64,000 bases of DNA from Halopseudomonas xiamenensis (GTDB lineage: Bacteria; Pseudomonadota; Gammaproteobacteria; Pseudomonadales; Pseudomonadaceae): NCBI RefSeq assembly GCF_014219065.1, contig NZ_JACLGO010000015.1, positions 1-64,000 of the forward strand, read 5' to 3'. Position numbers and translations under genes: made by a program. Within the stretch, counting starts at the first letter, position 1. Each line of letters opens with the position of its first letter. This document shows, piece by piece, positions 1 to 64,000 of this stretch. Under the pieces are notes generated by a model, which ran no database searches, had not been told where the DNA came from, and was given only the letters and a program-made list of their open reading frames with translations.

Positions 1-475
<475 letters not shown>

Positions 476-558
476 GTCATGATAGAGTACAGGGAGTGTG
501 AATGTGTTTTATCCGACTATGCGGGGTCATAGAAAACCGACCCTGCCCGCTCAAAACA

Positions 559-587
559 TTGACACTTTGCCTACTTGTGTGCAATAA
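559..587 (+). promoter_or_regulatory. Possible sigma-70 promoter for the SDR at 622
   Basis: A perfect TTGACA occurs at 559-564, followed by weak -10 candidates (TGCAAT at 580-585 or CAATAA at 582-587). It lies about 35-60 bases before the SDR start. The -10 is poor, so this is only a candidate. Confidence 0.3.
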
Positions 588-621
588 GAAGAAAATCCAT
601 CACTTAATAGGTTAGGTATAA

Positions 622-1464
622 ATGCGTACATGGCTCATAACAGGTGCGAATAGAGGCCTTGGCTGGCATATAGCTAACGCCGCCATTGCAGCAGGTGACA
701 ACGTAGTAGTAACCGGACGAAACCTTGAGAAAATAACTGAAGCATTTAGTGGCTATGACGCTAAGAAGGTCGTTACCCTTGCACTCGATATCGCCGAAGA
801 AGATCAGATCAGGAATGTAGTGCAATCCGCCGTCGCCATTTTTGGGAAAATCGACATCCTGGTTAATAACGCCGGTTACGGTCAGCTGGGCCCCTTTGAG
901 AACAACAGCCCTGCCGATATAGACAATCAATTCTCCACTAACGTATTTGGCATGTTCAACATGTGCAGGGCAGTACTACCCATAATGCGCAAAGAAACTC
1001 ACGGACATATATTCAACATTGCTTCGATTGCCGGACTTGTCGGAATGCCTGGTGCCAGCGTGTACTGCGCTTCAAAATTTGCGGTAGTGGGGTTCTCAGA
1101 ATCACTGGCACAGGAAGTTGCAGATTTTGACATCAAGGTCACTGTGGTGTCACCCGGCTCATTCCGTACCGATTTTCTGGATGCCAGCTCGGCTCACTTT
1201 GGCAGCGCAGATATTCCGGAGTACGCCGAGTTTTCCAGGAAAATACGGGATTCGTCCGAAAGGAACAATCATACTCAACAAGGCGACCCAGCGAAGCTTG
1301 GCAGCGTCATTGAGCAATTAGCTCTTGATCCGCAGGCACCCACTCATTTCGTCGTGGGCTCCGACGCCGTACAAATTGCGTCCGGCAGGCTGAATAGCAG
1401 AAAACTGGAGCTTGAAGCATGGCGGGAACTGGCGACGTCTACCGATACTCCGAACCAAGGGTAA
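622..1464 (+). CDS. Short-chain dehydrogenase/reductase (classical SDR)
   Basis: A 280-residue classical SDR. The NAD(P)-binding motif TGANRGLG is at residues 7-14, the structural motif NNAG follows DILV, and the catalytic Ser and YCASK Tyr/Lys are present (IASIAGLVGMPGASVYCASK). The tail after residue 190 is long and resembles SDRs annotated only as general oxidoreductases; the substrate cannot be read from sequence. An Arg after the glycine motif region (TGRN) favours NADP. It stands alone on the plus strand between the IS remnant and the convergent folE, ending 6 bases from the folE stop. No strong ribosome site precedes the ATG. Confidence 0.85.
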   Translation: MRTWLITGANRGLGWHIANAAIAAGDNVVVTGRNLEKITEAFSGYDAKKVVTLALDIAEEDQIRNVVQSAVAIFGKIDILVNNAGYGQLGPFENNSPADIDNQFSTNVFGMFNMCRAVLPIMRKETHGHIFNIASIAGLVGMPGASVYCASKFAVVGFSESLAQEVADFDIKVTVVSPGSFRTDFLDASSAHFGSADIPEYAEFSRKIRDSSERNNHTQQGDPAKLGSVIEQLALDPQAPTHFVVGSDAVQIASGRLNSRKLELEAWRELATSTDTPNQG

Positions 1465-1470
1465 CCGTTA

Positions 1471-2028
1471 CTATTTCCCAATCAGCTGCAGAAACTCCTG
1501 GCGTGTATTACCGGACTCACGGAATGCACCAAGCATAACCGAGGTATACATGCTGGAGTTCTGTTTCTCCACTCCCCGCATCATCATACACATGTGCTTG
1601 GCTTCAATAACTACCGCGACACCTCCAGCATCGGTCACCTCTTGTATAGCTTCGGCAATCTGGCGAGTCAGGTTTTCCTGTATTTGCAAACGACGAGCAA
1701 ACATGTCAACAATACGTGCGATCTTGGACAATCCTATTACTTTACCTGTCGGCATATAGGCCACATGCGCCTTGCCTATAAAGGGCAACATATGGTGCTC
1801 GCAAAGAGAGTAAAGTTCGATATCCTTGACGATCACCATTTCGTCGCTATCTGACTCGAACAGCGCATTATTGACTATCTCTCCAAGGGAAAGTTTATAA
1901 CCCAGGCAAAGAAACTGCATAGCTTTTGCTGCTCTTAGCGGAGTGTCCAGCAGACCACCGCGCTTTGGATTTTCTCCAAGATTCAGCAGTATTGACTCAT
2001 AATTCTGTGTCAGGTTTTCAAGGCTCAT
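1471..2028 (-). CDS. folE: GTP cyclohydrolase I
   Basis: Converts GTP to 7,8-dihydroneopterin triphosphate, the first step of folate and tetrahydropterin synthesis, in the cytoplasm. The 185-residue protein has the zinc ligands and active-site histidines of the type I enzyme: CEHH near residues 76-79 and the second Cys in HMCMMMRGV near residue 147. The frame extends one codon upstream to a TTG, but the ATG at 2028 is the better start. It lies 12 bases downstream of folM on the same strand, the folM-folE arrangement seen in Pseudomonas (the PA3437-PA3438 region), which suggests a host chromosomal segment rather than the catabolic island. Confidence 0.93.
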
Positions 2029-2040
2029 CAATATTTTCTC

Positions 2041-2757
2041 TTACGCAAGTTTCAACATACCGCCGCCATTAAGATCCAGGCAAGTACCCGTTACATACGG
2101 ATTATCCATAAGGTATCTAATTGCCTGATAAACAACCTCCGGGCCAGGCTCCACACCAAGTCCGGAACGGGAGAGAATCTGTTTCTTGAATGCCTGACTG
2201 TCACCTTCGTTGAACATGATCAGGGCCGGAGCAATGCTGTTGACTTTGATTTCTGGGGCCAAGCGCGCGGCAAAAGACCGAGTCATATTCTCCAGGCCTG
2301 CCTTGGTGGAAAGGTACGCAACATGATCGGGACTACCACCGAGCGCATCGTGATCAGTGATATGGATGATGTCGGCACCGCCCTGCCCGAACCACTTCGT
2401 GGAGGCCATATTGATCATGTACGGGGCCTGCATGTGCACCATATACATGCTCTGAAAGCCTCCGGCAGTTAACCCCTCATCCTCCAGCCAGAGAGACGCG
2501 TTATGAACAATGGCACGCAGGTGGATCGTCTTCTCTGCCAGGGTTTCAATAAATTGGGTGATGCCCTGCACACTGGAAAAATCGGCTAGCATGGCCTCAA
2601 TACCTTCGTCCTGCCAATCTGGCCTGAGCCAGCGACAGGTAACGATGACATGAAAGCCGTCCTCAACCAGGCGGCGTGCGCAATGCAAGCCTACCCGTTG
2701 AGCGCCGCCAGTGATAAGCACCACCGGCTTGGTCTTGAGTCGGGCATTCTCGGGCAT
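2041..2757 (-). CDS. folM: Dihydromonapterin/dihydrofolate reductase (FolM-type SDR)
   Basis: A 238-residue SDR of the pteridine reductase group. The glycine motif is TGGAQRVG (TGxxxRxG), the Arg-containing version typical of FolM and PTR1. YLSTKAGLENMTRSFA supplies the catalytic Tyr and Lys. FolM reduces dihydromonapterin to tetrahydromonapterin, the cofactor of phenylalanine hydroxylase in pseudomonads, with weak dihydrofolate reductase activity. AAGGA lies 8 bases before the ATG. It sits between the Cache protein (one base apart) and folE, probably in one transcript. Confidence 0.85.
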   Translation of the reverse strand: MPENARLKTKPVVLITGGAQRVGLHCARRLVEDGFHVIVTCRWLRPDWQDEGIEAMLADFSSVQGITQFIETLAEKTIHLRAIVHNASLWLEDEGLTAGGFQSMYMVHMQAPYMINMASTKWFGQGGADIIHITDHDALGGSPDHVAYLSTKAGLENMTRSFAARLAPEIKVNSIAPALIMFNEGDSQAFKKQILSRSGLGVEPGPEVVYQAIRYLMDNPYVTGTCLDLNGGGMLKLA

Positions 2758-2758
2758 A

Positions 2759-3631
2759 TCAATCGTCCTTCACTCCGCCCAGGTAGTAACCCACCGCCAC
2801 GATATAGTTCTTCCGGGTTTCGAATAAAGTGACTTTCTGCTCGTTTTTACGGGTTACCGGGTTTGGCCACAGGTAGGTAATGCTGCCACTTCCGTCGCTG
2901 TCCGATGCGTCGAGGATCTGTTGGCCAATCGGATGGTTATCCGCCGAGTGCAGCTTGCGAAAATCGCTGCTGACCAGTCGCATATTGTATCCGTGAGCAA
3001 CGAAACGTTGCGTGTCACGATCAATGACGAAGGCATAGAGGTCGTCCCTGAGAAACGCTGCATCCAGCTCATTGATTCGCTCGAACGTCTGCTGAGGAGC
3101 TTCATCGACAGCACCGGAAACATAGCTCAACAGTGTTTTCGCTTCTTCGATGCTTGAACGTTGTATGTAATAGCCCACCGAAAATATCTTGTCGTCCACT
3201 CGCTGATAAAACACGCGCTTGCGCTCTTCTCCACCGCCCTGCCAGTTCAGCCAGCGGTAATCGGCATAATGAATCTCATCACTTTCCGGCAACGCCAACG
3301 CCGCCTTGAACCCCTTGTTCAAGTGATCATTCAGTGCGCCGCTGACGTCCCGACCAATGAGGTTGGCCGAAGGGCCGCCGCTGGCGAGCATGATGCCTTG
3401 GGTGTCGATCACGTAAACGTAAAGCTCGTCTTCGATAAACGCGCCCTGGCGGCTGAAGGCAGCAAAGGCACGGTCTCCATTTTCCTGATAGTAATCGACA
3501 GCCTTGCGCAAAAGTGATTTAGCGCGATCGGCCTCTTCAGCGTAGCGATCTTCCGGGATGCCTTGACCAAATACGTTGGCAACAAGGAATATTGCGACAA
3601 CCAGGATGATATTTCTAAAGACCAATAACAC
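2759..3631 (-). CDS. Exported tandem Cache-domain sensor-like protein
   Basis: A 290-residue protein starting with GTG, preceded by AAGGAG at 7 bases. Residues 1-22 are a hydrophobic signal or anchor segment ending VANVFGQG. Two repeated units follow (about 35-160 and 165-285), each with the Cache signature of an aromatic-rich VYVIDTQG or AFVIDRDT strand followed by VGYYIQ or VGYYLGG at its end. Cache domains bind small ligands in the periplasm. No transmitter domain (kinase, GGDEF or MCP) is attached, so it is a stand-alone binding or sensory accessory protein. It is co-directional with folM and folE. The ligand is unknown. Confidence 0.75.
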   Translation of the reverse strand: MLLVFRNIILVVAIFLVANVFGQGIPEDRYAEEADRAKSLLRKAVDYYQENGDRAFAAFSRQGAFIEDELYVYVIDTQGIMLASGGPSANLIGRDVSGALNDHLNKGFKAALALPESDEIHYADYRWLNWQGGGEERKRVFYQRVDDKIFSVGYYIQRSSIEEAKTLLSYVSGAVDEAPQQTFERINELDAAFLRDDLYAFVIDRDTQRFVAHGYNMRLVSSDFRKLHSADNHPIGQQILDASDSDGSGSITYLWPNPVTRKNEQKVTLFETRKNYIVAVGYYLGGVKDD

Positions 3632-3688
3632 AGGCTATCTCCTTTCTTGTTTTTTTTAGCCGGCAAGCCCTGAAGAGTCCGCCCTTTT

Positions 3689-4813
3689 TCAAAGATTCCT
3701 GCTGATGATCTCTTTCATGATCTCCGAGGTACCACCGTAGATTCGCGCAACACGGGCATCAACCCAGGCACGCCCTATCTTGTACTCGCTCATGAAACCG
3801 TAACCACCGTGTAACTGGAGCAACTCGTCAAGCATCTTTCCCTGCATCTCGGAGCCGAGCAGTTTTGCCATCGCCGCTACATCGGCGGTCAACTCACCGG
3901 CCATGACCTTTTCCAGACAGTCGTCCACGAATACCCGCAACATTGTCGCGTTGGCTTTCACTTCAGCCAGCTTGAACCGAGTATTCTGGAAATCAAATAC
4001 AGTATTACCGAACACCTTGCGCTCACGGGTATAGGTAATTGTTTCTTCGAGCAGTGTTTCAATCGACTGTGCCGCGCGCAACGCAATGATCAATCTTTCC
4101 CAAGCAAGCTGATGGGTAAGGTACTTGAATCCCCGATTCTCTTCGCCGAGCCTGTTGCTTACGGGTACACGCACGTCATCGAAAAACAGCTCGGCGGTGT
4201 CCTGACCTTTAAGACCGATCTTGTCGAGCAGTCGGCCCTTGGAAAAGCCGGTCCGGTCTGCCTCCACGCACACCAGTGTAAGATCCTTGCCGGCAGGATC
4301 CAGCTTGGTAGCCGTTACCACCAGGTCGGCGTTACCGCCATTGGTAATAAAGGTCTTCTGACCAGACACTACGTATTCATCACCTTCCTGGCGTAGTACG
4401 GTGCGCATGGATCGCAGGTCACTGCCGATTCCCGGCTCGCTCATGGCAATCACGCCGATCATCTCGCCGCTGACCATTTTGGGCAGCCATTTATGTTTCT
4501 GCTCTTCTGAACCGTAGGCGACCAGATAAGGGGCGACGATCTCCGAATGGGTAGTGAAACCCACAGCGGTGGCGTTGACACGTGCCAGTTCTTCGATCAT
4601 CACTGCCGAATGCCCGAAATCACCACCCGCACCGCCGTATTCTTCAGGCACAGTTGAGCACAGCAAGCCCATTTCGCCGGCTTTCAGCCATACCGCCTTG
4701 GGCACGATACCGACCGTTTCCCATTCGTGCAGATTCGGAACGATTTCCCGCTCGATAAAGCGACGAGCCTGCTCTCTGAACATGTTGTGGTCTTCACGAA
4801 ATACTCTTCGCAT
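3689..4813 (-). CDS. Acyl-CoA dehydrogenase
   Basis: A 374-residue FAD-dependent acyl-CoA dehydrogenase with the N-terminal helical domain, the middle beta domain (MSEPGIGSDLRSMRT...FITNGGNADLVV) and the C-terminal helical domain (QLHGGYGFMSEYKIGRAWVDARVARIYGGTSEI). Where MCAD has its catalytic Glu this protein has Gly (YGGTSEI). An ERL motif earlier (LAWERLIIALRA) could supply the base, as in isovaleryl-CoA dehydrogenase. GGAG lies 9 bases from the ATG. It is the last gene of a leftward operon with the hydratase and the two-subunit dehydrogenase upstream. Likely role: dehydrogenation of a CoA-bound ring-degradation intermediate. Confidence 0.9.
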   Translation of the reverse strand: MRRVFREDHNMFREQARRFIEREIVPNLHEWETVGIVPKAVWLKAGEMGLLCSTVPEEYGGAGGDFGHSAVMIEELARVNATAVGFTTHSEIVAPYLVAYGSEEQKHKWLPKMVSGEMIGVIAMSEPGIGSDLRSMRTVLRQEGDEYVVSGQKTFITNGGNADLVVTATKLDPAGKDLTLVCVEADRTGFSKGRLLDKIGLKGQDTAELFFDDVRVPVSNRLGEENRGFKYLTHQLAWERLIIALRAAQSIETLLEETITYTRERKVFGNTVFDFQNTRFKLAEVKANATMLRVFVDDCLEKVMAGELTADVAAMAKLLGSEMQGKMLDELLQLHGGYGFMSEYKIGRAWVDARVARIYGGTSEIMKEIISRNL

Positions 4814-4837
4814 CGTGACGCTCTCCTTGACGGTGTG

Positions 4838-5638
4838 TTACTGATCTTTGTAATCGGGCTTGCGCCTTTCCACGAAAGCGTTGACCGCCTCCTGATGATC
4901 GGCGGTGTGGTGCGCCAGCGATTGATACGCGGCGGACAGCTCCAGCAACGAATCCAGCCGCATATGCTGACCCTCGCGCAACAATCGCTTGCACAGGCGC
5001 AGGGCATGGCCGGGATTCGCAGCGATGCGCTCGGCCAGCGCCAGAACCTCGGACTCGAGATCCTCGGGAGCACAGACCTTCTCCACAAGCCCCCATTCAA
5101 GCGCCTGTGCCGCATCAATGGTATCCCCGGTAAACGCCATCAGACTCGCCTTGGGAATACCGATAATCCGGGGCAGCAGCCAGGCACCGCCATCACCGGG
5201 AACAATACCGAGTTTGACGAAGCTCTCAGCGAACAGCGCCTTGCTGCTGGCATAACGAATGTCGCACATGCAGGCCAGATCCAGCCCGGCACCGATAGCA
5301 GGCCCGTTGACGGCCGCAATGATCGGAATATCCAGCTCGTAGAGCGCCAGCGGGATTTGCTGAATACCATTGCGGTAGGTATCACGCAGTTGATACGGCG
5401 AACCACCGAAAATGCCCTCTCGGCTCTGCATGTCCTTGATGTTGCCACCGGCGCAGAACGCCTTGCCGTTGCCGGTCAACACCATCACCCTGGCGCTCTG
5501 GTCACGCCTGAGCTGCGCACAGAGATCGACGAATTCCTGCATCTGCGCAGGGTCGGACAGCGCGTTGCGGGTATCCGGACTGTTCATCCTCACCACTACT
5601 ACACCGCCGTTTCTTTCAACTCGAAGAAATTGCTCCAT
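4838..5638 (-). CDS. Enoyl-CoA hydratase/isomerase (crotonase family)
   Basis: A 266-residue crotonase. The frame runs 50 codons further upstream into the preceding gene, but the ATG at 5638 has AAGGA 8 bases before it and gives the normal N-terminus (MEQFLRVERNGGVVVVRMNSPDTRNALS). The oxyanion-hole segments are GNGKAFCAGGNIKDM and NGPAIGAGLDLACMCD, and the acidic loop is FAESFVKLGIVPGDGGAW. It adds water to an unsaturated acyl-CoA or isomerises it. It lies between an acyl-CoA dehydrogenase (24 bases downstream) and the acyl-CoA dehydrogenase beta-like gene (11 bases upstream), a beta-oxidation operon. Confidence 0.9.
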   Translation of the reverse strand: MEQFLRVERNGGVVVVRMNSPDTRNALSDPAQMQEFVDLCAQLRRDQSARVMVLTGNGKAFCAGGNIKDMQSREGIFGGSPYQLRDTYRNGIQQIPLALYELDIPIIAAVNGPAIGAGLDLACMCDIRYASSKALFAESFVKLGIVPGDGGAWLLPRIIGIPKASLMAFTGDTIDAAQALEWGLVEKVCAPEDLESEVLALAERIAANPGHALRLCKRLLREGQHMRLDSLLELSAAYQSLAHHTADHQEAVNAFVERRKPDYKDQ

Positions 5639-5649
5639 GGGTGTAATCC

Positions 5650-6708
5650 TTATTCTGAAATAGGAAGCTGTTCGTTGTGTGATTGCGTAATGAGCGGCCA
5701 GAAGCCTTCCGCACCGGCATTGCACACAGCCTCTCCGAGCAACTTGCTCCAATAGGTGGACGAGCCAAATTCGCTGCGCCAGGCCCACAATCTGCGGGTC
5801 AGCAAATGGAGCGAGTATTCCTGCGTAAAGCCAATCGCACCGTGCACTGAATGCCCGATACTGGTGGCCTGGCTGGCCGCATCGGAGGTGCTGACCTTGG
5901 CCGCAGCGATGCTGAACGTCGCCAACGCTGTATCAGACTGCGCAAATGCTGCTTCGGCTGCAATATTCGCAGCAGCAGCCTGTTCAGCCAGTACCGCAAG
6001 CTGTTGCTGGATGGCCTGAAACGCGGAAATGGGACGACCAAACTGTTTTCGCTCGCCTGCATAGGCCGAGGTAAGCGTCATTATTGCCGTCAAGGCACCA
6101 GCAATCTGCGCAGAGCGCAGCATCGCACCACCAGCCAACAGCACCGAAGGCGACAACCTGGCAGGCAATGGCGCCGAAGCCAAGGGCAGCGCGGCGGAAA
6201 AGTGCAATATATCGCGCGGCTCACCAGCAACGTTCACACCCTCCACAATACGTTCTGCGGCGGCCGGCTCCAGCAACACCACGTCATACCCCGCGTCGCT
6301 GGTCACGACAGTAACCACCAGTTCGGCGTTACGTCCCCAGGGGACATAACGCAGTTCACCTGACAGCGCACCAGCAGAACATGTCAGGGTGGAGTCAGTG
6401 GCAACAGTCAGGATTCCGCTGCGCGAACCGATACCGCATTGCTCGAGCAACCAGTTACCCAGCAGCATTTCGACCAGCGGCACTGGTGCGGCATGCTGAC
6501 CGGCCGCACGCACGATAACAAAAAGGTCAGCCCAGCTGGCCTCGGCACCACCCGCTTCCTCCGGCGCTCCGGCAAGCGTAATGCCGTTTTCCTCGAGCGC
6601 TCGCCAAAGATCGGCTGGCCACACGTCCTGTTCGGCCGCGCGGACATATTCCGGCGTAGCGATATCACTCAACAGACGCTCTGTAGTCGACTCAAAAAGT
6701 TCTCTCAT
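5650..6708 (-). CDS. Acyl-CoA dehydrogenase, short beta-type subunit
   Basis: A 352-residue acyl-CoA dehydrogenase homologue, shorter than the family norm. It retains the flavin-site segment YAGERKQFGRPISAFQAIQQQLA and the C-terminal domain (GAIGFTQEYSLHLLTRRLWAWRSEFGSS), but has no Glu at either usual catalytic position. This is the pattern of the non-catalytic partner in the alpha2beta2 dehydrogenases of steroid and ring degradation (FadE26/27 and FadE28/29 types). Its ATG overlaps the stop of the upstream dehydrogenase gene by one base (TAATG), consistent with translational coupling and equimolar subunits. Confidence 0.87.
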   Translation of the reverse strand: MRELFESTTERLLSDIATPEYVRAAEQDVWPADLWRALEENGITLAGAPEEAGGAEASWADLFVIVRAAGQHAAPVPLVEMLLGNWLLEQCGIGSRSGILTVATDSTLTCSAGALSGELRYVPWGRNAELVVTVVTSDAGYDVVLLEPAAAERIVEGVNVAGEPRDILHFSAALPLASAPLPARLSPSVLLAGGAMLRSAQIAGALTAIMTLTSAYAGERKQFGRPISAFQAIQQQLAVLAEQAAAANIAAEAAFAQSDTALATFSIAAAKVSTSDAASQATSIGHSVHGAIGFTQEYSLHLLTRRLWAWRSEFGSSTYWSKLLGEAVCNAGAEGFWPLITQSHNEQLPISE

Positions 6709-7859
6709 TATCGAAGCCCCAGTCCACGTGCAATGATCCCGCGGAGGATTTCACGAGTCCCCCCACGCAGCGAGAAAGAAGGAGCCATCTGGGTCAGATA
6801 CGCCAGCACCTGCGCGTGGTCGGATCCTCCTCCCACCTGCGGCTGATCTTCAACCAGCAACTGCAGTATTTCGGGGAGATCCTGTTCAAACACGTTGCCC
6901 AGATCCTTGACGCAGGAAGCGGCCCAGGCCGGATTCTGCCCTTCGCTGAGTTGCTGCGTGACGGCCAGGGACATATTGCGCAAGGTGACCAATCGTGCGG
7001 TGATGCGCCCGATATCGCGCGCCTGCAACGCATCAGGCTGTTTGCCGATGGCGGCAATGGCCGTGTGTATGAGGGCGATACTGCTCAGGAAACGCTCCGG
7101 GCCGCTGCGCTCGAATGCCAGCTCGGCGGTCACCTGGCCCCAGCCGTTGCCTTCCGCGCCAATCAGCGCATCGTTATCAAGCTGGACGTTATCGAAGAAC
7201 ACTTCATTGAAATGCTCGTTGCCGGACAGGTCGGCAATCGGTCGTATCGTAACGCCGGGCAGGGAAAGGTCGATAATGAACTGCGACATGCCGCCGTGCC
7301 GACCGCTCTCCTCTTTGTCGCCCGTACGCACTAGGGCAATCATGTAATGCGAATGCTGGGCGTTGGTAGTCCAGACTTTTTGCCCATTGAGCAACCAGCC
7401 AGCGTCAGTCTTCTTGGCATTTGACTTGATCGACGCCAGGTCGGAGCCGGAGTTGGGCTCGCTCATACCGATACAGAAGTAGCTCTCTCCGCGGCAGATC
7501 GGCGGCAGGTATTTCTCTCTCTGCGCTTCGGTACCAAAACGCAGTATCAAGGGGGCACTCTGGCGATCCGCGATCCAGTGCGCCGAAACCGGCGCCCCAG
7601 CGGCGAGCAATTCCTCGATGATCACGTAACGGGCAAAGGGTGACGCTTCGCCACCACCGTACTGCTTCGGCAGGGCCATCCCCAACCAGCCTCTGGAACC
7701 GAGCAAACGACTGAACTGCGCGTCAAATCCCATCCAGGAGTAGGCACGCTTCACTGCGGGATAACCCTTCAGCGCTTCTGCCAGAAACGCTCTGACTTCC
7801 CGGCGAAGGGCTTCTGCCTCATCGGGAATAGTGCTGTATTTAAACTGGGAGATACTCAT
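6708..7859 (-). CDS. Acyl-CoA dehydrogenase, alpha-type subunit
   Basis: A 383-residue acyl-CoA dehydrogenase. The ATG at 7859 was preferred over two TTG codons just upstream. It has the middle-domain motif IGMSEPNSGSDLASIKSNA, the insertion WLLNGQKVWTTNAQHSHYMIALVRT, and a helix-G type acidic motif AFERSGPERFLSS that could supply the catalytic base. The C-terminal MCAD-type Glu is replaced (LRGGTREILRG). It is probably the catalytic partner of the short subunit encoded immediately downstream; together they would dehydrogenate a bulky, ring-bearing acyl-CoA. Family membership is clear; the substrate is inferred from context. Confidence 0.9.
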   Translation of the reverse strand: MSISQFKYSTIPDEAEALRREVRAFLAEALKGYPAVKRAYSWMGFDAQFSRLLGSRGWLGMALPKQYGGGEASPFARYVIIEELLAAGAPVSAHWIADRQSAPLILRFGTEAQREKYLPPICRGESYFCIGMSEPNSGSDLASIKSNAKKTDAGWLLNGQKVWTTNAQHSHYMIALVRTGDKEESGRHGGMSQFIIDLSLPGVTIRPIADLSGNEHFNEVFFDNVQLDNDALIGAEGNGWGQVTAELAFERSGPERFLSSIALIHTAIAAIGKQPDALQARDIGRITARLVTLRNMSLAVTQQLSEGQNPAWAASCVKDLGNVFEQDLPEILQLLVEDQPQVGGGSDHAQVLAYLTQMAPSFSLRGGTREILRGIIARGLGLR

Positions 7860-7919
7860 CAACAAGTCACTCTTGGCTACTCAAAGCACCTCGGGCGACA
7901 ACCGGTGGGGCAGCCCGCT

Positions 7920-7950
7920 GCCACTCCAGCGAGCGCCCCGCTGGAGTGGC
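7920..7950. terminator. Perfect 12-bp intercistronic stem-loop
   Basis: The arms GCCACTCCAGCG (7920-7931) and CGCTGGAGTGGC (7939-7950) are exact inverted complements around a 7-base loop, in the 106-base gap between the amidohydrolase stop and the dehydrogenase start. No T-run follows on either strand, so it may be a pausing or RNA-stability hairpin rather than a full intrinsic terminator. Confidence 0.5.
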
Positions 7951-7965
7951 AATATCAGCTGCCGG

Positions 7966-9273
7966 TTAGATTGCCGTTTTTGCGTCTGCTGCGTTGAACA
8001 TCGCATTGATGTCGCCGGATGTAACTGGCTTGCCATCCTTGCGCGTTACCTCTGCACCACCCAATCCCAGCGCGGGCTCGATGCTGACATGCGTAGCCTG
8101 AGCACGCAGAGCAGCAACCGTGCAGTTCTCACGACCCAGAATCGAGAACGGATCATAAGAAAACTCCCGCATGGCGTTGAGGTGAGTGACCTTGTCGATC
8201 TGCTGACGGGTCAGGTGCTTGAGGCCCGCCCAAACAGTCTCGGGCGACTCAGGCCAGGTGCAGTCGGAGTGCGGGTAATCGCTTTCCCAGGTGACCATGT
8301 CTTCATTCATGAAGTGCAGGTTCTGCAGGCCGAAGTTGTCTTCAATGAAGCAGGTAATGAAATGCTTGTAGAAGATATCGCTCGGCATCTTTCCACCGAA
8401 ATCCGCGTTGGTCCAGGCCTTATGGTGACGGTGAGTAAAGTCAGCGCGCTCGAGCAGGTACGGCACCCAGCCAATGCTGCCCTCGGACAACGCCATACGC
8501 AGCGTGGGGAACTTCTTCCACATGGGTGCCCAGATCCAGTCAGCCGCCGCGTTGGCGATGGAGATCGGCATGGTAGTGATCCAGGCATCAATAGGCGACA
8601 GGTCCGAAGCATGCTCAGCCTTGCCCCCGGAGCCGATATGGCAGCAGATCACTACATTGTTATCTGCGCAAGCCTTCCACATTGGATCCCAATACTCATC
8701 GTGGATCGATGGATAACCCAGGCGGGCAGGATTGTCGGAGAAGGACAGCGCGTGCACACCTTGCGCTGACAGCCGCTTGATCTCTGCAACGGCTGCGTTC
8801 ATGTCCCAATAGGGCACCAGCATCAGGGGGATGAAACGGCCCGGCATGGCATTACACCAGTCATACAAGTGCCAGTCGTTATAGGCGCGAATCGCCGCCA
8901 GAGCGACATCTCTGTTCGAGTGGGCCTGGAAGCGCTGTCCGGCAAAGCCGGGAAAGGTCGGAAAACACAGAGAGCCCAGCACTCCGTTAGCATTCATGTC
9001 ATCCACCCGGGCCTTGACGTCCCATGTGCCACGGCGCATCTGGTCGTAGCCAAGCGGCTCCATCCCGTACTCTTCCTTCGGACGTCCTACAACGGAATTA
9101 AGCCCCATGTAACCGGTGGCTTCGTCCTCGAACACCCACACATCGCGCTCCCCCCGCTTCTCAACGCGCGGCTCGCGACCTTTGAATTTTTCTGGCATGT
9201 GGTGCTTGAACGCGTCCGGCGGCTCAATGGCGTGGTCGTCCACACTTACGAGGATGAGGTCGTCGAGTTTCAT
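7966..9273 (-). CDS. Amidohydrolase family 2 (ACMSD-like) metal-dependent hydrolase
   Basis: A 435-residue amidohydrolase-2 (PF04909-type) TIM-barrel enzyme. The ATG at 9273 follows GGGG at about 7 bases; an upstream in-frame ATG would add 18 unlikely residues. The metal-site segment near the N-terminus is VSVDDHAIEPPDAFKHHMP, and later segments NNVVICCHIGSGG and WESDYPHSDCTWP carry the His and Asp expected at strands 5 and 8. The family includes decarboxylases and C-C or C-N hydrolases. Here it sits just downstream of an element-A promoter and upstream of the beta-oxidation genes, so it probably acts on a ring-cleavage intermediate. The exact reaction is unknown. Confidence 0.85.
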   Translation of the reverse strand: MKLDDLILVSVDDHAIEPPDAFKHHMPEKFKGREPRVEKRGERDVWVFEDEATGYMGLNSVVGRPKEEYGMEPLGYDQMRRGTWDVKARVDDMNANGVLGSLCFPTFPGFAGQRFQAHSNRDVALAAIRAYNDWHLYDWCNAMPGRFIPLMLVPYWDMNAAVAEIKRLSAQGVHALSFSDNPARLGYPSIHDEYWDPMWKACADNNVVICCHIGSGGKAEHASDLSPIDAWITTMPISIANAAADWIWAPMWKKFPTLRMALSEGSIGWVPYLLERADFTHRHHKAWTNADFGGKMPSDIFYKHFITCFIEDNFGLQNLHFMNEDMVTWESDYPHSDCTWPESPETVWAGLKHLTRQQIDKVTHLNAMREFSYDPFSILGRENCTVAALRAQATHVSIEPALGLGGAEVTRKDGKPVTSGDINAMFNAADAKTAI

Positions 9274-9342
9274 GGTTGTTCCCCTTCGCTTTTCGCGGAT
9301 TGTGATTGTTGATTCATGATAGACCAAGACACATAAAACTTA

Positions 9343-9363
9343 AACACTTTTTTGATTTGTGTA
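9343..9363 (-). promoter_or_regulatory. Element A site upstream of the amidohydrolase operon
   Basis: AACA-N13-TGTA on the plus strand, with the A/T-rich spacer starting CTTTTTTGAT. It lies 70-90 bases before the amidohydrolase start. Read on the minus strand it becomes TACA...GTGTTTAAGT, so a -10-like TTAAGT preceded by TGT abuts the site. Related sites lie at 19485, 22458, 24386, 31522 and 31686. Confidence 0.6.
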
Positions 9364-9437
9364 TATATAGAATTTTTGCGGGACTGGCAGCGGAGCCGGC
9401 CGGCTGCAGAAAAGGGGTAAGAATGGGAATCTGAACG

Positions 9438-9469
9438 AAAAAAAGGCCGCCAGCAGAGCTGGACGGCCT
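9438..9469 (-). terminator. Rho-independent terminator of the ditQ-like gene
   Basis: A GC-rich hairpin (AGGCCG-CCAGC paired with GCTGG-A-CGGCCT, one bulge, 9444-9469) followed on the minus strand by seven T residues (the A-run at 9438-9444). It lies 25 bases past the P450 stop and separates it from the amidohydrolase promoter. Confidence 0.85.
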
Positions 9470-9493
9470 GTTCAAGCCTCTAGAAAGAGAGCA

Positions 9494-10768
9494 TCAATCC
9501 CAGATAACGTGCAACTGATGCGGGCCGCGCAATTGCGCACCGGTGATCTCGGGGGCAGGCTTCAACGGGTCGAGCCGTATATTAGGCATCATGTCCAGCA
9601 CAGCATTGAGCGCGCAGTTGATTTCCGTCTTGGCCACGAACTGACCGATACACATATGGGGGCCGAAACCAAAACCGAACGAGGGACGCGGACGACGGTC
9701 AATATCAAACACGTCCGCATTCTCATAGACGTCTTCATCGCGGTTGGCGGAGCTGACGATGCAGGAGACCATCGCGCCCTTTGGAATCTTGACGCCACGA
9801 ATCTCGGTGTCCTCTGCGGCCTGGCGAACCTTGAACGTCGCTACTGGTTCATAGCGAATGGACTCATCGATGGCCTTGTTGACCAGGCTGCGATCATTGC
9901 GTACGCGCTCCAGCAACTCGGGATTCTCGAGCAACAACGTCATCAGGGTGCCAAACGTACGCGTGGTGGTCTCCCCGGCGGCCGGTAACAGTGAGCGCAC
10001 AAAGGTAGTAATTTCGTGATCATCCAACGAGCGGCCCTCATATTCAGCCTGGATGAGACGACTGATCAGATCATCGCCTGTACCACCCTCGGCGCGACGC
10101 TCGGCGACGACCAGCTTGATCGCGTCATACAGGGCACCCACGGCTTCCATCGCTGCCTTCTTGGCAGCCTGGGCCTTGGCCGGGTCTACCTGTGGCCCAG
10201 CCAGAATGGCCAGGGCCCAAGCGGCGTACTGTTTGATCTTCTCAGGTTGGTCGTTGGGGAAGCCTATGAGCGAATAAATCACCCTGATAGGAAAATACAG
10301 AGCGAAATCCATCAGATCCGCACTCTTCTGCGGAACCAGGGGTTTGATGAATTCTTCCCGGATGACGCCGTCTATGCGATCTGCTTTCCAGCGATTGACC
10401 GTGTCCGGCATGAACACTGGCTGCAAAAGGTTGCGCATGTTCCGGTGCTGATCGCCGTCCATTGCTGTAAGGATCAGTCCGTCGAAGAACGCACCCAGAC
10501 CTTCAGCGATAAACCCGCTGGTAAATTGCGAAGCGTCTCGCATTACATGCATGACGTCGTCATATTTGAACAGCGTGAAGCATGGGCGATTCGGATCCAC
10601 CCCTGCTATGGATGGCACCCCCAGCTGCTCCATGAAATTACCTTCCATGACGGGGTTGGTTTTCCGCATCTTCGCGTAAACGGCGTGAAGGTCGATATCA
10701 CTACCTTGATAATTGCTTGCCACATCGGCAAACACCTTCTCCAGCTCGCTTTTGGGCGCATTGGACAT
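9494..10768 (-). CDS. ditQ: Cytochrome P450, CYP226-like (DitQ-type)
   Basis: A 424-residue soluble bacterial P450. The heme-binding motif FGFGFGPHMCIGQF has its axial Cys at about 373, the I-helix oxygen groove is PAAGETTTRT, and the K-helix ExxR is in ESIRYEP. It closely resembles the second P450 of this window (50564-51841) throughout. In known dit clusters two CYP226-family P450s (DitQ and DitU) oxidise abietane acids, one preferring dehydroabietic acid and the other abietic acid. It is placed last in the ditK-Q-like gene order and ends at a strong terminator. Electrons probably come from the [2Fe-2S] ferredoxin and reductase at 36.4-38.0 kb. P450 identity is certain; the ditQ label rests on motif and order. 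Confidence 0.9.
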   Translation of the reverse strand: MSNAPKSELEKVFADVASNYQGSDIDLHAVYAKMRKTNPVMEGNFMEQLGVPSIAGVDPNRPCFTLFKYDDVMHVMRDASQFTSGFIAEGLGAFFDGLILTAMDGDQHRNMRNLLQPVFMPDTVNRWKADRIDGVIREEFIKPLVPQKSADLMDFALYFPIRVIYSLIGFPNDQPEKIKQYAAWALAILAGPQVDPAKAQAAKKAAMEAVGALYDAIKLVVAERRAEGGTGDDLISRLIQAEYEGRSLDDHEITTFVRSLLPAAGETTTRTFGTLMTLLLENPELLERVRNDRSLVNKAIDESIRYEPVATFKVRQAAEDTEIRGVKIPKGAMVSCIVSSANRDEDVYENADVFDIDRRPRPSFGFGFGPHMCIGQFVAKTEINCALNAVLDMMPNIRLDPLKPAPEITGAQLRGPHQLHVIWD

Positions 10769-10867
10769 GATCGTCTCCCTTTAATATTCTATTAATTTTG
10801 TCAGGCTAGCTACAGGGTCTGAAATTCGGTCGCTGACTAAAGCTTAAGCTCCGCAGCAGCGTAATTG

Positions 10868-10888
10868 AACCCTTTTAAATATTTTGAT
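10868..10888. promoter_or_regulatory. Degenerate element A site upstream of ditQ-like P450
   Basis: AACC-N13-TGAT with an A/T-rich spacer, in the intergenic region between the P450 start and the CMD-family gene. It matches the element-A spacing but differs at two half-site bases, so support is weak. Confidence 0.3.
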
Positions 10889-10937
10889 TAACTTCCATCC
10901 CCCCACACTACCACTTGGGATTGGCTCATTCCCATAA

Positions 10938-11441
10938 TCAATATGCCTGCTGGACATAGGTCATACGCCCGCCCGCCAGCATCAGAGCGCAATACATATT
11001 GAGCTCGGTAATCTGAGGCTCACTGAAATATGGTGCCAGCGCCACATAGTGCTTGTCGTCCAGCTCCATGTAGTCGCCGGCGAAAAGACCGGCAAATGTC
11101 AGGGCAGCCTGCTCGGCGGGAGTAAACCGATCACTGTCCGTCGCCAGGCAAGCGATATCCTCTTCGCTTACCTCCTCCGACTTTCGTGCCAGTTGGCAAA
11201 CTTGGCAGGTAGTGACGCTGGCGACCTTCAGCCGCACCAGCTCGCGCACACGCTCGCTCAACAGACTGTGGAAATGAAACTGTTCTAGCAACGCGAGCCA
11301 GCCTTGCGCAAGCGCTGGACGATGCGCCCATACCTGTACTGGCACGCTGGAGCTGAGCATTCCTGACTGCAGCCCCCGCTCCAGGGTGGCTGCCAGGCTA
11401 TCTGGTAAAGCCGACAGCGGAACGGGTGAAATTCGTGACAT
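10938..11441 (-). CDS. Carboxymuconolactone decarboxylase/AhpD-fold family protein
   Basis: A 167-residue protein. The ATG at 11441, with AGGTGG close upstream, was preferred to one 29 codons earlier that overlaps the thiolase gene. The CMD/AhpD signature is the helix RELVRLKVASVTTCQVCQLARK with a CxxC pair, in a protein of family-typical length. CMD-family proteins are decarboxylases, lactonases or CxxC peroxidase-like reductases. The CxxC favours the AhpD-like branch, but the function is open. It lies between the thiolase and the P450, the place where ditP would fall in the dit order as I recall it. Confidence 0.78.
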   Translation of the reverse strand: MSRISPVPLSALPDSLAATLERGLQSGMLSSSVPVQVWAHRPALAQGWLALLEQFHFHSLLSERVRELVRLKVASVTTCQVCQLARKSEEVSEEDIACLATDSDRFTPAEQAALTFAGLFAGDYMELDDKHYVALAPYFSEPQITELNMYCALMLAGGRMTYVQQAY

Positions 11442-11476
11442 AAACCACCTCGCGCCGACCCTGGTCGGCATACTTG

Positions 11477-12652
11477 TCAGACCAGGCGTTCGATTAGCGT
11501 AGCGGTTCCCATGCCACCAGCGCAGCATATCGCCTGCATGGCGTAGCGACCGTTACGACGTTCCAGCTCATTCAACATTGAAGTCATGATCCGTGCGCCA
11601 CTTGCACCCAGAGGGTGGCCAAGGGCAATGGCACCGCCATTTACATTCAGGCGATCTGCCGACACGCCTATTTCCCTGAGCCAGGCGATAGGTACGGATG
11701 CAAAGGCTTCGTTGATCTCGAACAGATCTACATCGTCGATCTTCAGATCGGTTTTGGCCAGAATTTTACGCGTAGCCTCAATGGGACCCGTGAGCATCAG
11801 CGTTGGATCCGCGCCCACCGTTACAGTCGCTCTGATCCGCGCCCGGGGCTTCAGGCCCAAACGGGACGCCGTCTCCGCGGACATCAGCAGCAGCGCAGCA
11901 GCACCATCAGAAATTTGCGACGAATTACCTGCCGTGACTCGCCCGTTCTCCGGACGGAAGCTGGTCTTCAGGCTAGCCAGCTTTTCAAGAGAGGTGTCGC
12001 GCCGAATAGTTTCATCGGCAGTAAGCAGCCCGGTGAAACCCTCATAGCCCTTCTCGCAGTATTCGCCTGCCGGTACTGGAACAATCTCTTGTTCGAAATA
12101 CCCAGCATCCGCAGCAACGGCCGCACGACGATGGCTTTCAAGAGCGAATGCGTCCAGCTCATCACGGCTGATCTGCCATTTTTCCGCCACGCGCTCCGCT
12201 GCCTCGCCCTGGGAGGTCAGCTCGTGTCGCTCCAGCGCCATCCAGCCGAACGCTTCGCCATGTATCTCGCGGTTGCTACCCATAGGCACCCGGCTCATGC
12301 TTTCCACTCCACCGGCAATCACGATCTCTGCAGCTCCGGCTGCAATGGCGCCCACTGCAGCATGTACCGCCGCTTCACCGGAGCCGCACTTGCGGTCCAG
12401 CGTCAGGCCCGGCACAGAAGCTGGCCAACCCGCGCCCAACAGGGCCGTGCGCGCGACGTTGGCCGACTGCTCTCCGATCTGCGTCACACAACCGAAGATG
12501 ACGTCATCAATATGCTCGGCGGAAAGCCCCGTGCGCTGCAACAGCTCATTGATGACCAACGAGCCCAGGTGGTCGGCACGGACGCCAGCTAGGCTGCCGC
12601 GAAAGCGGCCAACCGGCGTGCGTACTGCGTCGACAATGACGATATCATTCAT
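11477..12652 (-). CDS. ditO: Acetyl-CoA acyltransferase (thiolase)
   Basis: A 391-residue degradative thiolase. The nucleophilic Cys is in LDRKCGSGEAAVH (about residue 90), the His in GGAIALGHPLGASGAR, and the second Cys in AICCAGGMGTA. It cleaves a 3-ketoacyl-CoA to release acetyl-CoA or another short acyl-CoA. Its ATG overlaps the stop of the 3-hydroxyacyl-CoA dehydrogenase gene (ATGA), so the two steps are translationally coupled, as for ditN-ditO. Confidence 0.92.
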   Translation of the reverse strand: MNDIVIVDAVRTPVGRFRGSLAGVRADHLGSLVINELLQRTGLSAEHIDDVIFGCVTQIGEQSANVARTALLGAGWPASVPGLTLDRKCGSGEAAVHAAVGAIAAGAAEIVIAGGVESMSRVPMGSNREIHGEAFGWMALERHELTSQGEAAERVAEKWQISRDELDAFALESHRRAAVAADAGYFEQEIVPVPAGEYCEKGYEGFTGLLTADETIRRDTSLEKLASLKTSFRPENGRVTAGNSSQISDGAAALLLMSAETASRLGLKPRARIRATVTVGADPTLMLTGPIEATRKILAKTDLKIDDVDLFEINEAFASVPIAWLREIGVSADRLNVNGGAIALGHPLGASGARIMTSMLNELERRNGRYAMQAICCAGGMGTATLIERLV

Positions 12653-13554
12653 AACGCACTTCCTTTGAGCCCGGAACCGGGAACTCGATTGCCTTCATGG
12701 TACTGATATACGCCGTACCCGGTCTTGCGCCCCAGCCGTCCGGCAGCGACCATCTTGATGATCAGCGGGCAAGGCCGAAACTTCTCACCCAGCGTTTCAT
12801 GCAAGTAACGCAGTACGGACAGGCGCGTATCCCAGCCTGTGAGATCGCCCAGTTCGAGCGGACCCATAGGGTGATTGAAGCCCATACGGAGCGCAGTATC
12901 GATATCTTCGGCGGTAGCGGTGCCCTCCTGAAGCATATACATCGCCTCATTACCCAACAGCGCAGACATGCGACTGGTAGTCAGGCCGGGAGATTCGTTG
13001 ACGATGATTGACGTCTTGCCAATCGCATCGCAAAGATCCTTGACCCTCGCGACAGTTTCATCGCTGGTAGCCAGTCCGCGAACCAGCTCGACCAGCTTCA
13101 TCTTGTGCACCGGATTGAAAAAATGCATCCCTATGAAGCGCTCGGGAGCAGGAACCGATGCTGCAATTTCGGTGACACTCAGGGCCGACGTGTTACTGGC
13201 GATGATGGCGTTATCCAACATCAGACTGGCGGCCTGCATAACCACCGCCTTCTTGATTGCAAGCTGTTCGGAAACGGTCTCCACCAGCAGGTTGGCGCCT
13301 ACAGCTGCCTCGGACAAGTCTGCATTGACCGTCAGCCGATCCAGGGCAGCCCGCCCCGTCTCTTCACTGACCTTGCCCAACCGGACACCATCACCCAATA
13401 TTTTTTCAATACTTGCATAGGCTTTCTCGAGGGCAGCGGCATTGGTATCCACCAATACTGTCTCGAAACCTGAGCTCGCGAAGGCATGGGCAATACCGGT
13501 GCCCATCAGACCTGCGCCCACTACCACTACCTTGTTGCTTTTGTCAGCACCCAT
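12649..13554 (-). CDS. ditN: 3-hydroxyacyl-CoA dehydrogenase
   Basis: A 301-residue NAD-dependent 3-hydroxyacyl-CoA dehydrogenase. The dinucleotide motif is VVVVGAGLMGTGIAHAF, the catalytic His segment is GMHFFNPVHKMKLVELV, and the C-terminal domain carries NHPMGPLELGDLTGWD. The start at 13554 (AGAGG 9 bases upstream) replaces a longer frame that would overlap the FAH gene. It oxidises a 3-hydroxyacyl-CoA to the 3-keto form for the coupled thiolase. Gene order FAH-HAD-thiolase matches ditM-N-O by position. Confidence 0.92.
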   Translation of the reverse strand: MGADKSNKVVVVGAGLMGTGIAHAFASSGFETVLVDTNAAALEKAYASIEKILGDGVRLGKVSEETGRAALDRLTVNADLSEAAVGANLLVETVSEQLAIKKAVVMQAASLMLDNAIIASNTSALSVTEIAASVPAPERFIGMHFFNPVHKMKLVELVRGLATSDETVARVKDLCDAIGKTSIIVNESPGLTTSRMSALLGNEAMYMLQEGTATAEDIDTALRMGFNHPMGPLELGDLTGWDTRLSVLRYLHETLGEKFRPCPLIIKMVAAGRLGRKTGYGVYQYHEGNRVPGSGLKGSAL

Positions 13555-13567
13555 GATAAAGAGCCTC

Positions 13568-14419
13568 TTATACATTTTTTTCACTGACCACGTTGCGTAG
13601 CGTACCAATACCCTCGACGGAGGCTTCCACGACATCCCCTGGACTCAGGAAACGTCCGGTTCCCATGCCAACACCGGCAGGTGATCCGGTGAAGAGAATA
13701 TCTCCGCAGGCGAAACTCGACCGCGCATGCACGAAAGCAATCAGCTCGCCCACATCCCAGGTCATGTCGGCCGTTGTTCCGTCCTGACGTACTTCGCCGT
13801 TTACCGCCAGTGTCAGACGCAGCTTGGGCGAGCCCTGTGGAAACTCATCCTTGGTGACAATCCACGGCCCTACACCCGTGGTGCGATCCTGGCTTTTGGC
13901 AGAAAACAGATCCATGCCAATACCTTTAGGGCCGCTACGCTGCAGATCTCGCGCACTGACGTCATTGCCCACGGTATAGCCGAGCACACAAGCAAGCGGG
14001 TTCTGCAGATCGATCTGGCTGCTGCCGATCACCGCCACAAGCTCCACCTCATGATCCAGCTCCTTGGTGAGTGGTGGGTAACGGATTGGATCATTCGCGC
14101 CAATCAAGGCACCGTAGGCCTTGAGGAAAGCGACCGGCTGGACGGGTGCGTCAAGTCCGAAATCATCCTGCAGATGCGCAAGATAGTTGGCACCCGCCAC
14201 CACCACACGATTGGTCGGATCAACTGGTGGCAGGAGCACGATATCAGCCATCGTCACTGGCTTGGCAGCCAGTGACAATGCGCTGATCCCGGCACCACCG
14301 GCGACTCGGGGTGCCCATTCCTGAAAATCACCCAGGATCGGATTGACTTCGTCATGCTCGAGATCGACGACCGCCCAGAAGGGCTTGCCGCCGTTAAAAG
14401 AGCAGCGTGCCAGTTTCAT
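13568..14419 (-). CDS. Fumarylacetoacetate hydrolase-family protein (first of three)
   Basis: A 283-residue FAH-fold enzyme. The metal-site signature is present: KAYGALIGANDPIRYPP, DHEVELVAVIG (E-x-E type ligands), GYTVGNDVSARDLQ and the loop GDILFTGSPAGVGMGTG. Family members hydrolyse C-C bonds of diketones, decarboxylate, or isomerise or hydrate products of meta-cleavage. The ATG shares one base with the stop of the amidohydrolase gene (TGATG). By order it would be ditM. Substrate unknown; two more paralogues lie at 22583-23581 and 28587-29471. Confidence 0.87.
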   Translation of the reverse strand: MKLARCSFNGGKPFWAVVDLEHDEVNPILGDFQEWAPRVAGGAGISALSLAAKPVTMADIVLLPPVDPTNRVVVAGANYLAHLQDDFGLDAPVQPVAFLKAYGALIGANDPIRYPPLTKELDHEVELVAVIGSSQIDLQNPLACVLGYTVGNDVSARDLQRSGPKGIGMDLFSAKSQDRTTGVGPWIVTKDEFPQGSPKLRLTLAVNGEVRQDGTTADMTWDVGELIAFVHARSSFACGDILFTGSPAGVGMGTGRFLSPGDVVEASVEGIGTLRNVVSEKNV

Positions 14420-15525
14420 CAGGCACCTACCTTACCGGCTGATTTGGCGGGGTCTCCCACCTTGCCGACCTTTGCCGGATCCAGGTGCAGCAGCTCACAG
14501 GCATTCTTCCACCGGATGCGATCCATATCTTCCTGGGAAAGCTTCAGATCCGAGGTCAGGTCATGACGTACTGCATCACTGCCGCCAAAATTGGAACCGT
14601 AAAGCACCCGGTCAGCACCAATCACTTCCACCATTGCCTGGCGCATGGGCACCTCGTGCAATTCGACGTCAAAATAGAAGTTACGCAGATACTCCAGGAA
14701 AGGCTTCTTGTTATAGGACACGTCAAGGTTCGGGTTGGTCTGCGCCATCCGACCGAGCTGATAGGGTACATAACCGCCGCCGTGCGTAATGTAGACCTTC
14801 AGGTTCGGGAAGCGATCGAATACACCACCGTTGATCATGTACCAGAAACATTTGGTTTCGTCGTAGTTCATGCCGACGATCGCGGTTGTTTCGTAACGGT
14901 CGGTATTGGCTTCCTTGCCCCAGGTCACTGACTGGTTGTAGCCGTGCACAAACATGGGCACATCCAGGTCACACAGCGCCTCCCAGACGGGATCCATTTC
15001 CGGCGAATCGAACTCCAGTCCGCCGAAGTTGGAACCACCGGCTACCAGGCCTTTGGCGCCCAGCTCGGTGACCGCCCGACGAATCTCCTTGGCCGCCTCG
15101 ACGGGCACGTTCAACGGTGCATGCGCCCAGAACATAAGGCGATCAGGTGCTCCGGAGCAATACTTGGCCAGTGAGTCGTTCACCGTTCTGGCAAAGGGAA
15201 CGCCAAACTCGGGTTCAGCCCAGTACATGTAGCAGTGACTTGGCACGGAGATGACCTGGGCATTCTGACCAGCGGCGTCCATCCCGGCGAGGCGGTGCTG
15301 GGGGTCAGCCCATTTGGCCATGTACTCGGCTACCTGCAGCGTTTCGCCGCGGGCGTGGGCCTCGCGCAAGGCCTTTTTCCGTTCCGGCGCGCCCAGTGTC
15401 AGAATCCATTCGCCAACACGCAGCTTTATATCGCCATCAGACTGCGATTCAAAAGCCGGCCCCCAATGCGGGTGCTGGTCGTAGTATTCCGGGTGCGGCG
15501 CATGTGCATGAAGATCGATAAGCAT
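14419..15525 (-). CDS. Amidohydrolase family 2 protein (second in window)
   Basis: A 368-residue amidohydrolase-2 protein. The start at 15525 puts the HxH metal motif at the very N-terminus (MLIDLHAHAPHPEYYDQ), as usual for the ACMSD-like family, and discards 40 upstream residues lacking homology features; AGGGA precedes the ATG. Later segments DLDVPMFVHGYNQSV, YITHGGGYVPYQLGRM and RVLYGSNFGGSDAVRHD supply the remaining ligands. It heads the leftward operon with the FAH protein, HAD and thiolase. By order it would be ditL. A decarboxylase or C-C hydrolase role in ring degradation is an inference. Confidence 0.85.
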   Translation of the reverse strand: MLIDLHAHAPHPEYYDQHPHWGPAFESQSDGDIKLRVGEWILTLGAPERKKALREAHARGETLQVAEYMAKWADPQHRLAGMDAAGQNAQVISVPSHCYMYWAEPEFGVPFARTVNDSLAKYCSGAPDRLMFWAHAPLNVPVEAAKEIRRAVTELGAKGLVAGGSNFGGLEFDSPEMDPVWEALCDLDVPMFVHGYNQSVTWGKEANTDRYETTAIVGMNYDETKCFWYMINGGVFDRFPNLKVYITHGGGYVPYQLGRMAQTNPNLDVSYNKKPFLEYLRNFYFDVELHEVPMRQAMVEVIGADRVLYGSNFGGSDAVRHDLTSDLKLSQEDMDRIRWKNACELLHLDPAKVGKVGDPAKSAGKVGA

Positions 15526-15637
15526 GAGATAAATCCCTGTTCTGATTGTTCTGGGTGAAAGCGCGCAGGCGTTGAATATCTCAATACGCCTGGCTTGCAT
15601 GCGACAGCATAATACATATTGAGCATAATTCAAAAAT

Positions 15638-15665
15638 CTGTTCAATTTTTTTGTAGTCTGAACAG
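15638..15665. promoter_or_regulatory. Inverted repeat operator candidate before the amidohydrolase operon
   Basis: CTGTTCA (15638-15644) and TGAACAG (15659-15665) are exact inverted complements separated by 14 bases, 113-140 bases before the amidohydrolase start. On the minus strand an element-A-like string (AACA-N13-TGCT, 15642 to 15622) overlaps the left arm. This stretch heads the operon and lies in the 437-base gap before the TetR gene, which otherwise shows only the stem-loop at 15906. Confidence 0.45.
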
Positions 15666-15905
15666 GTTTCTGGCGTAAAGCATCAAGTCGATTCTACCGC
15701 TCCCAACACTGGGGGAAACCAGATAACCAATTGTTTTTTAACAGATTATTTGACCAACCATGAACAAAACGCGCAGCAGTCAGCAGCGTTTCGCGGGGAA
15801 AGGTGCAGAGAAACATACGAAAAGATTGGCGAAGCGGCTTGCTACAGATTCTGTAGCAGTGTTCAAACATCGTAAACCGGAGCACTACAGCTATAACGCA
15901 AAGCG

Positions 15906-15938
15906 CATTCCAGGCCCCCAGGGCCGGGGGCGGGAATG
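15906..15938 (-). terminator. GC-rich stem-loop after the TetR gene
   Basis: CATTCC (15906-15911) pairs with GGAATG (15933-15938), with inner C5/G5 pairing across a short loop. It lies 25 bases beyond the TetR stop on the minus strand. There is no T-run, so it is a candidate terminator or stabilising hairpin only. Confidence 0.45.
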
Positions 15939-15962
15939 TTCCGGGGCAGCAGGTCCCCGAAT

Positions 15963-16673
15963 TCAGCGACGGGTTCGGGAGGTGGAACCCATGATCAATG
16001 AAGCGAAAAGTCTTTTCACCCGCACGGGCAACAGCCGCCGACCAGCTCTCTCCGGAACTAGCACCTCGCTCAGCACATAACGAATAATCATTTCGCAGAT
16101 CAACTCCCTGTCCAGCTTGACCCCAAGCCTCGCATCCCAGTCATCGAAGACGATATCCAGCGTATCCTGAAAACGAAGGATCGAATCATGAAAGATACGC
16201 CTGAAGAAACCCAGCGCATATTCCGGTGCCACAACCAGCAAACGCTGTGCCCGGCTTTGCTCCAGGTAGTCATCGATAAAGCTGATCAACGCATTGAGCC
16301 GCGCTTCAGGCTCCTCGACAGTGCTGATCGTATTGAGCAGAACCTGATGGAAATCATCCCGCTTGTGGCGGGAGAACGTATCAAGCAGATCCTCCTGGGA
16401 GGAAAAATAACGGTAGAAGGTACCGCGGGACACACCTGCCAGCTTGCACACCTCAAGAATGGAAATACGATCAGCACCAGAAAGCAGCACCACTTCTTCG
16501 GTGGCCCGCAAAATGCTGCTGATCGTTTCTTCAGATCGACGGTTGGGCTTCACTACCCGCGTTTTCCCCCCCGTCAGAACTGAATCCGGCCTACGCGCGG
16601 CACCCGAACGGCTTACTGACTCCCCCTTCCCCCTCATTACTTCAGTCTCTGCAGCTTCCTTATCAAGCATCAT
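15963..16673 (-). CDS. ditK: TetR-family transcriptional regulator
   Basis: A 236-residue regulator with a charged N-terminal extension of about 45 residues, then the TetR helix-turn-helix (ISILEVCKLAGVSRGTFYRYFSSQEDLLDTF, read as two adjacent helices) and a variable ligand-binding domain. AGGAGG lies just before two consecutive ATGs. It is divergent from the CoA ligase gene, with an element-B palindrome in between, the classic layout for a TetR repressor controlling itself and its neighbour. The ditK name is by order; the ligand could be a diterpenoid or its CoA ester (inference). Confidence 0.88.
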   Translation of the reverse strand: MMLDKEAAETEVMRGKGESVSRSGAARRPDSVLTGGKTRVVKPNRRSEETISSILRATEEVVLLSGADRISILEVCKLAGVSRGTFYRYFSSQEDLLDTFSRHKRDDFHQVLLNTISTVEEPEARLNALISFIDDYLEQSRAQRLLVVAPEYALGFFRRIFHDSILRFQDTLDIVFDDWDARLGVKLDRELICEMIIRYVLSEVLVPERAGRRLLPVRVKRLFASLIMGSTSRTRR

Positions 16674-16774
16674 GTCCCCCTCCTGTCAGCGTCATCAAAG
16701 GCTACTCTATCAGTTTAACTGGTCACAATCAGCAATTTCTGTTCAACTCAGGCTAGAGACAACGCGAAAAATAC

Positions 16775-16797
16775 AATATAGAATTAAATTCTGTATT
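16775..16797. promoter_or_regulatory. Element B palindrome between ditK and ditJ
   Basis: A 23-bp near-perfect palindrome (10 of 11 pairs match around a central A). Its 19-bp core TATAGAATTAAATTCTGTA is at 16777-16795, halfway between the divergent TetR and ligase genes. The AGAA...TTCT core recurs at 45055, 47769, 51859 and 53615. Confidence 0.7.
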
Positions 16798-16849
16798 AAA
16801 AATAAAACCACCAGACTCCCATAGTGAGCTGGCCGGAAGGAGATTTCGT

Positions 16850-18481
16850 ATGAGCGGTACTGGAAATGCAGAGACGTGGTTCGTTGGAGAGCAGGACACG
16901 GTGATCGCAGCGCTGGATCGAGCTGTTGCACGCCATCCAGAACGAGTCTTCCTCGACTTTAGCGGAGAGTTATACACTTTTCGTGATGTTGATTTAATTT
17001 CTACCAAGCTTGCCCACTCCCTGTCTGAACTGGGTGTTCAGGCTGGCCATACGGTCGTCACCATGCTGGACAACAATATTGACGCTGTTGTCTGCTGGCT
17101 GGCAGTTAACAAGCTCTGCGCTGTCAGTGTGCCCATCAATACCGCCTTGCGCGGGGAGTTCCTGCGCCACCAGATAGCCGATGCCGACACCCAGCTGCTG
17201 ATTTGCGAAGCGTCTTACCTGGAACGCGTAGCCGCCGTCGCCGGTCAGCTTGATGCCCTCAAGCTCGTTCTTCATCGCGATACACTTGAGACAGCTATCG
17301 ACTGTGCAGTTCCCGTTGCCGCGCTTGATGAGCACAGAGGTCAGGATGCGACGCCGTTTGAAGTGAAGCCAGCGCCGTCCGATCTGTCCTGTTTGATCTA
17401 CACCTCAGGCACCACCGGCCCCTCCAAAGGATGCATGGTCAGCTACAACTTCATGTGCAATCTGGCGCGCTTGCAGCTGCGTTCCGGCTCGGCAAATGAA
17501 AATGACGTCACCATCACTCCCTTGCCCCTGTTTCATATGAATGCTCTGTGCGTGACCATCATCGCCAGCATCATGGTTGGCGCCCGGGCCGCCATCCTCC
17601 CCCGCTTCTCCGTTTCCAACTTCTGGCCGGAGGTGGAACGCAGCGGTGCGACCATCGCCTCCATTCTTGGTGGCATGGGTGGGCTTCTGGCAAAAGCTCC
17701 AGACAACGATGCAATGAAGCGCTGCTACGGGCAAATTCATACTGCCCGCGGCAATCCTTACACGGAGGAAACCAAGGAAATATGGCGTTCACGCTTCGGC
17801 ACACAGCTCGTTGGCGGCAACGGCTACGGCCTTACCGAAGCCTGCGTGATTACCTCGCTTGCCGCTGGCGAGTATGCCAAGCCCGGTTCATCCGGCAAGC
17901 GCATTCCGGATTTTGACGTGCGTATCGTGGACGATAATGATCATGAAGTTCCGCCCAACGTACCGGGGGAAATCGTTGTGCGCCCGCTACGCCCGGATAT
18001 CATGTTCCAGGGGTACTGGCGCCGACCTGAAGCAACATTGGAACTGATGAGGAATATGTGGTTTCACACCGGAGACATCGGGAAGTTCGATGAAGACGGG
18101 TTTTTCTTCTTCGTTGATCGCAAGAAGGACTATCTGCGACGCCGTGGTGAAAACATATCCAGCTTCGAAATGGAGTCAGCCTTCGCCGTCCACCCGGCCA
18201 TTTCAGAAGTGGCAGTACACGCGGTACTGTCAGACAAGGGCGAAGACGATGTGAAAGTTACCGCCATTCTGCACGAGGGCGCGCAACTCGCGGAGGAGGA
18301 GCTGTTTCACTGGGCCATGGATGCAGTGCCCTATTATGCCCTCCCCCGCTATATCGAATTTCGCAGCACCTTGCCCAAGAACCCCCAAGGCCGCGTGCTC
18401 AAATACCAGTTGCGTGATGAGGGCAAGACAGAAAACACCTGGGATCTGGAAGATACCAACATCAGCGTCAAGAAACGCTGA
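16850..18481 (+). CDS. ditJ: Acyl-CoA synthetase (ANL superfamily), diterpenoid CoA ligase candidate
   Basis: A 543-residue adenylate-forming ligase that would activate a carboxylic acid to its CoA thioester via an acyl-adenylate. Motifs in order: LIYTSGTTGPSKGCM (P-loop-like A3), GNGYGLTEAC (A5), WFHTGDIGKFDEDGFFFFVDRKKD (A7-A8), RRGENISSFEMES and the catalytic Lys of NPQGRVLKYQLR (A10). AAGGAG lies 7 bases before the ATG. It is divergent from the TetR gene with element B in between and ends at a perfect stem-loop. In resin-acid degraders a CoA ligase of this kind is thought to act on the C-18 carboxyl or a later acid; which one cannot be read here. Confidence 0.9.
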   Translation: MSGTGNAETWFVGEQDTVIAALDRAVARHPERVFLDFSGELYTFRDVDLISTKLAHSLSELGVQAGHTVVTMLDNNIDAVVCWLAVNKLCAVSVPINTALRGEFLRHQIADADTQLLICEASYLERVAAVAGQLDALKLVLHRDTLETAIDCAVPVAALDEHRGQDATPFEVKPAPSDLSCLIYTSGTTGPSKGCMVSYNFMCNLARLQLRSGSANENDVTITPLPLFHMNALCVTIIASIMVGARAAILPRFSVSNFWPEVERSGATIASILGGMGGLLAKAPDNDAMKRCYGQIHTARGNPYTEETKEIWRSRFGTQLVGGNGYGLTEACVITSLAAGEYAKPGSSGKRIPDFDVRIVDDNDHEVPPNVPGEIVVRPLRPDIMFQGYWRRPEATLELMRNMWFHTGDIGKFDEDGFFFFVDRKKDYLRRRGENISSFEMESAFAVHPAISEVAVHAVLSDKGEDDVKVTAILHEGAQLAEEELFHWAMDAVPYYALPRYIEFRSTLPKNPQGRVLKYQLRDEGKTENTWDLEDTNISVKKR

Positions 18482-18489
18482 TCTCCCCT

Positions 18490-18516
18490 ATAGCTCTGCG
18501 CAATGCGCAGAGCTAT
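18490..18516 (+). terminator. Perfect 13-bp-arm palindrome after the ligase gene
   Basis: ATAGCTCTGCGCA and TGCGCAGAGCTAT flank a single central base, starting 9 bases after the ligase stop. It can fold into a long hairpin. The following bases are not a T-run, so it is a probable but non-canonical terminator. Confidence 0.6.
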
Positions 18517-18663
18517 CACTCTCATGACCGCTGCCCACAGCTCCGCAGCTGTCTGAAGCCAAGAGTATCTGAGGCATGAGTTACTACCAGGCAACAGAAG
18601 ATCTGCGAGAAAGGCATTAAGGGCCTCGGATCCTTCTGATCCAGACCCTCCACACAACCGAAC

Positions 18664-19464
18664 TCAGTACTCCTTCACGGGTATATCGGCGGGTCTTGAG
18701 TTGTAGCCCGGCAGGTGTAGGCCGCCATCCACATGAATCGACTCTCCCGTCACGAACCGCGCCATCTCGGAAGCGAGGAAGGCTACTACCGGGCCAATAT
18801 CCGCTTCAGGCTCGCCGCTGCGCCCCAAGGGTCGCATGGATGCGGAGCGCTCTGCGAACCCCGGATTCTCGGCCGCCAGCTTGTGAAAGGTGGCACCCAT
18901 TGCGGTCGGTGCGATGGCGTTCACTCTGATATTGAAACGCCCCCACTCGGCAGCCGCGCTGCGCGTAAGACCGAGGATCGCCGACTTGGCGGTATTATAA
19001 TCGGCATGCAGCCAGGCACCGATCTCCGTATCGATGGAATAGAAATTTATGATGGCTCCACCACCCCGTTTGCGCATCAATGGCAACGCCGCGCGCATGG
19101 CCCACCAGGCTGCCCATACCGTCGTGCCCAACGTCTGCTCGAGCATCTCATCGGATTTATCTTCCATCAGCACATTGGGTGTGGGGGCAAAAGCGTTGTT
19201 GACCAGAATATCCAGCCCGCCAAAGTGCTCCTCCGCAGCCTGAACCGCATCAATTATATTCTGCTTATCCGAGACATCTGTCTTGAAGAACAAGGCCCGG
19301 CCACCCTGCGCGCGCAGATCGGAGACGACCGCTTCGCCCAGGGCCGGGTTCAGCTCGGCAACCACAACAGCCGCGCCTTGTTTGACAAAATAGCGCGCGA
19401 CGCCTTCCCCGATGCCTCCGCCGGCACCGGTGATCAGGGCAACCTTGTTCTCGAGCAGTCTCAT
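18664..19464 (-). CDS. ditI: Short-chain dehydrogenase/reductase
   Basis: A 266-residue classical SDR. The NAD-binding motif is TGAGGGIGEGVA, followed by VNNA (DILVNNAFAPTPN), a catalytic region with Ser in FYSIDTEIG and Tyr/Lys in YNTAKSAILG, and the C-terminal FVTGESIHVDGG. An Asp/Glu at the end of strand 2 (VAELNP) favours NAD. It would oxidise a ring alcohol or reduce a ketone. It has its own element-A site 21-41 bases before the start codon. The ditI label is by order between the ligase and dioxygenase genes. Confidence 0.85.
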   Translation of the reverse strand: MRLLENKVALITGAGGGIGEGVARYFVKQGAAVVVAELNPALGEAVVSDLRAQGGRALFFKTDVSDKQNIIDAVQAAEEHFGGLDILVNNAFAPTPNVLMEDKSDEMLEQTLGTTVWAAWWAMRAALPLMRKRGGGAIINFYSIDTEIGAWLHADYNTAKSAILGLTRSAAAEWGRFNIRVNAIAPTAMGATFHKLAAENPGFAERSASMRPLGRSGEPEADIGPVVAFLASEMARFVTGESIHVDGGLHLPGYNSRPADIPVKEY

Positions 19465-19484
19465 AATCAGCAGCCTTCTTAATA

Positions 19485-19505
19485 AACACTTTTTTTGTTA
19501 ATGTT
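19485..19505 (-). promoter_or_regulatory. Element A site upstream of ditI-like SDR
   Basis: AACA-N13-TGTT, spacer starting CTTTTTTTGTT, 21-41 bases before the SDR start codon. On the minus strand GTGTT is followed by TATTAA, a -10-like hexamer. Confidence 0.55.
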
Positions 19506-19570
19506 CATGTTATCCCACATTTATCGGTTCTTCCACTTCAAATCCACTTCGTTTTCCAAGGGCATATATA

Positions 19571-20320
19571 ATGATTTTTCGTCGTCGCGTGGAAATCCAC
19601 ACACAGCATAACGGTGAAGTTCGAGCGGCTCTGGAAGATGACTTCCACCATTTCAGAGTCAGCATTCAACACCAGCACGGGACTGTCACCGCAGTGAAAG
19701 GTTACGCTGTCCGATACCCTTTCACAGCCTGCCCGGCCGCTGCAAAACCACTCGAGTCACTGATAGGCATGTCCCTATCCGACATAGCCCACAGCGTCAC
19801 CAGGGTAACGGACAGCCGCCATCAATGTACCCATATGCTTGATCTGGCGGGACTGGCTATCGCTGCCGCAGCGCGGAGTACATTGCACCGCGTATACGAC
19901 ATCACCATCGCCAAACGGGTGGCTGGCCGCACGGCACCCCAGCTACTGCGGGATGGCCAGCTGGCTCTTCAATGGCAGACTCAGGGAACGCTCATAGAGA
20001 GCCCTGCCCTCTATGCCGGAGTTGATCTGAATCATGGCATGGCTGGCTGGGCGATCAAGACCCTGCCGCCGGAAGAGGCCGAAGCCGCTTTGTTATTGCG
20101 CCGCTGCACGATCATTTCACGGGGGCGTGAATTCGACCTGGACGCAGAACAACATGCCCGCAGCACCGGGCTCTGTTTTGCTCAGCAACCTGAGCGCGCC
20201 GAGCACGCCTTGCGCATGAAAGGCTCGACCCAGGATTTTACCGGCCGCGGCGATCAGCTTTGCGCCGGAGATCGGGACTGGCTCGCGGGACTTGAAGACC
20301 AGATCCGTCCTGCCACCTGA
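19571..20320 (+). CDS. DUF2889 domain-containing protein
   Basis: A 249-residue protein recognisable as DUF2889: it begins with a basic RRRVEIHT segment, then the acidic/His motif EDDFHHFRV, followed by FTACPAAAKPLESLIGM and CTHMLDLAGLAIAAAA. No enzymatic motif or signal peptide is visible. The family is repeatedly found next to aromatic and steroid catabolic genes, but its biochemical role is not established. It lies on the plus strand, convergent with the dioxygenase genes, and shares their bidirectional terminator. Confidence 0.75.
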   Translation: MIFRRRVEIHTQHNGEVRAALEDDFHHFRVSIQHQHGTVTAVKGYAVRYPFTACPAAAKPLESLIGMSLSDIAHSVTRVTDSRHQCTHMLDLAGLAIAAAARSTLHRVYDITIAKRVAGRTAPQLLRDGQLALQWQTQGTLIESPALYAGVDLNHGMAGWAIKTLPPEEAEAALLLRRCTIISRGREFDLDAEQHARSTGLCFAQQPERAEHALRMKGSTQDFTGRGDQLCAGDRDWLAGLEDQIRPAT

Positions 20321-20356
20321 CTGACCCTTCTCAAGCCGCACTTCAACCCATCAAGA

Positions 20357-20383
20357 AGAAGCCCGCCAAATAGGCGGGCTTCT
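20357..20383. terminator. Bidirectional intrinsic terminator
   Basis: AGAAGCCCGCC (20357-20367) and GGCGGGCTTCT (20373-20383) form a perfect 11-bp stem with a 5-base A/T loop between convergent genes. T-rich sequence follows on the minus strand (TTCTTG), so it should end the dioxygenase operon and probably the DUF2889 transcript. Confidence 0.88.
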
Positions 20384-20410
20384 GTACTGTCAAAGCAACC
20401 GAACAGCCTC

Positions 20411-20971
20411 TTACAGAAACACGGCCAGATTGGCGGTTCCGAGTACTGACTGATCCAGCAGGGCTTCACGCTTGGCCAGCTTGAAGCTACCATCCGTCTC
20501 CCGACGAATGAGATCCCGACGCTCGCAACTGATCACATCCACATGATGATCACTGAAACGACTGCGTGTCAGCAGCAGGTAGCTGGTGACGGCAAACTCA
20601 TTCGGATTGGCCGTTTCACGAATCAGAACGTTGGTAATCAGGCGTCGTGTACGCGACGGTGGATCCTCAGCCCAGGCGCTCTGACCGGAAAGCCGCAGGA
20701 TGCGCCCCATTACCGAACGATAATCATCATGAAAATGCATCACTGACCGCACAAAGCTCTTGGCATGATCCACGCCCAGACGGGTATGGCGTAACGGTGC
20801 GGTATAGACCAGATCGGTGGCTAGACGCGCGCCCCACTCGTTCAGGCGTAACTGGTCGAGCAGCGCCGCCTCTTCGTATAGAAAAGTGAGGATGGCACTG
20901 TATTCAGCCGATCCGACAGCTACATATTGACCCTGACTCACATCAGAGTTCTGTTCTTGAACTTGCTGCAT
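20411..20971 (-). CDS. ditA2: Ring-hydroxylating dioxygenase small (beta) subunit
   Basis: A 186-residue beta subunit (SnoaL/NTF2-like cone fold) of a Rieske dioxygenase. The start at 20971 has AGGAG 7 bases upstream; an earlier in-frame ATG overlaps the alpha gene. Family features include the N-terminal FLYEEAALLDQLRLNEW, the middle MGRILRLSGQSAWAEDPPSRTRRLITNV, and the C-terminal ISCERRDLIRRE. It is structural, assembling with the alpha subunit as alpha3beta3. It lies 29 bases downstream of the alpha gene and ends at a strong terminator. Confidence 0.92.
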   Translation of the reverse strand: MQQVQEQNSDVSQGQYVAVGSAEYSAILTFLYEEAALLDQLRLNEWGARLATDLVYTAPLRHTRLGVDHAKSFVRSVMHFHDDYRSVMGRILRLSGQSAWAEDPPSRTRRLITNVLIRETANPNEFAVTSYLLLTRSRFSDHHVDVISCERRDLIRRETDGSFKLAKREALLDQSVLGTANLAVFL

Positions 20972-21000
20972 GAGAAGCTCCTGTTCTTGTTGATCTGGGT

Positions 21001-22404
21001 TTATTCGGCGTTCATCAGCTCGTTCCAGTACAGCCACCAATGCCACTGAGTATCGTCCTTGGTGAAGCCTTCGTTGACGATCCCCGGGCCAGGCCAGCCT
21101 TCAGGTTTGCCGGTTTCATATACAGCCTGATACTTCAGCGTCATGTGGCGACCCATAGCCCCCTTGGCGGCCAATGTCATATGCGGCCAGGTATCAGAGT
21201 CGTCCTGTTCAACCATGCCGGAGGTGCCGAAAAGTTGAATAGTCTGCTTCAACATCTTCTCACGCAATTCTTCCGGAGCGTCTTTCTCTGCGAAAATCCA
21301 GTTGCAGAACTCAAGCTTGTTGGGGCCGCGCGGGATATAGGTATGCATGGTCATGGAGCCGACCACTGACCCATCCGGCTGTGGAATATAGACAAATCCG
21401 AAGAGAATATTCGGGAACATGCCGCCCACCTGCGGAGGCATGGACGTCAGAACCTTGAGTTGATCCTCTGTCAGGTTGTTCGACAACTGCGCGACCATAT
21501 CTTTGGTCATGCCTGCAGGCGGCAGTGCATCGAGCTTCTGTTGAACGGTCAGATCGTCAGGCTCCAGGCCTGTCAGACGGCGGATTTTGCGCGCCAGGTC
21601 GATGCAGCGGAGCGCATGACCATGGGGAGAGCTGACTTCCACGCCATACATTTCTGGGGTCAGATCGGGCTCATCACTTTCCTCTTCTGCAGGCCCCTTC
21701 TTCGAATAGTTACCGACCTCTCCGAGCCAGCGGTGCAGAGTGAGCGTATGGAAACCATCCGCTGCAGACTGCTCACCGGCCGTTTTCCAGTTCGCATTGA
21801 CGATAAAACGCTGTGGTGGCCCGAGAACCTCCATGCCTTTGTCGCTGCGCAGGAAAAGCATGTCGTAGTACCACTTGGCATCACCAAGAAACTCATCAAA
21901 CGACGGACCATCGATATTCCAGGTGGCGAAGATCAGTCCACCATAAGAAACGGAGCGTGCTTTCTTCAGACCAAGCTCGGATTCTTCGAGTATCGTGCCG
22001 TGCATACACTCGCGCTTTACCGGTGAGCCGATAAAGTCACCGTTAGGACGGAAAGCCCAGCCGTGATAAATACATTTATGGATTGTGGCGTTACCGCAAT
22101 CAGTCAGCGCTACACGCATGCCCCGGTGTGGGCAGACGTTCAGAGTGACATGAATTTCACCGTTCTTGTCACGGGCAACGATAACGGAATCGGATCCCAT
22201 ATCACGTACAATGAAATCATTGGGCTCAGGAATCTCTGATTCGTGACCCAACATCACCCAGGTACGACCGAAGATCTTTTCCATCTCCAACTCGTAGATT
22301 TCAGGATCAGACAACACGCGCATCTGTACTTCGCGGGTTTCCGGGTAGATTAGCTCTGAAATCTTGGTGCCGTCAGAGAGCACCGGGCTGGAATTAGTGA
22401 GCAT
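21001..22404 (-). CDS. ditA1: Ring-hydroxylating dioxygenase large (alpha) subunit
   Basis: A 467-residue Rieske non-heme iron oxygenase. The Rieske cluster ligands are C91-P-H93 and C111-x2-H114; the mononuclear iron ligands are H219 and H224 in DGFHTLTLH, with the bridging D216. The likely third carboxylate is in EQDDSDTW near the C-terminus. The ATG at 22404 (GGAGG 6 bases upstream) was preferred to a TTG four codons earlier. In the dit pathway DitA1A2A3 dihydroxylates 7-oxodehydroabietic acid at C-11/C-12. Context here (ditA2 beside it, 3Fe-4S-type ferredoxin, extradiol dioxygenase) supports that role. Element A lies 54-74 bases upstream. Confidence 0.92.
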   Translation of the reverse strand: MLTNSSPVLSDGTKISELIYPETREVQMRVLSDPEIYELEMEKIFGRTWVMLGHESEIPEPNDFIVRDMGSDSVIVARDKNGEIHVTLNVCPHRGMRVALTDCGNATIHKCIYHGWAFRPNGDFIGSPVKRECMHGTILEESELGLKKARSVSYGGLIFATWNIDGPSFDEFLGDAKWYYDMLFLRSDKGMEVLGPPQRFIVNANWKTAGEQSAADGFHTLTLHRWLGEVGNYSKKGPAEEESDEPDLTPEMYGVEVSSPHGHALRCIDLARKIRRLTGLEPDDLTVQQKLDALPPAGMTKDMVAQLSNNLTEDQLKVLTSMPPQVGGMFPNILFGFVYIPQPDGSVVGSMTMHTYIPRGPNKLEFCNWIFAEKDAPEELREKMLKQTIQLFGTSGMVEQDDSDTWPHMTLAAKGAMGRHMTLKYQAVYETGKPEGWPGPGIVNEGFTKDDTQWHWWLYWNELMNAE

Positions 22405-22457
22405 ATTCGCCTCCAATTATTAAGGATCTTATTCAGGCTTCTTCAAGCACAAAAATA

Positions 22458-22478
22458 AACACTTATTCAATATTTGTA
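22458..22478 (-). promoter_or_regulatory. Element A site upstream of ditA1
   Basis: AACA-N13-TGTA with spacer CTTATTCAATATT, 54-74 bases before the dioxygenase start. On the minus strand the sequence ends GTGTTTATTT, where a -10-like TTATTT follows TGT. Confidence 0.6.
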
Positions 22479-22582
22479 CACTAAATTACAGGTTCATTTG
22501 TTACGAAACTTAGTGAAATCAATTAAATCTGCGTTAACACGCACTCCCTGAGCAGCTTGAGCTACTCGTGCCGCTGCAAGCA

Positions 22583-23581
22583 TCAGAACGGATTGCCAGG
22601 CGAGCCTACCTGTGTGCTCAGCTTACCGATGCCATCTATCTCCAGCTCCACCACATCCCCTGGCTTGAGATACCGCAACTGCTCGAGCCCGCAGCCGTTG
22701 CCTACCGTACCCGACCCCAGGAACTCGCCCACATGAAGGGTTTCGGATTGCGAGATGTGTGCAATAACGTCCTCGAACTGCCAGCGCATATCCCGGGTAT
22801 TACCGCGCCCCCACTCTTCGCCGTTGACGCGTGCGATCATGTTCAGATCGTAGGGATCACCCAGCTCGTCTGCAGTGACCAGGCAAGGCCCCATGACGTT
22901 GGCCGTATCGAAATCCTTGCCCTTGGCCGGACCGAGCATGCCGCTCATCTCCTTGGCCTGGGCATCACGGGCACTGATGTCGTTGAAAATGGTGTAACCA
23001 AAGATATGTTCGCGAGCATTTTCACGCTTGATATCCTTGCCCTTCCTGCCGATGTAGCAGCCGAACTCGAGCTCGAAGTCCAGCGCCTTGCTGAAGGCGG
23101 GCCACTCGAACTGGTCATCAACGCCTACCACGGCAAACCGGTTGCATTTGTAATAGATAGGTTGACGATTAAAGGTATCAATAACCCGATCATCGGCGCT
23201 GGTACTCATCGCCTTGAGCGTCGCCTCAGGGTCAGGCGTACGCATCGCACGCAAGCGGCGCGCGGCCGCAAAACTCTGGCGCAGATGCAGCTCGAAGCAG
23301 GAACAGTCCCGCATCTGTGGCGGCGGCTGAATGGGCGCACGCAGATGCACGGCAGCCCGCTGACGTACAGCCTCGACAGGCGCTTTTGCAAGTAGCGACC
23401 GCGCCAACGACAACCCCTCCTCACCGGCCTCGGCCAGCGCCAGTACACTGCTCAGCGCGGCCGAGCGGCCACCTTTGAGAAGGGTATAGGCCTGCTGCAG
23501 ATCAAGAACTGCCTGATCCTGGTCAAACAGAGCACCTGCCAGTTCCAACCCCTCGTCATTGACAAAAGTGACCAATCTCAT
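22583..23581 (-). CDS. ditH: Fumarylacetoacetate hydrolase-family protein (second of three)
   Basis: A 332-residue FAH-family protein, longer than the other two because of an N-terminal domain typical of FAH proper (about residues 1-110). The catalytic domain has DFELEFGCYIG, GYTIFNDISARDAQ, LGPAKGKDFDTANVMGPCLV and GEFLGSGTVGNGCGLE. AGGAG lies 9 bases before the ATG. It probably hydrolyses or isomerises a ring-cleavage product. The gene lies between an SDR (28 bases) and the ditA1 promoter region. Name by order. Confidence 0.85.
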   Translation of the reverse strand: MRLVTFVNDEGLELAGALFDQDQAVLDLQQAYTLLKGGRSAALSSVLALAEAGEEGLSLARSLLAKAPVEAVRQRAAVHLRAPIQPPPQMRDCSCFELHLRQSFAAARRLRAMRTPDPEATLKAMSTSADDRVIDTFNRQPIYYKCNRFAVVGVDDQFEWPAFSKALDFELEFGCYIGRKGKDIKRENAREHIFGYTIFNDISARDAQAKEMSGMLGPAKGKDFDTANVMGPCLVTADELGDPYDLNMIARVNGEEWGRGNTRDMRWQFEDVIAHISQSETLHVGEFLGSGTVGNGCGLEQLRYLKPGDVVELEIDGIGKLSTQVGSPGNPF

Positions 23582-23609
23582 GGGTGCAATCTCCTTGTTG
23601 TGATGCCGC

Positions 23610-24311
23610 TCATACCCGACCGCTCACCGGCAAACAGGCACCCGTGATGACCTGCCCTTCCGCAGTCAGCAGGAAGGCGATGACAGCGGAAAGCGCTTCA
23701 GGCGTCACCCAGCTGGAAAAGTCTTGATCCGGCATCTCCGCCCTATTGCCAGGCGTATCGATGATGCTTGGCATGACGGCATTTACCGTCACATCCCGGC
23801 TCTTGAGCTCTTCGGCCAGGGATTCGGTAAAGCGGGAAACGCCTGCCTTGGACGCTGCATAGGCCGCGACCCCACAGCCTGCCTTGAGTGCAGCGAGGGC
23901 GCTCACATTGACCACTCGCCCGTTGCTTGCCTTCAGAATATGTGGCAGCGCCGCGCGGGTACTTACCACTGCGGTTCGCACGTTCATCTGATACATGCGA
24001 TCCCAGGTATCAAGCGCCCCGTCTTCAAAGGCTTCCCAGGCAAAGCCGCCCGCCACGTTGACGATCGCGTCGATATGGCCGAAGGCATCGGCAACCTGAT
24101 GCATCGCTGACTCTGCTGAAGCAGGGTCGGTGAGATTGACTTCACCCAATGACAGAAAATCGGAGTGACCGGGAATGGCAGTGGGAGCCGGATTCAGATC
24201 CAGCGCGGCTACACGGGCACCGCGCTCAAGAAGCAACCTTGACAGAGCATTGCCGAGCACGCCAAAGCCGCCCGTCACGATTACTACGCGGCCTTGCAGA
24301 CTAAGGTTCAT
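23610..24311 (-). CDS. ditG: Short-chain dehydrogenase/reductase
   Basis: A 233-residue SDR. The glycine motif TGGFGVLGNALS is slightly atypical (G-x5-G spacing kept). It has IVNVAGG in place of NNAG, catalytic Ser in VSALAALKAG and Tyr/Lys in YAASKAGVSRF, and the C-terminal VITGACLPVSGRV. It starts the leftward SDR-FAH transcription unit, divergent from the DUF35/thiolase-fold pair, with an element-A site in the shared intergenic region. Redox step on a ring alcohol or ketone; substrate unknown. Confidence 0.83.
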   Translation of the reverse strand: MNLSLQGRVVIVTGGFGVLGNALSRLLLERGARVAALDLNPAPTAIPGHSDFLSLGEVNLTDPASAESAMHQVADAFGHIDAIVNVAGGFAWEAFEDGALDTWDRMYQMNVRTAVVSTRAALPHILKASNGRVVNVSALAALKAGCGVAAYAASKAGVSRFTESLAEELKSRDVTVNAVMPSIIDTPGNRAEMPDQDFSSWVTPEALSAVIAFLLTAEGQVITGACLPVSGRV

Positions 24312-24385
24312 CTAGAGGTCCTCTACGAGCTAATCTTATCTTTATTAACGCGAACCAAACAGCGCGGCTCGACCCAAATTATTAG

Positions 24386-24406
24386 AACACTTTTTTAATA
24401 TATGTA
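24386..24406. promoter_or_regulatory. Element A site between ditG-like SDR and the DUF35/ditF pair
   Basis: AACA-N13-TGTA with spacer CTTTTTTAATATA in the divergent intergenic region. On the minus strand it aligns with TTGTAC, 17 bases, then TCTAAT with a TGT just before, which reads as a good extended -10 promoter for the leftward SDR operon. It lies about 50 bases before the plus-strand start. Confidence 0.65.
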
Positions 24407-24456
24407 CAAATGATACTCTTGGCAAACTCAAGGCTGCCCCTTACAGGAACTGCGTG

Positions 24457-24852
24457 ATGCCCAGAAAGCTGCCCGCTCTCACTGCCGATAACCACTCATT
24501 CTGGCAGGGAGGCAGGAATGGAGAATTGCTCATTCACCGATGTGAAGCGTGCAAGCGGTATTTCCATCCACCCTCCCCGATCTGCCCCACGTGCACCAGC
24601 TTTGAGGTGGCACCGCAGCGCGTATCGGGCAAGGGCGTGATAGCCAGCTTCACCATCAACCATCAGCCCTGGACACCCGAGCTCGCGGCCCCCTTTGTCA
24701 TCGCCATCGTCGAGCTGCAGGAGCAGAAAGACCTCCGCTTCGTCACAAATATCGAAGACACGCCGCCCGAGCAGGTGCATATAGGAATGAAAGTGCGGGT
24801 GCGGTTCCAGCAGGAAGATGACGTCTGGTTACCCCTATTCGTGAAGGATTGA
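24457..24852 (+). CDS. DUF35 Zn-ribbon/OB-fold acyl-CoA-associated protein
   Basis: A 131-residue protein with a rubredoxin-like zinc ribbon (C29-x2-C32 and C43-x2-C46 in HRCEACKRYFHPPSPICPTC) followed by an OB-fold domain (GKGVIASFTINHQPW...VRFQQEDDVWLPLF). The ATG at 24457, spaced 8 bases from AGGA, is better than the GTG one codon earlier. DUF35 proteins pair with thiolase-fold proteins; the ChsH2 DUF35 domain with Ltp2 forms a retro-aldolase in bacterial sterol side-chain cleavage. The stop overlaps the region of the next start (3-base gap to its ATG), consistent with a complex. Confidence 0.85.
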   Translation: MPRKLPALTADNHSFWQGGRNGELLIHRCEACKRYFHPPSPICPTCTSFEVAPQRVSGKGVIASFTINHQPWTPELAAPFVIAIVELQEQKDLRFVTNIEDTPPEQVHIGMKVRVRFQQEDDVWLPLFVKD

Positions 24853-24854
24853 GC

Positions 24855-26045
24855 ATGCACGACCGACAGTACGAGAAAGATGTCGCCATCACCGGCATCG
24901 GCCAATCAGAAGTGGGCCGCCCGTCTACCTTATCGGGGATGCGCCTTACTCTGGATGCCTGCCTGGAAGCAATCAATGATGCGGGCCTGCGCAAGGAGGA
25001 CATAGACGGCATAGCCTGCTGGCCGGGCGACAACAATAACGGGGACAGCTTTTCGCCAGTGGGCCCGCTTGCGCTGAAAAACGCTCTCGGGCTGGAGGTC
25101 AACTGGTTTGGAGGAGGTTATGAAGGACCGGGCCCCCTGACAGGCCTGATCAATGGTGCCATGGCAATCGCCAGCGGCATGTGCCGACACGTGCTGGTGT
25201 TTCGCACCATCACTGAATCCTCAACCCGGCAACACAACAAGCAGGCCTCTGCACTGAGCAACAAGACCCTGGGCCGAGACAGCAGCTTTGCCTGGCAGTG
25301 GTATACGCCCTTCAATGTCCTGTCCGCGGCTAACCTCATGGCCATATATGCGCAGCGCCACTTTCACGACTATGGCACCACCTCCGAGCAACTGGCACAG
25401 ATAGCCCTCACTTGTCGCCGCAACGCGCAGCGCAACCCCAAGGCAATCTATCGATCTCCGATGAGCATGGATGACTACATGCAGTCCCGGATGATCTCCA
25501 CCCCGCTGCGCATGTTCGATTGCGACGTTCACTGCGATGCGTCGACGGCCATCATCCTGTCCCGACGGGATGTCGCCAAAGACTGCCGCAACCCCCCGAT
25601 CCGTATCGAAGCTATCGGGGCAGCTCTCAATCAGCCCTGGTCATGGGATCAGATTTCCCTTACCGAAGGCGCAGCATTCGATGTGGGCCGAATGATGTGG
25701 TCTCGCACCGACCTCAAACCGAAGGATGTCGGCTCCGCTCAGTTATACGATGGTTTTTCCATCTTGACCATGATCTGGCTGGAAGCGTTGGGGTTGTGCC
25801 CAAAGGGTGAAAGCGGGCGTTTTGTAGAGGGTGGCCAGCGTATTGCGCTGGACGGGGAACTCCCGATCAATACCAACGGCGGGCAGCTCTCCGGTGGCCG
25901 CACGCACGGTCTGGGTTATGTACACGAAGCCTGCCTACAGTTGTGGAACAAGGCAGAAGGTCGGCAGATAGCCGATCATCAGGTAGCGGTAACTGCTGCC
26001 GGTGGCGGCCCGCTGGGGGGAAGTCTTCTGCTGGTGCGCGATTGA
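24855..26045 (+). CDS. ditF: Thiolase-fold lipid-transfer (SCP-x/Ltp2-like) protein, probable aldolase
   Basis: A 396-residue thiolase-superfamily protein starting DVAITGIGQSEVGRPS, with AAGGA 7 bases upstream of the ATG. The position where thiolases carry the nucleophilic Cys (around the FGGGYEGPGPLTGLINGAMA segment) has no Cys. The conserved Tyr/Phe region AQLYDGFSILTMIWLEALG and the C-terminal INTNGGQLSGGRTHGLGYVHEACLQL match Ltp2-type proteins. With the adjacent DUF35 protein this suggests a retro-aldol C-C cleavage of a CoA-bound intermediate rather than thiolysis (inference from Ltp2/ChsH2). It ends 3 bases from the convergent ditR stop. Confidence 0.85.
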   Translation: MHDRQYEKDVAITGIGQSEVGRPSTLSGMRLTLDACLEAINDAGLRKEDIDGIACWPGDNNNGDSFSPVGPLALKNALGLEVNWFGGGYEGPGPLTGLINGAMAIASGMCRHVLVFRTITESSTRQHNKQASALSNKTLGRDSSFAWQWYTPFNVLSAANLMAIYAQRHFHDYGTTSEQLAQIALTCRRNAQRNPKAIYRSPMSMDDYMQSRMISTPLRMFDCDVHCDASTAIILSRRDVAKDCRNPPIRIEAIGAALNQPWSWDQISLTEGAAFDVGRMMWSRTDLKPKDVGSAQLYDGFSILTMIWLEALGLCPKGESGRFVEGGQRIALDGELPINTNGGQLSGGRTHGLGYVHEACLQLWNKAEGRQIADHQVAVTAAGGGPLGGSLLLVRD

Positions 26046-26048
26046 AGA

Positions 26049-26843
26049 TTAGAACAGCACATCCTGCAATTCATTGCACAGACCGCAAAGCGCCTTGCCG
26101 AGCTCGCTGATGCCATCCTCGTCTCGCTGGCCACGGAACATGACCGCCGACACAGTGTAATCGATCGTCCTGGCCGGCGAGTATACCGGCGCGGCTACCG
26201 CCAGAATGCCAATTGAAAAATGGCCATCGTCAATTGCCCATCCGCGCTCGGCGGCGTCTGCCACCTGTTGTCGATAGGTGGCATAGGACAATTGCCCTCC
26301 CCAGCGAATTTTTTCAAACATTTCGCGTGGCTGCTCAGCATCCAGATCCAGCTCAGACGCATACAAACGACCACTCGCACCCATCAGGATGGGCACCCGC
26401 TGCCCTTCACTCATATTGATACTGACATCCGTAGGGCAGGTTGCGGAACTGACGATAACACTCCTGTCACTTCCCATCCGACGCCACAGCGTGACAGTCA
26501 CTTTTGAGTCGGCTGCGAAGCTTTCCAGCAACGGCTTGGCCCGCTGCACCTTTTGCCCCTGGGTCACGAATTGCTCGACCAGACGGGCCAAGCCAAACCC
26601 CGCAGAATAGCGTTTAGAGATTGGGCTGAACTCGACCATGTCTTCGGCCACCAGCGTTCTGAGGATATTGAAGCAAGTGCTCGGGTTGATATCGAGCTTC
26701 CTGGCGATATCCACGGAGCGCGCCGGAGCGCCGGCCTGGCTCAGGAAGCGGAGTATGCGAACGGCATTGACCACCGGTTTAACAGTTACCAGGGACGATT
26801 TCGCCATATTTCTGTCACTGTCGCGTGTCACTTCAGCATCCAT
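26049..26843 (-). CDS. ditR: IclR-family transcriptional regulator
   Basis: A 264-residue IclR-type regulator: an N-terminal winged helix-turn-helix (PVVNAVRILRFLSQAGAPA then VDIARKLDINPSTCFNILRTL) and a C-terminal effector domain (GQRVPILMGASGRLYAS, AERGWAIDDGHFSIGILAVAAPVY). The longer frame begins with TTG; the ATG at 26843 was chosen. In P. abietaniphila DitR is an IclR-type protein needed for induction of the ditA3 operon. The position between ditE and ditF on the minus strand is the same here. Two palindromes precede the gene (26889 and 26917), pointing to autoregulation. It is the leading candidate for binding element A. Confidence 0.9.
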   Translation of the reverse strand: MDAEVTRDSDRNMAKSSLVTVKPVVNAVRILRFLSQAGAPARSVDIARKLDINPSTCFNILRTLVAEDMVEFSPISKRYSAGFGLARLVEQFVTQGQKVQRAKPLLESFAADSKVTVTLWRRMGSDRSVIVSSATCPTDVSINMSEGQRVPILMGASGRLYASELDLDAEQPREMFEKIRWGGQLSYATYRQQVADAAERGWAIDDGHFSIGILAVAAPVYSPARTIDYTVSAVMFRGQRDEDGISELGKALCGLCNELQDVLF

Positions 26844-26888
26844 TTTCAAAGTTTCGCTTCTATGATTGGGGAGGTATATTGATGATGC

Positions 26889-26901
26889 ACTGTATGACAG
26901 T
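26889..26901. promoter_or_regulatory. 13-bp palindrome in the ditR promoter region
   Basis: ACTGT-ATG-ACAGT, a perfect inverted repeat with a 3-base centre, 46-58 bases before the ditR ATG and next to a TATATATAAT stretch. Possible operator. Confidence 0.4.
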
Positions 26902-26916
26902 ATATATAATATTCTC

Positions 26917-26938
26917 TATCAAGAATAGAATTTTGATA
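26917..26938. promoter_or_regulatory. Inverted repeat upstream of ditR
   Basis: TATCAA and TTGATA are separated by 10 bases that include AGAATAGAATTTT, a partial match to the element-B core, about 74-95 bases before the ditR ATG and just beyond the ditE stop. ATTCT precedes it, as at 45047 and 47761. Confidence 0.4.
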
Positions 26939-26948
26939 ACGATTTACA

Positions 26949-28541
26949 TCAGCGCCAAATTGCTTCTACATCGGCCTGATAAATATAGCGCTTGGTTGCC
27001 GTGCCCGCGTCAACGAGGTAATGCTTGAGCGCCGCCTCCAGCGCTTGATCCGAGTGGGTAACCCTGGCTCGCTGGCGAAGATAATCCAACCAGGACTCCA
27101 CGATAAAGCGCTCAACGAAACGTTCCGGGTCGGCCAGATCGCGATACAGCCGCCAATTTCGCGCCCCGTTTCGGCGTCTTGCCTTACCTACAGCGTAGGC
27201 AGCCCGGATGAACTCCGTCTGGTTTTCTGAGCCAGCCCGATAGCAGATTTCAACCGATACCGGCCCATCAGAATGCGATACTTCCCCAGCAATCAGCAGC
27301 TTGTCAGTCTGTGAAACACTCCTGTAATCGGCTTCGCTACCGAGGACGAAAATACCATTACGCGTAAGCAGCAATCCCAGAACGATGGCCGCAGCCGATA
27401 TCAACAAGCTGCCGGTGGTTCCCAGATGTTCAGCCAGGAACCCCCAAACTGCGCCGCCCAGCGCCATGGCGCCCATGTACATAAGTAAATACACCGAGGC
27501 GACTCGCGCCCGAACCCAGTCAGCCGCGCAGGTCTGGATGATAGTCGCAACGGTCGCATTCACCGCCATCCAGGCAATCCCTGCGATCACCAACAGCAGC
27601 CAGACCAGCCATGCCGATTCCAGTAACGCCGCAGCAGCGGTCACCAGCGCGAAGACGAGCGCGCCCACAACCACCAGATTTCTGAGCGGGAAGTGCCTAT
27701 AGAAACGAGTCAGATTGACCGCGGCAATCACCGCGCCTGCGCCCAGCGCGCCCATCAGCATGCCATAACCATCCGCCTCCATACCCAGCCGGTCTCTGGC
27801 AATCAGCGGCAGCAAAGCCCATAACGCGCTGGCGCAACTGGTAAACACGAAGACCTGTTTCAGCGAACTGGTGAGCCGCACGGAGTGGCGGATATAGCGC
27901 AGCCCGCTGCGCATACCGCCTACGAAGGTTTCAGGCGGCAGCACCTCAGGCAGCCGATGGGCCCGCCACAGCAACAGAAAGAGCATTACCGACAGAAAAC
28001 ACAGGACGACCAACGAGAACATGGACGCCGGGCCGGCCAATGCGATAAGCAAACCGGCCAGCGCTGGGCCTACCGCACGCGCCACGTTGGTCGAAATAGC
28101 ATTCAACGCTACGGCAGCCGGGACGATATCACGCGGGATCAAGGTTAACGTCACGGCCATCCAGGCGGACATGCTCAAAGCGCTCCCCGTCCCCAGAACG
28201 AAGGTCAGTATCAGCAATGACCAGACATTGAGCGCGCCGATCAGGCTCATGACCAACAGCACGGCCGCTGCCGTCAGCATCAGTGCTTGTGTGAACAGTA
28301 GCCAGTACTTCCGGCTCACCAGATCCGCAATGACGCCACCCGGCAGACCGAAGAGAAATACCGGGAGCGTCATGGCTGTCTGGATCAGCGATACCATCCA
28401 CGCTGATTCGGTCAGACCCGCCATGATCCACGCTGCGCCGACGGTATGCATCCAGATGGCGAGATTGACGACGGCGCCAGCACCCCAGAACCAACGGAAC
28501 TGCGGATGCGTCAGCGGAAACCAGGTGGCCTGTTGATTCAT
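26949..28541 (-). CDS. ditE: MFS transporter of the MFS_3 (EntS-like) type with C-terminal extension
   Basis: A 530-residue permease. About twelve hydrophobic segments span residues 20-400, beginning FRWFWGAGAVVNLAIWMHTVGAAWIM. The cytoplasmic loop motif DLVSRKYWLL lies between helices 2 and 3. Residues about 415-530 form a soluble alpha/beta extension (VSVEICYRAG...RFVERFIVESWLDYLRQRARVTHSDQ) characteristic of MFS_3 (PF05977). It sits between the FAH gene (45 bases) and ditR, the place of the dit permease. Import of diterpenoid or export of a toxic intermediate are both possible; direction cannot be read from sequence. Confidence 0.87.
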   Translation of the reverse strand: MNQQATWFPLTHPQFRWFWGAGAVVNLAIWMHTVGAAWIMAGLTESAWMVSLIQTAMTLPVFLFGLPGGVIADLVSRKYWLLFTQALMLTAAAVLLVMSLIGALNVWSLLILTFVLGTGSALSMSAWMAVTLTLIPRDIVPAAVALNAISTNVARAVGPALAGLLIALAGPASMFSLVVLCFLSVMLFLLLWRAHRLPEVLPPETFVGGMRSGLRYIRHSVRLTSSLKQVFVFTSCASALWALLPLIARDRLGMEADGYGMLMGALGAGAVIAAVNLTRFYRHFPLRNLVVVGALVFALVTAAAALLESAWLVWLLLVIAGIAWMAVNATVATIIQTCAADWVRARVASVYLLMYMGAMALGGAVWGFLAEHLGTTGSLLISAAAIVLGLLLTRNGIFVLGSEADYRSVSQTDKLLIAGEVSHSDGPVSVEICYRAGSENQTEFIRAAYAVGKARRRNGARNWRLYRDLADPERFVERFIVESWLDYLRQRARVTHSDQALEAALKHYLVDAGTATKRYIYQADVEAIWR

Positions 28542-28586
28542 ATTTCGCTTTTTTCTCTCGTAGCAAACACCGGCGACGTCACCACG

Positions 28587-29471
28587 TTATGGCGTCGGAA
28601 ACCCCAGTCGCCCTGCGCGTCTGGAGCTGGTCAGTTTTCGCCGGTGGCCGACCCGGTTGCGCATCAGGCCGATGCCGTCAATGGATGCTTCGACCAGATC
28701 GTCCGGCTGCAGGAACCGACCCGTCTCCAACCCCACCCCATGTGTGGAACCGGTCAGCACCACATCCCCTGGACGAAGCGCTATGCGTGCGTCCAGGTAA
28801 TTGAGCAACTCATCCAGAGGAAAAATCATCTCCCGCGTATTATCTTGCTGCCGCAGCTCGCCATTCACCCGCAGCTGCATGTCCAGCTCAGGCTGACCAC
28901 CACCACCGAACTCATCAAGCGTACACACCCAAGGCCCGATCGGGCTTGTAGCGTCCATGCCTTTCTGTGTGAAAAGATCCAGCCGTCCCAGTGCCCTGCC
29001 GGCGTCCCGCGCACTGACATCATTTCCGATCGTGTAGCCCATCAGACATGTCGTGGCATGTTCTGCATCGTCCAGGGGCGCACCGACAACAGCAACCAGC
29101 TCGATTTCATAATCCAGCTCGCTTGTCATCGCTGGATAGGAAATCACTCCGTCAGGATCAACGATTGCGGAATCGGGTTTCATATAGGCGAGAGGATGAG
29201 GAGGGGCGGAACTACCCAGGCGAGTCAGGTGCGATAAATAATTAAGCCCGACGCCGAAGATACGGGCACCGGGCTCGATGGGGGCTATGAGGCGAAATCT
29301 ATCTGGCTCAAGCGCTGTCGGCGACAGGTCGAGGGCCCCGATATCTCCCCTGTTGACGCTGCCGGCCCAACGGGAGAACGGGGCATTTATGCGCTGACCA
29401 AAACCTGTATCAGAATGCAACAGAACCCAGTACCGCTCGCCCTTCGCATCTTCTACTCTAGCCAGTCGCAC
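28587..29471 (-). CDS. ditD: Fumarylacetoacetate hydrolase-family protein (third of three)
   Basis: A 294-residue FAH-fold enzyme with a GTG start two bases after the ditC stop; AAGAAGG is 7 bases upstream, inside the end of ditC. Motifs: FGVGLNYLSHLTR, YMKPDSAIVDPDG, LDYEIELVAVVGAP, GYTIGNDVSARDAG and GDVVLTGSTHGVGLETG. Directly downstream of the extradiol dioxygenase, it most likely processes the meta-cleavage product (hydrolysis, decarboxylation or isomerisation). The C-terminus carries a basic extension (HRRKLTSSRRAGRLG) of unknown meaning. Name by order. Confidence 0.86.
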   Translation of the reverse strand: MRLARVEDAKGERYWVLLHSDTGFGQRINAPFSRWAGSVNRGDIGALDLSPTALEPDRFRLIAPIEPGARIFGVGLNYLSHLTRLGSSAPPHPLAYMKPDSAIVDPDGVISYPAMTSELDYEIELVAVVGAPLDDAEHATTCLMGYTIGNDVSARDAGRALGRLDLFTQKGMDATSPIGPWVCTLDEFGGGGQPELDMQLRVNGELRQQDNTREMIFPLDELLNYLDARIALRPGDVVLTGSTHGVGLETGRFLQPDDLVEASIDGIGLMRNRVGHRRKLTSSRRAGRLGFPTP

Positions 29472-29473
29472 CT

Positions 29474-30415
29474 CTAACCCTTCTTGGCCTTGAATTCCGG
29501 ATCGCCAACCTCTTCTGGCGTTTTAACGCTAGGCCCCAGAATCGGGCCAACCAGCTCGTGGCCCCACACGCTCATTTTCTCTGGATTCAGCTCGAACCCA
29601 TCGTCATGCCAGGGTTCACTTTCGGCTATACATTCGAAAGCGAAGCCTGAAGGATTGAAGTGGTAGAAGGAAATATGTGGATCCTGGGAATGCTGACCCA
29701 GCGTCATCATCATCTGCAGCTCGCGCTTCTTCACGATATCGTAGGTCTCGCCCACGTCGCGCAAGCTGCCAACAAACAGACCGACGTGTTGAATCCCCAT
29801 ACGGCCAGGAGCGTGCCCATAGGCGATATCATGGCTGGTGAAGGTATTCAGCCTGGAGCGGAAGAACCCAGTCTTACCCTTGCCAGCACCCGAGCCATAC
29901 CAATGGAAGCCCATGATATTTATAAGGAAGTCTTCCAACTCTGGTGGAAACTCGGATGTCATCAGCACGACATGGCCCAACCCTCTTCTGCCAGCAAGAT
30001 AGCCGCCATGGCGACGTCCTGGCACAAAGGAATCAGGTAGCCACTTCTGCCCGTAGAACAGTTCATGCCGGAAGCCCACCGGGTCAAAGAAGCGGATCAG
30101 CTCCTTGACGCCGCGCTTCTCGCACAGCTCGGCGTCGCCCACGGTAAAGTCCACGCCGGCATCGGTAAACTTCCGGCAGGCTGCTTTGAACTCCATGCGC
30201 CCTTTGGCTTCCCAACCGAGATAGGCCAGTCGATCAACTTTGCCAGGATGAAAGGCGAGACGGTGGCGGCGATCGTCCATACGGAAATACAACGAATCCG
30301 GATCGCCTTCCGGATTCTGACCTATCGCAAAGCCCATTACCGCCGGACCATAGTCGCGCCAGGCATCAAGGTCAGTGGCTTCAAAGCCCATGTAACCCAG
30401 TCCAATAATATCCAT
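29474..30415 (-). CDS. ditC: Extradiol ring-cleavage dioxygenase (type I, VOC fold)
   Basis: A 313-residue two-domain type I extradiol dioxygenase. The Fe(II) ligands are H148 (GLGHVVL), H210 (GIQHVGL) and E261 (FAFECIAE); second-sphere residues H195 and the SFYHFNPSG loop (H243, Y251 region) are present. GAGGAGG lies 5 bases before the ATG. It cleaves a catechol next to its hydroxyls. In the dit pathway the substrate is the diol from DitA/DitB, 7-oxo-11,12-dihydroxydehydroabietate. Flanked by ditB-like (36 bases) and ditD-like (2 bases) genes in one leftward operon. Confidence 0.92.
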   Translation of the reverse strand: MDIIGLGYMGFEATDLDAWRDYGPAVMGFAIGQNPEGDPDSLYFRMDDRRHRLAFHPGKVDRLAYLGWEAKGRMEFKAACRKFTDAGVDFTVGDAELCEKRGVKELIRFFDPVGFRHELFYGQKWLPDSFVPGRRHGGYLAGRRGLGHVVLMTSEFPPELEDFLINIMGFHWYGSGAGKGKTGFFRSRLNTFTSHDIAYGHAPGRMGIQHVGLFVGSLRDVGETYDIVKKRELQMMMTLGQHSQDPHISFYHFNPSGFAFECIAESEPWHDDGFELNPEKMSVWGHELVGPILGPSVKTPEEVGDPEFKAKKG

Positions 30416-30451
30416 CTGTTCCTCCTCGTTCTGCCAGGGACGGGTGGCTGG

Positions 30452-31210
30452 CTATATAGCCAGAAGTCCACCATCAATGACGATATCCGACCCCGTAATG
30501 AATGACGCCTCGTCCGACGCCACGAATACGGCCATCGAAACGACTTCTTCCGGCTCCCCCGGGCGATCCATCAGCACTCCGTCAAGCAGCGCCGCTCGCG
30601 CTACCGGGTTCTCCATGAACGCTGCCGTGCCTGGCGTAGCAATGAAACCGGGGCTCAGGCTCACTGCGCGGATACCTACCGGTGCGCCCTCCACTGCCAG
30701 CTGGCGGGTGAAAGAAACCACTGCGCCCTTGGCGGCGGAATGAGCAGAAATACCGGCCACCTTGGATCCACCCCACGCAGCAGTGGAGGACACGTTGATG
30801 ATCACGCCCTTTTGTTCAGCCAGATGGTTCCACGCGTATTTGGTAGTGTAAAACAGCAGATCCACTTCATTGCGAATGGTAAAGTTCCAATCTTCAATGG
30901 ACATGTCCTGGACAGGAGCAAAGCGGGCAGCGGAAGCGTTGTTGTACAGAATGTCGATCTTCCCACACTCGGCCACTGCGGCCTCCACCCAGGCCTTGGC
31001 CTGTTCGTGGTCGCCAAGGTCCACCGGAGCGCTACCGTACAGGGTGAAACCTTCCTCTGAAAGCAGATCGGCGGTGATCTGATGCTCGGCGGCATTGGTA
31101 TCACAACCCACCACCAGGGCTCCCTCACGCGCAAAACGCAGCGCCGCAACTCTGCCCTGCCCTCCACCAGTACCCGTGATCAGAGCAACCTTACCCTTTA
31201 AACGTCCCAT
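30452..31210 (-). CDS. ditB: SDR, cis-dihydrodiol dehydrogenase candidate with His for Tyr
   Basis: A 252-residue SDR. TGTGGGQG binds the dinucleotide, and YNNAS replaces NNAG. Ser141/142 (NVSSTAAWGG) and Lys161 are conserved, but the catalytic Tyr is replaced by His157 (SAHSAAKGAV). The codon is CAT, so this is not a frame error. The C-terminal FITGSDIVIDGGLLAI is normal. It lies between ditA3 and ditC, the place of the ditB dehydrogenase that should rearomatise the cis-diol made by DitA. The His variant is shared by some uncharacterised SDRs, so activity is plausible but needs proof. Confidence 0.85.
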   Translation of the reverse strand: MGRLKGKVALITGTGGGQGRVAALRFAREGALVVGCDTNAAEHQITADLLSEEGFTLYGSAPVDLGDHEQAKAWVEAAVAECGKIDILYNNASAARFAPVQDMSIEDWNFTIRNEVDLLFYTTKYAWNHLAEQKGVIINVSSTAAWGGSKVAGISAHSAAKGAVVSFTRQLAVEGAPVGIRAVSLSPGFIATPGTAAFMENPVARAALLDGVLMDRPGEPEEVVSMAVFVASDEASFITGSDIVIDGGLLAI

Positions 31211-31255
31211 GAAATCTACCTCGCAACGACCATGACGGATGACCGGGCTTGCCGG

Positions 31256-31477
31256 TTATTCTTCAATCTTTACCAACCAGAGTGCTTCGGCTGGGCAAGC
31301 TGCAGCGCCTTCACGGGCGGCTTCCTCCAGTTCCGGCGCAATCCGGTCGTCGTCGAAATAAACCAGACCATTGTCGTCAAGCTTGTAGACTTCGGGGCAG
31401 ATTGAGGCACACAGACCATAACCGCAGCAGCGACCACGATCAGCAACAGCACGGAAAACAAACTTATCTGAACTCAT
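31256..31477 (-). CDS. ditA3: Single-cluster [3Fe-4S]/[4Fe-4S] ferredoxin
   Basis: A 73-residue ferredoxin. Cluster motif: C17-x2-Y20-x2-C23-x3-C27-P and the distal C61-P. The second Cys of the 4Fe-4S pattern is Tyr20, which favours a [3Fe-4S] cluster. AGAGG precedes the ATG. It carries electrons to the DitA1A2 oxygenase, unusual because most Rieske dioxygenases use [2Fe-2S] ferredoxins. It heads the ditA3-B-C-D-E operon, 46 bases before ditB, with an element-A site 45-65 bases upstream. No cognate reductase is adjacent. Confidence 0.92.
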   Translation of the reverse strand: MSSDKFVFRAVADRGRCCGYGLCASICPEVYKLDDNGLVYFDDDRIAPELEEAAREGAAACPAEALWLVKIEE

Positions 31478-31521
31478 ACCTTTATCCTCTTTATTCGTCA
31501 GGCTCAGCCAGGGACATAATG

Positions 31522-31542
31522 AACATAAAATTCATTTTTGTA
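31522..31542 (-). promoter_or_regulatory. Element A site upstream of ditA3
   Basis: AACA-N13-TGTA with spacer TAAAATTCATTTT, 45-65 bases before the ferredoxin start. On the minus strand TGTTCATTAT provides a -10-like sequence next to the site. Confidence 0.58.
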
Positions 31543-31685
31543 AATTTTTAGTTAGCTAATAGTCGCCCATTTCACTAACAAAGAGGCATTCCAGCGGACC
31601 GCTACGGTTATGCCAACCAATAACCCCTTTAAAATCAGCCATTAAGCCAAATCCACTCAACATCCCTGACGACATACGCAATAAG

Positions 31686-31706
31686 CACAAAAACAAATAA
31701 AATGTT
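31686..31706 (+). promoter_or_regulatory. Second element A site near ditA3, inverted
   Basis: AACA-N13-TGTG read on the minus strand (plus strand CACA...TGTT), facing away from ditA3. No plus-strand gene follows until 35134, so it may be a relic or an auxiliary operator 150 bases from the ditA3 site. Confidence 0.4.
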
Positions 31707-31720
31707 CATATTCCTAGGCG

Positions 31721-32128
31721 TCAGGGGGAGTTCTGTACTCGCTTCGCCGCATCGATAGGTGCTTGCCCGTCCGCAGGGCGAATAAACCCCTTGTCAACCG
31801 CCTCTTCGGTGGCTGCAGTCCACGCGTTCACAAATACCTGCTGAGTTGGGTACCGGGCGTCCAGCTCAGTCGCATTGTAGGGTGTGGTGGTGCCGAACAG
31901 TCCGCAGAAACCGTTACCGCCGGAGTTGCCGGTTCCACTGAGTACGGCAAGCGGTACGTCGACGAAGGGTGTACGTATGCCGCCCAGAGCATTGCCCGAA
32001 GCATCACGCTTGAGCCTCGGGCTGTAGAGAGTGAAATCGATCGCCTGCAATTGGTTCGCGGTGGCCGGAGGGTTGCCTGTTCTGCCCCACTTATCCAACG
32101 CATGGATACGAATGGATAGGGACTCCAC
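31721..32128 (-). pseudogene. C-terminal fragment of an alpha/beta hydrolase-domain protein (PF20091-like)
   Basis: The 135 codons encode the C-terminal part of the large Abhydrolase_10-type proteins: HALDKWGRTGNPPATANQLQ, then GNALGGIRTPFVDVP, GGNGFCGLFGTTTPYNATELDARYPTQQVFVNAW. Full members are about 450-650 residues with the nucleophile Ser upstream. Here a TAG stop lies immediately before the first GTG, and no N-terminal part is recognisable in the next 390 bases. It is therefore a truncated remnant, probably non-functional, next to ditA3. Confidence 0.7.
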
Positions 32129-32516
32129 CTACCAAACTACTGGAGGTTTCTGGGCAAAAGCAAGTTGTTCTGGATGTGTCTGCCTGGCTATTCGCGGCTG
32201 CCGAAAGGCATCGCTCACTTACCACGTCCTTCTTCAGCAATCCGTCCCAGAACATCATCCTTGCTCACCTGGAAAACATCCTCATTATCCAGGTCACAGA
32301 GCATTACCAGAAGCAGGGATCTACAGCAAAGGCCTGCACGGCGAAGTCGCAGTGCGCTGCTTCGTGGGTGCCTTGCTGGGGCTGTGGCTATGGTGGGTAC
32401 GACATGGCTATCCCTGCTCTGCATTTGACGCGCTCATGAATAACGGCGTATGGCCCGCATCAACAGGCCGCATCGTCAGGCCCGAGAAGCCATAGCGACT
32501 CGGGATACAGAGCAAA
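32129..32516. other. 388-base region without a recognisable gene
   Basis: No supported gene. Short open frames exist on both strands, but none has family features. A minus-strand stretch ending ...DNEDVFQVSKDDVLGRIAEE reads like protein but has no identifiable start or relatives. Together with the adjacent hydrolase fragment the region looks like gene debris at the right edge of the dit core. Confidence 0.5.
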
Positions 32517-33281
32517 TCATTTAGTGAGTTCAATTGCGGCCTGATCAATTTTCAACATCGCCATGCCCAGATAACGTCCGACTCCATTGGGCATCCATCG
32601 ACCACCCTGATTGAATAACTGCTCCCGGGAAAAAGCATACTGTCGTGCAGGGTCCGCAAGTTGTTTTTCCAACGCCGGATTTAGGGCGGACAAGCCGGTG
32701 AAGCTATCTAGAACCCGCTGGTCTTGATCAAGCACTTGCTGGGCAGACATGACCCACTGCTCCGCTCCAAGGCGGCTGAACGAAGCTATCTGATATCCCA
32801 GCAGCAGTTGACCTATATCACGGCTCAGAGCATGCAAACTGCTTTGCAGCTCTTCAGCATTATCGATACGCCTATAGTGCGCATCCAGTAGTTCCTGTAG
32901 GCGCGCATGGGAGTCCACCACAGGCAATAACCAGCGTGTATAGCCCGGAGACGTTCTTCGCAGTTCAACCTCCGACTGTGGTAGCTCGGCCGTGTCGGCC
33001 ACGCTCGATTGCAGGCGGCTCAGTTCTGCGCTTACATCCTCAAGCCGCTGACTGGCGGCCAGGCTCTGTAAGCGGGTCATGCCCTGCAGATATGCCTGCT
33101 TATTGCGCAGCTCATAAGGGCTACCGTTTTCGTTGAAATACACCAGAATGTTGGCGCATACCGAAAAGCCCAACGAGCGCATCTCCTGTATCGCCTGCGC
33201 CGAACTCGCCTGTGTTGCATGGGCTGGCAACATCGCAACCAATAACGCAAAACCCCACGCGACCCACTTGAATCCCTTCAT
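32517..33281 (-). CDS. Exported protein of unknown function
   Basis: A 254-residue protein starting at the ATG 15 bases into a longer frame, after GGAGG. Residues 1-24 form a signal peptide (KGFKWVAWGFALLVAMLPAHATQA). The rest is largely alpha-helical with long amphipathic helices (LQSLAASQRLEDVSAELSRLQSS; DSHARLQELLDAHYRRID) and one Cys (SVCANILVYF). I do not recognise a family; it resembles four-helix periplasmic sensor or pilus-accessory domains. It lies 32 bases downstream of the chemoreceptor on the same strand, so a role in chemosensing is possible. Confidence 0.7.
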   Translation of the reverse strand: MKGFKWVAWGFALLVAMLPAHATQASSAQAIQEMRSLGFSVCANILVYFNENGSPYELRNKQAYLQGMTRLQSLAASQRLEDVSAELSRLQSSVADTAELPQSEVELRRTSPGYTRWLLPVVDSHARLQELLDAHYRRIDNAEELQSSLHALSRDIGQLLLGYQIASFSRLGAEQWVMSAQQVLDQDQRVLDSFTGLSALNPALEKQLADPARQYAFSREQLFNQGGRWMPNGVGRYLGMAMLKIDQAAIELTK

Positions 33282-33313
33282 AAAAACCTCCAGCAAACTT
33301 GTCTGCGGCCCCT

Positions 33314-34966
33314 TCAGGTCCGGAAATGACTGACTGACAGCTCAAGCTCTCCTGCCAGCTCCCTTAGTGATGCCACGGCCGAGGTCACCTGATGGGAGAT
33401 CAGATCCCCCTCTTCCGCCATTTTTGCGATTCGCTCTATACCCAGTGAAATATCCTTGCCGCCCTCATTCTGTATCTGCACCGCCGAAGCGATTTCACTC
33501 ACCCCCGTACTGGACGCGCCGACCAGACCAGCCGCCTCCAGCAGCACATTCTCCAGTTCCTGGAGCAGCACCTGGCTGCTATCCAGTGCTGCCGCACCTT
33601 CATCCAGCACTCGCGTGACACTCCCTGACTGGCTTTCGAGTTCATCGGTAAGCTCATTGATGGAGTTGGCCGCCACGGCCGAACGCTGGGCCAGAATACG
33701 CACCTCATCAGCCACAACGCTGAAACCGCGACCACTCTCCCCCGCCCGCGCGGCCTCGATCGCGGCATTCAGTGCCAGCAGATTGGTTTGTGCGGAAAGC
33801 TCCTTGACCCGGTTGATGCTGTCAGTAATGGCAGTGGTGCTGGAGACGAAATCGCCGACCGATAGGGTGATCGCGGCGAAAGCATCCCGCACCCGGCAGA
33901 TTTCATCCAGCAGCCTGGCCAAAGCTGAACGGCCATTCTCTGCCCCTCGCATACTGGCGTCGGCTGAAGACCGCAAATTTTCTGCATGCGAGGCAATGGA
34001 AGCGATACCCACGCTCATCTGCTCAACGGTGGATGAGGCCTGAATGGCCGCACCGGCCTGCTCATTGGCACCCCGTGCCACCTCATTGGAGGTGGTCACC
34101 AGCTCCTCCGCGGAGGCTCCGACCGACTCGGCAATACGCGTCACTTGCTGCACTGCCCTCTGCAGACTGATGATCAGCGCATTGAAGGCCATGGCTGTCT
34201 GGGCTATCTCGTCCCTGCCTGTCACCTCGACACGATGAGTCAGATCGCCGTCCCGCAGCTTGATAGCAGCCTGCTCGATCGCCTTGATAGAGCGCAGAAT
34301 CTGATGACGCACCAGTAGCCCGACAACGAGCGCCAGTGCGATGGCGACCAGAACCGCAACCGCCAATGCCGTAGTAACTGATTTAGCAGTCGCGTCTGCC
34401 GATGTGAACGACATGCTGGCCAACTCCTTCTGCTGATCCAGATACAGGTTAAGGAGGCCGACCAAGCGCGTATAATCCGCCCTTACATAGCCTAGCTGCG
34501 ATGGGGCCAGATACGGATTGTTCAGTGACGCGTCCGCGAGCTGCTCTACTCCCCCGCCAAACGCCACTGCCTGTTCCTGCAGGTTCTGGTAGAGCACCAT
34601 CTCCTCTGCAGTGAGGCTCGCTGACTCAGACAGACCCTGCTCGATCCCTGCCAACATATCCTTCACACTGGCCCGCATGTCTTCCACGTAAAACTGCATT
34701 TCTTCTTCGGAGACATTACCCTCGCTCTGAATGACCTGAACCACAGCCGCGTAAGAGCCGACCATCGCTGCCTGAGAAGCGGCTGCAATGTCCAGTGCGC
34801 GCTGGTATTGACTGAAGCGGACATGCTCCACCTGGTGCAGCACAGCCTGCTGCCGCTTGAGCCCGTCATAAGCAACAGCGGAGATAACGATAAGCAGGAA
34901 AACAATCAGTGCGGGGGCAAATAAAAGCTTCGCGCCAATGGAAAAGCGGCTGAGCCATGGCATCAT
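33314..34966 (-). CDS. Methyl-accepting chemotaxis protein
   Basis: A 550-residue membrane chemoreceptor. TM1 is at residues 9-30 ([22 protein letters not shown]), followed by a four-helix-type periplasmic domain of about 170 residues, TM2 near 200-225 ([22 protein letters not shown]), a HAMP domain ([17 protein letters not shown]), and a long coiled-coil signalling domain whose conserved hairpin tip is [30 protein letters not shown] (here [14 protein letters not shown]...[10 protein letters not shown]). It ends without a CheR-binding pentapeptide. It could mediate taxis toward diterpenoids or their metabolites; the ligand is not readable. Confidence 0.92.
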
Positions 34967-35047
34967 TATGGTACCTCGTTCCTTTTATTATTGTTGTGCT
35001 GCGGGAAAGGTGCCCGCGGTGTGGACAATCCGATCCTTATGCAATAT

Positions 35048-35078
35048 TCTGACATCAGTATACAGTTCTGCAGTCAGA
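35048..35078. promoter_or_regulatory. Inverted repeat between the chemoreceptor and MFS genes
   Basis: TCTGAC (35048-35053) and GTCAGA (35073-35078) flank 19 bases in the divergent promoter region, which also contains CAGTTCTGCAG. Candidate operator only. Confidence 0.3.
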
Positions 35079-35133
35079 AATTGGTAGCATTTCTCCGATA
35101 AGCTGATGCCATAAAAAAAATGAAGGACAGCGT

Positions 35134-36411
35134 ATGAATCATTCAAGCAATAGCGCCGCCATCGATTTTTCGGAATTTAGAACCAGTTGGCGGGTACTCA
35201 TCCTGGCCTTGCTAGGCATTGGCATCAGCATCAATTCCTCATTGCTTTATGGCTTCGGAACCCTTGTCGTTCCGTTGGAAGAAGCCTTTGGCTGGAGCAG
35301 AAGTGCGCTGCAGGTAGCTATTACCTTTCTATTCGTGGGCGCAGTTATCTCGTTGCAACTGGTAGGCTGGTTCAATTTGCGTTTTGGGATCAAGAAAGTA
35401 ACCGCAATTTCCACGTGCTTGACGGTGCTGGGTTATTTGGCGGCCACCCAGCTCGGTGAGTCGATCTGGAGCCTTTATCTGGCATTCACGATCATTCCGA
35501 TATTGAGTATTGGCAACCTCGCTGTCACCTGGACTCAGTTACTCAACATGTGGTTTGAGAAGAATCGCGGTCTGGCGTTGGCTATTGGCCTCTCAGGAAC
35601 CGGCCTCGCCGCAGCTACTGTCCCACCGTTGCTTTCCTGGGGCATTGGCATCTGGGGCTGGCAAGCAGCCTTTATCATGCTGGCCATGATCAACCTGCTT
35701 CTGCTGTTACCCCTCACCATCTGGTGGTTTTCGGTTCCAAAACCAAAGAGCCATAAAAGCGAAGCTGACAAGCAGGCGGCCCTGCGCAGTATTACCGGAA
35801 TGACGTTCAAGGAAGGCTTCACCTCGAAGAACTTCTGGATCTGCAATATTGCCCTGGCGCTGGTGATGTCGGTGGTTATTGGGATGGTTACCAATACCAT
35901 ACCCATCTTGCGTGACCTCGGGCTCTCTGCAGAAGAAGCCGGCCTGGTATTCAGTGGTTTCGGTATTTCACTGGTTTTTGGACGAATCCTAGTCGGCTAT
36001 CTGCTGGATCGCGTGTGGGCCCCAGGCATATCGGCCATCAGTCTGGCCATGCCTGCCATTGGCTGCCTGATCCTGCTCAGCGGAACAACCGATTTCACCT
36101 TGCTCTTGCTGGCAGCAATTGCAATTGGCTTTGGTGCAGGTGCCGAGTTCGATATTGCCGCATTTTTGGTCGCCCGCTATTTCGGGCTGAAAGAGTACGG
36201 CCGGCTGTATGGCTTTCATATCGGCTTATTGACCGCTACGGCGGCTGCGGCCCCTTTATTGTTTGCCGCCTTCTTGAGCCAGACGGGGTCGTATACAACC
36301 ATGCTCGTTTACTGTCTTGTCTGCTCGATTGTGGGCCCACTGATGCTTCTGACCTTGGGTCGAGCCCCCCAATTTGAAACCCAACCCCCACTCAAGCCTG
36401 CTGTGGCCTGA
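35134..36411 (+). CDS. MFS permease
   Basis: A 425-residue twelve-helix major facilitator. The N-terminal SWRVLILALLGIGISINSSLLYGFG and the motif-A-like loop NLRFGIKKVTA between helices 2 and 3 are visible. TWTQLLNMWFEKNRGLALAIGLSGTG is a signature of the monocarboxylate/oxalate-formate-like MFS_1 group often linked to aromatic acid uptake. It is highly similar, segment by segment, to the incomplete MFS gene at 63313. GGA precedes the ATG by about 8 bases. It starts a plus-strand unit with the [2Fe-2S] ferredoxin and reductase, so uptake of an organic acid substrate is likely. Confidence 0.88.
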   Translation: MNHSSNSAAIDFSEFRTSWRVLILALLGIGISINSSLLYGFGTLVVPLEEAFGWSRSALQVAITFLFVGAVISLQLVGWFNLRFGIKKVTAISTCLTVLGYLAATQLGESIWSLYLAFTIIPILSIGNLAVTWTQLLNMWFEKNRGLALAIGLSGTGLAAATVPPLLSWGIGIWGWQAAFIMLAMINLLLLLPLTIWWFSVPKPKSHKSEADKQAALRSITGMTFKEGFTSKNFWICNIALALVMSVVIGMVTNTIPILRDLGLSAEEAGLVFSGFGISLVFGRILVGYLLDRVWAPGISAISLAMPAIGCLILLSGTTDFTLLLLAAIAIGFGAGAEFDIAAFLVARYFGLKEYGRLYGFHIGLLTATAAAAPLLFAAFLSQTGSYTTMLVYCLVCSIVGPLMLLTLGRAPQFETQPPLKPAVA

Positions 36412-36433
36412 AACCGTTGACTGGAGAAAAACA

Positions 36434-36754
36434 ATGCCAACGATAACGCTGATCGAACATAACGGTACCCAACATTCCATTGTCGGTGAAGTGGGCCAAT
36501 CCGTGATGCAAGCCGCCATGAATGCCATGATTCCCGGCATCCAGGGAGACTGCGGCGGTGCCTGCAGTTGCGCAACCTGCCATGCATTCGTTGACGAGGC
36601 CTGGGTGAACTCTGTACCACAAGCGGAAGAATGCGAGTCCGATATGCTTGAGTTCGCCAGTACACGCCAGGATAACAGCCGCCTTACCTGCCAGCTTGTC
36701 ATTCAGGATGATATGGACGGCATAGTGCTGCGCCTGCCTGAATCTCAATACTGA
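36434..36754 (+). CDS. [2Fe-2S] ferredoxin, adrenodoxin/putidaredoxin type
   Basis: A 106-residue vertebrate-type [2Fe-2S] ferredoxin. Ligands: C40-x5-C46-x2-C49 (DCGGACSCATCH) and C86 (RLTCQL); an extra Cys44 lies inside the loop. GGAG is 7 bases before the chosen ATG, 20 codons into the longer frame. Ferredoxins of this type donate electrons to class I bacterial P450s. The reductase gene follows 17 bases later, and two P450 genes in the window lack any other partner, so it probably serves them. Confidence 0.92.
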   Translation: MPTITLIEHNGTQHSIVGEVGQSVMQAAMNAMIPGIQGDCGGACSCATCHAFVDEAWVNSVPQAEECESDMLEFASTRQDNSRLTCQLVIQDDMDGIVLRLPESQY

Positions 36755-36771
36755 CGTACTCAGGAGTTGAT

Positions 36772-38007
36772 ATGTCGCTTTCGTCAGTTGTAATTGTCGG
36801 TGCCGGCCAGGCAGGTTTCCAGGTTGCCGCATCCCTGCGCCAAGGAGGCTTTTCCGGGCACATCTCGCTGATCAATAATGAACCTGGCTTGCCCTACCAA
36901 CGCCCGCCGCTATCAAAAGCTTATCTACTGGGCAAAATAGCCACATCCAACCTGGCCTTTCGCCCGGAAGCTTTTTTCGATCAGCAACAGATAGAGTTGC
37001 TGCAGGACGATGCCATCACTATTGACCGGCAGAACCGGCATGTCGTTTTGGCCAGTGGCAAGAGCCTGCAATACGATCATCTGGTACTGGCTACAGGCGC
37101 GCACAACCGCCCTCTTTCGGTACCCGGCGATGACCTTCAAGGTGTATTTGGCATCAAGACCCTGGCCGACGCCGACGCGCTGGCCCCCAGGGTAAAAGAC
37201 GCTCGTAACGTCGTGGTGATTGGCTCAGGCTTCATCGGTCTGGAATTTGCCGCCGTTGCCGCGGCATTGGGAGCGTCGGTTCATGTGGTGGATCTCGGGG
37301 ATCGGCCCATGGCCAGGGCGGTTTCCAGCGACATGGCCGCCGTTTTCCGCCAGACACATGAATCCTGGGGCGTCCAGTTTCATTTTCATCAGGGCGTCAC
37401 CCGACTCATCGGCGAAAATGGCCAGATTACCGCGATTGAAACCACTGACGGCAAGGTATTGCCCGCCGAACTCCTAGTCTACGGCATCGGTGTCATACCC
37501 AATATAACCATCGCCAATGAGGCGGGACTGGCAATCGAGAACGGTATCAAGGTCGACGCTAACCTGCTGACCTCCGATCCGCACATATCGGCCATAGGCG
37601 ACGTTGCCTGTTTCCCATGCATCCAGAATGAAGGTGAGCATACCCGTATCGAATCAGTGCCTAACGCTATGGAACAGGCGCGAACCCTAGCCAGCAGGCT
37701 CTTGGGCAACGCCAAGCCATTTGATGCAGTACCCTGGTTCTGGACTGATCAAGGTAACCTGAAATTGCAGATCGCTGGCCTTTCCACCGGCTATGACAGC
37801 ACGGTCAGACTGGGTTCGGAAGCAACACAGCAGTTCTCGGTACTGTGTTTCCGTAAGGGCCAGTTGGTTGCTGTCGAATCCTGCAATCGTCCCGGGGATC
37901 ACCTGGCAGGAAAAAAAATTCTCTCTCGTCCACCGGAGCTTACCTCTGCCGAGGCCAGCGCACCCGGCTTCGATCTCAAAATCTGGGAACTGGCTCATCG
38001 TCCTTAG
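36772..38007 (+). CDS. FAD-dependent ferredoxin reductase (putidaredoxin reductase-like)
   Basis: A 411-residue flavoprotein that passes electrons from NAD(P)H to a [2Fe-2S] ferredoxin. The FAD motif is VIVGAGQAGFQVAASL, the NADH motif VVVIGSGFIGLEFAAVAAALG, and the second FAD segment HISAIGDVACFPC. The C-terminal dimer/ferredoxin-interface domain is WFWTDQGNLKLQIAGL. AGGAG precedes the ATG. Immediately downstream of the ferredoxin gene, it completes a P450 redox chain. Confidence 0.93.
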   Translation: MSLSSVVIVGAGQAGFQVAASLRQGGFSGHISLINNEPGLPYQRPPLSKAYLLGKIATSNLAFRPEAFFDQQQIELLQDDAITIDRQNRHVVLASGKSLQYDHLVLATGAHNRPLSVPGDDLQGVFGIKTLADADALAPRVKDARNVVVIGSGFIGLEFAAVAAALGASVHVVDLGDRPMARAVSSDMAAVFRQTHESWGVQFHFHQGVTRLIGENGQITAIETTDGKVLPAELLVYGIGVIPNITIANEAGLAIENGIKVDANLLTSDPHISAIGDVACFPCIQNEGEHTRIESVPNAMEQARTLASRLLGNAKPFDAVPWFWTDQGNLKLQIAGLSTGYDSTVRLGSEATQQFSVLCFRKGQLVAVESCNRPGDHLAGKKILSRPPELTSAEASAPGFDLKIWELAHRP

Positions 38008-38074
38008 TCAGTGATTGTTTAACCCCGGACACCCACCAGGATGAAAGGGGTTTTTCAATTCAGGAGCCAGCAGT

Positions 38075-39268
38075 TTGGATACCCGTACCACAGCCCCTAC
38101 GCAGCCCACGCTGTCGATCATTTTCATCGTCTGCTTCAACTTCATGTCATATGTGGCCAGCGGACTGCCTTTGGCGGTACTGCCCGGCTTTATCCTCAAC
38201 GAACTCGAATTCGGCACTGTCTGGGCTGGTATCGTGATCGGTGCACAGTATGTGGGAACACTGCTGTCTCGACCATTGGCCGGCTTGCTTGCCGATCGCT
38301 TCGGGGCCAAATCCGCTGTCATCATTGGACTCGTCGCCCTCGTTCTTTGCGGGATACTGACCACACTGGCCATCGTGATGTATTCCTCGCCCTGGCTCAG
38401 CATTTGGCTCCTACTCGGCACCCGCGTGATCCAAGGCTTCGCTTCAGCGATGGTTTCCACTCCGTGCTGTACCTGGGCTATCGGCTTGCACGGCAAACCG
38501 CATACCGCACGGGTAATGTCTTGGAACGGCATTGCCGCCTATGGCGGTATCGCCGTCGGCGCGCCACTGGGGGTGTTGATCAGAGACCAGTTCAACCTGG
38601 CCAGCATCGGGATGTGCATCGTATTGCTCGGACTGTTTGCGCTACTGGTGGCGGTCGTCAGACGCCCCGCGCCGCTGGGGCGCGGCGAGCGACTACCCTT
38701 TCTCCACGTGTTGTGCTCGGTATTGCCCAACGGTCTGGTACTGGTCTGCAGTTCGGCCGGTTTCGGCAGTCTGACCGCCTTCATCGCGCTCTATTTTGAT
38801 AGTCTCGGCTGGTCGAACGCCGCTTGGTGCCTGACGGGCTTTGGTATCGCCTTTATCTTTGCCAGGCTCGCCACGCCCAATGTGATACCACGTTTCGGTG
38901 GCTATCCTGTCGTGAAGCTATGTCTTTCAATACAAGGCTTGGGGCTGCTGCTGGTTTGGCTGGCACCCTTGCCCGAGGTCGCGATTCTCGGTGCATCCCT
39001 CACTGGGCTGGGAGTGTCCTGGGTATACCCGGGACTGGCGGTGGAAACGCTGGCACGCACCCCGGACGCCAATCGCAATTCCGCACTGAGCGCGCTTTCG
39101 CTGTTCTTCGATATAGCGGTGGGTTTGGCAGGTCCGTTGATGGGGCTGCTCGCTGCCAGTTCAGGTTTCGCCGAGGTTTTTCTCGGTTCGGCGCTGCTGG
39201 CAGGCGCCGGTTTCATACTGGTTATGGCCCTGCGCCGGGCGGCCCGCCAGCCAGTACTGACATCCTGA
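38075..39268 (+). CDS. MFS transporter, YfcJ/YhhS-like
   Basis: A 397-residue twelve-helix permease. The start is TTG, since no ATG or GTG fits; CAGGAG lies about 9 bases upstream and the product begins MDTRTTAPTQPTLSIIFIVCFNF. Motif A is GLLADRFGAKSAVI, and the central RVIQGFASAMVSTPCCTWAIGLHGKPHTARVMSWNGIAAYGG region matches the YfcJ/YhhS (UPF0226) group of arabinose-efflux-type permeases. Two adjacent Cys in helix 4 are unusual. It follows the reductase gene by 67 bases. Substrate unknown; efflux of a metabolite is likely. Confidence 0.82.
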   Translation: MDTRTTAPTQPTLSIIFIVCFNFMSYVASGLPLAVLPGFILNELEFGTVWAGIVIGAQYVGTLLSRPLAGLLADRFGAKSAVIIGLVALVLCGILTTLAIVMYSSPWLSIWLLLGTRVIQGFASAMVSTPCCTWAIGLHGKPHTARVMSWNGIAAYGGIAVGAPLGVLIRDQFNLASIGMCIVLLGLFALLVAVVRRPAPLGRGERLPFLHVLCSVLPNGLVLVCSSAGFGSLTAFIALYFDSLGWSNAAWCLTGFGIAFIFARLATPNVIPRFGGYPVVKLCLSIQGLGLLLVWLAPLPEVAILGASLTGLGVSWVYPGLAVETLARTPDANRNSALSALSLFFDIAVGLAGPLMGLLAASSGFAEVFLGSALLAGAGFILVMALRRAARQPVLTS

Positions 39269-39328
39269 GCCCAAGACAGCCTGCATCCTCAGGTTCAGCA
39301 AAGAGCAAGTAGTCCACACACGTCATCT

Positions 39329-39372
39329 GAGTGATCGCTACGGACGCAAGTTACCGCTATATTTGGTCTTCC
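39329..39372 (+). pseudogene. Short orphan fragment resembling a Bcr/CflA-type MFS gene
   Basis: Twenty-three consecutive bases (39329-39351) are identical to 45371-45393 inside the Bcr/CflA MFS gene, and the next 20 are similar. Translated, it reads LSDRYGRKLPLYLVF, the motif-A loop of the same family. No surrounding MFS sequence is present, so it is a relic. Confidence 0.5.
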
Positions 39373-39505
39373 CTGAAAGCCTACATATCTTATCTCCCCT
39401 GCTCTCGGCTCCTGCTACGCATGGGATATGCGGCAAATAAGCCAGCACCACATATTTTCATACTCCAGCCAAAATCACTTTACAAAATAAACACAGTATA
39501 TATTA

Positions 39506-39519
39506 TGACAACATTGTCA
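39506..39519. promoter_or_regulatory. 14-bp palindrome before the flavin monooxygenase gene
   Basis: TGACAA-CA-TTGTCA is a perfect inverted repeat, with outer CACAGT (39492-39497) and ACTGTG (39519-39524) also complementary. It lies 27-40 bases before the start codon at 39546, over the likely promoter. A TetR gene follows the monooxygenase gene, so this is a plausible operator for it. Confidence 0.5.
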
Positions 39520-39545
39520 CTGTGATAAAAAATACAAGGTGAGAA

Positions 39546-40766
39546 ATGCAAATAGCCCACGAGACATCCGAAGACCTCCACCCCACTCCCGTAACGGCCG
39601 TACGCAAGCTGTTGCCACTAATCGAAAGGCATGCCGCGCAATGTGAGCAGGAAGGCCGTGTCCTGGATGAGGTAATTGAGGCACTGGAGCAGGCCGGGCT
39701 GTTCCAGATGATGTTTCCCAAACGGGCTGGAGGATCGGGGCACAAGATCATCACTCACATCGAAACTGTGGCCGAAATAGCAAAGGCTTGCCCTGGCACC
39801 GCCTGGGCCTTCAGCCTGCTTTCCGGAGTAACCGCGTCAGTCGCATCCATGCCCCCGGCAATTTCAGAGTTGGTCTTCAAGACAGGGGCAGAGCGAGTTT
39901 GCAGCGTCGCTGCGCAAACCGGCACTGCGCAGGCAACAGAAGATGGGTATGCCATCAGTGGCCGATGGGGATACGCATCGGGCTGTCTGCACGCCGACTG
40001 GGCACTCAACGGGGTAAAAATCATCGACGAGCAGGACCAGGTAATTGATGCCGGGTTCGCCCTCATGCCACTGCAGCATCCACAGGTGCGAATCGAGAAC
40101 ACATGGCATGTAGCCGGAGTTTGTGGCTCCGGCAGTAACACCGTCGTTGCGGAAAATATCGTAGTCGCCCCCATTCAGATATTGCGCTATTCCGAACTGC
40201 GACGCAGCAACGCGGCTGATCCCAAGGTACTGGCTGCCATGGAGCCCAGAGATCGCTGGCCAGTCGAACCTCTTTTTCCTCTAGGCGTCCTCGCTCCTAT
40301 GCTGGGCGCCGCCAGCGCCATGCTGGAAAAGGTTCGGAAGAGCTTGCCCGAACGCCAGATCATCGGCTGGCGCTACGACAGCCAGAGCGAGTCGCAGGTG
40401 TTCGTACAGCAACTGGGTGAGGCTGCAATGGAAATCGATTCCGCTTGGCTGCATATCCGCCGTGCTGCGGAGCAAATTGACAATACTGCACAGATAGCCC
40501 CATTGAACGGCTTTGAAAAAGCCTGTATTCAGGCGGACTGCGGCTATGCCATGGGTCTCCTGCGCAAAGCAGGCGAGCGTCTGATGGACATCGCCGGCCC
40601 CGCCGCGTTTGCTCAGAACAATTCCCTGCAACGCCTGTGGCGAGATCTGAATGTGGGCAGTCGTCATACCGCACTGAACACAAGACTTTCACTCGAACTC
40701 TATGGACGCGCTCTGACCGAACGGGAATCGAATCTTCTACTTTTACCCGAAATAAAGAGACAATAA
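39546..40766 (+). CDS. Group D flavin-dependent monooxygenase (HsaA-like), oxygenase component
   Basis: A 406-residue acyl-CoA-dehydrogenase-fold protein of the two-component monooxygenase class. Diagnostic segments are RVLDEVIEALEQAGLFQMMFPKRAGGSG, ACPGTAWAFSLLSG, ISGRWGYASGCLHADWAL, WHVAGVCGSGSNTVVAENIVVP-like (here VVAENIVVAPIQ) and the C-terminal LQRLWRDLNVGSRHTALN. It lacks the acyl-CoA dehydrogenase catalytic Glu and would use reduced FMN/FAD from a separate reductase to hydroxylate an aromatic ring, as HsaA does for a steroid-derived phenol. The only flavin reductase in the window is the fusion at 43209. AAGGTGAG precedes the ATG. Confidence 0.85.
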   Translation: MQIAHETSEDLHPTPVTAVRKLLPLIERHAAQCEQEGRVLDEVIEALEQAGLFQMMFPKRAGGSGHKIITHIETVAEIAKACPGTAWAFSLLSGVTASVASMPPAISELVFKTGAERVCSVAAQTGTAQATEDGYAISGRWGYASGCLHADWALNGVKIIDEQDQVIDAGFALMPLQHPQVRIENTWHVAGVCGSGSNTVVAENIVVAPIQILRYSELRRSNAADPKVLAAMEPRDRWPVEPLFPLGVLAPMLGAASAMLEKVRKSLPERQIIGWRYDSQSESQVFVQQLGEAAMEIDSAWLHIRRAAEQIDNTAQIAPLNGFEKACIQADCGYAMGLLRKAGERLMDIAGPAAFAQNNSLQRLWRDLNVGSRHTALNTRLSLELYGRALTERESNLLLLPEIKRQ

Positions 40767-40817
40767 AGGTTCCCCTCCGCACACGGCCGGTTCGAACTTT
40801 GACGGATAGGAATTGAG

Positions 40818-41519
40818 ATGAACAACGAAACTGCACGCCCGACCAAGATGGACGAAGAGCTCGATTTTCGGGTGAGAGTCGCTCGCGAGAAGCGTGAACG
40901 CATGCGACAGCGCCTGCTCTTCGCAGCACTGGATGTATTTCTGGTGAGCGAACGCACTAAACCGCCAGTTATTGATGATGTCATTCTCAAGGCCGGGGTT
41001 TCTAGAGGAACCTTCTACAAATACTTCGACTCTCTGGATGAGGTGCTGGCAGAGCTCGGCCAGCAAATGGCAGATGAGATGATCGAAACCTATGAGCGGA
41101 TTTTTGCGCAGCTTTCCGACCCTGCCGCCAAGGTAGTTGCCGGACCGCTTCTGTCGCTTACCCATGCCGGCATGCAACCACAGAAGGTGGCATTCACCTC
41201 AAAGGTCGATTTTGTCGGCTACCTGTCTCTCAGCAAGCGCCTCGGCAGCATTGTCACAGCCTGCCTGAATGAAGCTAAACAGAGCGGTGCCGTACACTTC
41301 GCGTCACTTGATGCCGCTACCGATTACATCATCGGGGCCACGGTCGAAGGCTCACGAAGAATGATGCATAACCAACTGTTCGATAAGGAATACCTGCATG
41401 AATTGGTATTGCTTATCATGCGTGGATTTGGCATGAGCAACGAACAGGCCACGCAGGCAATCAATATCGCATGGGAACAACTCAACAGCCATTCTGACAA
41501 CTTGCCCTGGTGGCACTGA
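40818..41519 (+). CDS. TetR-family transcriptional regulator (second)
   Basis: A 233-residue TetR regulator with a charged N-terminal tail (RVRVAREKRERMRQRLL). The helix-turn-helix is PVIDDVILKAGVSRGTFYKYFDSLDEVLAEL and the effector domain carries LSLTHAGMQPQKVAFTSKVDFVGYLSLSKRL. It starts 51 bases after the monooxygenase stop on the same strand, with GGAAT-GAG before the ATG. It is probably in the same transcript and may autoregulate through the palindrome at 39506. The ligand is unknown. Confidence 0.88.
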   Translation: MNNETARPTKMDEELDFRVRVAREKRERMRQRLLFAALDVFLVSERTKPPVIDDVILKAGVSRGTFYKYFDSLDEVLAELGQQMADEMIETYERIFAQLSDPAAKVVAGPLLSLTHAGMQPQKVAFTSKVDFVGYLSLSKRLGSIVTACLNEAKQSGAVHFASLDAATDYIIGATVEGSRRMMHNQLFDKEYLHELVLLIMRGFGMSNEQATQAINIAWEQLNSHSDNLPWWH

Positions 41520-41554
41520 CGGGGCAGCCATTTCAAGCGGGAGGAAAGAAGGAG

Positions 41555-41691
41555 ATGCCATTAAATAAAAACCTGAAGTTCTAAACACACAAAATTACAG
41601 GCAATGGCTCGACTATAGCTGGAACTCTCTCATTGCCGGTAACAACCACCTCTCCGAACTCAAGACGTTCGCGACTGATGTCGTGATCTAG
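41555..41691 (+). pseudogene. Possible frameshifted small gene remnant
   Basis: An excellent ribosome site (GGAGG and AAGGAG) precedes ATG 41555, but that frame stops after nine codons (MPLNKNLKF). In the neighbouring frame the following 41 codons read like natural protein (NYRQWLDYSWNSLIAG... ending at TAG 41689-41691). One indel in the A-rich run at 41563-41571 would join them. I recognise no family, so this is tentative. Confidence 0.25.
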
Positions 41692-41765
41692 GAGTCGTGT
41701 TCCCAAAATAAAAACAAGAAAGCCGACCTCTCTTGCCTGTAAGACGGGTCAGCCAGGAGATGAAA

Positions 41766-43139
41766 ATGAAAGCCTTGTACTCTATTGCATGTGGAACCCT
41801 CCTTGGTCTCGCGGGCGCGGCTCAAGCCACCGTCGATGCCGCTCAAATCCCAAACCATGACAGTGGGTTAACCCTCTTTGGCAGTAATCAGGCGGGCAAT
41901 CACGACGGAACAATACCACCCTATAGTGGTGGCCTGACTCAGGCACCAGCCGACTTCAAACCCGATAGCGGATTCTGGACCAACCCATTCAAGGATGAAG
42001 AACCACTGCTACGCATCGATGCGCAAAATGCTGATCAGTATGCAGACAGGTTGAGTGATGGCCAGCGTCATCTGCTGAAACAGTTCCCTACCTATCATCT
42101 CAACATCTACCCGACCCATCGGACCGCGGCCTACCCTACGCATGTACTTGAAGCCACCGCCCGCAACGCGGAGCAGTGCAATACCACCAAAGATAATCTG
42201 GCAGTCGAAACAGCATGCCGAGGCGGTCTGCCCTTTCCCGCGCCGGCCAACGGCAACGAGGTCATGTGGAACCAGTTGCTTGGCTATATAGGGGATACGG
42301 CGATCCAGGCTCAGCACAACCGTTCATGGCGAATAGCGCGCAACGGCGCCAGAACCATGACGGCCGACCAGTCGACCTTCAGTGAGCGCCCTTATTACCA
42401 GACAGGACTGGGTGACCGCGATCCTCAGATGTTCTGGCGGACCTACTCGATTACCCAGAGCCCTGCCCGCAAGGCCGGGGAGATCACCGGTGTGTTCGAC
42501 TACCTGGACACTGTCAGCAAACCGCGACGGGCCTGGAGCTATACCACCGGCCAACGCAGGGTAAAGCTTGCTCCGGAATTTGCCTATGACACACCAGTGG
42601 CCAGCCTGGGTGGTGGGCTCCTGTTCGATGAACTGTTTCTGTTCTCCGGCAAGATGGATCGCTTTGACTTCCAGTACAAGGGCGTCAAGGAAATGTATAT
42701 CCCCTATAACAACTATGACCTGTATACCCCCGCCGGTCAGTGCGACACCGAAGGGCAGTTCGTTGGTTCGCACATCAATCCCGCTTGTGAGCGCTTCGAA
42801 CTGCATCGTGTCAGAGTCGTAGAAGCTACCCTCAAGCCCGGCATGCGGCATGCCTATTCAAAGAGGACCTATTACCTCGACGAGGATCTCAGCGGAGCGG
42901 GCATGTTCGACGCTTTTGACCAGAACAGCGACCTGCACCGTGCCCTCTTCAATACCATGATCCAACTCTATGATCAGAAAATTCCATGGGCAGTCCGTAG
43001 TCATACCTACGATTTCAATAGAGGCATGCTTACCGTACTGGGTGATGCCTACACAGGCGGCTTCAAGGTCATGCCGGAACCACTCCCTGAGCGCCACCTG
43101 AACCCTGAGGCCATCACTGCACGGGAAACCGTGCGCTAA
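41766..43139 (+). CDS. DUF1329 outer-membrane-associated protein (first of three)
   Basis: A 457-residue exported protein. The start at 41766 has AGGAG six bases upstream and gives a clean signal peptide (KALYSIACGTLLGLAGAAQA). DUF1329 hallmarks: IYPTHRTAAYP, CRGGLPFPAPANGNEVMWN, SKPRRAWSYTTGQRRVKLAPEF and LLFDELFLFSGKMDRFDF. DUF1329 proteins (LolB-like beta fold) are nearly always encoded with DUF1302 outer-membrane proteins in hydrocarbon, sterol and terpenoid degraders, and are thought to help hydrophobic compounds cross the envelope. A strong hairpin follows the stop. Confidence 0.88.
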   Translation: MKALYSIACGTLLGLAGAAQATVDAAQIPNHDSGLTLFGSNQAGNHDGTIPPYSGGLTQAPADFKPDSGFWTNPFKDEEPLLRIDAQNADQYADRLSDGQRHLLKQFPTYHLNIYPTHRTAAYPTHVLEATARNAEQCNTTKDNLAVETACRGGLPFPAPANGNEVMWNQLLGYIGDTAIQAQHNRSWRIARNGARTMTADQSTFSERPYYQTGLGDRDPQMFWRTYSITQSPARKAGEITGVFDYLDTVSKPRRAWSYTTGQRRVKLAPEFAYDTPVASLGGGLLFDELFLFSGKMDRFDFQYKGVKEMYIPYNNYDLYTPAGQCDTEGQFVGSHINPACERFELHRVRVVEATLKPGMRHAYSKRTYYLDEDLSGAGMFDAFDQNSDLHRALFNTMIQLYDQKIPWAVRSHTYDFNRGMLTVLGDAYTGGFKVMPEPLPERHLNPEAITARETVR

Positions 43140-43146
43140 CCTGACT

Positions 43147-43176
43147 CCCCCCTCGCTTCAGGTCAAGTGAGGGGGG
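43147..43176 (+). terminator. Stem-loop after the first DUF1329 gene
   Basis: CCCCCCTC (43147-43154) pairs with GAGGGGGG (43169-43176), extended by four inner pairs around a 6-base loop. It starts 7 bases past the stop codon. There is no T-run, but the hairpin is very stable. Confidence 0.6.
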
Positions 43177-43208
43177 GATGAGTCTTGCCACAACCGGAGG
43201 AATAAGAA

Positions 43209-44507
43209 ATGGAGCTGATAAAGATCATCGGCCATGCAGGGATTTCCCTGGTCGCGGAAGCCGGCGGCAATTCCGACAACCAAGCGGTACTGTTGCTGCA
43301 CAACCATCAGCAAACCCGCCATGAATGGGCAGCGTTGGCCCGCCGCCTGATGCATACCGGATTCTACGTTGTATCACTCGACCTGCGCGGTCATGGCGAT
43401 AGTGGCTGGAATGAAGACTACTCTTTGTCCGCACTGGCGGATGACGTTCATGCCGTATTGCAGACGTTGCCAGACAAGCCAGTCATTATAGGCTCCGGAC
43501 TGGGTGGCAAGGCTGCTTTGCTGGCCGCCGGCAGAGAAAATCAGCGATCTGGCATGGATATCATCAGCGCCATGATCATGATCGATGTTCACAGCCGAAG
43601 TGACATACGCCTCGACAAGCAAACGCTCTATCGGGGAGGCCGTGATCTCAAAAACCTTATTGACGAGCTGAGCAACCATATAGGCGGTGCCAGCAACACA
43701 TCCATGCTGCATAAATATCTGCGTTTACGAACACCTGGTGTATGGCACTGGCACAGCGACCCTGGTATCGAGTCGACAGCAGCCGTCAGTACCTGGTCAG
43801 ATATCGAACTGGAGCAGGTCACGGCTACTCTGGACATTCCAATGCTGCTGGTTCAAGGCGATGAAAGAAAATGCTGGCTTGAGCAACTGGCCAAGACCAT
43901 ACCCGGAGCAACACTGCTCACACAGCCTGGGACAAGGCAATGGCTGAGCACTTCGGCGGAACTGGATGGGTTTGATCTCGCGATCCTGCGGTTTATTGAG
44001 AGTAGATGCGCTCCTACCTTACCTGCCAGAGCTGATACTCGTCTATTACGCCGCACGCTTGGAGCGTTCGCCACCGGTGTCACGGTCATTACCACCACCG
44101 ATGAGCATGGCAAGCCTGTCGGTCTTACTGCCAACTCGTTCACCTCGGTCTCCCTAGATCCACCGCTGGTATTGTTCTGCATTGACAAGCGTTCTGCCAG
44201 CCTAAAGATCTTCGAGAAGAGCCAAGCCTTTGGAATCAACGTACTGAATGCGGATCAGCAGGACATTTCACAGCGATTTGCCAGCAGGAACGAAGACCGC
44301 TTCGCTGATACACCATGGGAAATGTGGGAGCTCAAAGTGCCCATTATCCAAAACACAGCAGCCAGTTTCGAGTGTGCAAAACACCATGTTGTCGATGCAG
44401 GTGATCACCTAATCTTCCTCGGCCGTGTCCATCATTCTTGGCTCGACTCCCAGCGCTCCCCGCTTCTGTACTTCCAGGGTGGCTACCACCATGTACAACG
44501 CCATTGA
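43209..44507 (+). CDS. Fusion of a catalytically degenerate alpha/beta-hydrolase domain with a flavin reductase
   Basis: A 432-residue two-domain protein. Residues 1-265 follow the alpha/beta-hydrolase fold (VLLLHNHQQTRHEW oxyanion strand; VVSLDLRGHGDSGW; acid loop LLVQGDER). The nucleophile elbow, normally GxSxG, reads G95-S-G97-L-G99, so Gly97 replaces the Ser; the His position (GTRQWLS) is Arg243. Only Asp218 of the triad remains. Residues 279-432 are a flavin reductase domain (FATGVTVITTTDEHGKPVGLTANSF; VSLDPPLVLFCIDK) of the HpaC/HsaB type. It probably supplies reduced flavin to the monooxygenase at 39546. The hydrolase half may be a docking or substrate-binding module. No stop or frameshift separates the halves. 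Confidence 0.85.
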   Translation: MELIKIIGHAGISLVAEAGGNSDNQAVLLLHNHQQTRHEWAALARRLMHTGFYVVSLDLRGHGDSGWNEDYSLSALADDVHAVLQTLPDKPVIIGSGLGGKAALLAAGRENQRSGMDIISAMIMIDVHSRSDIRLDKQTLYRGGRDLKNLIDELSNHIGGASNTSMLHKYLRLRTPGVWHWHSDPGIESTAAVSTWSDIELEQVTATLDIPMLLVQGDERKCWLEQLAKTIPGATLLTQPGTRQWLSTSAELDGFDLAILRFIESRCAPTLPARADTRLLRRTLGAFATGVTVITTTDEHGKPVGLTANSFTSVSLDPPLVLFCIDKRSASLKIFEKSQAFGINVLNADQQDISQRFASRNEDRFADTPWEMWELKVPIIQNTAASFECAKHHVVDAGDHLIFLGRVHHSWLDSQRSPLLYFQGGYHHVQRH

Positions 44508-44591
44508 CATATACCGGTCAGGCAAAGGCCTTGTCGTGCCTGCCGATTTCTCCGCGCAACCACACGAAAACCAGTCACAAAGGACATCATC

Positions 44592-44939
44592 ATGAACGAC
44601 AGCAAAAAGCTTGAGCACTTTCTCCACGTACAGGTGGAGCACTGGAACAAAGGCGACAAAGAGGGCTTTCTCGGCTGCTATCGCGACATAGCTGAAAACG
44701 GGCTTGATATCGAATATGTGGGGTACCCAAAAGCTGATCCATGGGTAACGCTGAATGCCATGTGGGACCAGGAACGTGAAAAAATTCGTATCGATATCCT
44801 GGCCGCTATTGTTTCAGGCAACGAGGCAGCCTGTCACCATCGGAATAATCGTACTACCGGAGAACCGGCCACTCATACCATAGAGCTATACAAATTTGAG
44901 AATGGTCATCTGAGTGCCCGTTATTTTATTGGCCGATAG
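44592..44939 (+). CDS. NTF2-like/SnoaL-fold small protein (first of pair)
   Basis: A 115-residue protein of the NTF2-like cone fold: the N-terminal helix LEHFLHVQVEHWNKGDKEGFLGCYRD, then beta strands ending CHHRNNR and THTIELYKFENGHLSARYFIG. A clear paralogue lies at 50172-50525 (same ENGLDIEYxG, NEAACHHRN and TIELYKF segments). SnoaL-type proteins are isomerases, hydrolases, decarboxylases or ring-modifying enzymes. The conserved His-His pair could be functional. GGA precedes the ATG. Specific function unknown. Confidence 0.78.
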   Translation: MNDSKKLEHFLHVQVEHWNKGDKEGFLGCYRDIAENGLDIEYVGYPKADPWVTLNAMWDQEREKIRIDILAAIVSGNEAACHHRNNRTTGEPATHTIELYKFENGHLSARYFIGR

Positions 44940-44959
44940 CGGCGACAGGCCCCAATCTT

Positions 44960-44994
44960 TCCCCCTGCACTGCGACACCAACCATAGTGCGGGG
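44960..44994 (+). terminator. Possible stem-loop after the SnoaL-like gene
   Basis: CCCCC-T-GCAC (44960-44969) pairs with GTGC-GGGGG (44986-44994), one bulged T, 16-base loop, 20 bases after the stop. No T-run follows; moderate candidate. Confidence 0.4.
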
Positions 44995-45054
44995 GCTAGC
45001 CGGGCCTCATAACCGGCTTCAATTTGTAGAACCCACCTAACAAAATATTCTTTA

Positions 45055-45073
45055 TGCGAAATCACATTCTGGA
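45055..45073. promoter_or_regulatory. Element B-like site upstream of the Bcr/CflA MFS gene
   Basis: TGCGAAATCACATTCTGGA, an imperfect version of the 19-bp palindrome, 90-108 bases before the MFS start. It is preceded by ATTCTTTATGC exactly as at 47761, which supports shared ancestry of the two promoters. Confidence 0.5.
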
Positions 45074-45162
45074 TTAAAACCGATCACCCTGCTAATCTGC
45101 ATGTCCCCAACAGAGTGACTAGGTAACAATGCTACTCACAAACTTCCCCCTCAGTAGAATCC

Positions 45163-46401
45163 ATGAATAGTTCTGGATCCACGCCATTTTTTCCTCGCTG
45201 GCTGTTTTTGCTGGCGATGCTTACGGCCCTCTCCCCTCTGTCCGTTGACTTGTATCTACCGGCTTTTCCAGCAATTGCTCAGAGCCTGGGTGTTCAGTCT
45301 GCTGACGTGCAGATAACCCTTGCCGTCTTTCTATTCGGGATGTCCGTAGGACAACTTGTTTACGGCCCCTTGAGTGATCGCTACGGACGCAAGCCACCGC
45401 TCTATTTTGGTCTCGCGCTCTTCTTGCTTGCCTCCTTCGGGTGCATGCTTGCCACAGACCTGGCGACTTTGACCGTAGCCCGGTTTTTCCAGGCCCTGGG
45501 CGGCAGCGCGGGCGTGGTTGTCAGTCGCGCAGTCATCCGCGACCGCACTACTACAGCACAGGCTGCCTGGGCCTTCTCGATGCTGATGCTGGCACTGGGA
45601 CTGGCCCCTATTCTCGCCCCCGTCGCTGGCAGCCTGTTGTTGAAGGTTATGGGCTGGCGGGAGATATTTGCCATTCTGGGGATTGCCGGCACGATTCTGC
45701 TGCTGGCAGTGCACTTCAGTATGCGCGAAACGCTGTCCAGACACACCGCAGAGCGCCTTGGTGTGGCGGGCACATTCAAACGCTACGCCGATCTATTCCG
45801 CGACCGGCAGTTCATCATGTATGTGCTTATCATTGCCCTGCCCTTCGGCGCGATGTTCGCCTACGTCGCGGGTGCTCCGTACGTGATCATTGAACTCTAC
45901 GAGGTGCCCGCCGTGCATTTCGGCTGGCTCTTCGGGCTGAATGCGTTCGGCATGATTGCGGGCTCCCAGTTCAATGCCCGGGTGGTAGCACGCTTCGGCC
46001 CGGCTGCATTATTGAATGCCATTCTCTGGCCGCCATTCCTGGCAGCGCTGGTCGCTCTCACAGCCACCTTGGCAGGATACGCTTCCTTACCGCTGCTGAT
46101 GGCCTGCTTCTTCGTATACATGTTCTCCATGGGTATGTTGTCGCCTAATGCAGTAGCACTGGCCATGGCCAGTCAGGGTCATCGCGCAGGATCGGCGTCT
46201 GCAGTTATAGGTGCCGTACAGTTTCTCTTTGGTACCTTGGGTGCCGTTGCGGTGAGCGTCTGGGTCATGCCCAGCGCAATACCCTTGACGGGAGTCATGG
46301 TGATAATGATGGGCACCAGCCTGCTCATCCATCATTTCGGCCATCGCCACAACATTCTCATTCTGCACGGCTCAGACATCGAGCCGTCGGCCCTGAAATA
46401 G
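45163..46401 (+). CDS. Bcr/CflA-family MFS efflux transporter
   Basis: A 412-residue drug:H+ antiporter-1 type MFS. Motifs: LSPLSVDLYLPAFPAIAQSL at helix 1, motif A PLSDRYGRKPPLY, and motif C-like LGLAPILAPVAGSLLL. Bcr/CflA proteins expel toxic hydrophobic compounds. Here it could protect against resin acids or a pathway intermediate. No convincing ribosome site precedes the ATG. An element-B-like site is upstream. Confidence 0.88.
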   Translation: MNSSGSTPFFPRWLFLLAMLTALSPLSVDLYLPAFPAIAQSLGVQSADVQITLAVFLFGMSVGQLVYGPLSDRYGRKPPLYFGLALFLLASFGCMLATDLATLTVARFFQALGGSAGVVVSRAVIRDRTTTAQAAWAFSMLMLALGLAPILAPVAGSLLLKVMGWREIFAILGIAGTILLLAVHFSMRETLSRHTAERLGVAGTFKRYADLFRDRQFIMYVLIIALPFGAMFAYVAGAPYVIIELYEVPAVHFGWLFGLNAFGMIAGSQFNARVVARFGPAALLNAILWPPFLAALVALTATLAGYASLPLLMACFFVYMFSMGMLSPNAVALAMASQGHRAGSASAVIGAVQFLFGTLGAVAVSVWVMPSAIPLTGVMVIMMGTSLLIHHFGHRHNILILHGSDIEPSALK

Positions 46402-46518
46402 GAGGCAAAACTGACTGGCACTTGCAGTGGCCCGGCGAAGTGAACAAATCAGTCGGGTATCACAACAGTCCATTCAAGCGTTCTTCACTGGACAACAACA
46501 AGACATCTTGAGGTGCTT

Positions 46519-46995
46519 ATGAATGAATCAACGTTGCATGGGCTGCGTGTCGTCAGCCTGGGTTCAGGCATCGCAAGCGCTGCGGCGGGTTTGCAGCTTT
46601 GCGAGGCGGGCGCGGAGGTGATCCTGGTCGAGCCGCCTGGCAATCCGGCTCGACAGGAGCAGGCGCTGTTTGCTGTGCTTAATCGGGGTAAACGCAGCGT
46701 CATCTTGGATATCAACGAGCCAAAGGGACAGCAGCGACTCGAACAGCTGCTGACATCCGCCGACGTATTCATCCACGAGTTCAGCCCGAAAGTAGCAGGC
46801 ACGCTGGGGCTTGACGATGCCCAGTTGGCGCAGCGCTTCCCGGGTCTAATCGTTGCAGCCATTACCGGCTGGCCAAACAAACATCCGTTGGCTGAAGCAA
46901 AGGCACGTGAAACGCTGGTGCTGGCGCGGCTTGGCCTGCTCGATGAACAGCCAGGCCACCGTGAAGGGCCAGTATTCGTGCGCATGCCGTTTGCC
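46519..46995 (+). pseudogene. N-terminal fragment of a family III (CaiB/BaiF) CoA-transferase
   Basis: From ATG 46519 (AGGTG upstream) the frame encodes about 159 residues of a class III CoA-transferase: LHGLRVVSLGSGIASAAAGLQLCEAGAEVILVEPP, FAVLNRGKRSVILDI, LLTSADVFIHEF and REGPVFVRMPF. Full proteins are about 400 residues or longer. At about 46995 homology stops abruptly and SDR sequence begins in another frame; the original frame runs on to a stop at 47049. A deletion has removed its catalytic Asp-bearing part, so it should be inactive. Confidence 0.82.
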
Positions 46996-47524
46996 AAGTC
47001 TGGACGTGCTGGTCAATGCTGCCGGAATAGCGCCCAACGCCACTGCTGAAGAAATCACCTTGGACGAGTGGGAACAGGTATTCGCGGTAAACACCCGCGG
47101 CACCTTTCTGACCAACCGCGCGGCATTCAAGCGTATGCGACAAGATGGCGGGCGGATCATCAACTTCGCCTCGGCAGCCGGCGTGGGCGGTCAGCCTGGC
47201 AAGGCGCACTATGCCGCCAGCAAGGGCGCAGTCCTAGCATGGACGCGCACCGTCGCACGCGAGTGGGGCCCGCACGGCATTACCGTTAACGCCATCGCTC
47301 CGGCGATGTGGACGCCGATGTACGACGCCACCCGCGCCAGCATGAGCGAGATCCAGCTCAAACAGCACGATGCAATTATGGCTAGCCTGATTCCCATTGG
47401 CGGCCAACTTGGTGACGCCTCCTGTGACCTGGCACCGATGCTGGTCTTTCTCGCAGGCGAAGGGTCACGTTTCATAACCGGCCAGACCCTGGTGGTTGAC
47501 GGCGGCATGTTGATGCTGAGTTGA
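46995..47524 (+). pseudogene. C-terminal fragment of a short-chain dehydrogenase
   Basis: The frame resumes as a classical SDR from the strand before the NNAG-type motif (SLDVLVNAAGIAPNA), with catalytic Ser (ASAAGVGGQ), YAASKGAVLAW and the C-terminal FITGQTLVVDGGMLML. The first 80 or so residues, including TGxxxGxG, are missing, so it cannot bind NAD normally. It is joined out of frame to the CoA-transferase fragment. An open frame upstream exists but reads through transferase DNA. Confidence 0.82.
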
Positions 47525-47588
47525 CACCACGATCGAATACAGATGTCTGGTCAAGCTTGACTTCGGCGGTCTGGTTACGCCGCTTCAT

Positions 47589-47616
47589 TGCCCCTCGCAG
47601 GAGGGGCAGATTTTAC
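47589..47616 (+). terminator. Intrinsic terminator after the fused fragments
   Basis: TGCCCCTC (47589-47596) and GAGGGGCA (47601-47608) form a perfect 8-bp stem with a GCAG loop, followed by GATTTTA. Good rho-independent form. Confidence 0.78.
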
Positions 47617-47627
47617 CTGGAGTAAAA
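47611..47627. promoter_or_regulatory. Element C palindrome (first copy)
   Basis: TTTTAC and GTAAAA flank CTGGA, followed by CGATT. The same arms with the same CGATT tail occur at 53534-53554. It lies at the start of the 536-base region before the lipocalin-like gene, 142 bases before the element-B site. Confidence 0.55.
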
Positions 47628-47768
47628 CGATTCATTCAATCGTCTTGTTGCAGCGCCTTCCCCTCGCCACAATGCGCATGCCGCGCCACAGCCCGCGCCA
47701 CACCTGACCTGCAGCAGTAACCATACCCTGTCTGCATGCCCTCTCCTCCAACTTACTCTAATTCTTTA

Positions 47769-47787
47769 TGCAGAACCAAATTCTGCA
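47769..47787. promoter_or_regulatory. Element B palindrome upstream of the lipocalin-like gene
   Basis: TGCAGAACCAAATTCTGCA, seven perfect pairs around a 5-base centre, preceded by ATTCTTTA. A TCTGCTAG block starts 22 bases further on; the copy at 53615 has the same block 21 bases on, suggesting a shared -10 region and an activator-like position for the palindrome. Confidence 0.68.
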
Positions 47788-47895
47788 ACGTAGATTATCA
47801 CTCATTGTTCTGCTAGCTTCAGGGCATGCAATAAACAAGCGAACAGAGCACTTGTCAGTGTGGGTTTAATAACAAAAACAAAAGGTTAAATTCTA

Positions 47896-48048
47896 ATGAG
47901 CCATACAAAACGGCTTTACACGGGTAGCGCGAATCGCCGCGTCGTCATGTACCGCACGCTGGACAGCTCAACGCTGGAATGCATTCGTTTCTGCGACCAA
48001 TTCTTCCGTACCCTGCTGCGACCAATAACCAGCAACAAACAAACCTGA
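47896..48048 (+). CDS. Putative 50-residue leader ORF
   Basis: ATG at 47896, with AAAGG about 10 bases upstream, opens a 50-codon frame (MSHTKRLYTGSANRRVV...) ending at 48048, 13-25 bases before the next gene. It is basic, has no signal peptide and no recognisable family. It is placed between an element-B promoter and its gene, like the small frame at 53769. It could be a leader peptide or chance. Confidence 0.3.
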   Translation: MSHTKRLYTGSANRRVVMYRTLDSSTLECIRFCDQFFRTLLRPITSNKQT

Positions 48049-48072
48049 CCATCACCAACCATGAGAGAGACT

Positions 48073-49104
48073 ATGCGACATTTTATAGAGGTTCCTGAAC
48101 GCGGCGACTTTGCTTTTCAGCAACTGGTAGGTCCACACAAGGTAACCGGACCGGCAATGGCTGGCGAAAGAGGATTCTTCGGACTGCAGTTGAGCAAGAG
48201 CGCTCCTTTTGGCTCAGTGCGCGACGAAGAAGGCAACATCTATTCCTTTGTGCGCTCCATCCTGGCGCCCAGTGGCACACCCAATCCGACAAAGTTCATT
48301 TATCAGTCCAACCATATAGATGGCAAGCACATACGTATGGATCAGGAGCGGATGGCCGCCCAGGCATTGACTCCACGACCTGTCCAGACACTCGAAGGCG
48401 ATACCGTACGCTGGTCCAGCCAGCCGGACGAACCAGGCAATGCCTGGGAACTCACCGCATCCAGCGAGCGGTTAACCTGGAAGGAAGAGGGATTGTTCGA
48501 ACTCGAAGGCAAGCTGATCGGCTCTGGCATGCAATGGTATATCCCGGGCGTAGAATGGGGCACTTTCTACGTTTCCCAATTATGGGATCTCAAAGGTACA
48601 TGCGAAGGGCGGCCGGTTAAAGGCGCGATGGCCCTGGATCAGATGTACATGGCCGAAGGCGGCGCCATTCATTTCAAGAAAGACCTCGTTGTAAACAATA
48701 ACATGCACGTTATCTGGTGGACATTCGTAACTATGTACAAGGACGGTACGTGGGATGCCGGATCCTTCATGGTCGGACACGATAACCTGGGTTATGCCAT
48801 TCTGATGAACGAAAAAGGTGAGATACGCACCACCACGGACATTGAAGGAACGACGGTTCACAAGGACGGCAGCTACTTCCTGGAATCCGCCCATATCATT
48901 CTCGAGGGCGAGGAAAAATGGGAGTTCCTACCGGATCCCAAGGGTGAAATGATCGACTTCGTCGGCGGCTTCCCGATCACAGCCCAGCAGGAAGGACGGT
49001 GGCGCCGGGTGGGCGACACCCGCGAGCCTGATCGCTGGTTGGCCTGGGGCGAGTCGGATCGTCGCAACGGCTCCGCACGCAACGTGAGAGGTGCGGATCT
49101 ATAA
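48073..49104 (+). CDS. Lipocalin-like/AttH-CrtC-like protein of unknown function
   Basis: A 343-residue cytoplasmic protein, Trp- and Gly-rich with many beta-strand-like segments (GERGFFGLQLSKSAPFGSV; MQWYIPGVEWGTFYVSQLWDLKG; NMHVIWWTFVTMYKDGTWDAGSFM). The pattern recalls two-domain lipocalin-like proteins (AttH/CrtC-like, also diterpenoid- and sterol-associated hydratase or Diels-Alderase folds), but I cannot assign a family with certainty. A second ATG (48061) four codons upstream is possible. It has its own element-B promoter and no close downstream partner. Confidence 0.6.
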   Translation: MRHFIEVPERGDFAFQQLVGPHKVTGPAMAGERGFFGLQLSKSAPFGSVRDEEGNIYSFVRSILAPSGTPNPTKFIYQSNHIDGKHIRMDQERMAAQALTPRPVQTLEGDTVRWSSQPDEPGNAWELTASSERLTWKEEGLFELEGKLIGSGMQWYIPGVEWGTFYVSQLWDLKGTCEGRPVKGAMALDQMYMAEGGAIHFKKDLVVNNNMHVIWWTFVTMYKDGTWDAGSFMVGHDNLGYAILMNEKGEIRTTTDIEGTTVHKDGSYFLESAHIILEGEEKWEFLPDPKGEMIDFVGGFPITAQQEGRWRRVGDTREPDRWLAWGESDRRNGSARNVRGADL

Positions 49105-49185
49105 CTCGGCAAATGGCGCACCGGCATCTATTCCTGACGGACATGACCCGGTGGCGCCGACGGCGTATCTCACTATCGAGCGGAC

Positions 49186-49992
49186 TCAGACACTCCGCTC
49201 GAACACCCAAGTCTGGGATCTAACGTGGCAAAGCCGGAAACCCTGACCCATTATCGTGTTGACCACGCTGACGGTAGCTACATCGCCAATTTCAGGGGTA
49301 TGGAGCTCGACCATGATCAAGCGCAGGTCATCGGGCAGCTTGTGCGGCAACAGCCCCACCTCTGCACCCTCGATATCTAGCACGAGAACGCTGGGGCGAA
49401 TGCTCTCTAACAGGTCGGAAATTCTCGCAACCTCAGTCTCGACTGGCTCTCCAGACCCATGATCCAGCACCGAACTCCACCAGTATTCATCTTGCACGCG
49501 AAGCGTCAGCATCTCGCCTGAGAAGTCGTCGGCTACCACGGCCGCTGCAATCAGCTGACATTCGTGTCCATTCAGCCGAACGTTCTGTCGGATGATGTCG
49601 TGCATCACCTCGTTGGGCTCGACTATGGTGACCGGATTACCCGAATGAATGGCCGCCAGCGAACCAGTTATGCCCGCCCCGCCGCCGCACTCCAGCACCC
49701 TGTCCCCAGGCATGACCAATTTCTCGATCAGTTCAAGATCGGCCTCCTCATAATCGCCCATCGCAAAATAGTAAGCCATGCGTGCGCTGCCCCCCTTTGC
49801 CACCTGCATCTTCAACGGGCGCAACGGGTGCTCCAATACTTCAGGCTCGCCCAAACTATCGAGCCATGTACCTATACGTTCGATCTGCTCCAGATCGTCC
49901 GGCTGATCCTTCGGCCAGACGTTCAGACCTCGCTGTGAGACGATCTGCCGACGCTCTTGTATGCGCCAGTCTTCCACGAGTTGTTTGATCAT
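49186..49992 (-). CDS. FkbM-family SAM-dependent methyltransferase
   Basis: A 268-residue class I methyltransferase. The SAM site is GDRVLECGGGAGITGSLAAI, with acidic loop NPVTIVEPNEVMHD, and the FkbM hallmark LVLDIEGAEVGLLP. FkbM enzymes O-methylate hydroxyls in natural products and glycans. AGGA lies 8 bases before the ATG. It is transcribed toward the lipocalin-like gene, with which it converges, and it lies 179 bases past the SnoaL-like gene. Its link to degradation is unclear; it may detoxify a phenol or belong to another pathway. Confidence 0.83.
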   Translation of the reverse strand: MIKQLVEDWRIQERRQIVSQRGLNVWPKDQPDDLEQIERIGTWLDSLGEPEVLEHPLRPLKMQVAKGGSARMAYYFAMGDYEEADLELIEKLVMPGDRVLECGGGAGITGSLAAIHSGNPVTIVEPNEVMHDIIRQNVRLNGHECQLIAAAVVADDFSGEMLTLRVQDEYWWSSVLDHGSGEPVETEVARISDLLESIRPSVLVLDIEGAEVGLLPHKLPDDLRLIMVELHTPEIGDVATVSVVNTIMGQGFRLCHVRSQTWVFERSV

Positions 49993-50120
49993 AGGGAATA
50001 TCCTGGATGAAATTGCTCGCCCGAGTTTTTGGGGGGAGTACGCAAACGGCAGATAACCATAAAGTAGAGCTGAGCGCGCATTTGTGCGCAGCCTGGTACG
50101 CCAACATATGCCAGATACCA

Positions 50121-50148
50121 GGAAACCGCAGTGTTAGCTGCGGTTTCC
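50121..50148 (-). terminator. Stem-loop after the second SnoaL-like gene
   Basis: GGAAACCGCAG (50121-50131) and CTGCGGTTTCC (50138-50148) are an exact 11-bp stem with a 6-base loop, 23 bases beyond the stop on the minus strand. Strong hairpin, short T content. Confidence 0.68.
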
Positions 50149-50171
50149 TAGAGTTCAGACTGGACCACCCA

Positions 50172-50525
50172 TCATTGCTTGATGAAGTAGCGTACCAGCG
50201 TCTTGCCCTGATCGAACTTGTACAGCTCAATGGTTTCGATCACGCCACTGCCGTCACGCATAACGTTCCTGTGGTGACAGGCTGCTTCGTTGGCGGCGAT
50301 GATAGAGAGCTCCACCTCCACGATGAACTTGCTGTTCTGCTGCTCCCACATGTTTTCCAGTACCGAAAAACCTTCAACCACAGGCCGGCCCAGATATTCA
50401 ATCTCCAGCCCATTGGGGGCAACGCTTCTGTAGTGCGCAAAAAAGCCATCCCGGTCGCCGGCGTTCCAACACTCCAGCTGGCCATGCAGAAACGACTCGA
50501 TTCCCTTGCTATCGATATTGCTCAT
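50172..50525 (-). CDS. NTF2-like/SnoaL-fold small protein (second of pair)
   Basis: A 117-residue paralogue of the protein at 44592: FLHGQLECWNAGDRDGFFAHYRSVAPNGLEIEYLG, NEAACHHRN and IETIELYKFDQG are shared. AAGGTGA precedes the ATG. It lies 38 bases downstream of the second P450 gene and is probably co-transcribed with it, suggesting that it isomerises, hydrates or decarboxylates the P450 product (inference). No catalytic residues can be fixed from sequence alone beyond the conserved CHH. Confidence 0.8.
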   Translation of the reverse strand: MSNIDSKGIESFLHGQLECWNAGDRDGFFAHYRSVAPNGLEIEYLGRPVVEGFSVLENMWEQQNSKFIVEVELSIIAANEAACHHRNVMRDGSGVIETIELYKFDQGKTLVRYFIKQ

Positions 50526-50563
50526 CTTTTCACCTTGCTGATTCGTTAATCATGTACCGCGCT

Positions 50564-51841
50564 TCAGTCCCAGATCACGTGAACGGATTTCGCGCCCCGC
50601 AATTGCGCCCCGGCAATCTTCGGTGCGGGCATATCGGGATCCAAACGGAGGTTGGGGAACAGATCAAGAATGCCGTTGATCGCACAGGTGAGCTCCACCT
50701 TGGCAACGAACTGGCCAATGCACATATGCGGACCGAACCCGAATCCCAGCGAGGGACGGGATTTACGATCAATATCGAAAACATCCGGATCGTCGAACGC
50801 CTCCTCATCCCGGTTGGCGGAAATCACCATGCATTGAACCATCGAGCCTTTCGGCACCATAACACCCCCAATCTCGACATCCTTGGAGGCCTGGCGGACC
50901 TTGAAGGTCGAAACTGGCTCGTAACGCACAGTCTCGTCGATCAACTTACCAATCAGCTTACGGTCATTGCGGACTCGCTCCTGCAACTCAGGCCGCTCCA
51001 GCAGTAACGTCATCACCGAACTGAATGTCCGCGTCGTGGTTTCTCCTGCAGCGGGCAGGAGTGAACGGACGAAAGTTGTGACCTCATGATCATCCAGCGC
51101 CCGCCCCTCATATTCCGCATTGATGAGCCTGCTGATCAGATCAGTGCCTTGAGAGCCCTCGGCACGCTTGGCAACAACCACTTCCTTGATTGCATCGTAA
51201 AGGCTCTTCACTGCCTGGCCCGCCAGAGCACCAAAAATCCTGGCCTTTTCCGGGTCGATCTGGTTGGCTGCCACAAGAGCCAAAGCCCAGCTGGCATACT
51301 TCTTGAATTTCTCTGGATCGTCGGCCGGAAAGCCCATGAGTTCATACATGACACGAATGGGGAAATAGAGACCAAAATCCATCAGATTGGCTTTCTTGTC
51401 TGGCGCCATCGGAAGCAGAAACTCTTCGCGGATGACCCGTTCAATCTCGGGCCGCCATTTATCCACCGTTTGCGGCATGAATACCGGCTGGAGCAGTGCC
51501 CGGGTACGACGGTGCTGTTCACCATCCATTGCAAGAACAATCAATCCGTCAAAAAAGGCGCCCATTCCTTCGGCAATAAAGCCGCTCGTAAAAGTCTCCG
51601 CGTCGCGCAGTACCGCAATCACGTCCTTGTATTTGAATAGCGTCACCGCGCACTTCGGTGCCTTAGCACTCGCGTTGGTCGGTACTTTCAAGTAGGTATC
51701 GACAAAGTCGCCCTGCATGACCGGTTCGTTAAGGAGCTTTTCCCGGCAAAGTGCATGAATATCGACGTCTGTACCGAGGTAGGTGTCCGAGACCGCATGG
51801 TAGGCGGCTTCAATATCAAGTTCCTGAAATGTAAGTGACAT
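50564..51841 (-). CDS. ditU: Cytochrome P450, CYP226-like (DitU-type), second copy
   Basis: A 425-residue soluble P450 with the heme motif FGFGFGPHMCIGQF (axial Cys about 374), the I-helix PAAGETTTRT and ETVRYEP as ExxR. It matches the first P450 almost throughout (for example GFIAEGxGAFFDGLI and LMDFxLYFPIRVxY), so the two arose by duplication. Known dit clusters likewise have two CYP226 enzymes with different abietane preferences; which one equals DitU is inferred from its separate location. GGAG precedes the ATG, and an element-B palindrome lies 18 bases upstream of the start codon, so its control differs from that of ditQ. Confidence 0.9.
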   Translation of the reverse strand: MSLTFQELDIEAAYHAVSDTYLGTDVDIHALCREKLLNEPVMQGDFVDTYLKVPTNASAKAPKCAVTLFKYKDVIAVLRDAETFTSGFIAEGMGAFFDGLIVLAMDGEQHRRTRALLQPVFMPQTVDKWRPEIERVIREEFLLPMAPDKKANLMDFGLYFPIRVMYELMGFPADDPEKFKKYASWALALVAANQIDPEKARIFGALAGQAVKSLYDAIKEVVVAKRAEGSQGTDLISRLINAEYEGRALDDHEVTTFVRSLLPAAGETTTRTFSSVMTLLLERPELQERVRNDRKLIGKLIDETVRYEPVSTFKVRQASKDVEIGGVMVPKGSMVQCMVISANRDEEAFDDPDVFDIDRKSRPSLGFGFGPHMCIGQFVAKVELTCAINGILDLFPNLRLDPDMPAPKIAGAQLRGAKSVHVIWD

Positions 51842-51858
51842 AGCATATTCTCCTGATT

Positions 51859-51873
51859 AAGAATTTAATTCTT
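51859..51873. promoter_or_regulatory. Element B palindrome upstream of the second P450
   Basis: AAGAATT-T-AATTCTT is a perfect 15-bp palindrome between the FAD oxidoreductase stop and the P450 start. It shares the AGAATT/AATTCT core with 16775. Its closeness to the ribosome site suits repression by a TetR-type protein. Confidence 0.62.
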
Positions 51874-51884
51874 GTTGTTTATTG

Positions 51885-53471
51885 CTAAGGTTTCTTGGCT
51901 AAATAACTGGTCACCCGTTTAGCTGCCAGCCGGCCGGCCATACCATTCACACCGCCCCCAGGGTGACTACCAGCGCTGCCGAGGTATAAGCCCGCCACCG
52001 GCAGAGTGTCGCCGCCCAACCCGTGAGCCGGACGCATAGTGCTTGAACGCATCGTGGTGGTATCGATATGCACTACGCAGCCGTTTACCGTGTTCAGCCG
52101 GGCGGTAAAGTCGGGGGCAGCTTCAATCCGCCGCCCGATGACATGACCTTTTATGCCTTCCACATAATCGGAAAGTTGATCGATGACCTGATCCGCCACA
52201 TCCTCTCTGATGGCGTCCCAGCCACCGGTCGGATTAACCGGCATGACCGGTGGATAGATGTAAACAACGTCCTGGCCTTCAGGCGCCTGTGAAGGGTCTG
52301 CCGCACTTGGCGCCGCCATGGTTACATATGGCAGCTGCGGTACTTCTCCTCGGGAGCTCGCGGCGAAATTTTCCAGCACCGCTTCTTCGGTACCGATCAG
52401 CAGGCAAGTATTGCGTAGATCCAAGCCATCACCTCGTGCCGCTTCGAAGCGCGGCACGGAAATCCGCCCATCCAGAGCGAGATCAATCTTGAGCGGGCCC
52501 GAGCCTTTGGCATTTGCCGGTGCCATGGCGATCCGGGTCAACAGGTGCCCGGGCATTTCGCCAGCCGTCACCATCTCCAGCGCGACCCTGGGATGGCAGC
52601 CAGCAATAACCGAGCGGGCCGTGAACTCGCGTCCATCGGCCAACTTGACACCCTTCACCGTATTTTGACTGGAAACGATCTCTGTCACGGTCGCAGAGGT
52701 AATGACCTCCCCACCCAACTCCACGAGCCTGGAGGACATTGCATTGCTCAACTGCTGCATACCGCCTCGCACGCGGCCGACACCGAAGCGGTGAAGAAAG
52801 CCGAGCAAGGCATAGTAGATGCCGCCACCATCAGCTGTGATATCGCCGGCCAGGCCAGTCAAGGCACACATCGCAGAAATGGTTACCGGATGCTCAAAGC
52901 GTTCACGGGCAGCCTGATGAGCGGAGCCTGTCATCAGCGCCATCAACTCCGGCTTGAGTTTGCGATTCTTGAGGGCGCTACCCACAACTTTCAATTTTGT
53001 CGTCAAGTTCAGCTTGGCCGGATCCACGCGCATCATCGGAAGCGCAATTTCCAGAAACATGTCAACAACAGACATGAACTCCAGAAATGCGTCGGCATCT
53101 TCTGTGCTATAGCGGCGGATCTCAGCGGCCGTCTTCAGGCGATCTCGCCAAAAGACCAGTGAGCTTCCGTCCGGGTGGAGATATACATATCCCGGTGCCA
53201 GCTCGATCATCTCGAATCCGTGGCGCTCCAAGTCCAACTCCTGGGGTACGTGGGCGTGGACACGCATCGACATCATATCCAAAGCGCAAGGATGCACCAG
53301 ATGTTCGGGTGCCTCAGGGATCAGGAACCCCGACGATGCCATTCCGCCCACTTTGTCGAGCGCCTCCAGCAACAGGACCTTTTTTCCTTCCAGGCCGAGG
53401 TAACAGCCCGCCGACAGCCCGTTAGTGCCGCCGCCCACTATGATCACGTCAAAATCAGTCTTGTTATTCAT
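51885..53471 (-). CDS. FAD-dependent oxidoreductase, phytoene-desaturase-like
   Basis: A 528-residue flavoprotein. The FAD-binding motif DVIIVGGGTNGLSAGCYLGLEGKKVLLLE is followed by KVGGMASSGF and HPCALDMMSM. The middle contains VRGGMQQLSNAMSSRLVELGGEVITSATVTEI, and the C-terminal GLYLGSAGSHPGGGVNGMAGRLAAKRV is typical of phytoene dehydrogenase/PYROXD2-type enzymes. It would desaturate or dehydrogenate a hydrophobic ring compound; in this locus, aromatisation of non-aromatic abietanes is an attractive but unproven role. GGA precedes the ATG. The P450 gene follows 43 bases later. Confidence 0.85.
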   Translation of the reverse strand: MNNKTDFDVIIVGGGTNGLSAGCYLGLEGKKVLLLEALDKVGGMASSGFLIPEAPEHLVHPCALDMMSMRVHAHVPQELDLERHGFEMIELAPGYVYLHPDGSSLVFWRDRLKTAAEIRRYSTEDADAFLEFMSVVDMFLEIALPMMRVDPAKLNLTTKLKVVGSALKNRKLKPELMALMTGSAHQAARERFEHPVTISAMCALTGLAGDITADGGGIYYALLGFLHRFGVGRVRGGMQQLSNAMSSRLVELGGEVITSATVTEIVSSQNTVKGVKLADGREFTARSVIAGCHPRVALEMVTAGEMPGHLLTRIAMAPANAKGSGPLKIDLALDGRISVPRFEAARGDGLDLRNTCLLIGTEEAVLENFAASSRGEVPQLPYVTMAAPSAADPSQAPEGQDVVYIYPPVMPVNPTGGWDAIREDVADQVIDQLSDYVEGIKGHVIGRRIEAAPDFTARLNTVNGCVVHIDTTTMRSSTMRPAHGLGGDTLPVAGLYLGSAGSHPGGGVNGMAGRLAAKRVTSYLAKKP

Positions 53472-53533
53472 GGCAGTATCCTATTCAAGCTGAAGAGCAC
53501 CCTATAACAAAGGCCTACTCCGTGCTGCGCTAC

Positions 53534-53554
53534 CGTTTTACCCCAGGTAAAACG
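53534..53554. promoter_or_regulatory. Element C palindrome (second copy, perfect)
   Basis: CGTTTTACC and GGTAAAACG are exact inverted complements around CCA, with ATT following, in the divergent region between the FAD oxidoreductase and the second DUF1329 unit. The related copy is at 47611. Confidence 0.65.
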
Positions 53555-53614
53555 ATTGGAGCAGTTCGCGGCTGTCACTGAGGGAGCTGATACCATAGCA
53601 CTTAAAATTCTTGG

Positions 53615-53633
53615 TGCAGAACTTTAATCTGCA
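53615..53633. promoter_or_regulatory. Element B palindrome upstream of the second DUF1329 unit
   Basis: TGCAGAACTTTAATCTGCA, six perfect outer pairs, preceded by ATTCTTGG. A TCTGCTAG block starts at 53654, then GGGCACTGC, mirroring 47809. The rest of the 300-base divergent region before the small ORF holds nothing else recognisable. Confidence 0.68.
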
Positions 53634-53768
53634 TATGGAATTAAAAAGCAATCTCTGCTAGGGTTCTCCTGGGCACTGCTATTTAAGCTTGGACGACAGA
53701 TCTGACGTCGTTCCGGGGCTGTGAAAAAGCAATCCGCCGCTGAAAAAATAAAAATAAAGGACGACAAA

Positions 53769-53984
53769 ATGAGAACAGATCTGGATCAGTCAGACCCACT
53801 ATCCTGCTCAGTGCATTTATCAGCGTTTTTTGCGTTGGTGAATCAAGGCAGACCGCATTATTCCTTCACGGCCCTAAATCAGACACTTCCCATCCACAGC
53901 GACCTCGGAGCCCTGGCACCTGCAGCTGGCGGTTGGAACAGCAAGACTCCCTCTAACAACTTCAATAATGGAGCACTGTCATGA
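53769..53984 (+). CDS. Putative 71-residue small protein coupled to a DUF1329 gene
   Basis: ATG 53769, with AAAGGA 7 bases upstream, opens 71 codons (MRTDLDQSDPLSCSV...). The stop codon overlaps the DUF1329 start (ATGA), as in translationally coupled pairs. A longer frame from GTG 53721 exists but has a poorer start. The product is soluble-looking, Asn/Ser-rich at its end, with no recognised family. Confidence 0.4.
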   Translation: MRTDLDQSDPLSCSVHLSAFFALVNQGRPHYSFTALNQTLPIHSDLGALAPAAGGWNSKTPSNNFNNGALS

Positions 53985-55339
53985 AACTGAGGATCGCAAT
54001 TGGTCTATTACTGAGCGGGATATCTGCTGCCGCCCTTGCCGCCGTTAGTCCGGACGAGGCACAACAGCTAGGACAGAACCTCACATTTATCGGCGCAATC
54101 CAGGCAGCTAACGCCGACGGAAGCATTCCCGCTTATGAAGGCGGACTGCGCACAGCTCCGGAAGGCTTCCAACCTGACAGCGGCACCTGGGCGGATCCGT
54201 TCAAAGATGAAAAGCCCCTGTATCGCATCACCTCGGCCAACATGGCTGAGTATGCCGACCTGCTGAGTGCCGGACAGAAGGAAGTGCTGCAACGCAATCC
54301 GGAATACTACATGGACATTTACCCTTCGCACCGGACGGCAGCCTATCCACAGGAAGTGATGAGCGCGACTATCCGTAATGCGGGCACGTGCGAAACACAT
54401 AAAGAAGGTCTCGCTCTGAAAGCCGATTGCCGCGGAGGGCTCCCATTCCCTATCGCAAAAAACGGCAATGAGATGATGTGGAATCTGTTGGTGCGATACA
54501 ACGACGGTAAATACGGCACCACCACCTCTTCTTCCAATACCTGGTTGGTGGATCGCAACGGAAGCATTACTCGCACAGCGAACCAATCGACCTTCGTGGA
54601 GCGCCCTTATTATCAGCTTGACGTGCCCGGCCGCGATCCCGAGATGTTCTACCGTGTTTATTCTCTGACCAAAGCGCCAGCGCGCAAGGCTGGCGAACTG
54701 ACCGGCATGATGGACTTCCTTGACCCTACAGCGCAGCCGCGCCGAGCGTGGAGCTACACACCAGGTCAGCGCCGCGTGAAGCTGGCCCCGGAGTTCAACT
54801 ACGACACGCCGGTAGGCAGCATGGGTGGCCTCGAATTGTTCGACGAGCTCTTCATGTTCTCCGGCTCGCAGGATCGATTTGATTACAAACTGGTTGGTAG
54901 AAAGGAGATGCTGATTCCTTACAATGCCTACAAGTTCTACTTCGGCTGCGATGATCAGTTCCGAGCCGCACACGCAAATCCTGAATGCGAACGCTGGGAG
55001 AAACACCGTGTGTGGGAAGTAGAAGCAACGCTCAAGCCCGGCATGCGCCACGTTTACAGTAAGCGCATCTACTATCTTGATGAAGATACCTATGGTGCCG
55101 GTCTTTACGACGCATGGGATCAGAATGGTCAGCTGTACCGCGCTATGATGCTTGGTGGTGTGCAGTTCTACGACCATGACATTCCTTATATCGTTAAGCA
55201 CACCATGTTCGATTTCAACAAGGGCATGTACGGCATCGTCAACGATGGCATGGATGGCGGCTACCGCGTGATGACGGAACCCCGGAGAGAGCGTGACATG
55301 AATCCGGAAGCAATCGTATCCCGCGAATCACAACGCTGA
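53981..55339 (+). CDS. DUF1329 outer-membrane-associated protein (second of three)
   Basis: A 452-residue exported protein with signal peptide KLRIAIGLLLSGISAAALA and the family landmarks IYPSHRTAAYP, CRGGLPFPIAKNGNEMMWN, QPRRAWSYTPGQRRVKLAPEF and LELFDELFMFSGSQDRFDY. GGAG lies 8 bases before the ATG. The C-terminal end ERDMNPEAIVSRESQR parallels the first copy. It precedes the alpha/beta hydrolase, DUF1302 and third DUF1329 genes; a terminator follows directly, so it may be a separate transcript. Confidence 0.88.
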   Translation: MKLRIAIGLLLSGISAAALAAVSPDEAQQLGQNLTFIGAIQAANADGSIPAYEGGLRTAPEGFQPDSGTWADPFKDEKPLYRITSANMAEYADLLSAGQKEVLQRNPEYYMDIYPSHRTAAYPQEVMSATIRNAGTCETHKEGLALKADCRGGLPFPIAKNGNEMMWNLLVRYNDGKYGTTTSSSNTWLVDRNGSITRTANQSTFVERPYYQLDVPGRDPEMFYRVYSLTKAPARKAGELTGMMDFLDPTAQPRRAWSYTPGQRRVKLAPEFNYDTPVGSMGGLELFDELFMFSGSQDRFDYKLVGRKEMLIPYNAYKFYFGCDDQFRAAHANPECERWEKHRVWEVEATLKPGMRHVYSKRIYYLDEDTYGAGLYDAWDQNGQLYRAMMLGGVQFYDHDIPYIVKHTMFDFNKGMYGIVNDGMDGGYRVMTEPRRERDMNPEAIVSRESQR

Positions 55340-55352
55340 CTGCACGTCCCAG

Positions 55353-55393
55353 AACCCTTCAGTTGCCTGCGCAGCTGAAGGGTTTCTTTCTAT
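55353..55393 (+). terminator. Intrinsic terminator after the second DUF1329 gene
   Basis: AACCCTTCAG (55353-55362) and CTGAAGGGTT (55375-55384) form a perfect 10-bp stem, followed by TCTTTCTAT. Good rho-independent form. Confidence 0.8.
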
Positions 55394-55408
55394 CATAGGA
55401 ATCGACCC

Positions 55409-56317
55409 ATGCGGCAAATCAAACTGACGTGGGACGTCAGCCATCTCACGCCCTATTCCATACCAGTTAATGTATCGGGCTCGTTGTTTGCCCCCGACCA
55501 GCCAACACCCTCCGATCAACCGCTCGATCTGCTGGTATGCCTGCATGGTGGCAGTTGCTCCAGTGAGTATTACCATCCAGAGCATATTGATCCCTCGTAC
55601 AGTTTTGCCAGATACATGACCGAACGGGGCTATCTGGTGTTAGCCCTGGACACGCTCGGAATGGGCCGCAGCAGCAAACCCGAGCCCGAGAATCAACTGA
55701 CACTGGAGATGATTGCCGCTGCCAGCGACTTTGTAACACGGCAAGCTGCTTCCTCTCTACAAGACGGCGAATGGCTTCAACTGCCGCCGAACAGCACACT
55801 GCGAGCGTCTGGCCTGGGCCATTCCATGGGCGGAATGCTGTCGGTCTATCAACAGGGCCGTTTTCAAAGCTTTGAGCGGCTGATTGTTGCTGGATGGAGC
55901 AACCTGCCACTGGATCTGAGCGACGCCGATATCGCCAGCATGCGCGCAGGTCTCTCCGACGGTGGCTATATCCCAACAGACCGTCAGCCGCTGCAAACAT
56001 TGTTCCATCTCCCCGACGTGCCAGCCGAGGTAATAGCCGCTGATAACAAACACGCGGGCTTGACACCCGTCACCCTGGCGCTGGCCGCCCTATCCCCCGG
56101 CACGGTAACAAGGGAAGCCGCAGTCATCCGCTGCCCGGTTCTGCTGCTCTTTGGTGAAGTGGACGTCAGCGCCGATCCACAACGTGAAACCACCTTCTAT
56201 CCGACCGCAAGCAGCATCGATCTGAAGCGTATCGAGCAATCAGCTCATATGCATAACCTGGCCCAATCCAGGCAAATCGCATGGCACGCCATCCATGAAT
56301 GGCTGCTGGCACACTAG
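55409..56317 (+). CDS. Alpha/beta hydrolase
   Basis: A 302-residue serine hydrolase. The oxyanion strand is LLVCLHGGSCSSEYY, the nucleophile elbow GLGHSMGGM (Ser intact), the acid loop LLFGEVDVS and the catalytic His SAHMHN. No signal peptide. GGA precedes the ATG. It lies between DUF1329 and DUF1302 genes. It may hydrolyse an ester or a ring-cleavage C-C bond. It shows what an intact member looks like beside the degenerate domain at 43209. Confidence 0.88.
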   Translation: MRQIKLTWDVSHLTPYSIPVNVSGSLFAPDQPTPSDQPLDLLVCLHGGSCSSEYYHPEHIDPSYSFARYMTERGYLVLALDTLGMGRSSKPEPENQLTLEMIAAASDFVTRQAASSLQDGEWLQLPPNSTLRASGLGHSMGGMLSVYQQGRFQSFERLIVAGWSNLPLDLSDADIASMRAGLSDGGYIPTDRQPLQTLFHLPDVPAEVIAADNKHAGLTPVTLALAALSPGTVTREAAVIRCPVLLLFGEVDVSADPQRETTFYPTASSIDLKRIEQSAHMHNLAQSRQIAWHAIHEWLLAH

Positions 56318-56548
56318 GAGACAATTCGGCTCTGCCCGCAGCCCCGCTGAGCAGCGCCGTACCAAGCCCTGCCACCTCTCAGCGCGGCTGCTTCCGCTCT
56401 ATTCCCCGGAGGCTCTCACGTCCGCACAGCATGTAATCCAGCGATATATCCGGGTCTTTCAACGATAGACATTGGCGTTGTTCCCGCTCATGCAGTGGCG
56501 TCTACTGAAGACGTCGAACAACAAAAATAAAACTCACGGAGATGTTTC

Positions 56549-58210
56549 ATGTTCAAGCCAGAGTTGACACCTATCAGCACAGCCGTAGGGCTTTCAGCTT
56601 TGCTTTTCTGTGCAAGCCAGGCCCAGGCCGCAGAATTCGAAACTGGCAATCCCGATCTGATCGGTCGCTGGGACAACACCATCCGTTACAACCTCGGTAT
56701 ACGCGCAGAAAGCCGCGACACCGCGCTTGGTAACAACGCAACCTACGACGAATCAAACTACAAATTCGATCGGGGTGACGTGGTCACCAATCGCCTGGAC
56801 GTCATGAGCGAACTCGAGCTCGCCTACAAACAAAACCACGGCCTGCGAATAAGCGGTGCCGCCTGGTATGACGCTGCCTATTCCAACACCGACGTCAAGA
56901 CCAACCCCGGCAATGTCTATTACCCCGGCGCAACCGCTGGCCCAAGCACTCCCAGTTACCGCGACGGACGCTACTCATCTCACACCGCACGATATCATCA
57001 GGGCCTGAGCGGCGAGCTGCTGGATGCATTCGTGTTTACCCGTTTTCATGTCGGAGATGTGCCCGTCAGCTTGCGAGCTGGCCGCCACGCTTTGTACTGG
57101 GGCAATGGTCTGTTGATTGCCGGCCACGCCGTATCCTATGCACAGGCTCCGCTTGACGGCCGTAAAGCGCTCGCCAATCCAGGCACGGAAACGCGAGAGA
57201 TCTTCCTGCCGTTGGCGCAAATTTCCGGTCAAGCACAGGTTACCGACCGGTTTTCCATTGCCGCTCAATACTTTCTTGAATGGGATCCCACCCGTGCCCC
57301 TGAAGGCGGAACCTACCTTGCATCGGCGGACGTTGCGCTAGAAGGCCCGCAGCAGCTTCCCGTGGCTCCTGGCTTCGCCTTGCCCATCATCGACCCAGTG
57401 AAGCCCGGCAATCGTGGGAATTGGGGAGTGATGGCACGCTACGCTCTGGACTTCATGCACTCGGACATCAGCGTTTTCTACCGCGAGTTCGATGACTATT
57501 CGCCATGGGGACTGCAGGCCGGGCCCGGCTTTGCCCGCTATGTATATCCAGAAGACGTGAAGCTTTATGGCTTGAGCTGGTCCGCTGGCCCGTTACTGGG
57601 CGGCGCGTCAGTGGGCATTGACCTTTCCTACCGGGAGAACGCCTCGCTTGTCTCCAGCAGCTTCAATCTGGCCGATGGCCAAGGCGCTCGGGGCAATACC
57701 TGGCACATGGTCGCCAATGGTCTTTGGCTATTACCCACGACGCCGTTGTTCGACACCGGCTCGCTCATCGCAGAGATAGCTTATAGCCGCCTGGACAAAG
57801 TGAAAAGCAACGCAGACCTTTTCCGGGGAGAGGGTTACGCCGGTTGCGACGGGCAGGACAAGGACTGGGGCTGCGCCACACGTGACTACACAGGTGTCGC
57901 TGTCAACTTCACTCCGCAATGGCTGAGCGTATTTCCAGGCTGGAATATTTCCGCCCCCATAAGCCTCAACTACGGAATCTCCGGCAACGCCGCCACAGGA
58001 GGTGGGAGTGAAGGTGATTATAACTTCAAGGTCGGTATAAAGGGCATCCTGGACGAGCGCTATGAAATCAGTCTGGCGTACATCGGGTACGGTTCGAAAA
58101 TGATCACCCGCGACATACCGGGCGTTGGCAAGACAGTGGTGGGCGGCAACGGCAGTGTCGGTCTGTCTGATCGGGACTGGGTATCGCTGACCCTGAGTAC
58201 GGCCTTCTGA
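56549..58210 (+). CDS. DUF1302 outer-membrane beta-barrel protein
   Basis: A 553-residue exported protein. The signal peptide ends ASQAQA before AEFETGNPDLIGRWDNTIRYNLGIRAE, the DUF1302 opening. Alternating hydrophobic strands and a C-terminal aromatic residue (LTLSTAF) are as expected of an outer-membrane barrel. GGAG lies 8 bases before the ATG. DUF1302 proteins are proposed to take up or bind hydrophobic substrates together with DUF1329 partners. It is followed 52 bases later by the third DUF1329 gene. The 231-base region before it holds no recognised site. Confidence 0.86.
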   Translation: MFKPELTPISTAVGLSALLFCASQAQAAEFETGNPDLIGRWDNTIRYNLGIRAESRDTALGNNATYDESNYKFDRGDVVTNRLDVMSELELAYKQNHGLRISGAAWYDAAYSNTDVKTNPGNVYYPGATAGPSTPSYRDGRYSSHTARYHQGLSGELLDAFVFTRFHVGDVPVSLRAGRHALYWGNGLLIAGHAVSYAQAPLDGRKALANPGTETREIFLPLAQISGQAQVTDRFSIAAQYFLEWDPTRAPEGGTYLASADVALEGPQQLPVAPGFALPIIDPVKPGNRGNWGVMARYALDFMHSDISVFYREFDDYSPWGLQAGPGFARYVYPEDVKLYGLSWSAGPLLGGASVGIDLSYRENASLVSSSFNLADGQGARGNTWHMVANGLWLLPTTPLFDTGSLIAEIAYSRLDKVKSNADLFRGEGYAGCDGQDKDWGCATRDYTGVAVNFTPQWLSVFPGWNISAPISLNYGISGNAATGGGSEGDYNFKVGIKGILDERYEISLAYIGYGSKMITRDIPGVGKTVVGGNGSVGLSDRDWVSLTLSTAF

Positions 58211-58262
58211 GACGACTTGCTGCCATTTACCGCGACATAAAACAATAAAACCGGAGATTCTC

Positions 58263-59615
58263 ATGAATATGAATCGGATTGCGATCAGCTCTCTGCTGTT
58301 AGCCGTTGCCAGTCCTGCGATAGGCAACCCAGCCTGGACTGCAGATGATATTGGGCAAGCACTCACCCGCTTCGGATCAGAAAAAGCCGGAAATGAAGCC
58401 GGTACCATTCCCGAATACACTGGCGGGCTGCAAGTAGCCGCGACCCTGCAACCGGGCGATGGACTCTGGCCTAACCCCTTCGCCGAAGAAGCGCCGCTTT
58501 TTCGCATTACTGGAGAGAATGCAGATGAGTTTGCCGATCAGTTGTCGTCTGGACAGATGCGGCTACTAAAAGAGCATGCCGACACCTACTACATGGATAT
58601 ATATCCCACGCATCGTACGGCGGCCTTTCCTGAAGAGTTCCTCGCTGCAACCGAGCAGAATGCCAGAAATCCAGAATGCGGATCGATACATGATGGACTC
58701 TCCGTAAGCGAGGCCTGTCGGGGCGGACTGCCCTTCCCCATTCCCGAAACCGGGCAAGAGGTGATGTGGAACTATCTTCTCAACTACCAGGGGGTCAACG
58801 GCTGGGACTGGAATCACAGCGCCTACGTAGTGAATCAGGGACACATCACCCTGACCAATACCAACCGTTCTACCGGTGAAAAGCCTTTCTACCAAACCGA
58901 AGTAACAGGCCGCGATCCCAAGGTTGCATCACGCATCTGGTCACGCATCGTTGCGCCAGCCCGCTCCGCGGGTACAGCTTCTGGTTACTGGGATCACCTG
59001 GATCCCGTCGCGGACGATCGCTACGCCTGGAGTTACTCCACAGGCCAGCGACGCATTCGTCGAGCGCCCGAATTTTCATACGACACACCCAACTCGGCGT
59101 TTGGCAGCGTGTCCTTCTATGACGAGATTTTCCTGTTCTCCGGAAAAATGGATCGCTTCGACTGGACGCTCGAAGGCAAGAAGGAAATGTTTATTCCCTA
59201 CAGCAACTATGAGCTGAAATGGGGCTGTGACATGGAAACCAAACTGATGGACAAGCATATAAATCCAGCCTGCGAGCGCTGGGAGCTGCACCGGGTATGG
59301 GTCGTGTCTGCCGAGCGCAAGGAAGGCATACGTCATGCGCAGAAGTCTCGACGCTATTACATAGATGAAGACACTTTCGGTGCTGCACTCTATGACGCAT
59401 GGGACAACAGTGGAGAAATGTTCCGCTCAGGGGCTCAGTACAACATCCAGGCGTATGGAATCCCCAACAATCCATTGCAAGATTCATACTCACTTTACGA
59501 CTTCACTCGCAGCCAATACGGCATGTTTGGTAACGGCCCCACACGCTACCGCGCCTCGCCGGTAACGGAGCGTGAAGCCAATCCGCAGACCATCGCCGCC
59601 GGCCAGCGCCGCTAA
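58263..59615 (+). CDS. DUF1329 outer-membrane-associated protein (third of three)
   Basis: A 450-residue exported protein with signal peptide NRIAISSLLLAVASPAIG and the family landmarks IYPTHRTAAFP, CRGGLPFPIPETGQEVMWN, DRYAWSYSTGQRRIRRAPEF and VSFYDEIFLFSGKMDRFDW. GGAG is 6 bases before the ATG. It is more diverged from the other two copies than they are from each other (for example no NGNE). It lies directly behind DUF1302, the commonest arrangement, so these two are probably the primary pair. Confidence 0.88.
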   Translation: MNMNRIAISSLLLAVASPAIGNPAWTADDIGQALTRFGSEKAGNEAGTIPEYTGGLQVAATLQPGDGLWPNPFAEEAPLFRITGENADEFADQLSSGQMRLLKEHADTYYMDIYPTHRTAAFPEEFLAATEQNARNPECGSIHDGLSVSEACRGGLPFPIPETGQEVMWNYLLNYQGVNGWDWNHSAYVVNQGHITLTNTNRSTGEKPFYQTEVTGRDPKVASRIWSRIVAPARSAGTASGYWDHLDPVADDRYAWSYSTGQRRIRRAPEFSYDTPNSAFGSVSFYDEIFLFSGKMDRFDWTLEGKKEMFIPYSNYELKWGCDMETKLMDKHINPACERWELHRVWVVSAERKEGIRHAQKSRRYYIDEDTFGAALYDAWDNSGEMFRSGAQYNIQAYGIPNNPLQDSYSLYDFTRSQYGMFGNGPTRYRASPVTEREANPQTIAAGQRR

Positions 59616-59632
59616 GCCAAGAATCACCACGT

Positions 59633-59650
59633 CCGGAGGTGCGCCTCCGG
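59633..59650 (+). terminator. Short GC-rich stem-loop between DUF1329 and SDR genes
   Basis: CCGGAGG (59633-59639) and CCTCCGG (59644-59650) with a 4-base loop, in the 67-base gap before the SDR. No T-run; possible attenuating or RNA-stabilising hairpin. Confidence 0.4.
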
Positions 59651-59682
59651 GATCTCACAGTAGACTCCAGGGGGCTTCACAC

Positions 59683-60480
59683 ATGAAGCGACTCGATGAG
59701 AAAGTGACCGTTATTACGGGTGCCGGAAGCGGCATAGGACGCGCCAGTGCGTTGGCATTTGCCGCTCAAGGCGGCAAGGTGGTCGTTACCGACCTCTATA
59801 ACCAGGCGGCGGAGGCTGTTGTCCAGACCATCACCGAGACTGGCGGTGAGGCCATAGCGCTAAAAGTTGATGTCGGCCTGGAGGACGATATCAAACACAT
59901 GATAGACAGCACTATTGAAACCTATGGTCGTATCGATGTGTTGTTCAACAACGCCGTCAACAAGAACCCCGACACGGCCAGGGATATCGACTTCATCAAT
60001 TTCAATGAAGAACTGTTCCACACCAATATGCGCGTCAATGTGCTGGGCGGCGTACTGGCTTGCAAACATGCGCTACCGCATATGCTGGATCAAGCGGGAG
60101 GCTCAATCATATTTACCTCCTCTACCAGTTCCATTGCGGGCGAAGTGGCGCAGTTCAGTTATGGCGCTTCCAAGGCAGCATTGAACTGGTACGTGCAAAC
60201 CATCGCCACCACCTTCGGCAAGCGTGGCATCCGCTGCAACGCCATTCTCCCCGGCGTGATCCGCACTGCGGCCCTGGCAGGCTGGGCCAATGAGCAAATG
60301 ACCAAAGCCTTCCTCGACTTGCAGAACGTGCCGCAGCTAGGTGAACCCGAAGATATCGCTAACATGGCGCTGTTTCTCGCCTCGGACGAGTCACGCTACG
60401 TCAATGGCGCACTGATGCGCGTGGATGGTGGCATGAGTTGTGGTACGCCGATGGTTCCAGTGGTCAGGGCGTATCTCTGA
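59683..60480 (+). CDS. Short-chain dehydrogenase/reductase
   Basis: A 265-residue classical SDR: TGAGSGIGRAS, the Asp of TDLYNQ favouring NAD, FNNAV, Ser in TSSTSSIAGEV, Tyr/Lys in YGASKAALNW, and YVNGALMRVDGG. The start at 59683 discards 37 residues overlapping the DUF1329 gene. It heads a run with the epoxide-hydrolase-like, kinase-like and second SDR genes. Probably oxidises a ring hydroxyl; substrate unknown. Confidence 0.87.
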   Translation: MKRLDEKVTVITGAGSGIGRASALAFAAQGGKVVVTDLYNQAAEAVVQTITETGGEAIALKVDVGLEDDIKHMIDSTIETYGRIDVLFNNAVNKNPDTARDIDFINFNEELFHTNMRVNVLGGVLACKHALPHMLDQAGGSIIFTSSTSSIAGEVAQFSYGASKAALNWYVQTIATTFGKRGIRCNAILPGVIRTAALAGWANEQMTKAFLDLQNVPQLGEPEDIANMALFLASDESRYVNGALMRVDGGMSCGTPMVPVVRAYL

Positions 60481-60522
60481 TCAGGCGCGGCATTCAACTG
60501 ACAAACAGACATTCAAGGTGAG

Positions 60523-60975
60523 ATGCGAAACATGGGTATGCAACAGGAAAAGATTATCAGGACTTTCTGCGCCGCCTGGGGCGACGGTACAGCAACTTCA
60601 CGGCCGCAGCTGGAGACCATTCTGGACATGATGGCCGAGGACGCTGTTTGGCAACTCTGGGTGCCAGGCGGCCCGGTTATCCAGGGCAAGCAGGCGTTAC
60701 GCGACGAAATCACTCGGCAAATGAGTTATGTGACCCATAACCACTGCGTAATCCGCAACATCGTCTCCTCCGACAACGTAGTGATGACCGAGCGTGATGA
60801 CTACGCAGTGTCGGGAGGCAAGCCCATGCCGCACTCCATGGTGGCCGTTTACGAGCTGGATGATCAGGGGCTGATCACCGCCTGGCGGGAGTATCTGGAT
60901 ACAGCGGATCTGGCAAGAAAGAAAGGTGTTCCGCTAGAACAGGTCGGCGGGCCAAGTCTGGATGCCAACGCCTGA
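60523..60975 (+). CDS. Limonene-1,2-epoxide hydrolase-like NTF2-fold protein
   Basis: A 150-residue cone-fold protein resembling LEH (PF07858): MMAEDAVWQLWVPGGPVIQGKQALRDEI, VVMTERDDY (the Arg-x-Asp part of the Asp-Arg-Asp site) and TAWREYLD (the second Asp). LEH opens a terpene epoxide with water in one step, without a covalent intermediate. A terpenoid setting makes this plausible, for example on a P450-generated epoxide, but SnoaL-type alternatives remain. Starts at 60523 or at the internal ATG 60532 are both possible. It overlaps the long frame of the next gene. Confidence 0.72.
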   Translation: MRNMGMQQEKIIRTFCAAWGDGTATSRPQLETILDMMAEDAVWQLWVPGGPVIQGKQALRDEITRQMSYVTHNHCVIRNIVSSDNVVMTERDDYAVSGGKPMPHSMVAVYELDDQGLITAWREYLDTADLARKKGVPLEQVGGPSLDANA

Positions 60976-61045
60976 ACACCACCCTCTTACCTATGAAGGG
61001 CAACCGGACGAGCCGGACTTGCCGATGAATGCTTTGGAGCAGCGA

Positions 61046-62416
61046 ATGAACATGGCCGTACAAGACACCACGAATACCGATCAACAGCAAGAACGGAAAC
61101 TCTGCCAGTTCGTAGAAGAACTCCTTGAGGGCAGAGTTACCAACATCGAACGCCTGCCTCGCTGGCGGCCCGCTTGGAATGTGGATCTCAAGCGCGGTGA
61201 TGAGATTATCAAGCTGCACATACGCGGTGAGCGCGGCGGCGATGTCAGCCCGTTCCCGGATCTTCGTCGCGAAGCGGATATCCTTACCCTGATCAGGCAA
61301 CAAGGTATCCCCGCTCCCCGCATCTATGGCTTCTGTGAAGACCCGCAGGCCATCGTGATGCAGAACGTGCCAGGTACCCGTGATCTATCCCAGGCCAAAG
61401 ACAATGCAGAGCGGCTCAGTTTGGCCAAGCAGTACATTGACGCCATGGCAGCAATGCACAAGTTACCGCTAGACGCTTTTGTCGCACGGGGAATCGATCT
61501 GCCGCATGGCGCCGAAGCGATTTCTCTGGCGGGTCTGGAGGCCTACTATCCACTGTATGAACGGAACAAGACGCGCCCGCAGCCACTGCTGGAATTCGCC
61601 CTCAACTGGCTGCGCCGCAACGTGCCACAACACCGGATCAAGCCCAGCCTGGTTCAGTATGATTCAGGCCAGTATCTGTTCGAGAACGGCAAGGTAAACA
61701 CCCTGTACGACTTCGAGTTCGCGATGATCGGCGACCCGCTCGCCGACCTCGCCTCCGCGCGCATGCGCGATAATTACGAACCTCTGGGGGGGCCCTTCAG
61801 CGAACTCTATAGCTACTACCAGGAAGTCAGCGGCGAGAAGCCCGAACCCGACGTGGTGCGTTTCCATACTGCCTTGTTCTCTACCGTCAGCGCCATGCAG
61901 TTCTCCGCAACTGTCGCCACACCGCAGCCAGGCAACCCGCATGATACCTATATTGAGTTCGATATTGCCCTGCGCCGGGTAGTAGTTCACGCGATGGCCG
62001 AGGCGATGGGCGCGGAGATTGCGCCCCCCGCAATCAACATAGTGGAACATGGCCCGAACGCAGAGCTACTCAGCATGCTCACCGACGCAGTCAATCAGGT
62101 TCAGATCGAGGACGAATTTCAGCAGACCAAGCTCAACGCTGTTCGCAAGATCGTCGAATATCTGGGGAGAGCTGACGCCATGATCAATCAACTCCAGGCT
62201 GTGGACATGCAGGAAGCCGGCGTTCTGCTGGGGTGCAGCTTTGCACACCACGATGAGATGGAGGCAGCCCTGGAACGTTTTGTCGCCACCGCAGGCACAG
62301 AGCACGACCTGGCATTGTTGGCTCTCTTCGCTTCACAGATAGAACGACGAGTGCAGGTGTTTGGACAAACTGCCATCGGCAGATCGGCAAGCCATATTGA
62401 CCTGCCAGCACTGTAG
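61046..62416 (+). CDS. Aminoglycoside-phosphotransferase-like (ACAD10/11-type) kinase homologue
   Basis: A 456-residue protein with the APH/ACAD10-11 kinase fold: EVPF-type N-lobe (RWRPAWNVDLKRGDEIIKLHIRG), then the hinge, and LVQYDSGQYLFENG followed by YDFEFAMIGDPLADLA. The DxD-like second motif (DFE) is intact, but the catalytic HGDxxxxN is altered: His to Gln, Gly to Tyr and the Asn lost, with Asp kept. The ATG at 61046 has GGAG 6 bases upstream; an earlier ATG (60962) would overlap the preceding gene. A C-terminal helical extension follows. Kinase activity on a hydroxyacyl-CoA is possible but doubtful. Confidence 0.75.
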   Translation: MNMAVQDTTNTDQQQERKLCQFVEELLEGRVTNIERLPRWRPAWNVDLKRGDEIIKLHIRGERGGDVSPFPDLRREADILTLIRQQGIPAPRIYGFCEDPQAIVMQNVPGTRDLSQAKDNAERLSLAKQYIDAMAAMHKLPLDAFVARGIDLPHGAEAISLAGLEAYYPLYERNKTRPQPLLEFALNWLRRNVPQHRIKPSLVQYDSGQYLFENGKVNTLYDFEFAMIGDPLADLASARMRDNYEPLGGPFSELYSYYQEVSGEKPEPDVVRFHTALFSTVSAMQFSATVATPQPGNPHDTYIEFDIALRRVVVHAMAEAMGAEIAPPAINIVEHGPNAELLSMLTDAVNQVQIEDEFQQTKLNAVRKIVEYLGRADAMINQLQAVDMQEAGVLLGCSFAHHDEMEAALERFVATAGTEHDLALLALFASQIERRVQVFGQTAIGRSASHIDLPAL

Positions 62417-62438
62417 CCCTACTAGTCTGGAGCAGAAC

Positions 62439-63275
62439 ATGTCTGACGATAACAACAATAAGCAAGCTGATTTCCTAGGTCGCTACGGCCCGTGGGCTCT
62501 GGTAGCAGGTGCCTCCCATGGCATCGGTTCGGAATTTACCCGACAGGTCGCAGCGCAAGGCCTGAACTGCATCCTCGTAGCCAGGACTGAAGACACCCTG
62601 CAATCTTTGAAATCGAGCCTGGAGGGCGAGTACGGGGTTAAAGTCCTGATCGTAACTCAGGATCTGTCAGCGCCGGATGCCGCGGCTCGACTGCTGCGGG
62701 CTACCGGCGAGCGTCAGATAGGTCTGTTGATCTATAACGCCGGCGGCGACCCTTTTATCAGTCAATTCCTCAATACCGATGCCGAAAGCTGGATGTCGCT
62801 GCTGCGGCTGAATACCCAGACAGTACTGGAAACGAGCCATACTTATGGCAAACGCATGGTGGAGCGTGGCCAGGGCGGAGTGATTCTGGTTGGCTCACAC
62901 GCGGCACTGGGCGGTGTCCGCAAACTGGGCATGTACTCGGCCACCAAGGCATTTTCCCTTAACCTTGGAGAATCACTCTGGGCAGAATGGAAGGATCGCG
63001 GAGTTGATGTGCTGAACCTGCTCATCAGTACGGTGGATACGCCAATGATGCGCGAAACCATGCAGCGTTTGAATATTCCTGACGCGGCAACAATGAACTT
63101 GCCCCAGGCCGATGACATCGTGCGTCTGGCGTTGGCCGCTCTGCCCAATGGCCCAACCCTTGTTCACCCACAGGATCTGGAGTCGCCGGATGGCGAATTG
63201 TCACTCGGTGACCGTCGCCGTGAACATGTCATCAACAAAAGCGCCGAGGCGGCCATGTTCATTGGCCGCGATTGA
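62439..63275 (+). CDS. Short-chain dehydrogenase/reductase (KCR/17beta-HSD-like)
   Basis: A 278-residue SDR. The variant glycine motif VAGASHGIGSEF, YNAGGDPF in place of NNAG, Ser in LVGSHAALGG and Tyr/Lys in YSATKAFSLNLGESLWAEW resemble the hydroxysteroid/3-ketoacyl reductase branch. GGAG lies 6 bases before the ATG at 62439; a longer frame overlaps the kinase-like gene. It probably acts on a bulky hydrophobic alcohol or ketone. Confidence 0.86.
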   Translation: MSDDNNNKQADFLGRYGPWALVAGASHGIGSEFTRQVAAQGLNCILVARTEDTLQSLKSSLEGEYGVKVLIVTQDLSAPDAAARLLRATGERQIGLLIYNAGGDPFISQFLNTDAESWMSLLRLNTQTVLETSHTYGKRMVERGQGGVILVGSHAALGGVRKLGMYSATKAFSLNLGESLWAEWKDRGVDVLNLLISTVDTPMMRETMQRLNIPDAATMNLPQADDIVRLALAALPNGPTLVHPQDLESPDGELSLGDRRREHVINKSAEAAMFIGRD

Positions 63276-63312
63276 CCGCACATAGCGCGATTGAAATCAC
63301 TCTGAATGAGCA

Positions 63313-64000
63313 ATGAACAACATGAAAAATTTTGACAACAGGGAATTCAAACTCGGGTGGAAGATCCTGATTCTGGCCACAGTAGGCGTAGCCACCAGTT
63401 CAAGCTCGCTTCTGTTGTACAGCTTCAGCGCGATGATGATTCCTCTGGAACTGGCTATGGGGTGGGGCCGCAGTGAACTGCAGGCGGCAATCACTGCGCT
63501 GTCGCTCGGTACTATCGTCGCCGCCCAGCTCGCTGGGTGGGTGAACCTGAAGTTCGGCTTGCGCATCGTTACCATCGTGTCGCTTATCGCGCTATCGGTC
63601 AGCTTGTTTCTCCTCACTCAGATTCAAACCACTATCTGGAGCCTCTATCTTGGCTACTTCCTCGTTCCGCTTGCCGGGCTGGGAACCTTGCAGATCACGT
63701 GGTCGCACCTGGTCAATCTCTGGTTTGTGGAAAACCGTGGGCTGGCGCTGGCGATCATACTGAGCGGGTCCGGACTGGCCGCTGCTTTGCTGCCACTGCT
63801 GATCACTTGGTCTGTGTCGACCTGGGGGTGGCAAGCCGGCTTCATTTCCCTGTCGGTACTGCCTGTGGCTATAGCGCTGCCGTTGACCTTGCGCTGGCTG
63901 ATGCCGGTCAGCAGTAGAAATGGTGCGAAGGCCGCAGAACAGCCCAAAGCGCAACAGGAGTCCGGTGGCATACTGCTCAGCGAAGCTCTGCGCTCGTGGC
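63313..64000 (+). CDS. MFS permease, N-terminal part (runs off the window)
   Basis: An open frame from ATG 63313 to the last base, 229 complete codons, with no stop. Product begins MNNMKNFDNREFKLGWKILILA and contains at least six hydrophobic helices, motif-A-like NLKFGLRIVTI and the signature TWSHLVNLWFVENRGLALAIILSGSG. It is a clear paralogue of the permease at 35134, with the same helix-by-helix pattern. The gene continues beyond the right edge. Likely organic-acid uptake. Confidence 0.87.
   Translation, partial: MNNMKNFDNREFKLGWKILILATVGVATSSSSLLLYSFSAMMIPLELAMGWGRSELQAAITALSLGTIVAAQLAGWVNLKFGLRIVTIVSLIALSVSLFLLTQIQTTIWSLYLGYFLVPLAGLGTLQITWSHLVNLWFVENRGLALAIILSGSGLAAALLPLLITWSVSTWGWQAGFISLSVLPVAIALPLTLRWLMPVSSRNGAKAAEQPKAQQESGGILLSEALRSW

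Follow-up and report, generated by a model that had tools for sequence, protein, structure and literature searches.

Results

A recurrent dyad at the promoters of the dit-like cluster

The window, by which we mean the whole 64,000-nucleotide stretch of Halopseudomonas xiamenensis DNA analysed here, contains a dit-like cluster of genes for abietane diterpenoid degradation. A first-pass annotation had described a shared element, AACA-N13-TGTA/TGTT, before the amidohydrolase, ditI, ditA1, ditG and ditA3 genes, and had read it as one regulon whose operator overlaps the promoter. We refer to this element as motif A. The sites considered are listed below; bit scores are matrix scores and E-values come from the genome scan described further on.

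9343–9363: motif A before amidohydrolase 1 (7966–9273, minus strand); exact; 30.0 bits, the top site of the window; genome E = 0.027
10868–10888: possibly decayed motif A before P450a (9494–10768, minus strand); nothing there reaches 9 bits
15622–15642: weak motif A before amidohydrolase 2 (14419–15525, minus strand); 9.8 and 12.5 bits with two matrices
19485–19505: motif A before the ditI-like SDR gene (18664–19464, minus strand); exact; 29.1 bits; genome match
22458–22478: motif A before ditA1 (21001–22404, minus strand); exact; 26.7 bits; genome match
24386–24406: motif A in the divergent ditG / OB-fold (ChsH2-like) promoter region; exact; 24.0 bits; best genome match, E = 0.015
31522–31542: weak motif A before the ditA3 ferredoxin gene (31256–31477, minus strand); 12.6 and 12.1 bits; paired layout also in P. 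abietaniphila
31686–31706: a further motif A upstream of ditA3, inverted and weaker, with TGTG as its last bases; 5.8–6.0 bits with the outside-site matrix

A pattern search of the window matched AACA-N13-TGTA/TGTT exactly at 9343, 19485, 22458, 24386 and 31522, and the distances to the start codons (ditI 20, ditA3 42, ditA1 53, amidohydrolase 69 and ditG 74 bases) lie within the 20–95 bases announced by the annotation. Two of its details held in part: the inverted site at 31686 retains ACA-N13-TGT but not the final A or T, and the CTTTTTT start said to occur often is present in 3 of the 6 sites. Over both strands of the window the pattern occurred 8 times (19485 counted twice) versus 2.18 expected from shuffled windows, and 2 of 100 shuffled windows attained 8 matches. 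When the spacing of AT-rich ACA-Nn-TGT arrangements in the window was varied from 6 to 23, six were found at n = 13 and 0–2 at each other value. Motif A is a 19-bp dyad, ACA-N13-TGT, with A/T-rich inner arms, lying over the -35/-10 region.

The weaker sites were compared with their counterparts in other clusters. P. abietaniphila carries a like pair of sites before ditA3, scoring 14.8 and 22.4 bits and separated by 156 bases (164 in the window). It also has sites upstream of amidohydrolase 2, at a distance of 147 bases (94 in the window), and of the P450 gene, at 90 bases (100 in the window). The inverted site at 31686 reached 11.5 bits with a non-independent matrix holding three Halopseudomonas sites, including the window's own ditA1 site. 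A site preceded amidohydrolase 2 in 9 of the 10 other regions holding the gene, with 10.9–26.2 bits; in Acidovorax the best-matching copy of the gene scored only 4 bits and the site precedes a 47% paralog instead. The P450a promoter scored 17–18 bits in P. abietaniphila, Colwellia and Acidovorax. Given the P. abietaniphila counterparts at all three genes, the weak sites of the window may be diverged members of the same set.

Motif A is specific to dit clusters

We built an independent matrix from 41 distinct ditA1-promoter sites, Halopseudomonas excluded. With this matrix the sites at 9343, 19485, 22458 and 24386 were the top four of the window, at 24.0–30.0 bits; for 20 simulated windows the top score had a mean of 9.7 and a maximum of 20.4 bits. 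On the 4.28-Mb genome a model from 41 such sites returned these four as its sole matches at E ≤ 10, among the 150 of 313 first-look candidates that were scored, and no scatter elsewhere. In a scan of 17 genomes, the ditA1 sites of 13 of which belong to the training set, 46 of the 48 matches at E ≤ 5 lay on a contig with ditR, TetR1 or ditA1 and less than 60 kb away, as read from the coordinates. In Colwellia, 5 of 8 genome matches were off the dit contig. Twelve regions contained 1–10 sites above 15 bits each, whereas column-shuffled matrices averaged 0.01–1.41 (largest 6) and the mirrored matrix gave 0–2. Only the 41 outside sites entered the matrix used for these region-wide counts, the ditI orientations and the locus scores; the comparison with other clusters promoter by promoter was made in part with the matrix holding three Halopseudomonas sites, the window's ditA1 site included.

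Conservation, spacing and symmetry

Motif A is conserved upstream of dit genes in Pseudomonas, Stutzerimonas, Burkholderiales, Aromatoleum and marine gammaproteobacteria; it recurs at the same promoters of related clusters, but single clusters may lack it at one promoter or another. The amidohydrolase 1 promoter, for instance, has sites in P. abietaniphila, LB400, Aromatoleum, Spongiibacter, Pseudomaricurvus and others. In 391 distinct dit upstream regions (ditA1 included) the spacing of 13 was found 228 times and the spacings 6–12 and 14–23 only 0–38 times; under the strict pattern the counts were 135 at N13 and 0–5 for other spacings. Of 80 ditA1 loci, 66 had a site of at least 15 bits within 250 bp before the gene and 14 had none; the scoring matrix derives from 41 distinct ditA1 sites, which came from 60 of these loci. 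Rows for ditA2 and for the last SDR gene were left out of the locus search, their query sequences being out of frame (10 and 15 stops). Among 126 distinct sites from genes other than ditA1, ditG contributes 46. The independent matrix, the genome scan and this conservation together strongly support the reading as one regulon with its operator over the promoter.

Three observations identify the motif as a dyad: its columns are symmetric except for one position pair, the 48 distinct ditI sites fit the matrix in either orientation (23 in that of the gene, 25 in the opposite one), and a Pelomonas site is a palindrome perfect but for the central base. In the sequence, a -10-like hexamer adjoins the right half-site as an A/T-rich TTATATT or TTATTT after TGTC/T.

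A sphingomonad genome gave no model match at E ≤ 5. Regular-expression searches found the palindrome ACAGAGATGGCATATCTGT, symmetric at 8 of 9 positions, before ditA1 in 2 of 3 sphingomonads; the one in the third is symmetric at only 6 of 9. Some site above 9 bits was present in 27 of 64 CoA-ligase upstream regions. Many Pseudomonas loci show a stretch that resembles motif A and faces TetR1; its spacing is often 11 and not 13, and it was left uncounted.

Regulators of the cluster and a second palindrome

The regulators and the second palindrome, motif B, are located as follows.

15963–16673, minus strand: TetR1, proposed reader of motif A; TetR_N domain at 39.7 bits (cut-off 24)
16780–16792: motif B, AGAAT-N3-ATTCT, in the TetR1/CoA-ligase divergent region; one of 3 perfect genome copies of that form
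16850–18481, plus strand: CoA ligase (dit ORF1-like)
26049–26849, minus strand: ditR, IclR-type, proposed reader of motif B; HTH_IclR and IclR_C domains
26911–26926: motif B as ATTCT-N6-AGAAT, upstream of ditR; the genome contains 2 perfect copies of that form, this one included
51860–51872: motif B before P450b (50564–51841, minus strand)

The first-pass annotation had taken DitR as the natural reader of motif A. A DitR ortholog was found in all 17 genomes of one search (its apparent lack in Burkholderiales was an artefact of a 10-kb locus limit) and, at 46% identity or above, in 7 of the 11 genomes of a second search. Two of these 11, Pseudomaricurvus and Spongiibacter, gave no DitR ortholog at E ≤ 1e-20; in Aestuariicella the best DitR match was 29% identical and on another contig. 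The dit regions of all three gave no IclR match at E ≤ 0.01. These genomes nevertheless keep motif A before amidohydrolase, OB-fold, ditI, CMD and CoA-ligase genes, although not at every promoter in each. Motif A is therefore not confined to DitR-bearing genomes, and DitR cannot be its sole reader.

The TetR proteins, which the annotation had mentioned merely as partners for mobility-shift assays, are better candidates. The comparison covered regulators near dit genes, further shared cluster regulators being looked for in one genome. TetR1 was present in 15 of 15 genomes, TetR2 (40818–41519) in 6 of 14 (missing from 8), and TetR3 was missing from 4 of 13. Of the cluster regulators compared, only TetR1 turned up in all the genomes in which it was sought, and no genome with dit genes but without TetR1 was found among those searched.

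The recognition helix of TetR1, SRGTFYRYF, is invariant in 14 aligned proteins, with variants in Pseudomaricurvus and sphingomonads. The Pseudomaricurvus protein is 49–51% identical and ends this helix with RYY for RYF; its reading frame shows a TGA at the N-terminal edge and is open over 194 aligned columns. The predicted structure of TetR1 is an all-helical TetR fold of 11 helices (mean pLDDT 73.9), whose ten best PDB matches were all TetR proteins with TMq of 0.54–0.60. In sequence, TetR1 resembles TetR proteins of known structure mainly over its N-terminal half, and it reached no NCBIfam cut-off. Since the fold search gave only general TetR matches, we claim no ligand class. Many TetR proteins control their own genes; the TetR1 promoter of the window has no motif A (-2 bits).

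Motif B follows DitR. In either form it was perfect before the CoA ligase at 54 of 64 loci and within one mismatch at 9 more (63 of 64), and before ditR perfect at 41 of 56 and within one mismatch at 11 more (52 of 56). Motif A of at least 15 bits preceded ditR at 0 of 56 loci, and 5 of 64 CoA-ligase upstream regions combined motif B with a motif A score of at least 15. Motif A stands in place of motif B at the CoA ligase of Aestuariicella, Colwellia, Pseudomaricurvus and Spongiibacter, and no perfect motif B copy was found in the dit regions of Aestuariicella, Pseudomaricurvus and Spongiibacter. There were exceptions to this distribution. Motif B is absent before ditR in three sphingomonad loci and one further locus (L072), although in sphingomonads other dit genes carry it; in the Azohydromonas region, which does contain DitR, the only copy has one mismatch; Colwellia has a perfect copy of the B2 form before another gene; and Aromatoleum, where DitR is present, has motif A and not B at the CoA ligase, with B at ditR. 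Apart from these exceptions motif B was present with DitR, at the promoter of ditR itself, and absent otherwise, which suggests that motif B is the likelier operator of DitR.

Discussion

We propose, with a probability of roughly 0.65, that TetR1 represses the catabolic operons through motif A and that DitR acts through motif B. Motif A would be a 19-bp dyad operator that covers the spacer between -35 and -10 in the promoters of the dit catabolic operons. Its reader is probably a TetR-type repressor rather than DitR, and exclusion together with co-occurrence point to TetR1 as the most likely one, presumably as a homodimer. Repression is suggested by the position of the motif, where the bound protein is predicted to block RNA polymerase. 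From the pathway context, the inducer that releases TetR1 would be a diterpenoid or its CoA thioester, and such release would induce the operons together. DitR, judging from co-occurrence, would most likely occupy motif B both upstream of ditR and at the TetR1/CoA-ligase promoter.

Other readings account for part of these data. A loose pattern may match by chance in AT-rich intergenic DNA, and bare AACA-N13-TGTA indeed has 32 genome matches, 16 per strand, against 17 for the reversed control; the independent matrix ranking, the genome scan and the spacing profile refute this reading, which we regard as negligible. It is very unlikely that motif A is simply a conserved sigma-70 promoter (TTGACA or TGTACA, 17–18 bp, TATATT) without a separate operator. 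Its left half does overlap a -35-like hexamer and its right half ends at a -10-like one, but the ACA-N13-TGT spacing is fixed whereas the -10 hexamer differs in register by one base from group to group. The near-even orientation split at ditI, the existence of near-perfect palindromes and the lack of any other genome match at E ≤ 10 (150 of 313 candidates scored) also speak against a bare promoter.

We consider it unlikely that DitR is the main reader of motif A, another protein having taken over the sites in lineages that lack it. The wide occurrence of DitR in both genome searches and the reported activation of ditA3 by DitR would suit this reading, but motif A persists at orthologous promoters of genomes that gave no DitR, and the region before ditR mostly carries motif B and at none of the 56 loci a strong motif A. 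A reader encoded away from the cluster, or TetR2, TetR3 or a LysR protein in some lineages, is rather unlikely as well. The comparison covered regulators near dit genes and the link to TetR1 is one of co-occurrence, which leaves a place for such a reader; however, several genomes with motif A have no TetR2, and several no TetR3, and the genome matches cluster at dit genes, unlike those of a global regulator.

The distribution of both motifs also suggests a history, for which we would offer slightly less than even odds. A TetR master repressor acting on the A box may be the older regulator, kept across beta- and gammaproteobacteria and diverged in sphingomonads. DitR would have joined later, with A replaced by B at the CoA-ligase/TetR promoter as it arrived, and Aromatoleum would represent an intermediate. 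Through such a change the known regulator, DitR, would control the entry step and the repressor gene, and not the core pathway. If true, this would be a clear regulatory rewiring of one promoter, an operator swap readable from living genomes.

To our knowledge, control of abietane diterpenoid degradation has been described only via DitR, and we found no description of a motif A operator in the open-licence literature. The present analysis supplies an exact predicted operator and a named candidate repressor for this pathway, so that the regulon becomes definable by sequence in a genome. It suggests further member genes (two amidohydrolases, a CoA ligase and P450s) and a possible part for a resin-acid biosensor.

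Among the closest known systems is the regulon of the IclR-type DitR in Pseudomonas abietaniphila BKME-9, which comprises the same cluster with orthologous genes, ditR included. In that regulon ditA1 and ditA3 are co-induced, and in work of Martin and Mohn from 2000 DitR is reportedly an inducer-dependent activator of ditA3. The ditA3 promoter carries A sites, and this reported activation fits DitR on motif A, although in P. abietaniphila the gap between ditA3 and the permease gene also contains a motif B site with one mismatch. Our findings differ from that regulon in that motif A also occurs in genomes that gave no DitR ortholog and that DitR goes with another palindrome. TetR1 shares its fold with KstR and FadR, TetR-type regulators of lipid and steroid catabolism that were both among its structure matches, and the arrangement is alike, with a dyad over the promoter of many operons of one cluster; the 19-bp ACA-N13-TGT box, however, differs from the KstR and FadR operators. 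Motif B before ditR is in turn like the operators of the IclR-family proteins PcaR and PcaU in being a palindrome near the regulator gene.

A predicted operator at the dit promoters

The dit-like resin-acid cluster carries a recurrent element, motif A (AACA-N13-TGTA/T, with the core ACA-N13-TGT, a 19-bp dyad), proposed in the first-pass annotation at the following positions:

9343, amidohydrolase 1
19485, ditI
22458, ditA1
24386, ditG/OB-fold
31522 and 31686 (inverted), ditA3
10868 and 15622, weaker versions

In the window sequence the pattern was exact at five of the six main sites, but the inverted site at 31686 ends in TGTG. By itself AACA-N13-TGTA discriminates poorly: across the 4.28-Mb genome it occurs 16 times on each strand, 32 in all, versus 17 for the reversed control, and enrichment therefore needed another kind of proof. 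The ditA1 promoters (best 80 of 133 loci) provided an independent sample. In most of these loci a TGTACA-like half is followed by N13, TGTC/T and then TATATT, which resembles a -10 box; the arrangement begins some 60-94 bases upstream of ditA1. Window DitA1 is 100% identical to an H. bauzanensis protein, so that Halopseudomonas is the likely genus of the window; a ditA1-promoter matrix built without this genus ranked 9343, 19485, 22458 and 24386 as the top four sites of the 64 kb; the other claimed sites were weak (12.6 bits at 31522, 9.8 at 15622, about 6 at 31686) and no site of at least 9 bits was found around 10868. Rather than random scatter, a model of 41 distinct sites matched only these same four in the whole 4.28-Mb genome at E<=10 (150 of 313 candidates scored).

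The extended regions of eleven further genomes were then scanned (twelve regions with the window). Motif A precedes both amidohydrolase genes (1 and 2), ditI, ditA1, the ditG/OB-fold divergent region, the ditA3/SDR operon, CMD and P450 genes; related clusters keep it at the same promoters, but not at every promoter in every genome. Each region held 1-10 sites above 15 bits, compared with means of 0.01-1.41 (maximum 6) for shuffled matrices. The spacing was 13 in 228 of 391 distinct upstream regions, while any other spacing from 6 to 23 occurred in at most 38. The consensus of 126 distinct non-ditA1 sites, approximately TGtACATAAtTtAAAAAAGTGTcttATATt, is symmetric round its centre save for one position pair, and at 48 ditI sites both orientations fitted the matrix about equally often. 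The independent matrix, the genome scan, the other clusters and the spacing all indicate that the shared operator is real and conserved; judged by its sequence, motif A is a predicted dyad operator that overlies the promoters, as the first-pass annotation had suggested.

Several other features were observed. In L004, L005 and L066, loci of Halopseudomonas and relatives, the ditA1 box is absent from its usual position, and a palindrome of equal outer spacing, ACAGAT-N7-ATCTGT, lies about 60 bases farther upstream. A motif-A-like site of about 15 bits (560-584, minus strand) lies upstream of an SDR gene (622-1464), beyond the span first annotated. Adjoining the ditA3 promoter is an ORF, 31721-32128 (minus strand), whose match to Abhydrolase_10 is confined to the C-terminal end of the profile (positions 317-426 of 429); it looks like a gene remnant.

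A second palindrome at the CoA ligase and ditR genes

Motif B occurs as AGAAT-N3-ATTCT (first form) or ATTCT-N6-AGAAT (second form):

16780-16792, between the TetR1 and CoA ligase genes
26911-26926, upstream of ditR
51860-51872, before a P450 gene

With at most one mismatch, either form precedes the CoA ligase gene in 63/64 loci and ditR in 52/56. It is rare within 200 bp upstream of other genes.

Motif B at other promoters (in brackets, count with one shuffle per locus)
ditA1: 6/80 (1)
amidohydrolase 2: 3/70 (1)
OB-fold: 3/65 (1)
ditG: 2/61 (0)
ditI: 1/79 (0)
SDR: 0/61 (0)

The window genome holds three copies of the first form, two of them inside the window, and two of the second, one upstream of ditR. 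The copy at 51860-51872, a perfect first form and one of the genome's three, directly precedes the P450 gene 50564-51841. Motif A (16-26 bits) stands in place of motif B at the CoA ligase gene in Aestuariicella, Colwellia, Pseudomaricurvus and Spongiibacter; Aromatoleum, where DitR is present, has motif A at the CoA ligase gene and motif B at ditR.

Candidate regulators

15963-16673 (minus strand), TetR1, recognition helix SRGTFYRYF
26049-26849 (minus strand), ditR, IclR-type
40818-41519, TetR2

DitR had been put forward as the reader of motif A. It was found in 17/17 genomes of one set; in a second set, 2 of 11 genomes (Pseudomaricurvus, Spongiibacter) gave no match at E<=1e-20. The best matches were 29% in Aestuariicella, on a separate contig, and 41% in Colwellia, and the dit regions of Pseudomaricurvus, Spongiibacter and Aestuariicella gave no DitR-like match even at E<=0.01. 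All four clusters nevertheless carry motif A. Genome scans with its model placed 5/5 matches inside the cluster in Pseudomaricurvus, 3/3 in Aestuariicella (one without gene assignment), 5/5 on the dit contig in Spongiibacter (two without) and 3/8 on the dit contig in Colwellia. Motif A stays in clusters where no DitR ortholog was found, and DitR tends to go with motif B; the original assignment is not supported.

TetR1 was found in 15/15 genomes searched, TetR2 in 6/14 and TetR3 in 9/13. The TetR1 recognition helix is invariant in 14 aligned proteins, Pseudomaricurvus not among them; there the helix ends RYY and the gene has a TGA at the N-terminal edge, with 194 aligned columns open. Three sphingomonads have the helix ARGTLYRYF, and their ditA1 box is altered as well. 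LB400 and Aromatoleum each have two TetR1 copies close to dit genes. The TetR3 gene lies just right of the window (G000:C6:67076-67687, in the window genome); it recurs beside several dit clusters and is absent from others. A LysR gene adjoining some clusters gave no match in the window or the P. abietaniphila region.

Comparison across genomes favours a reading in which TetR1 would bind motif A and DitR motif B. A search of the open-licence literature found no published description of either operator. The strongest point against this reading comes from the known system: Martin and Mohn are said to have reported in 2000 that DitR activates ditA3.
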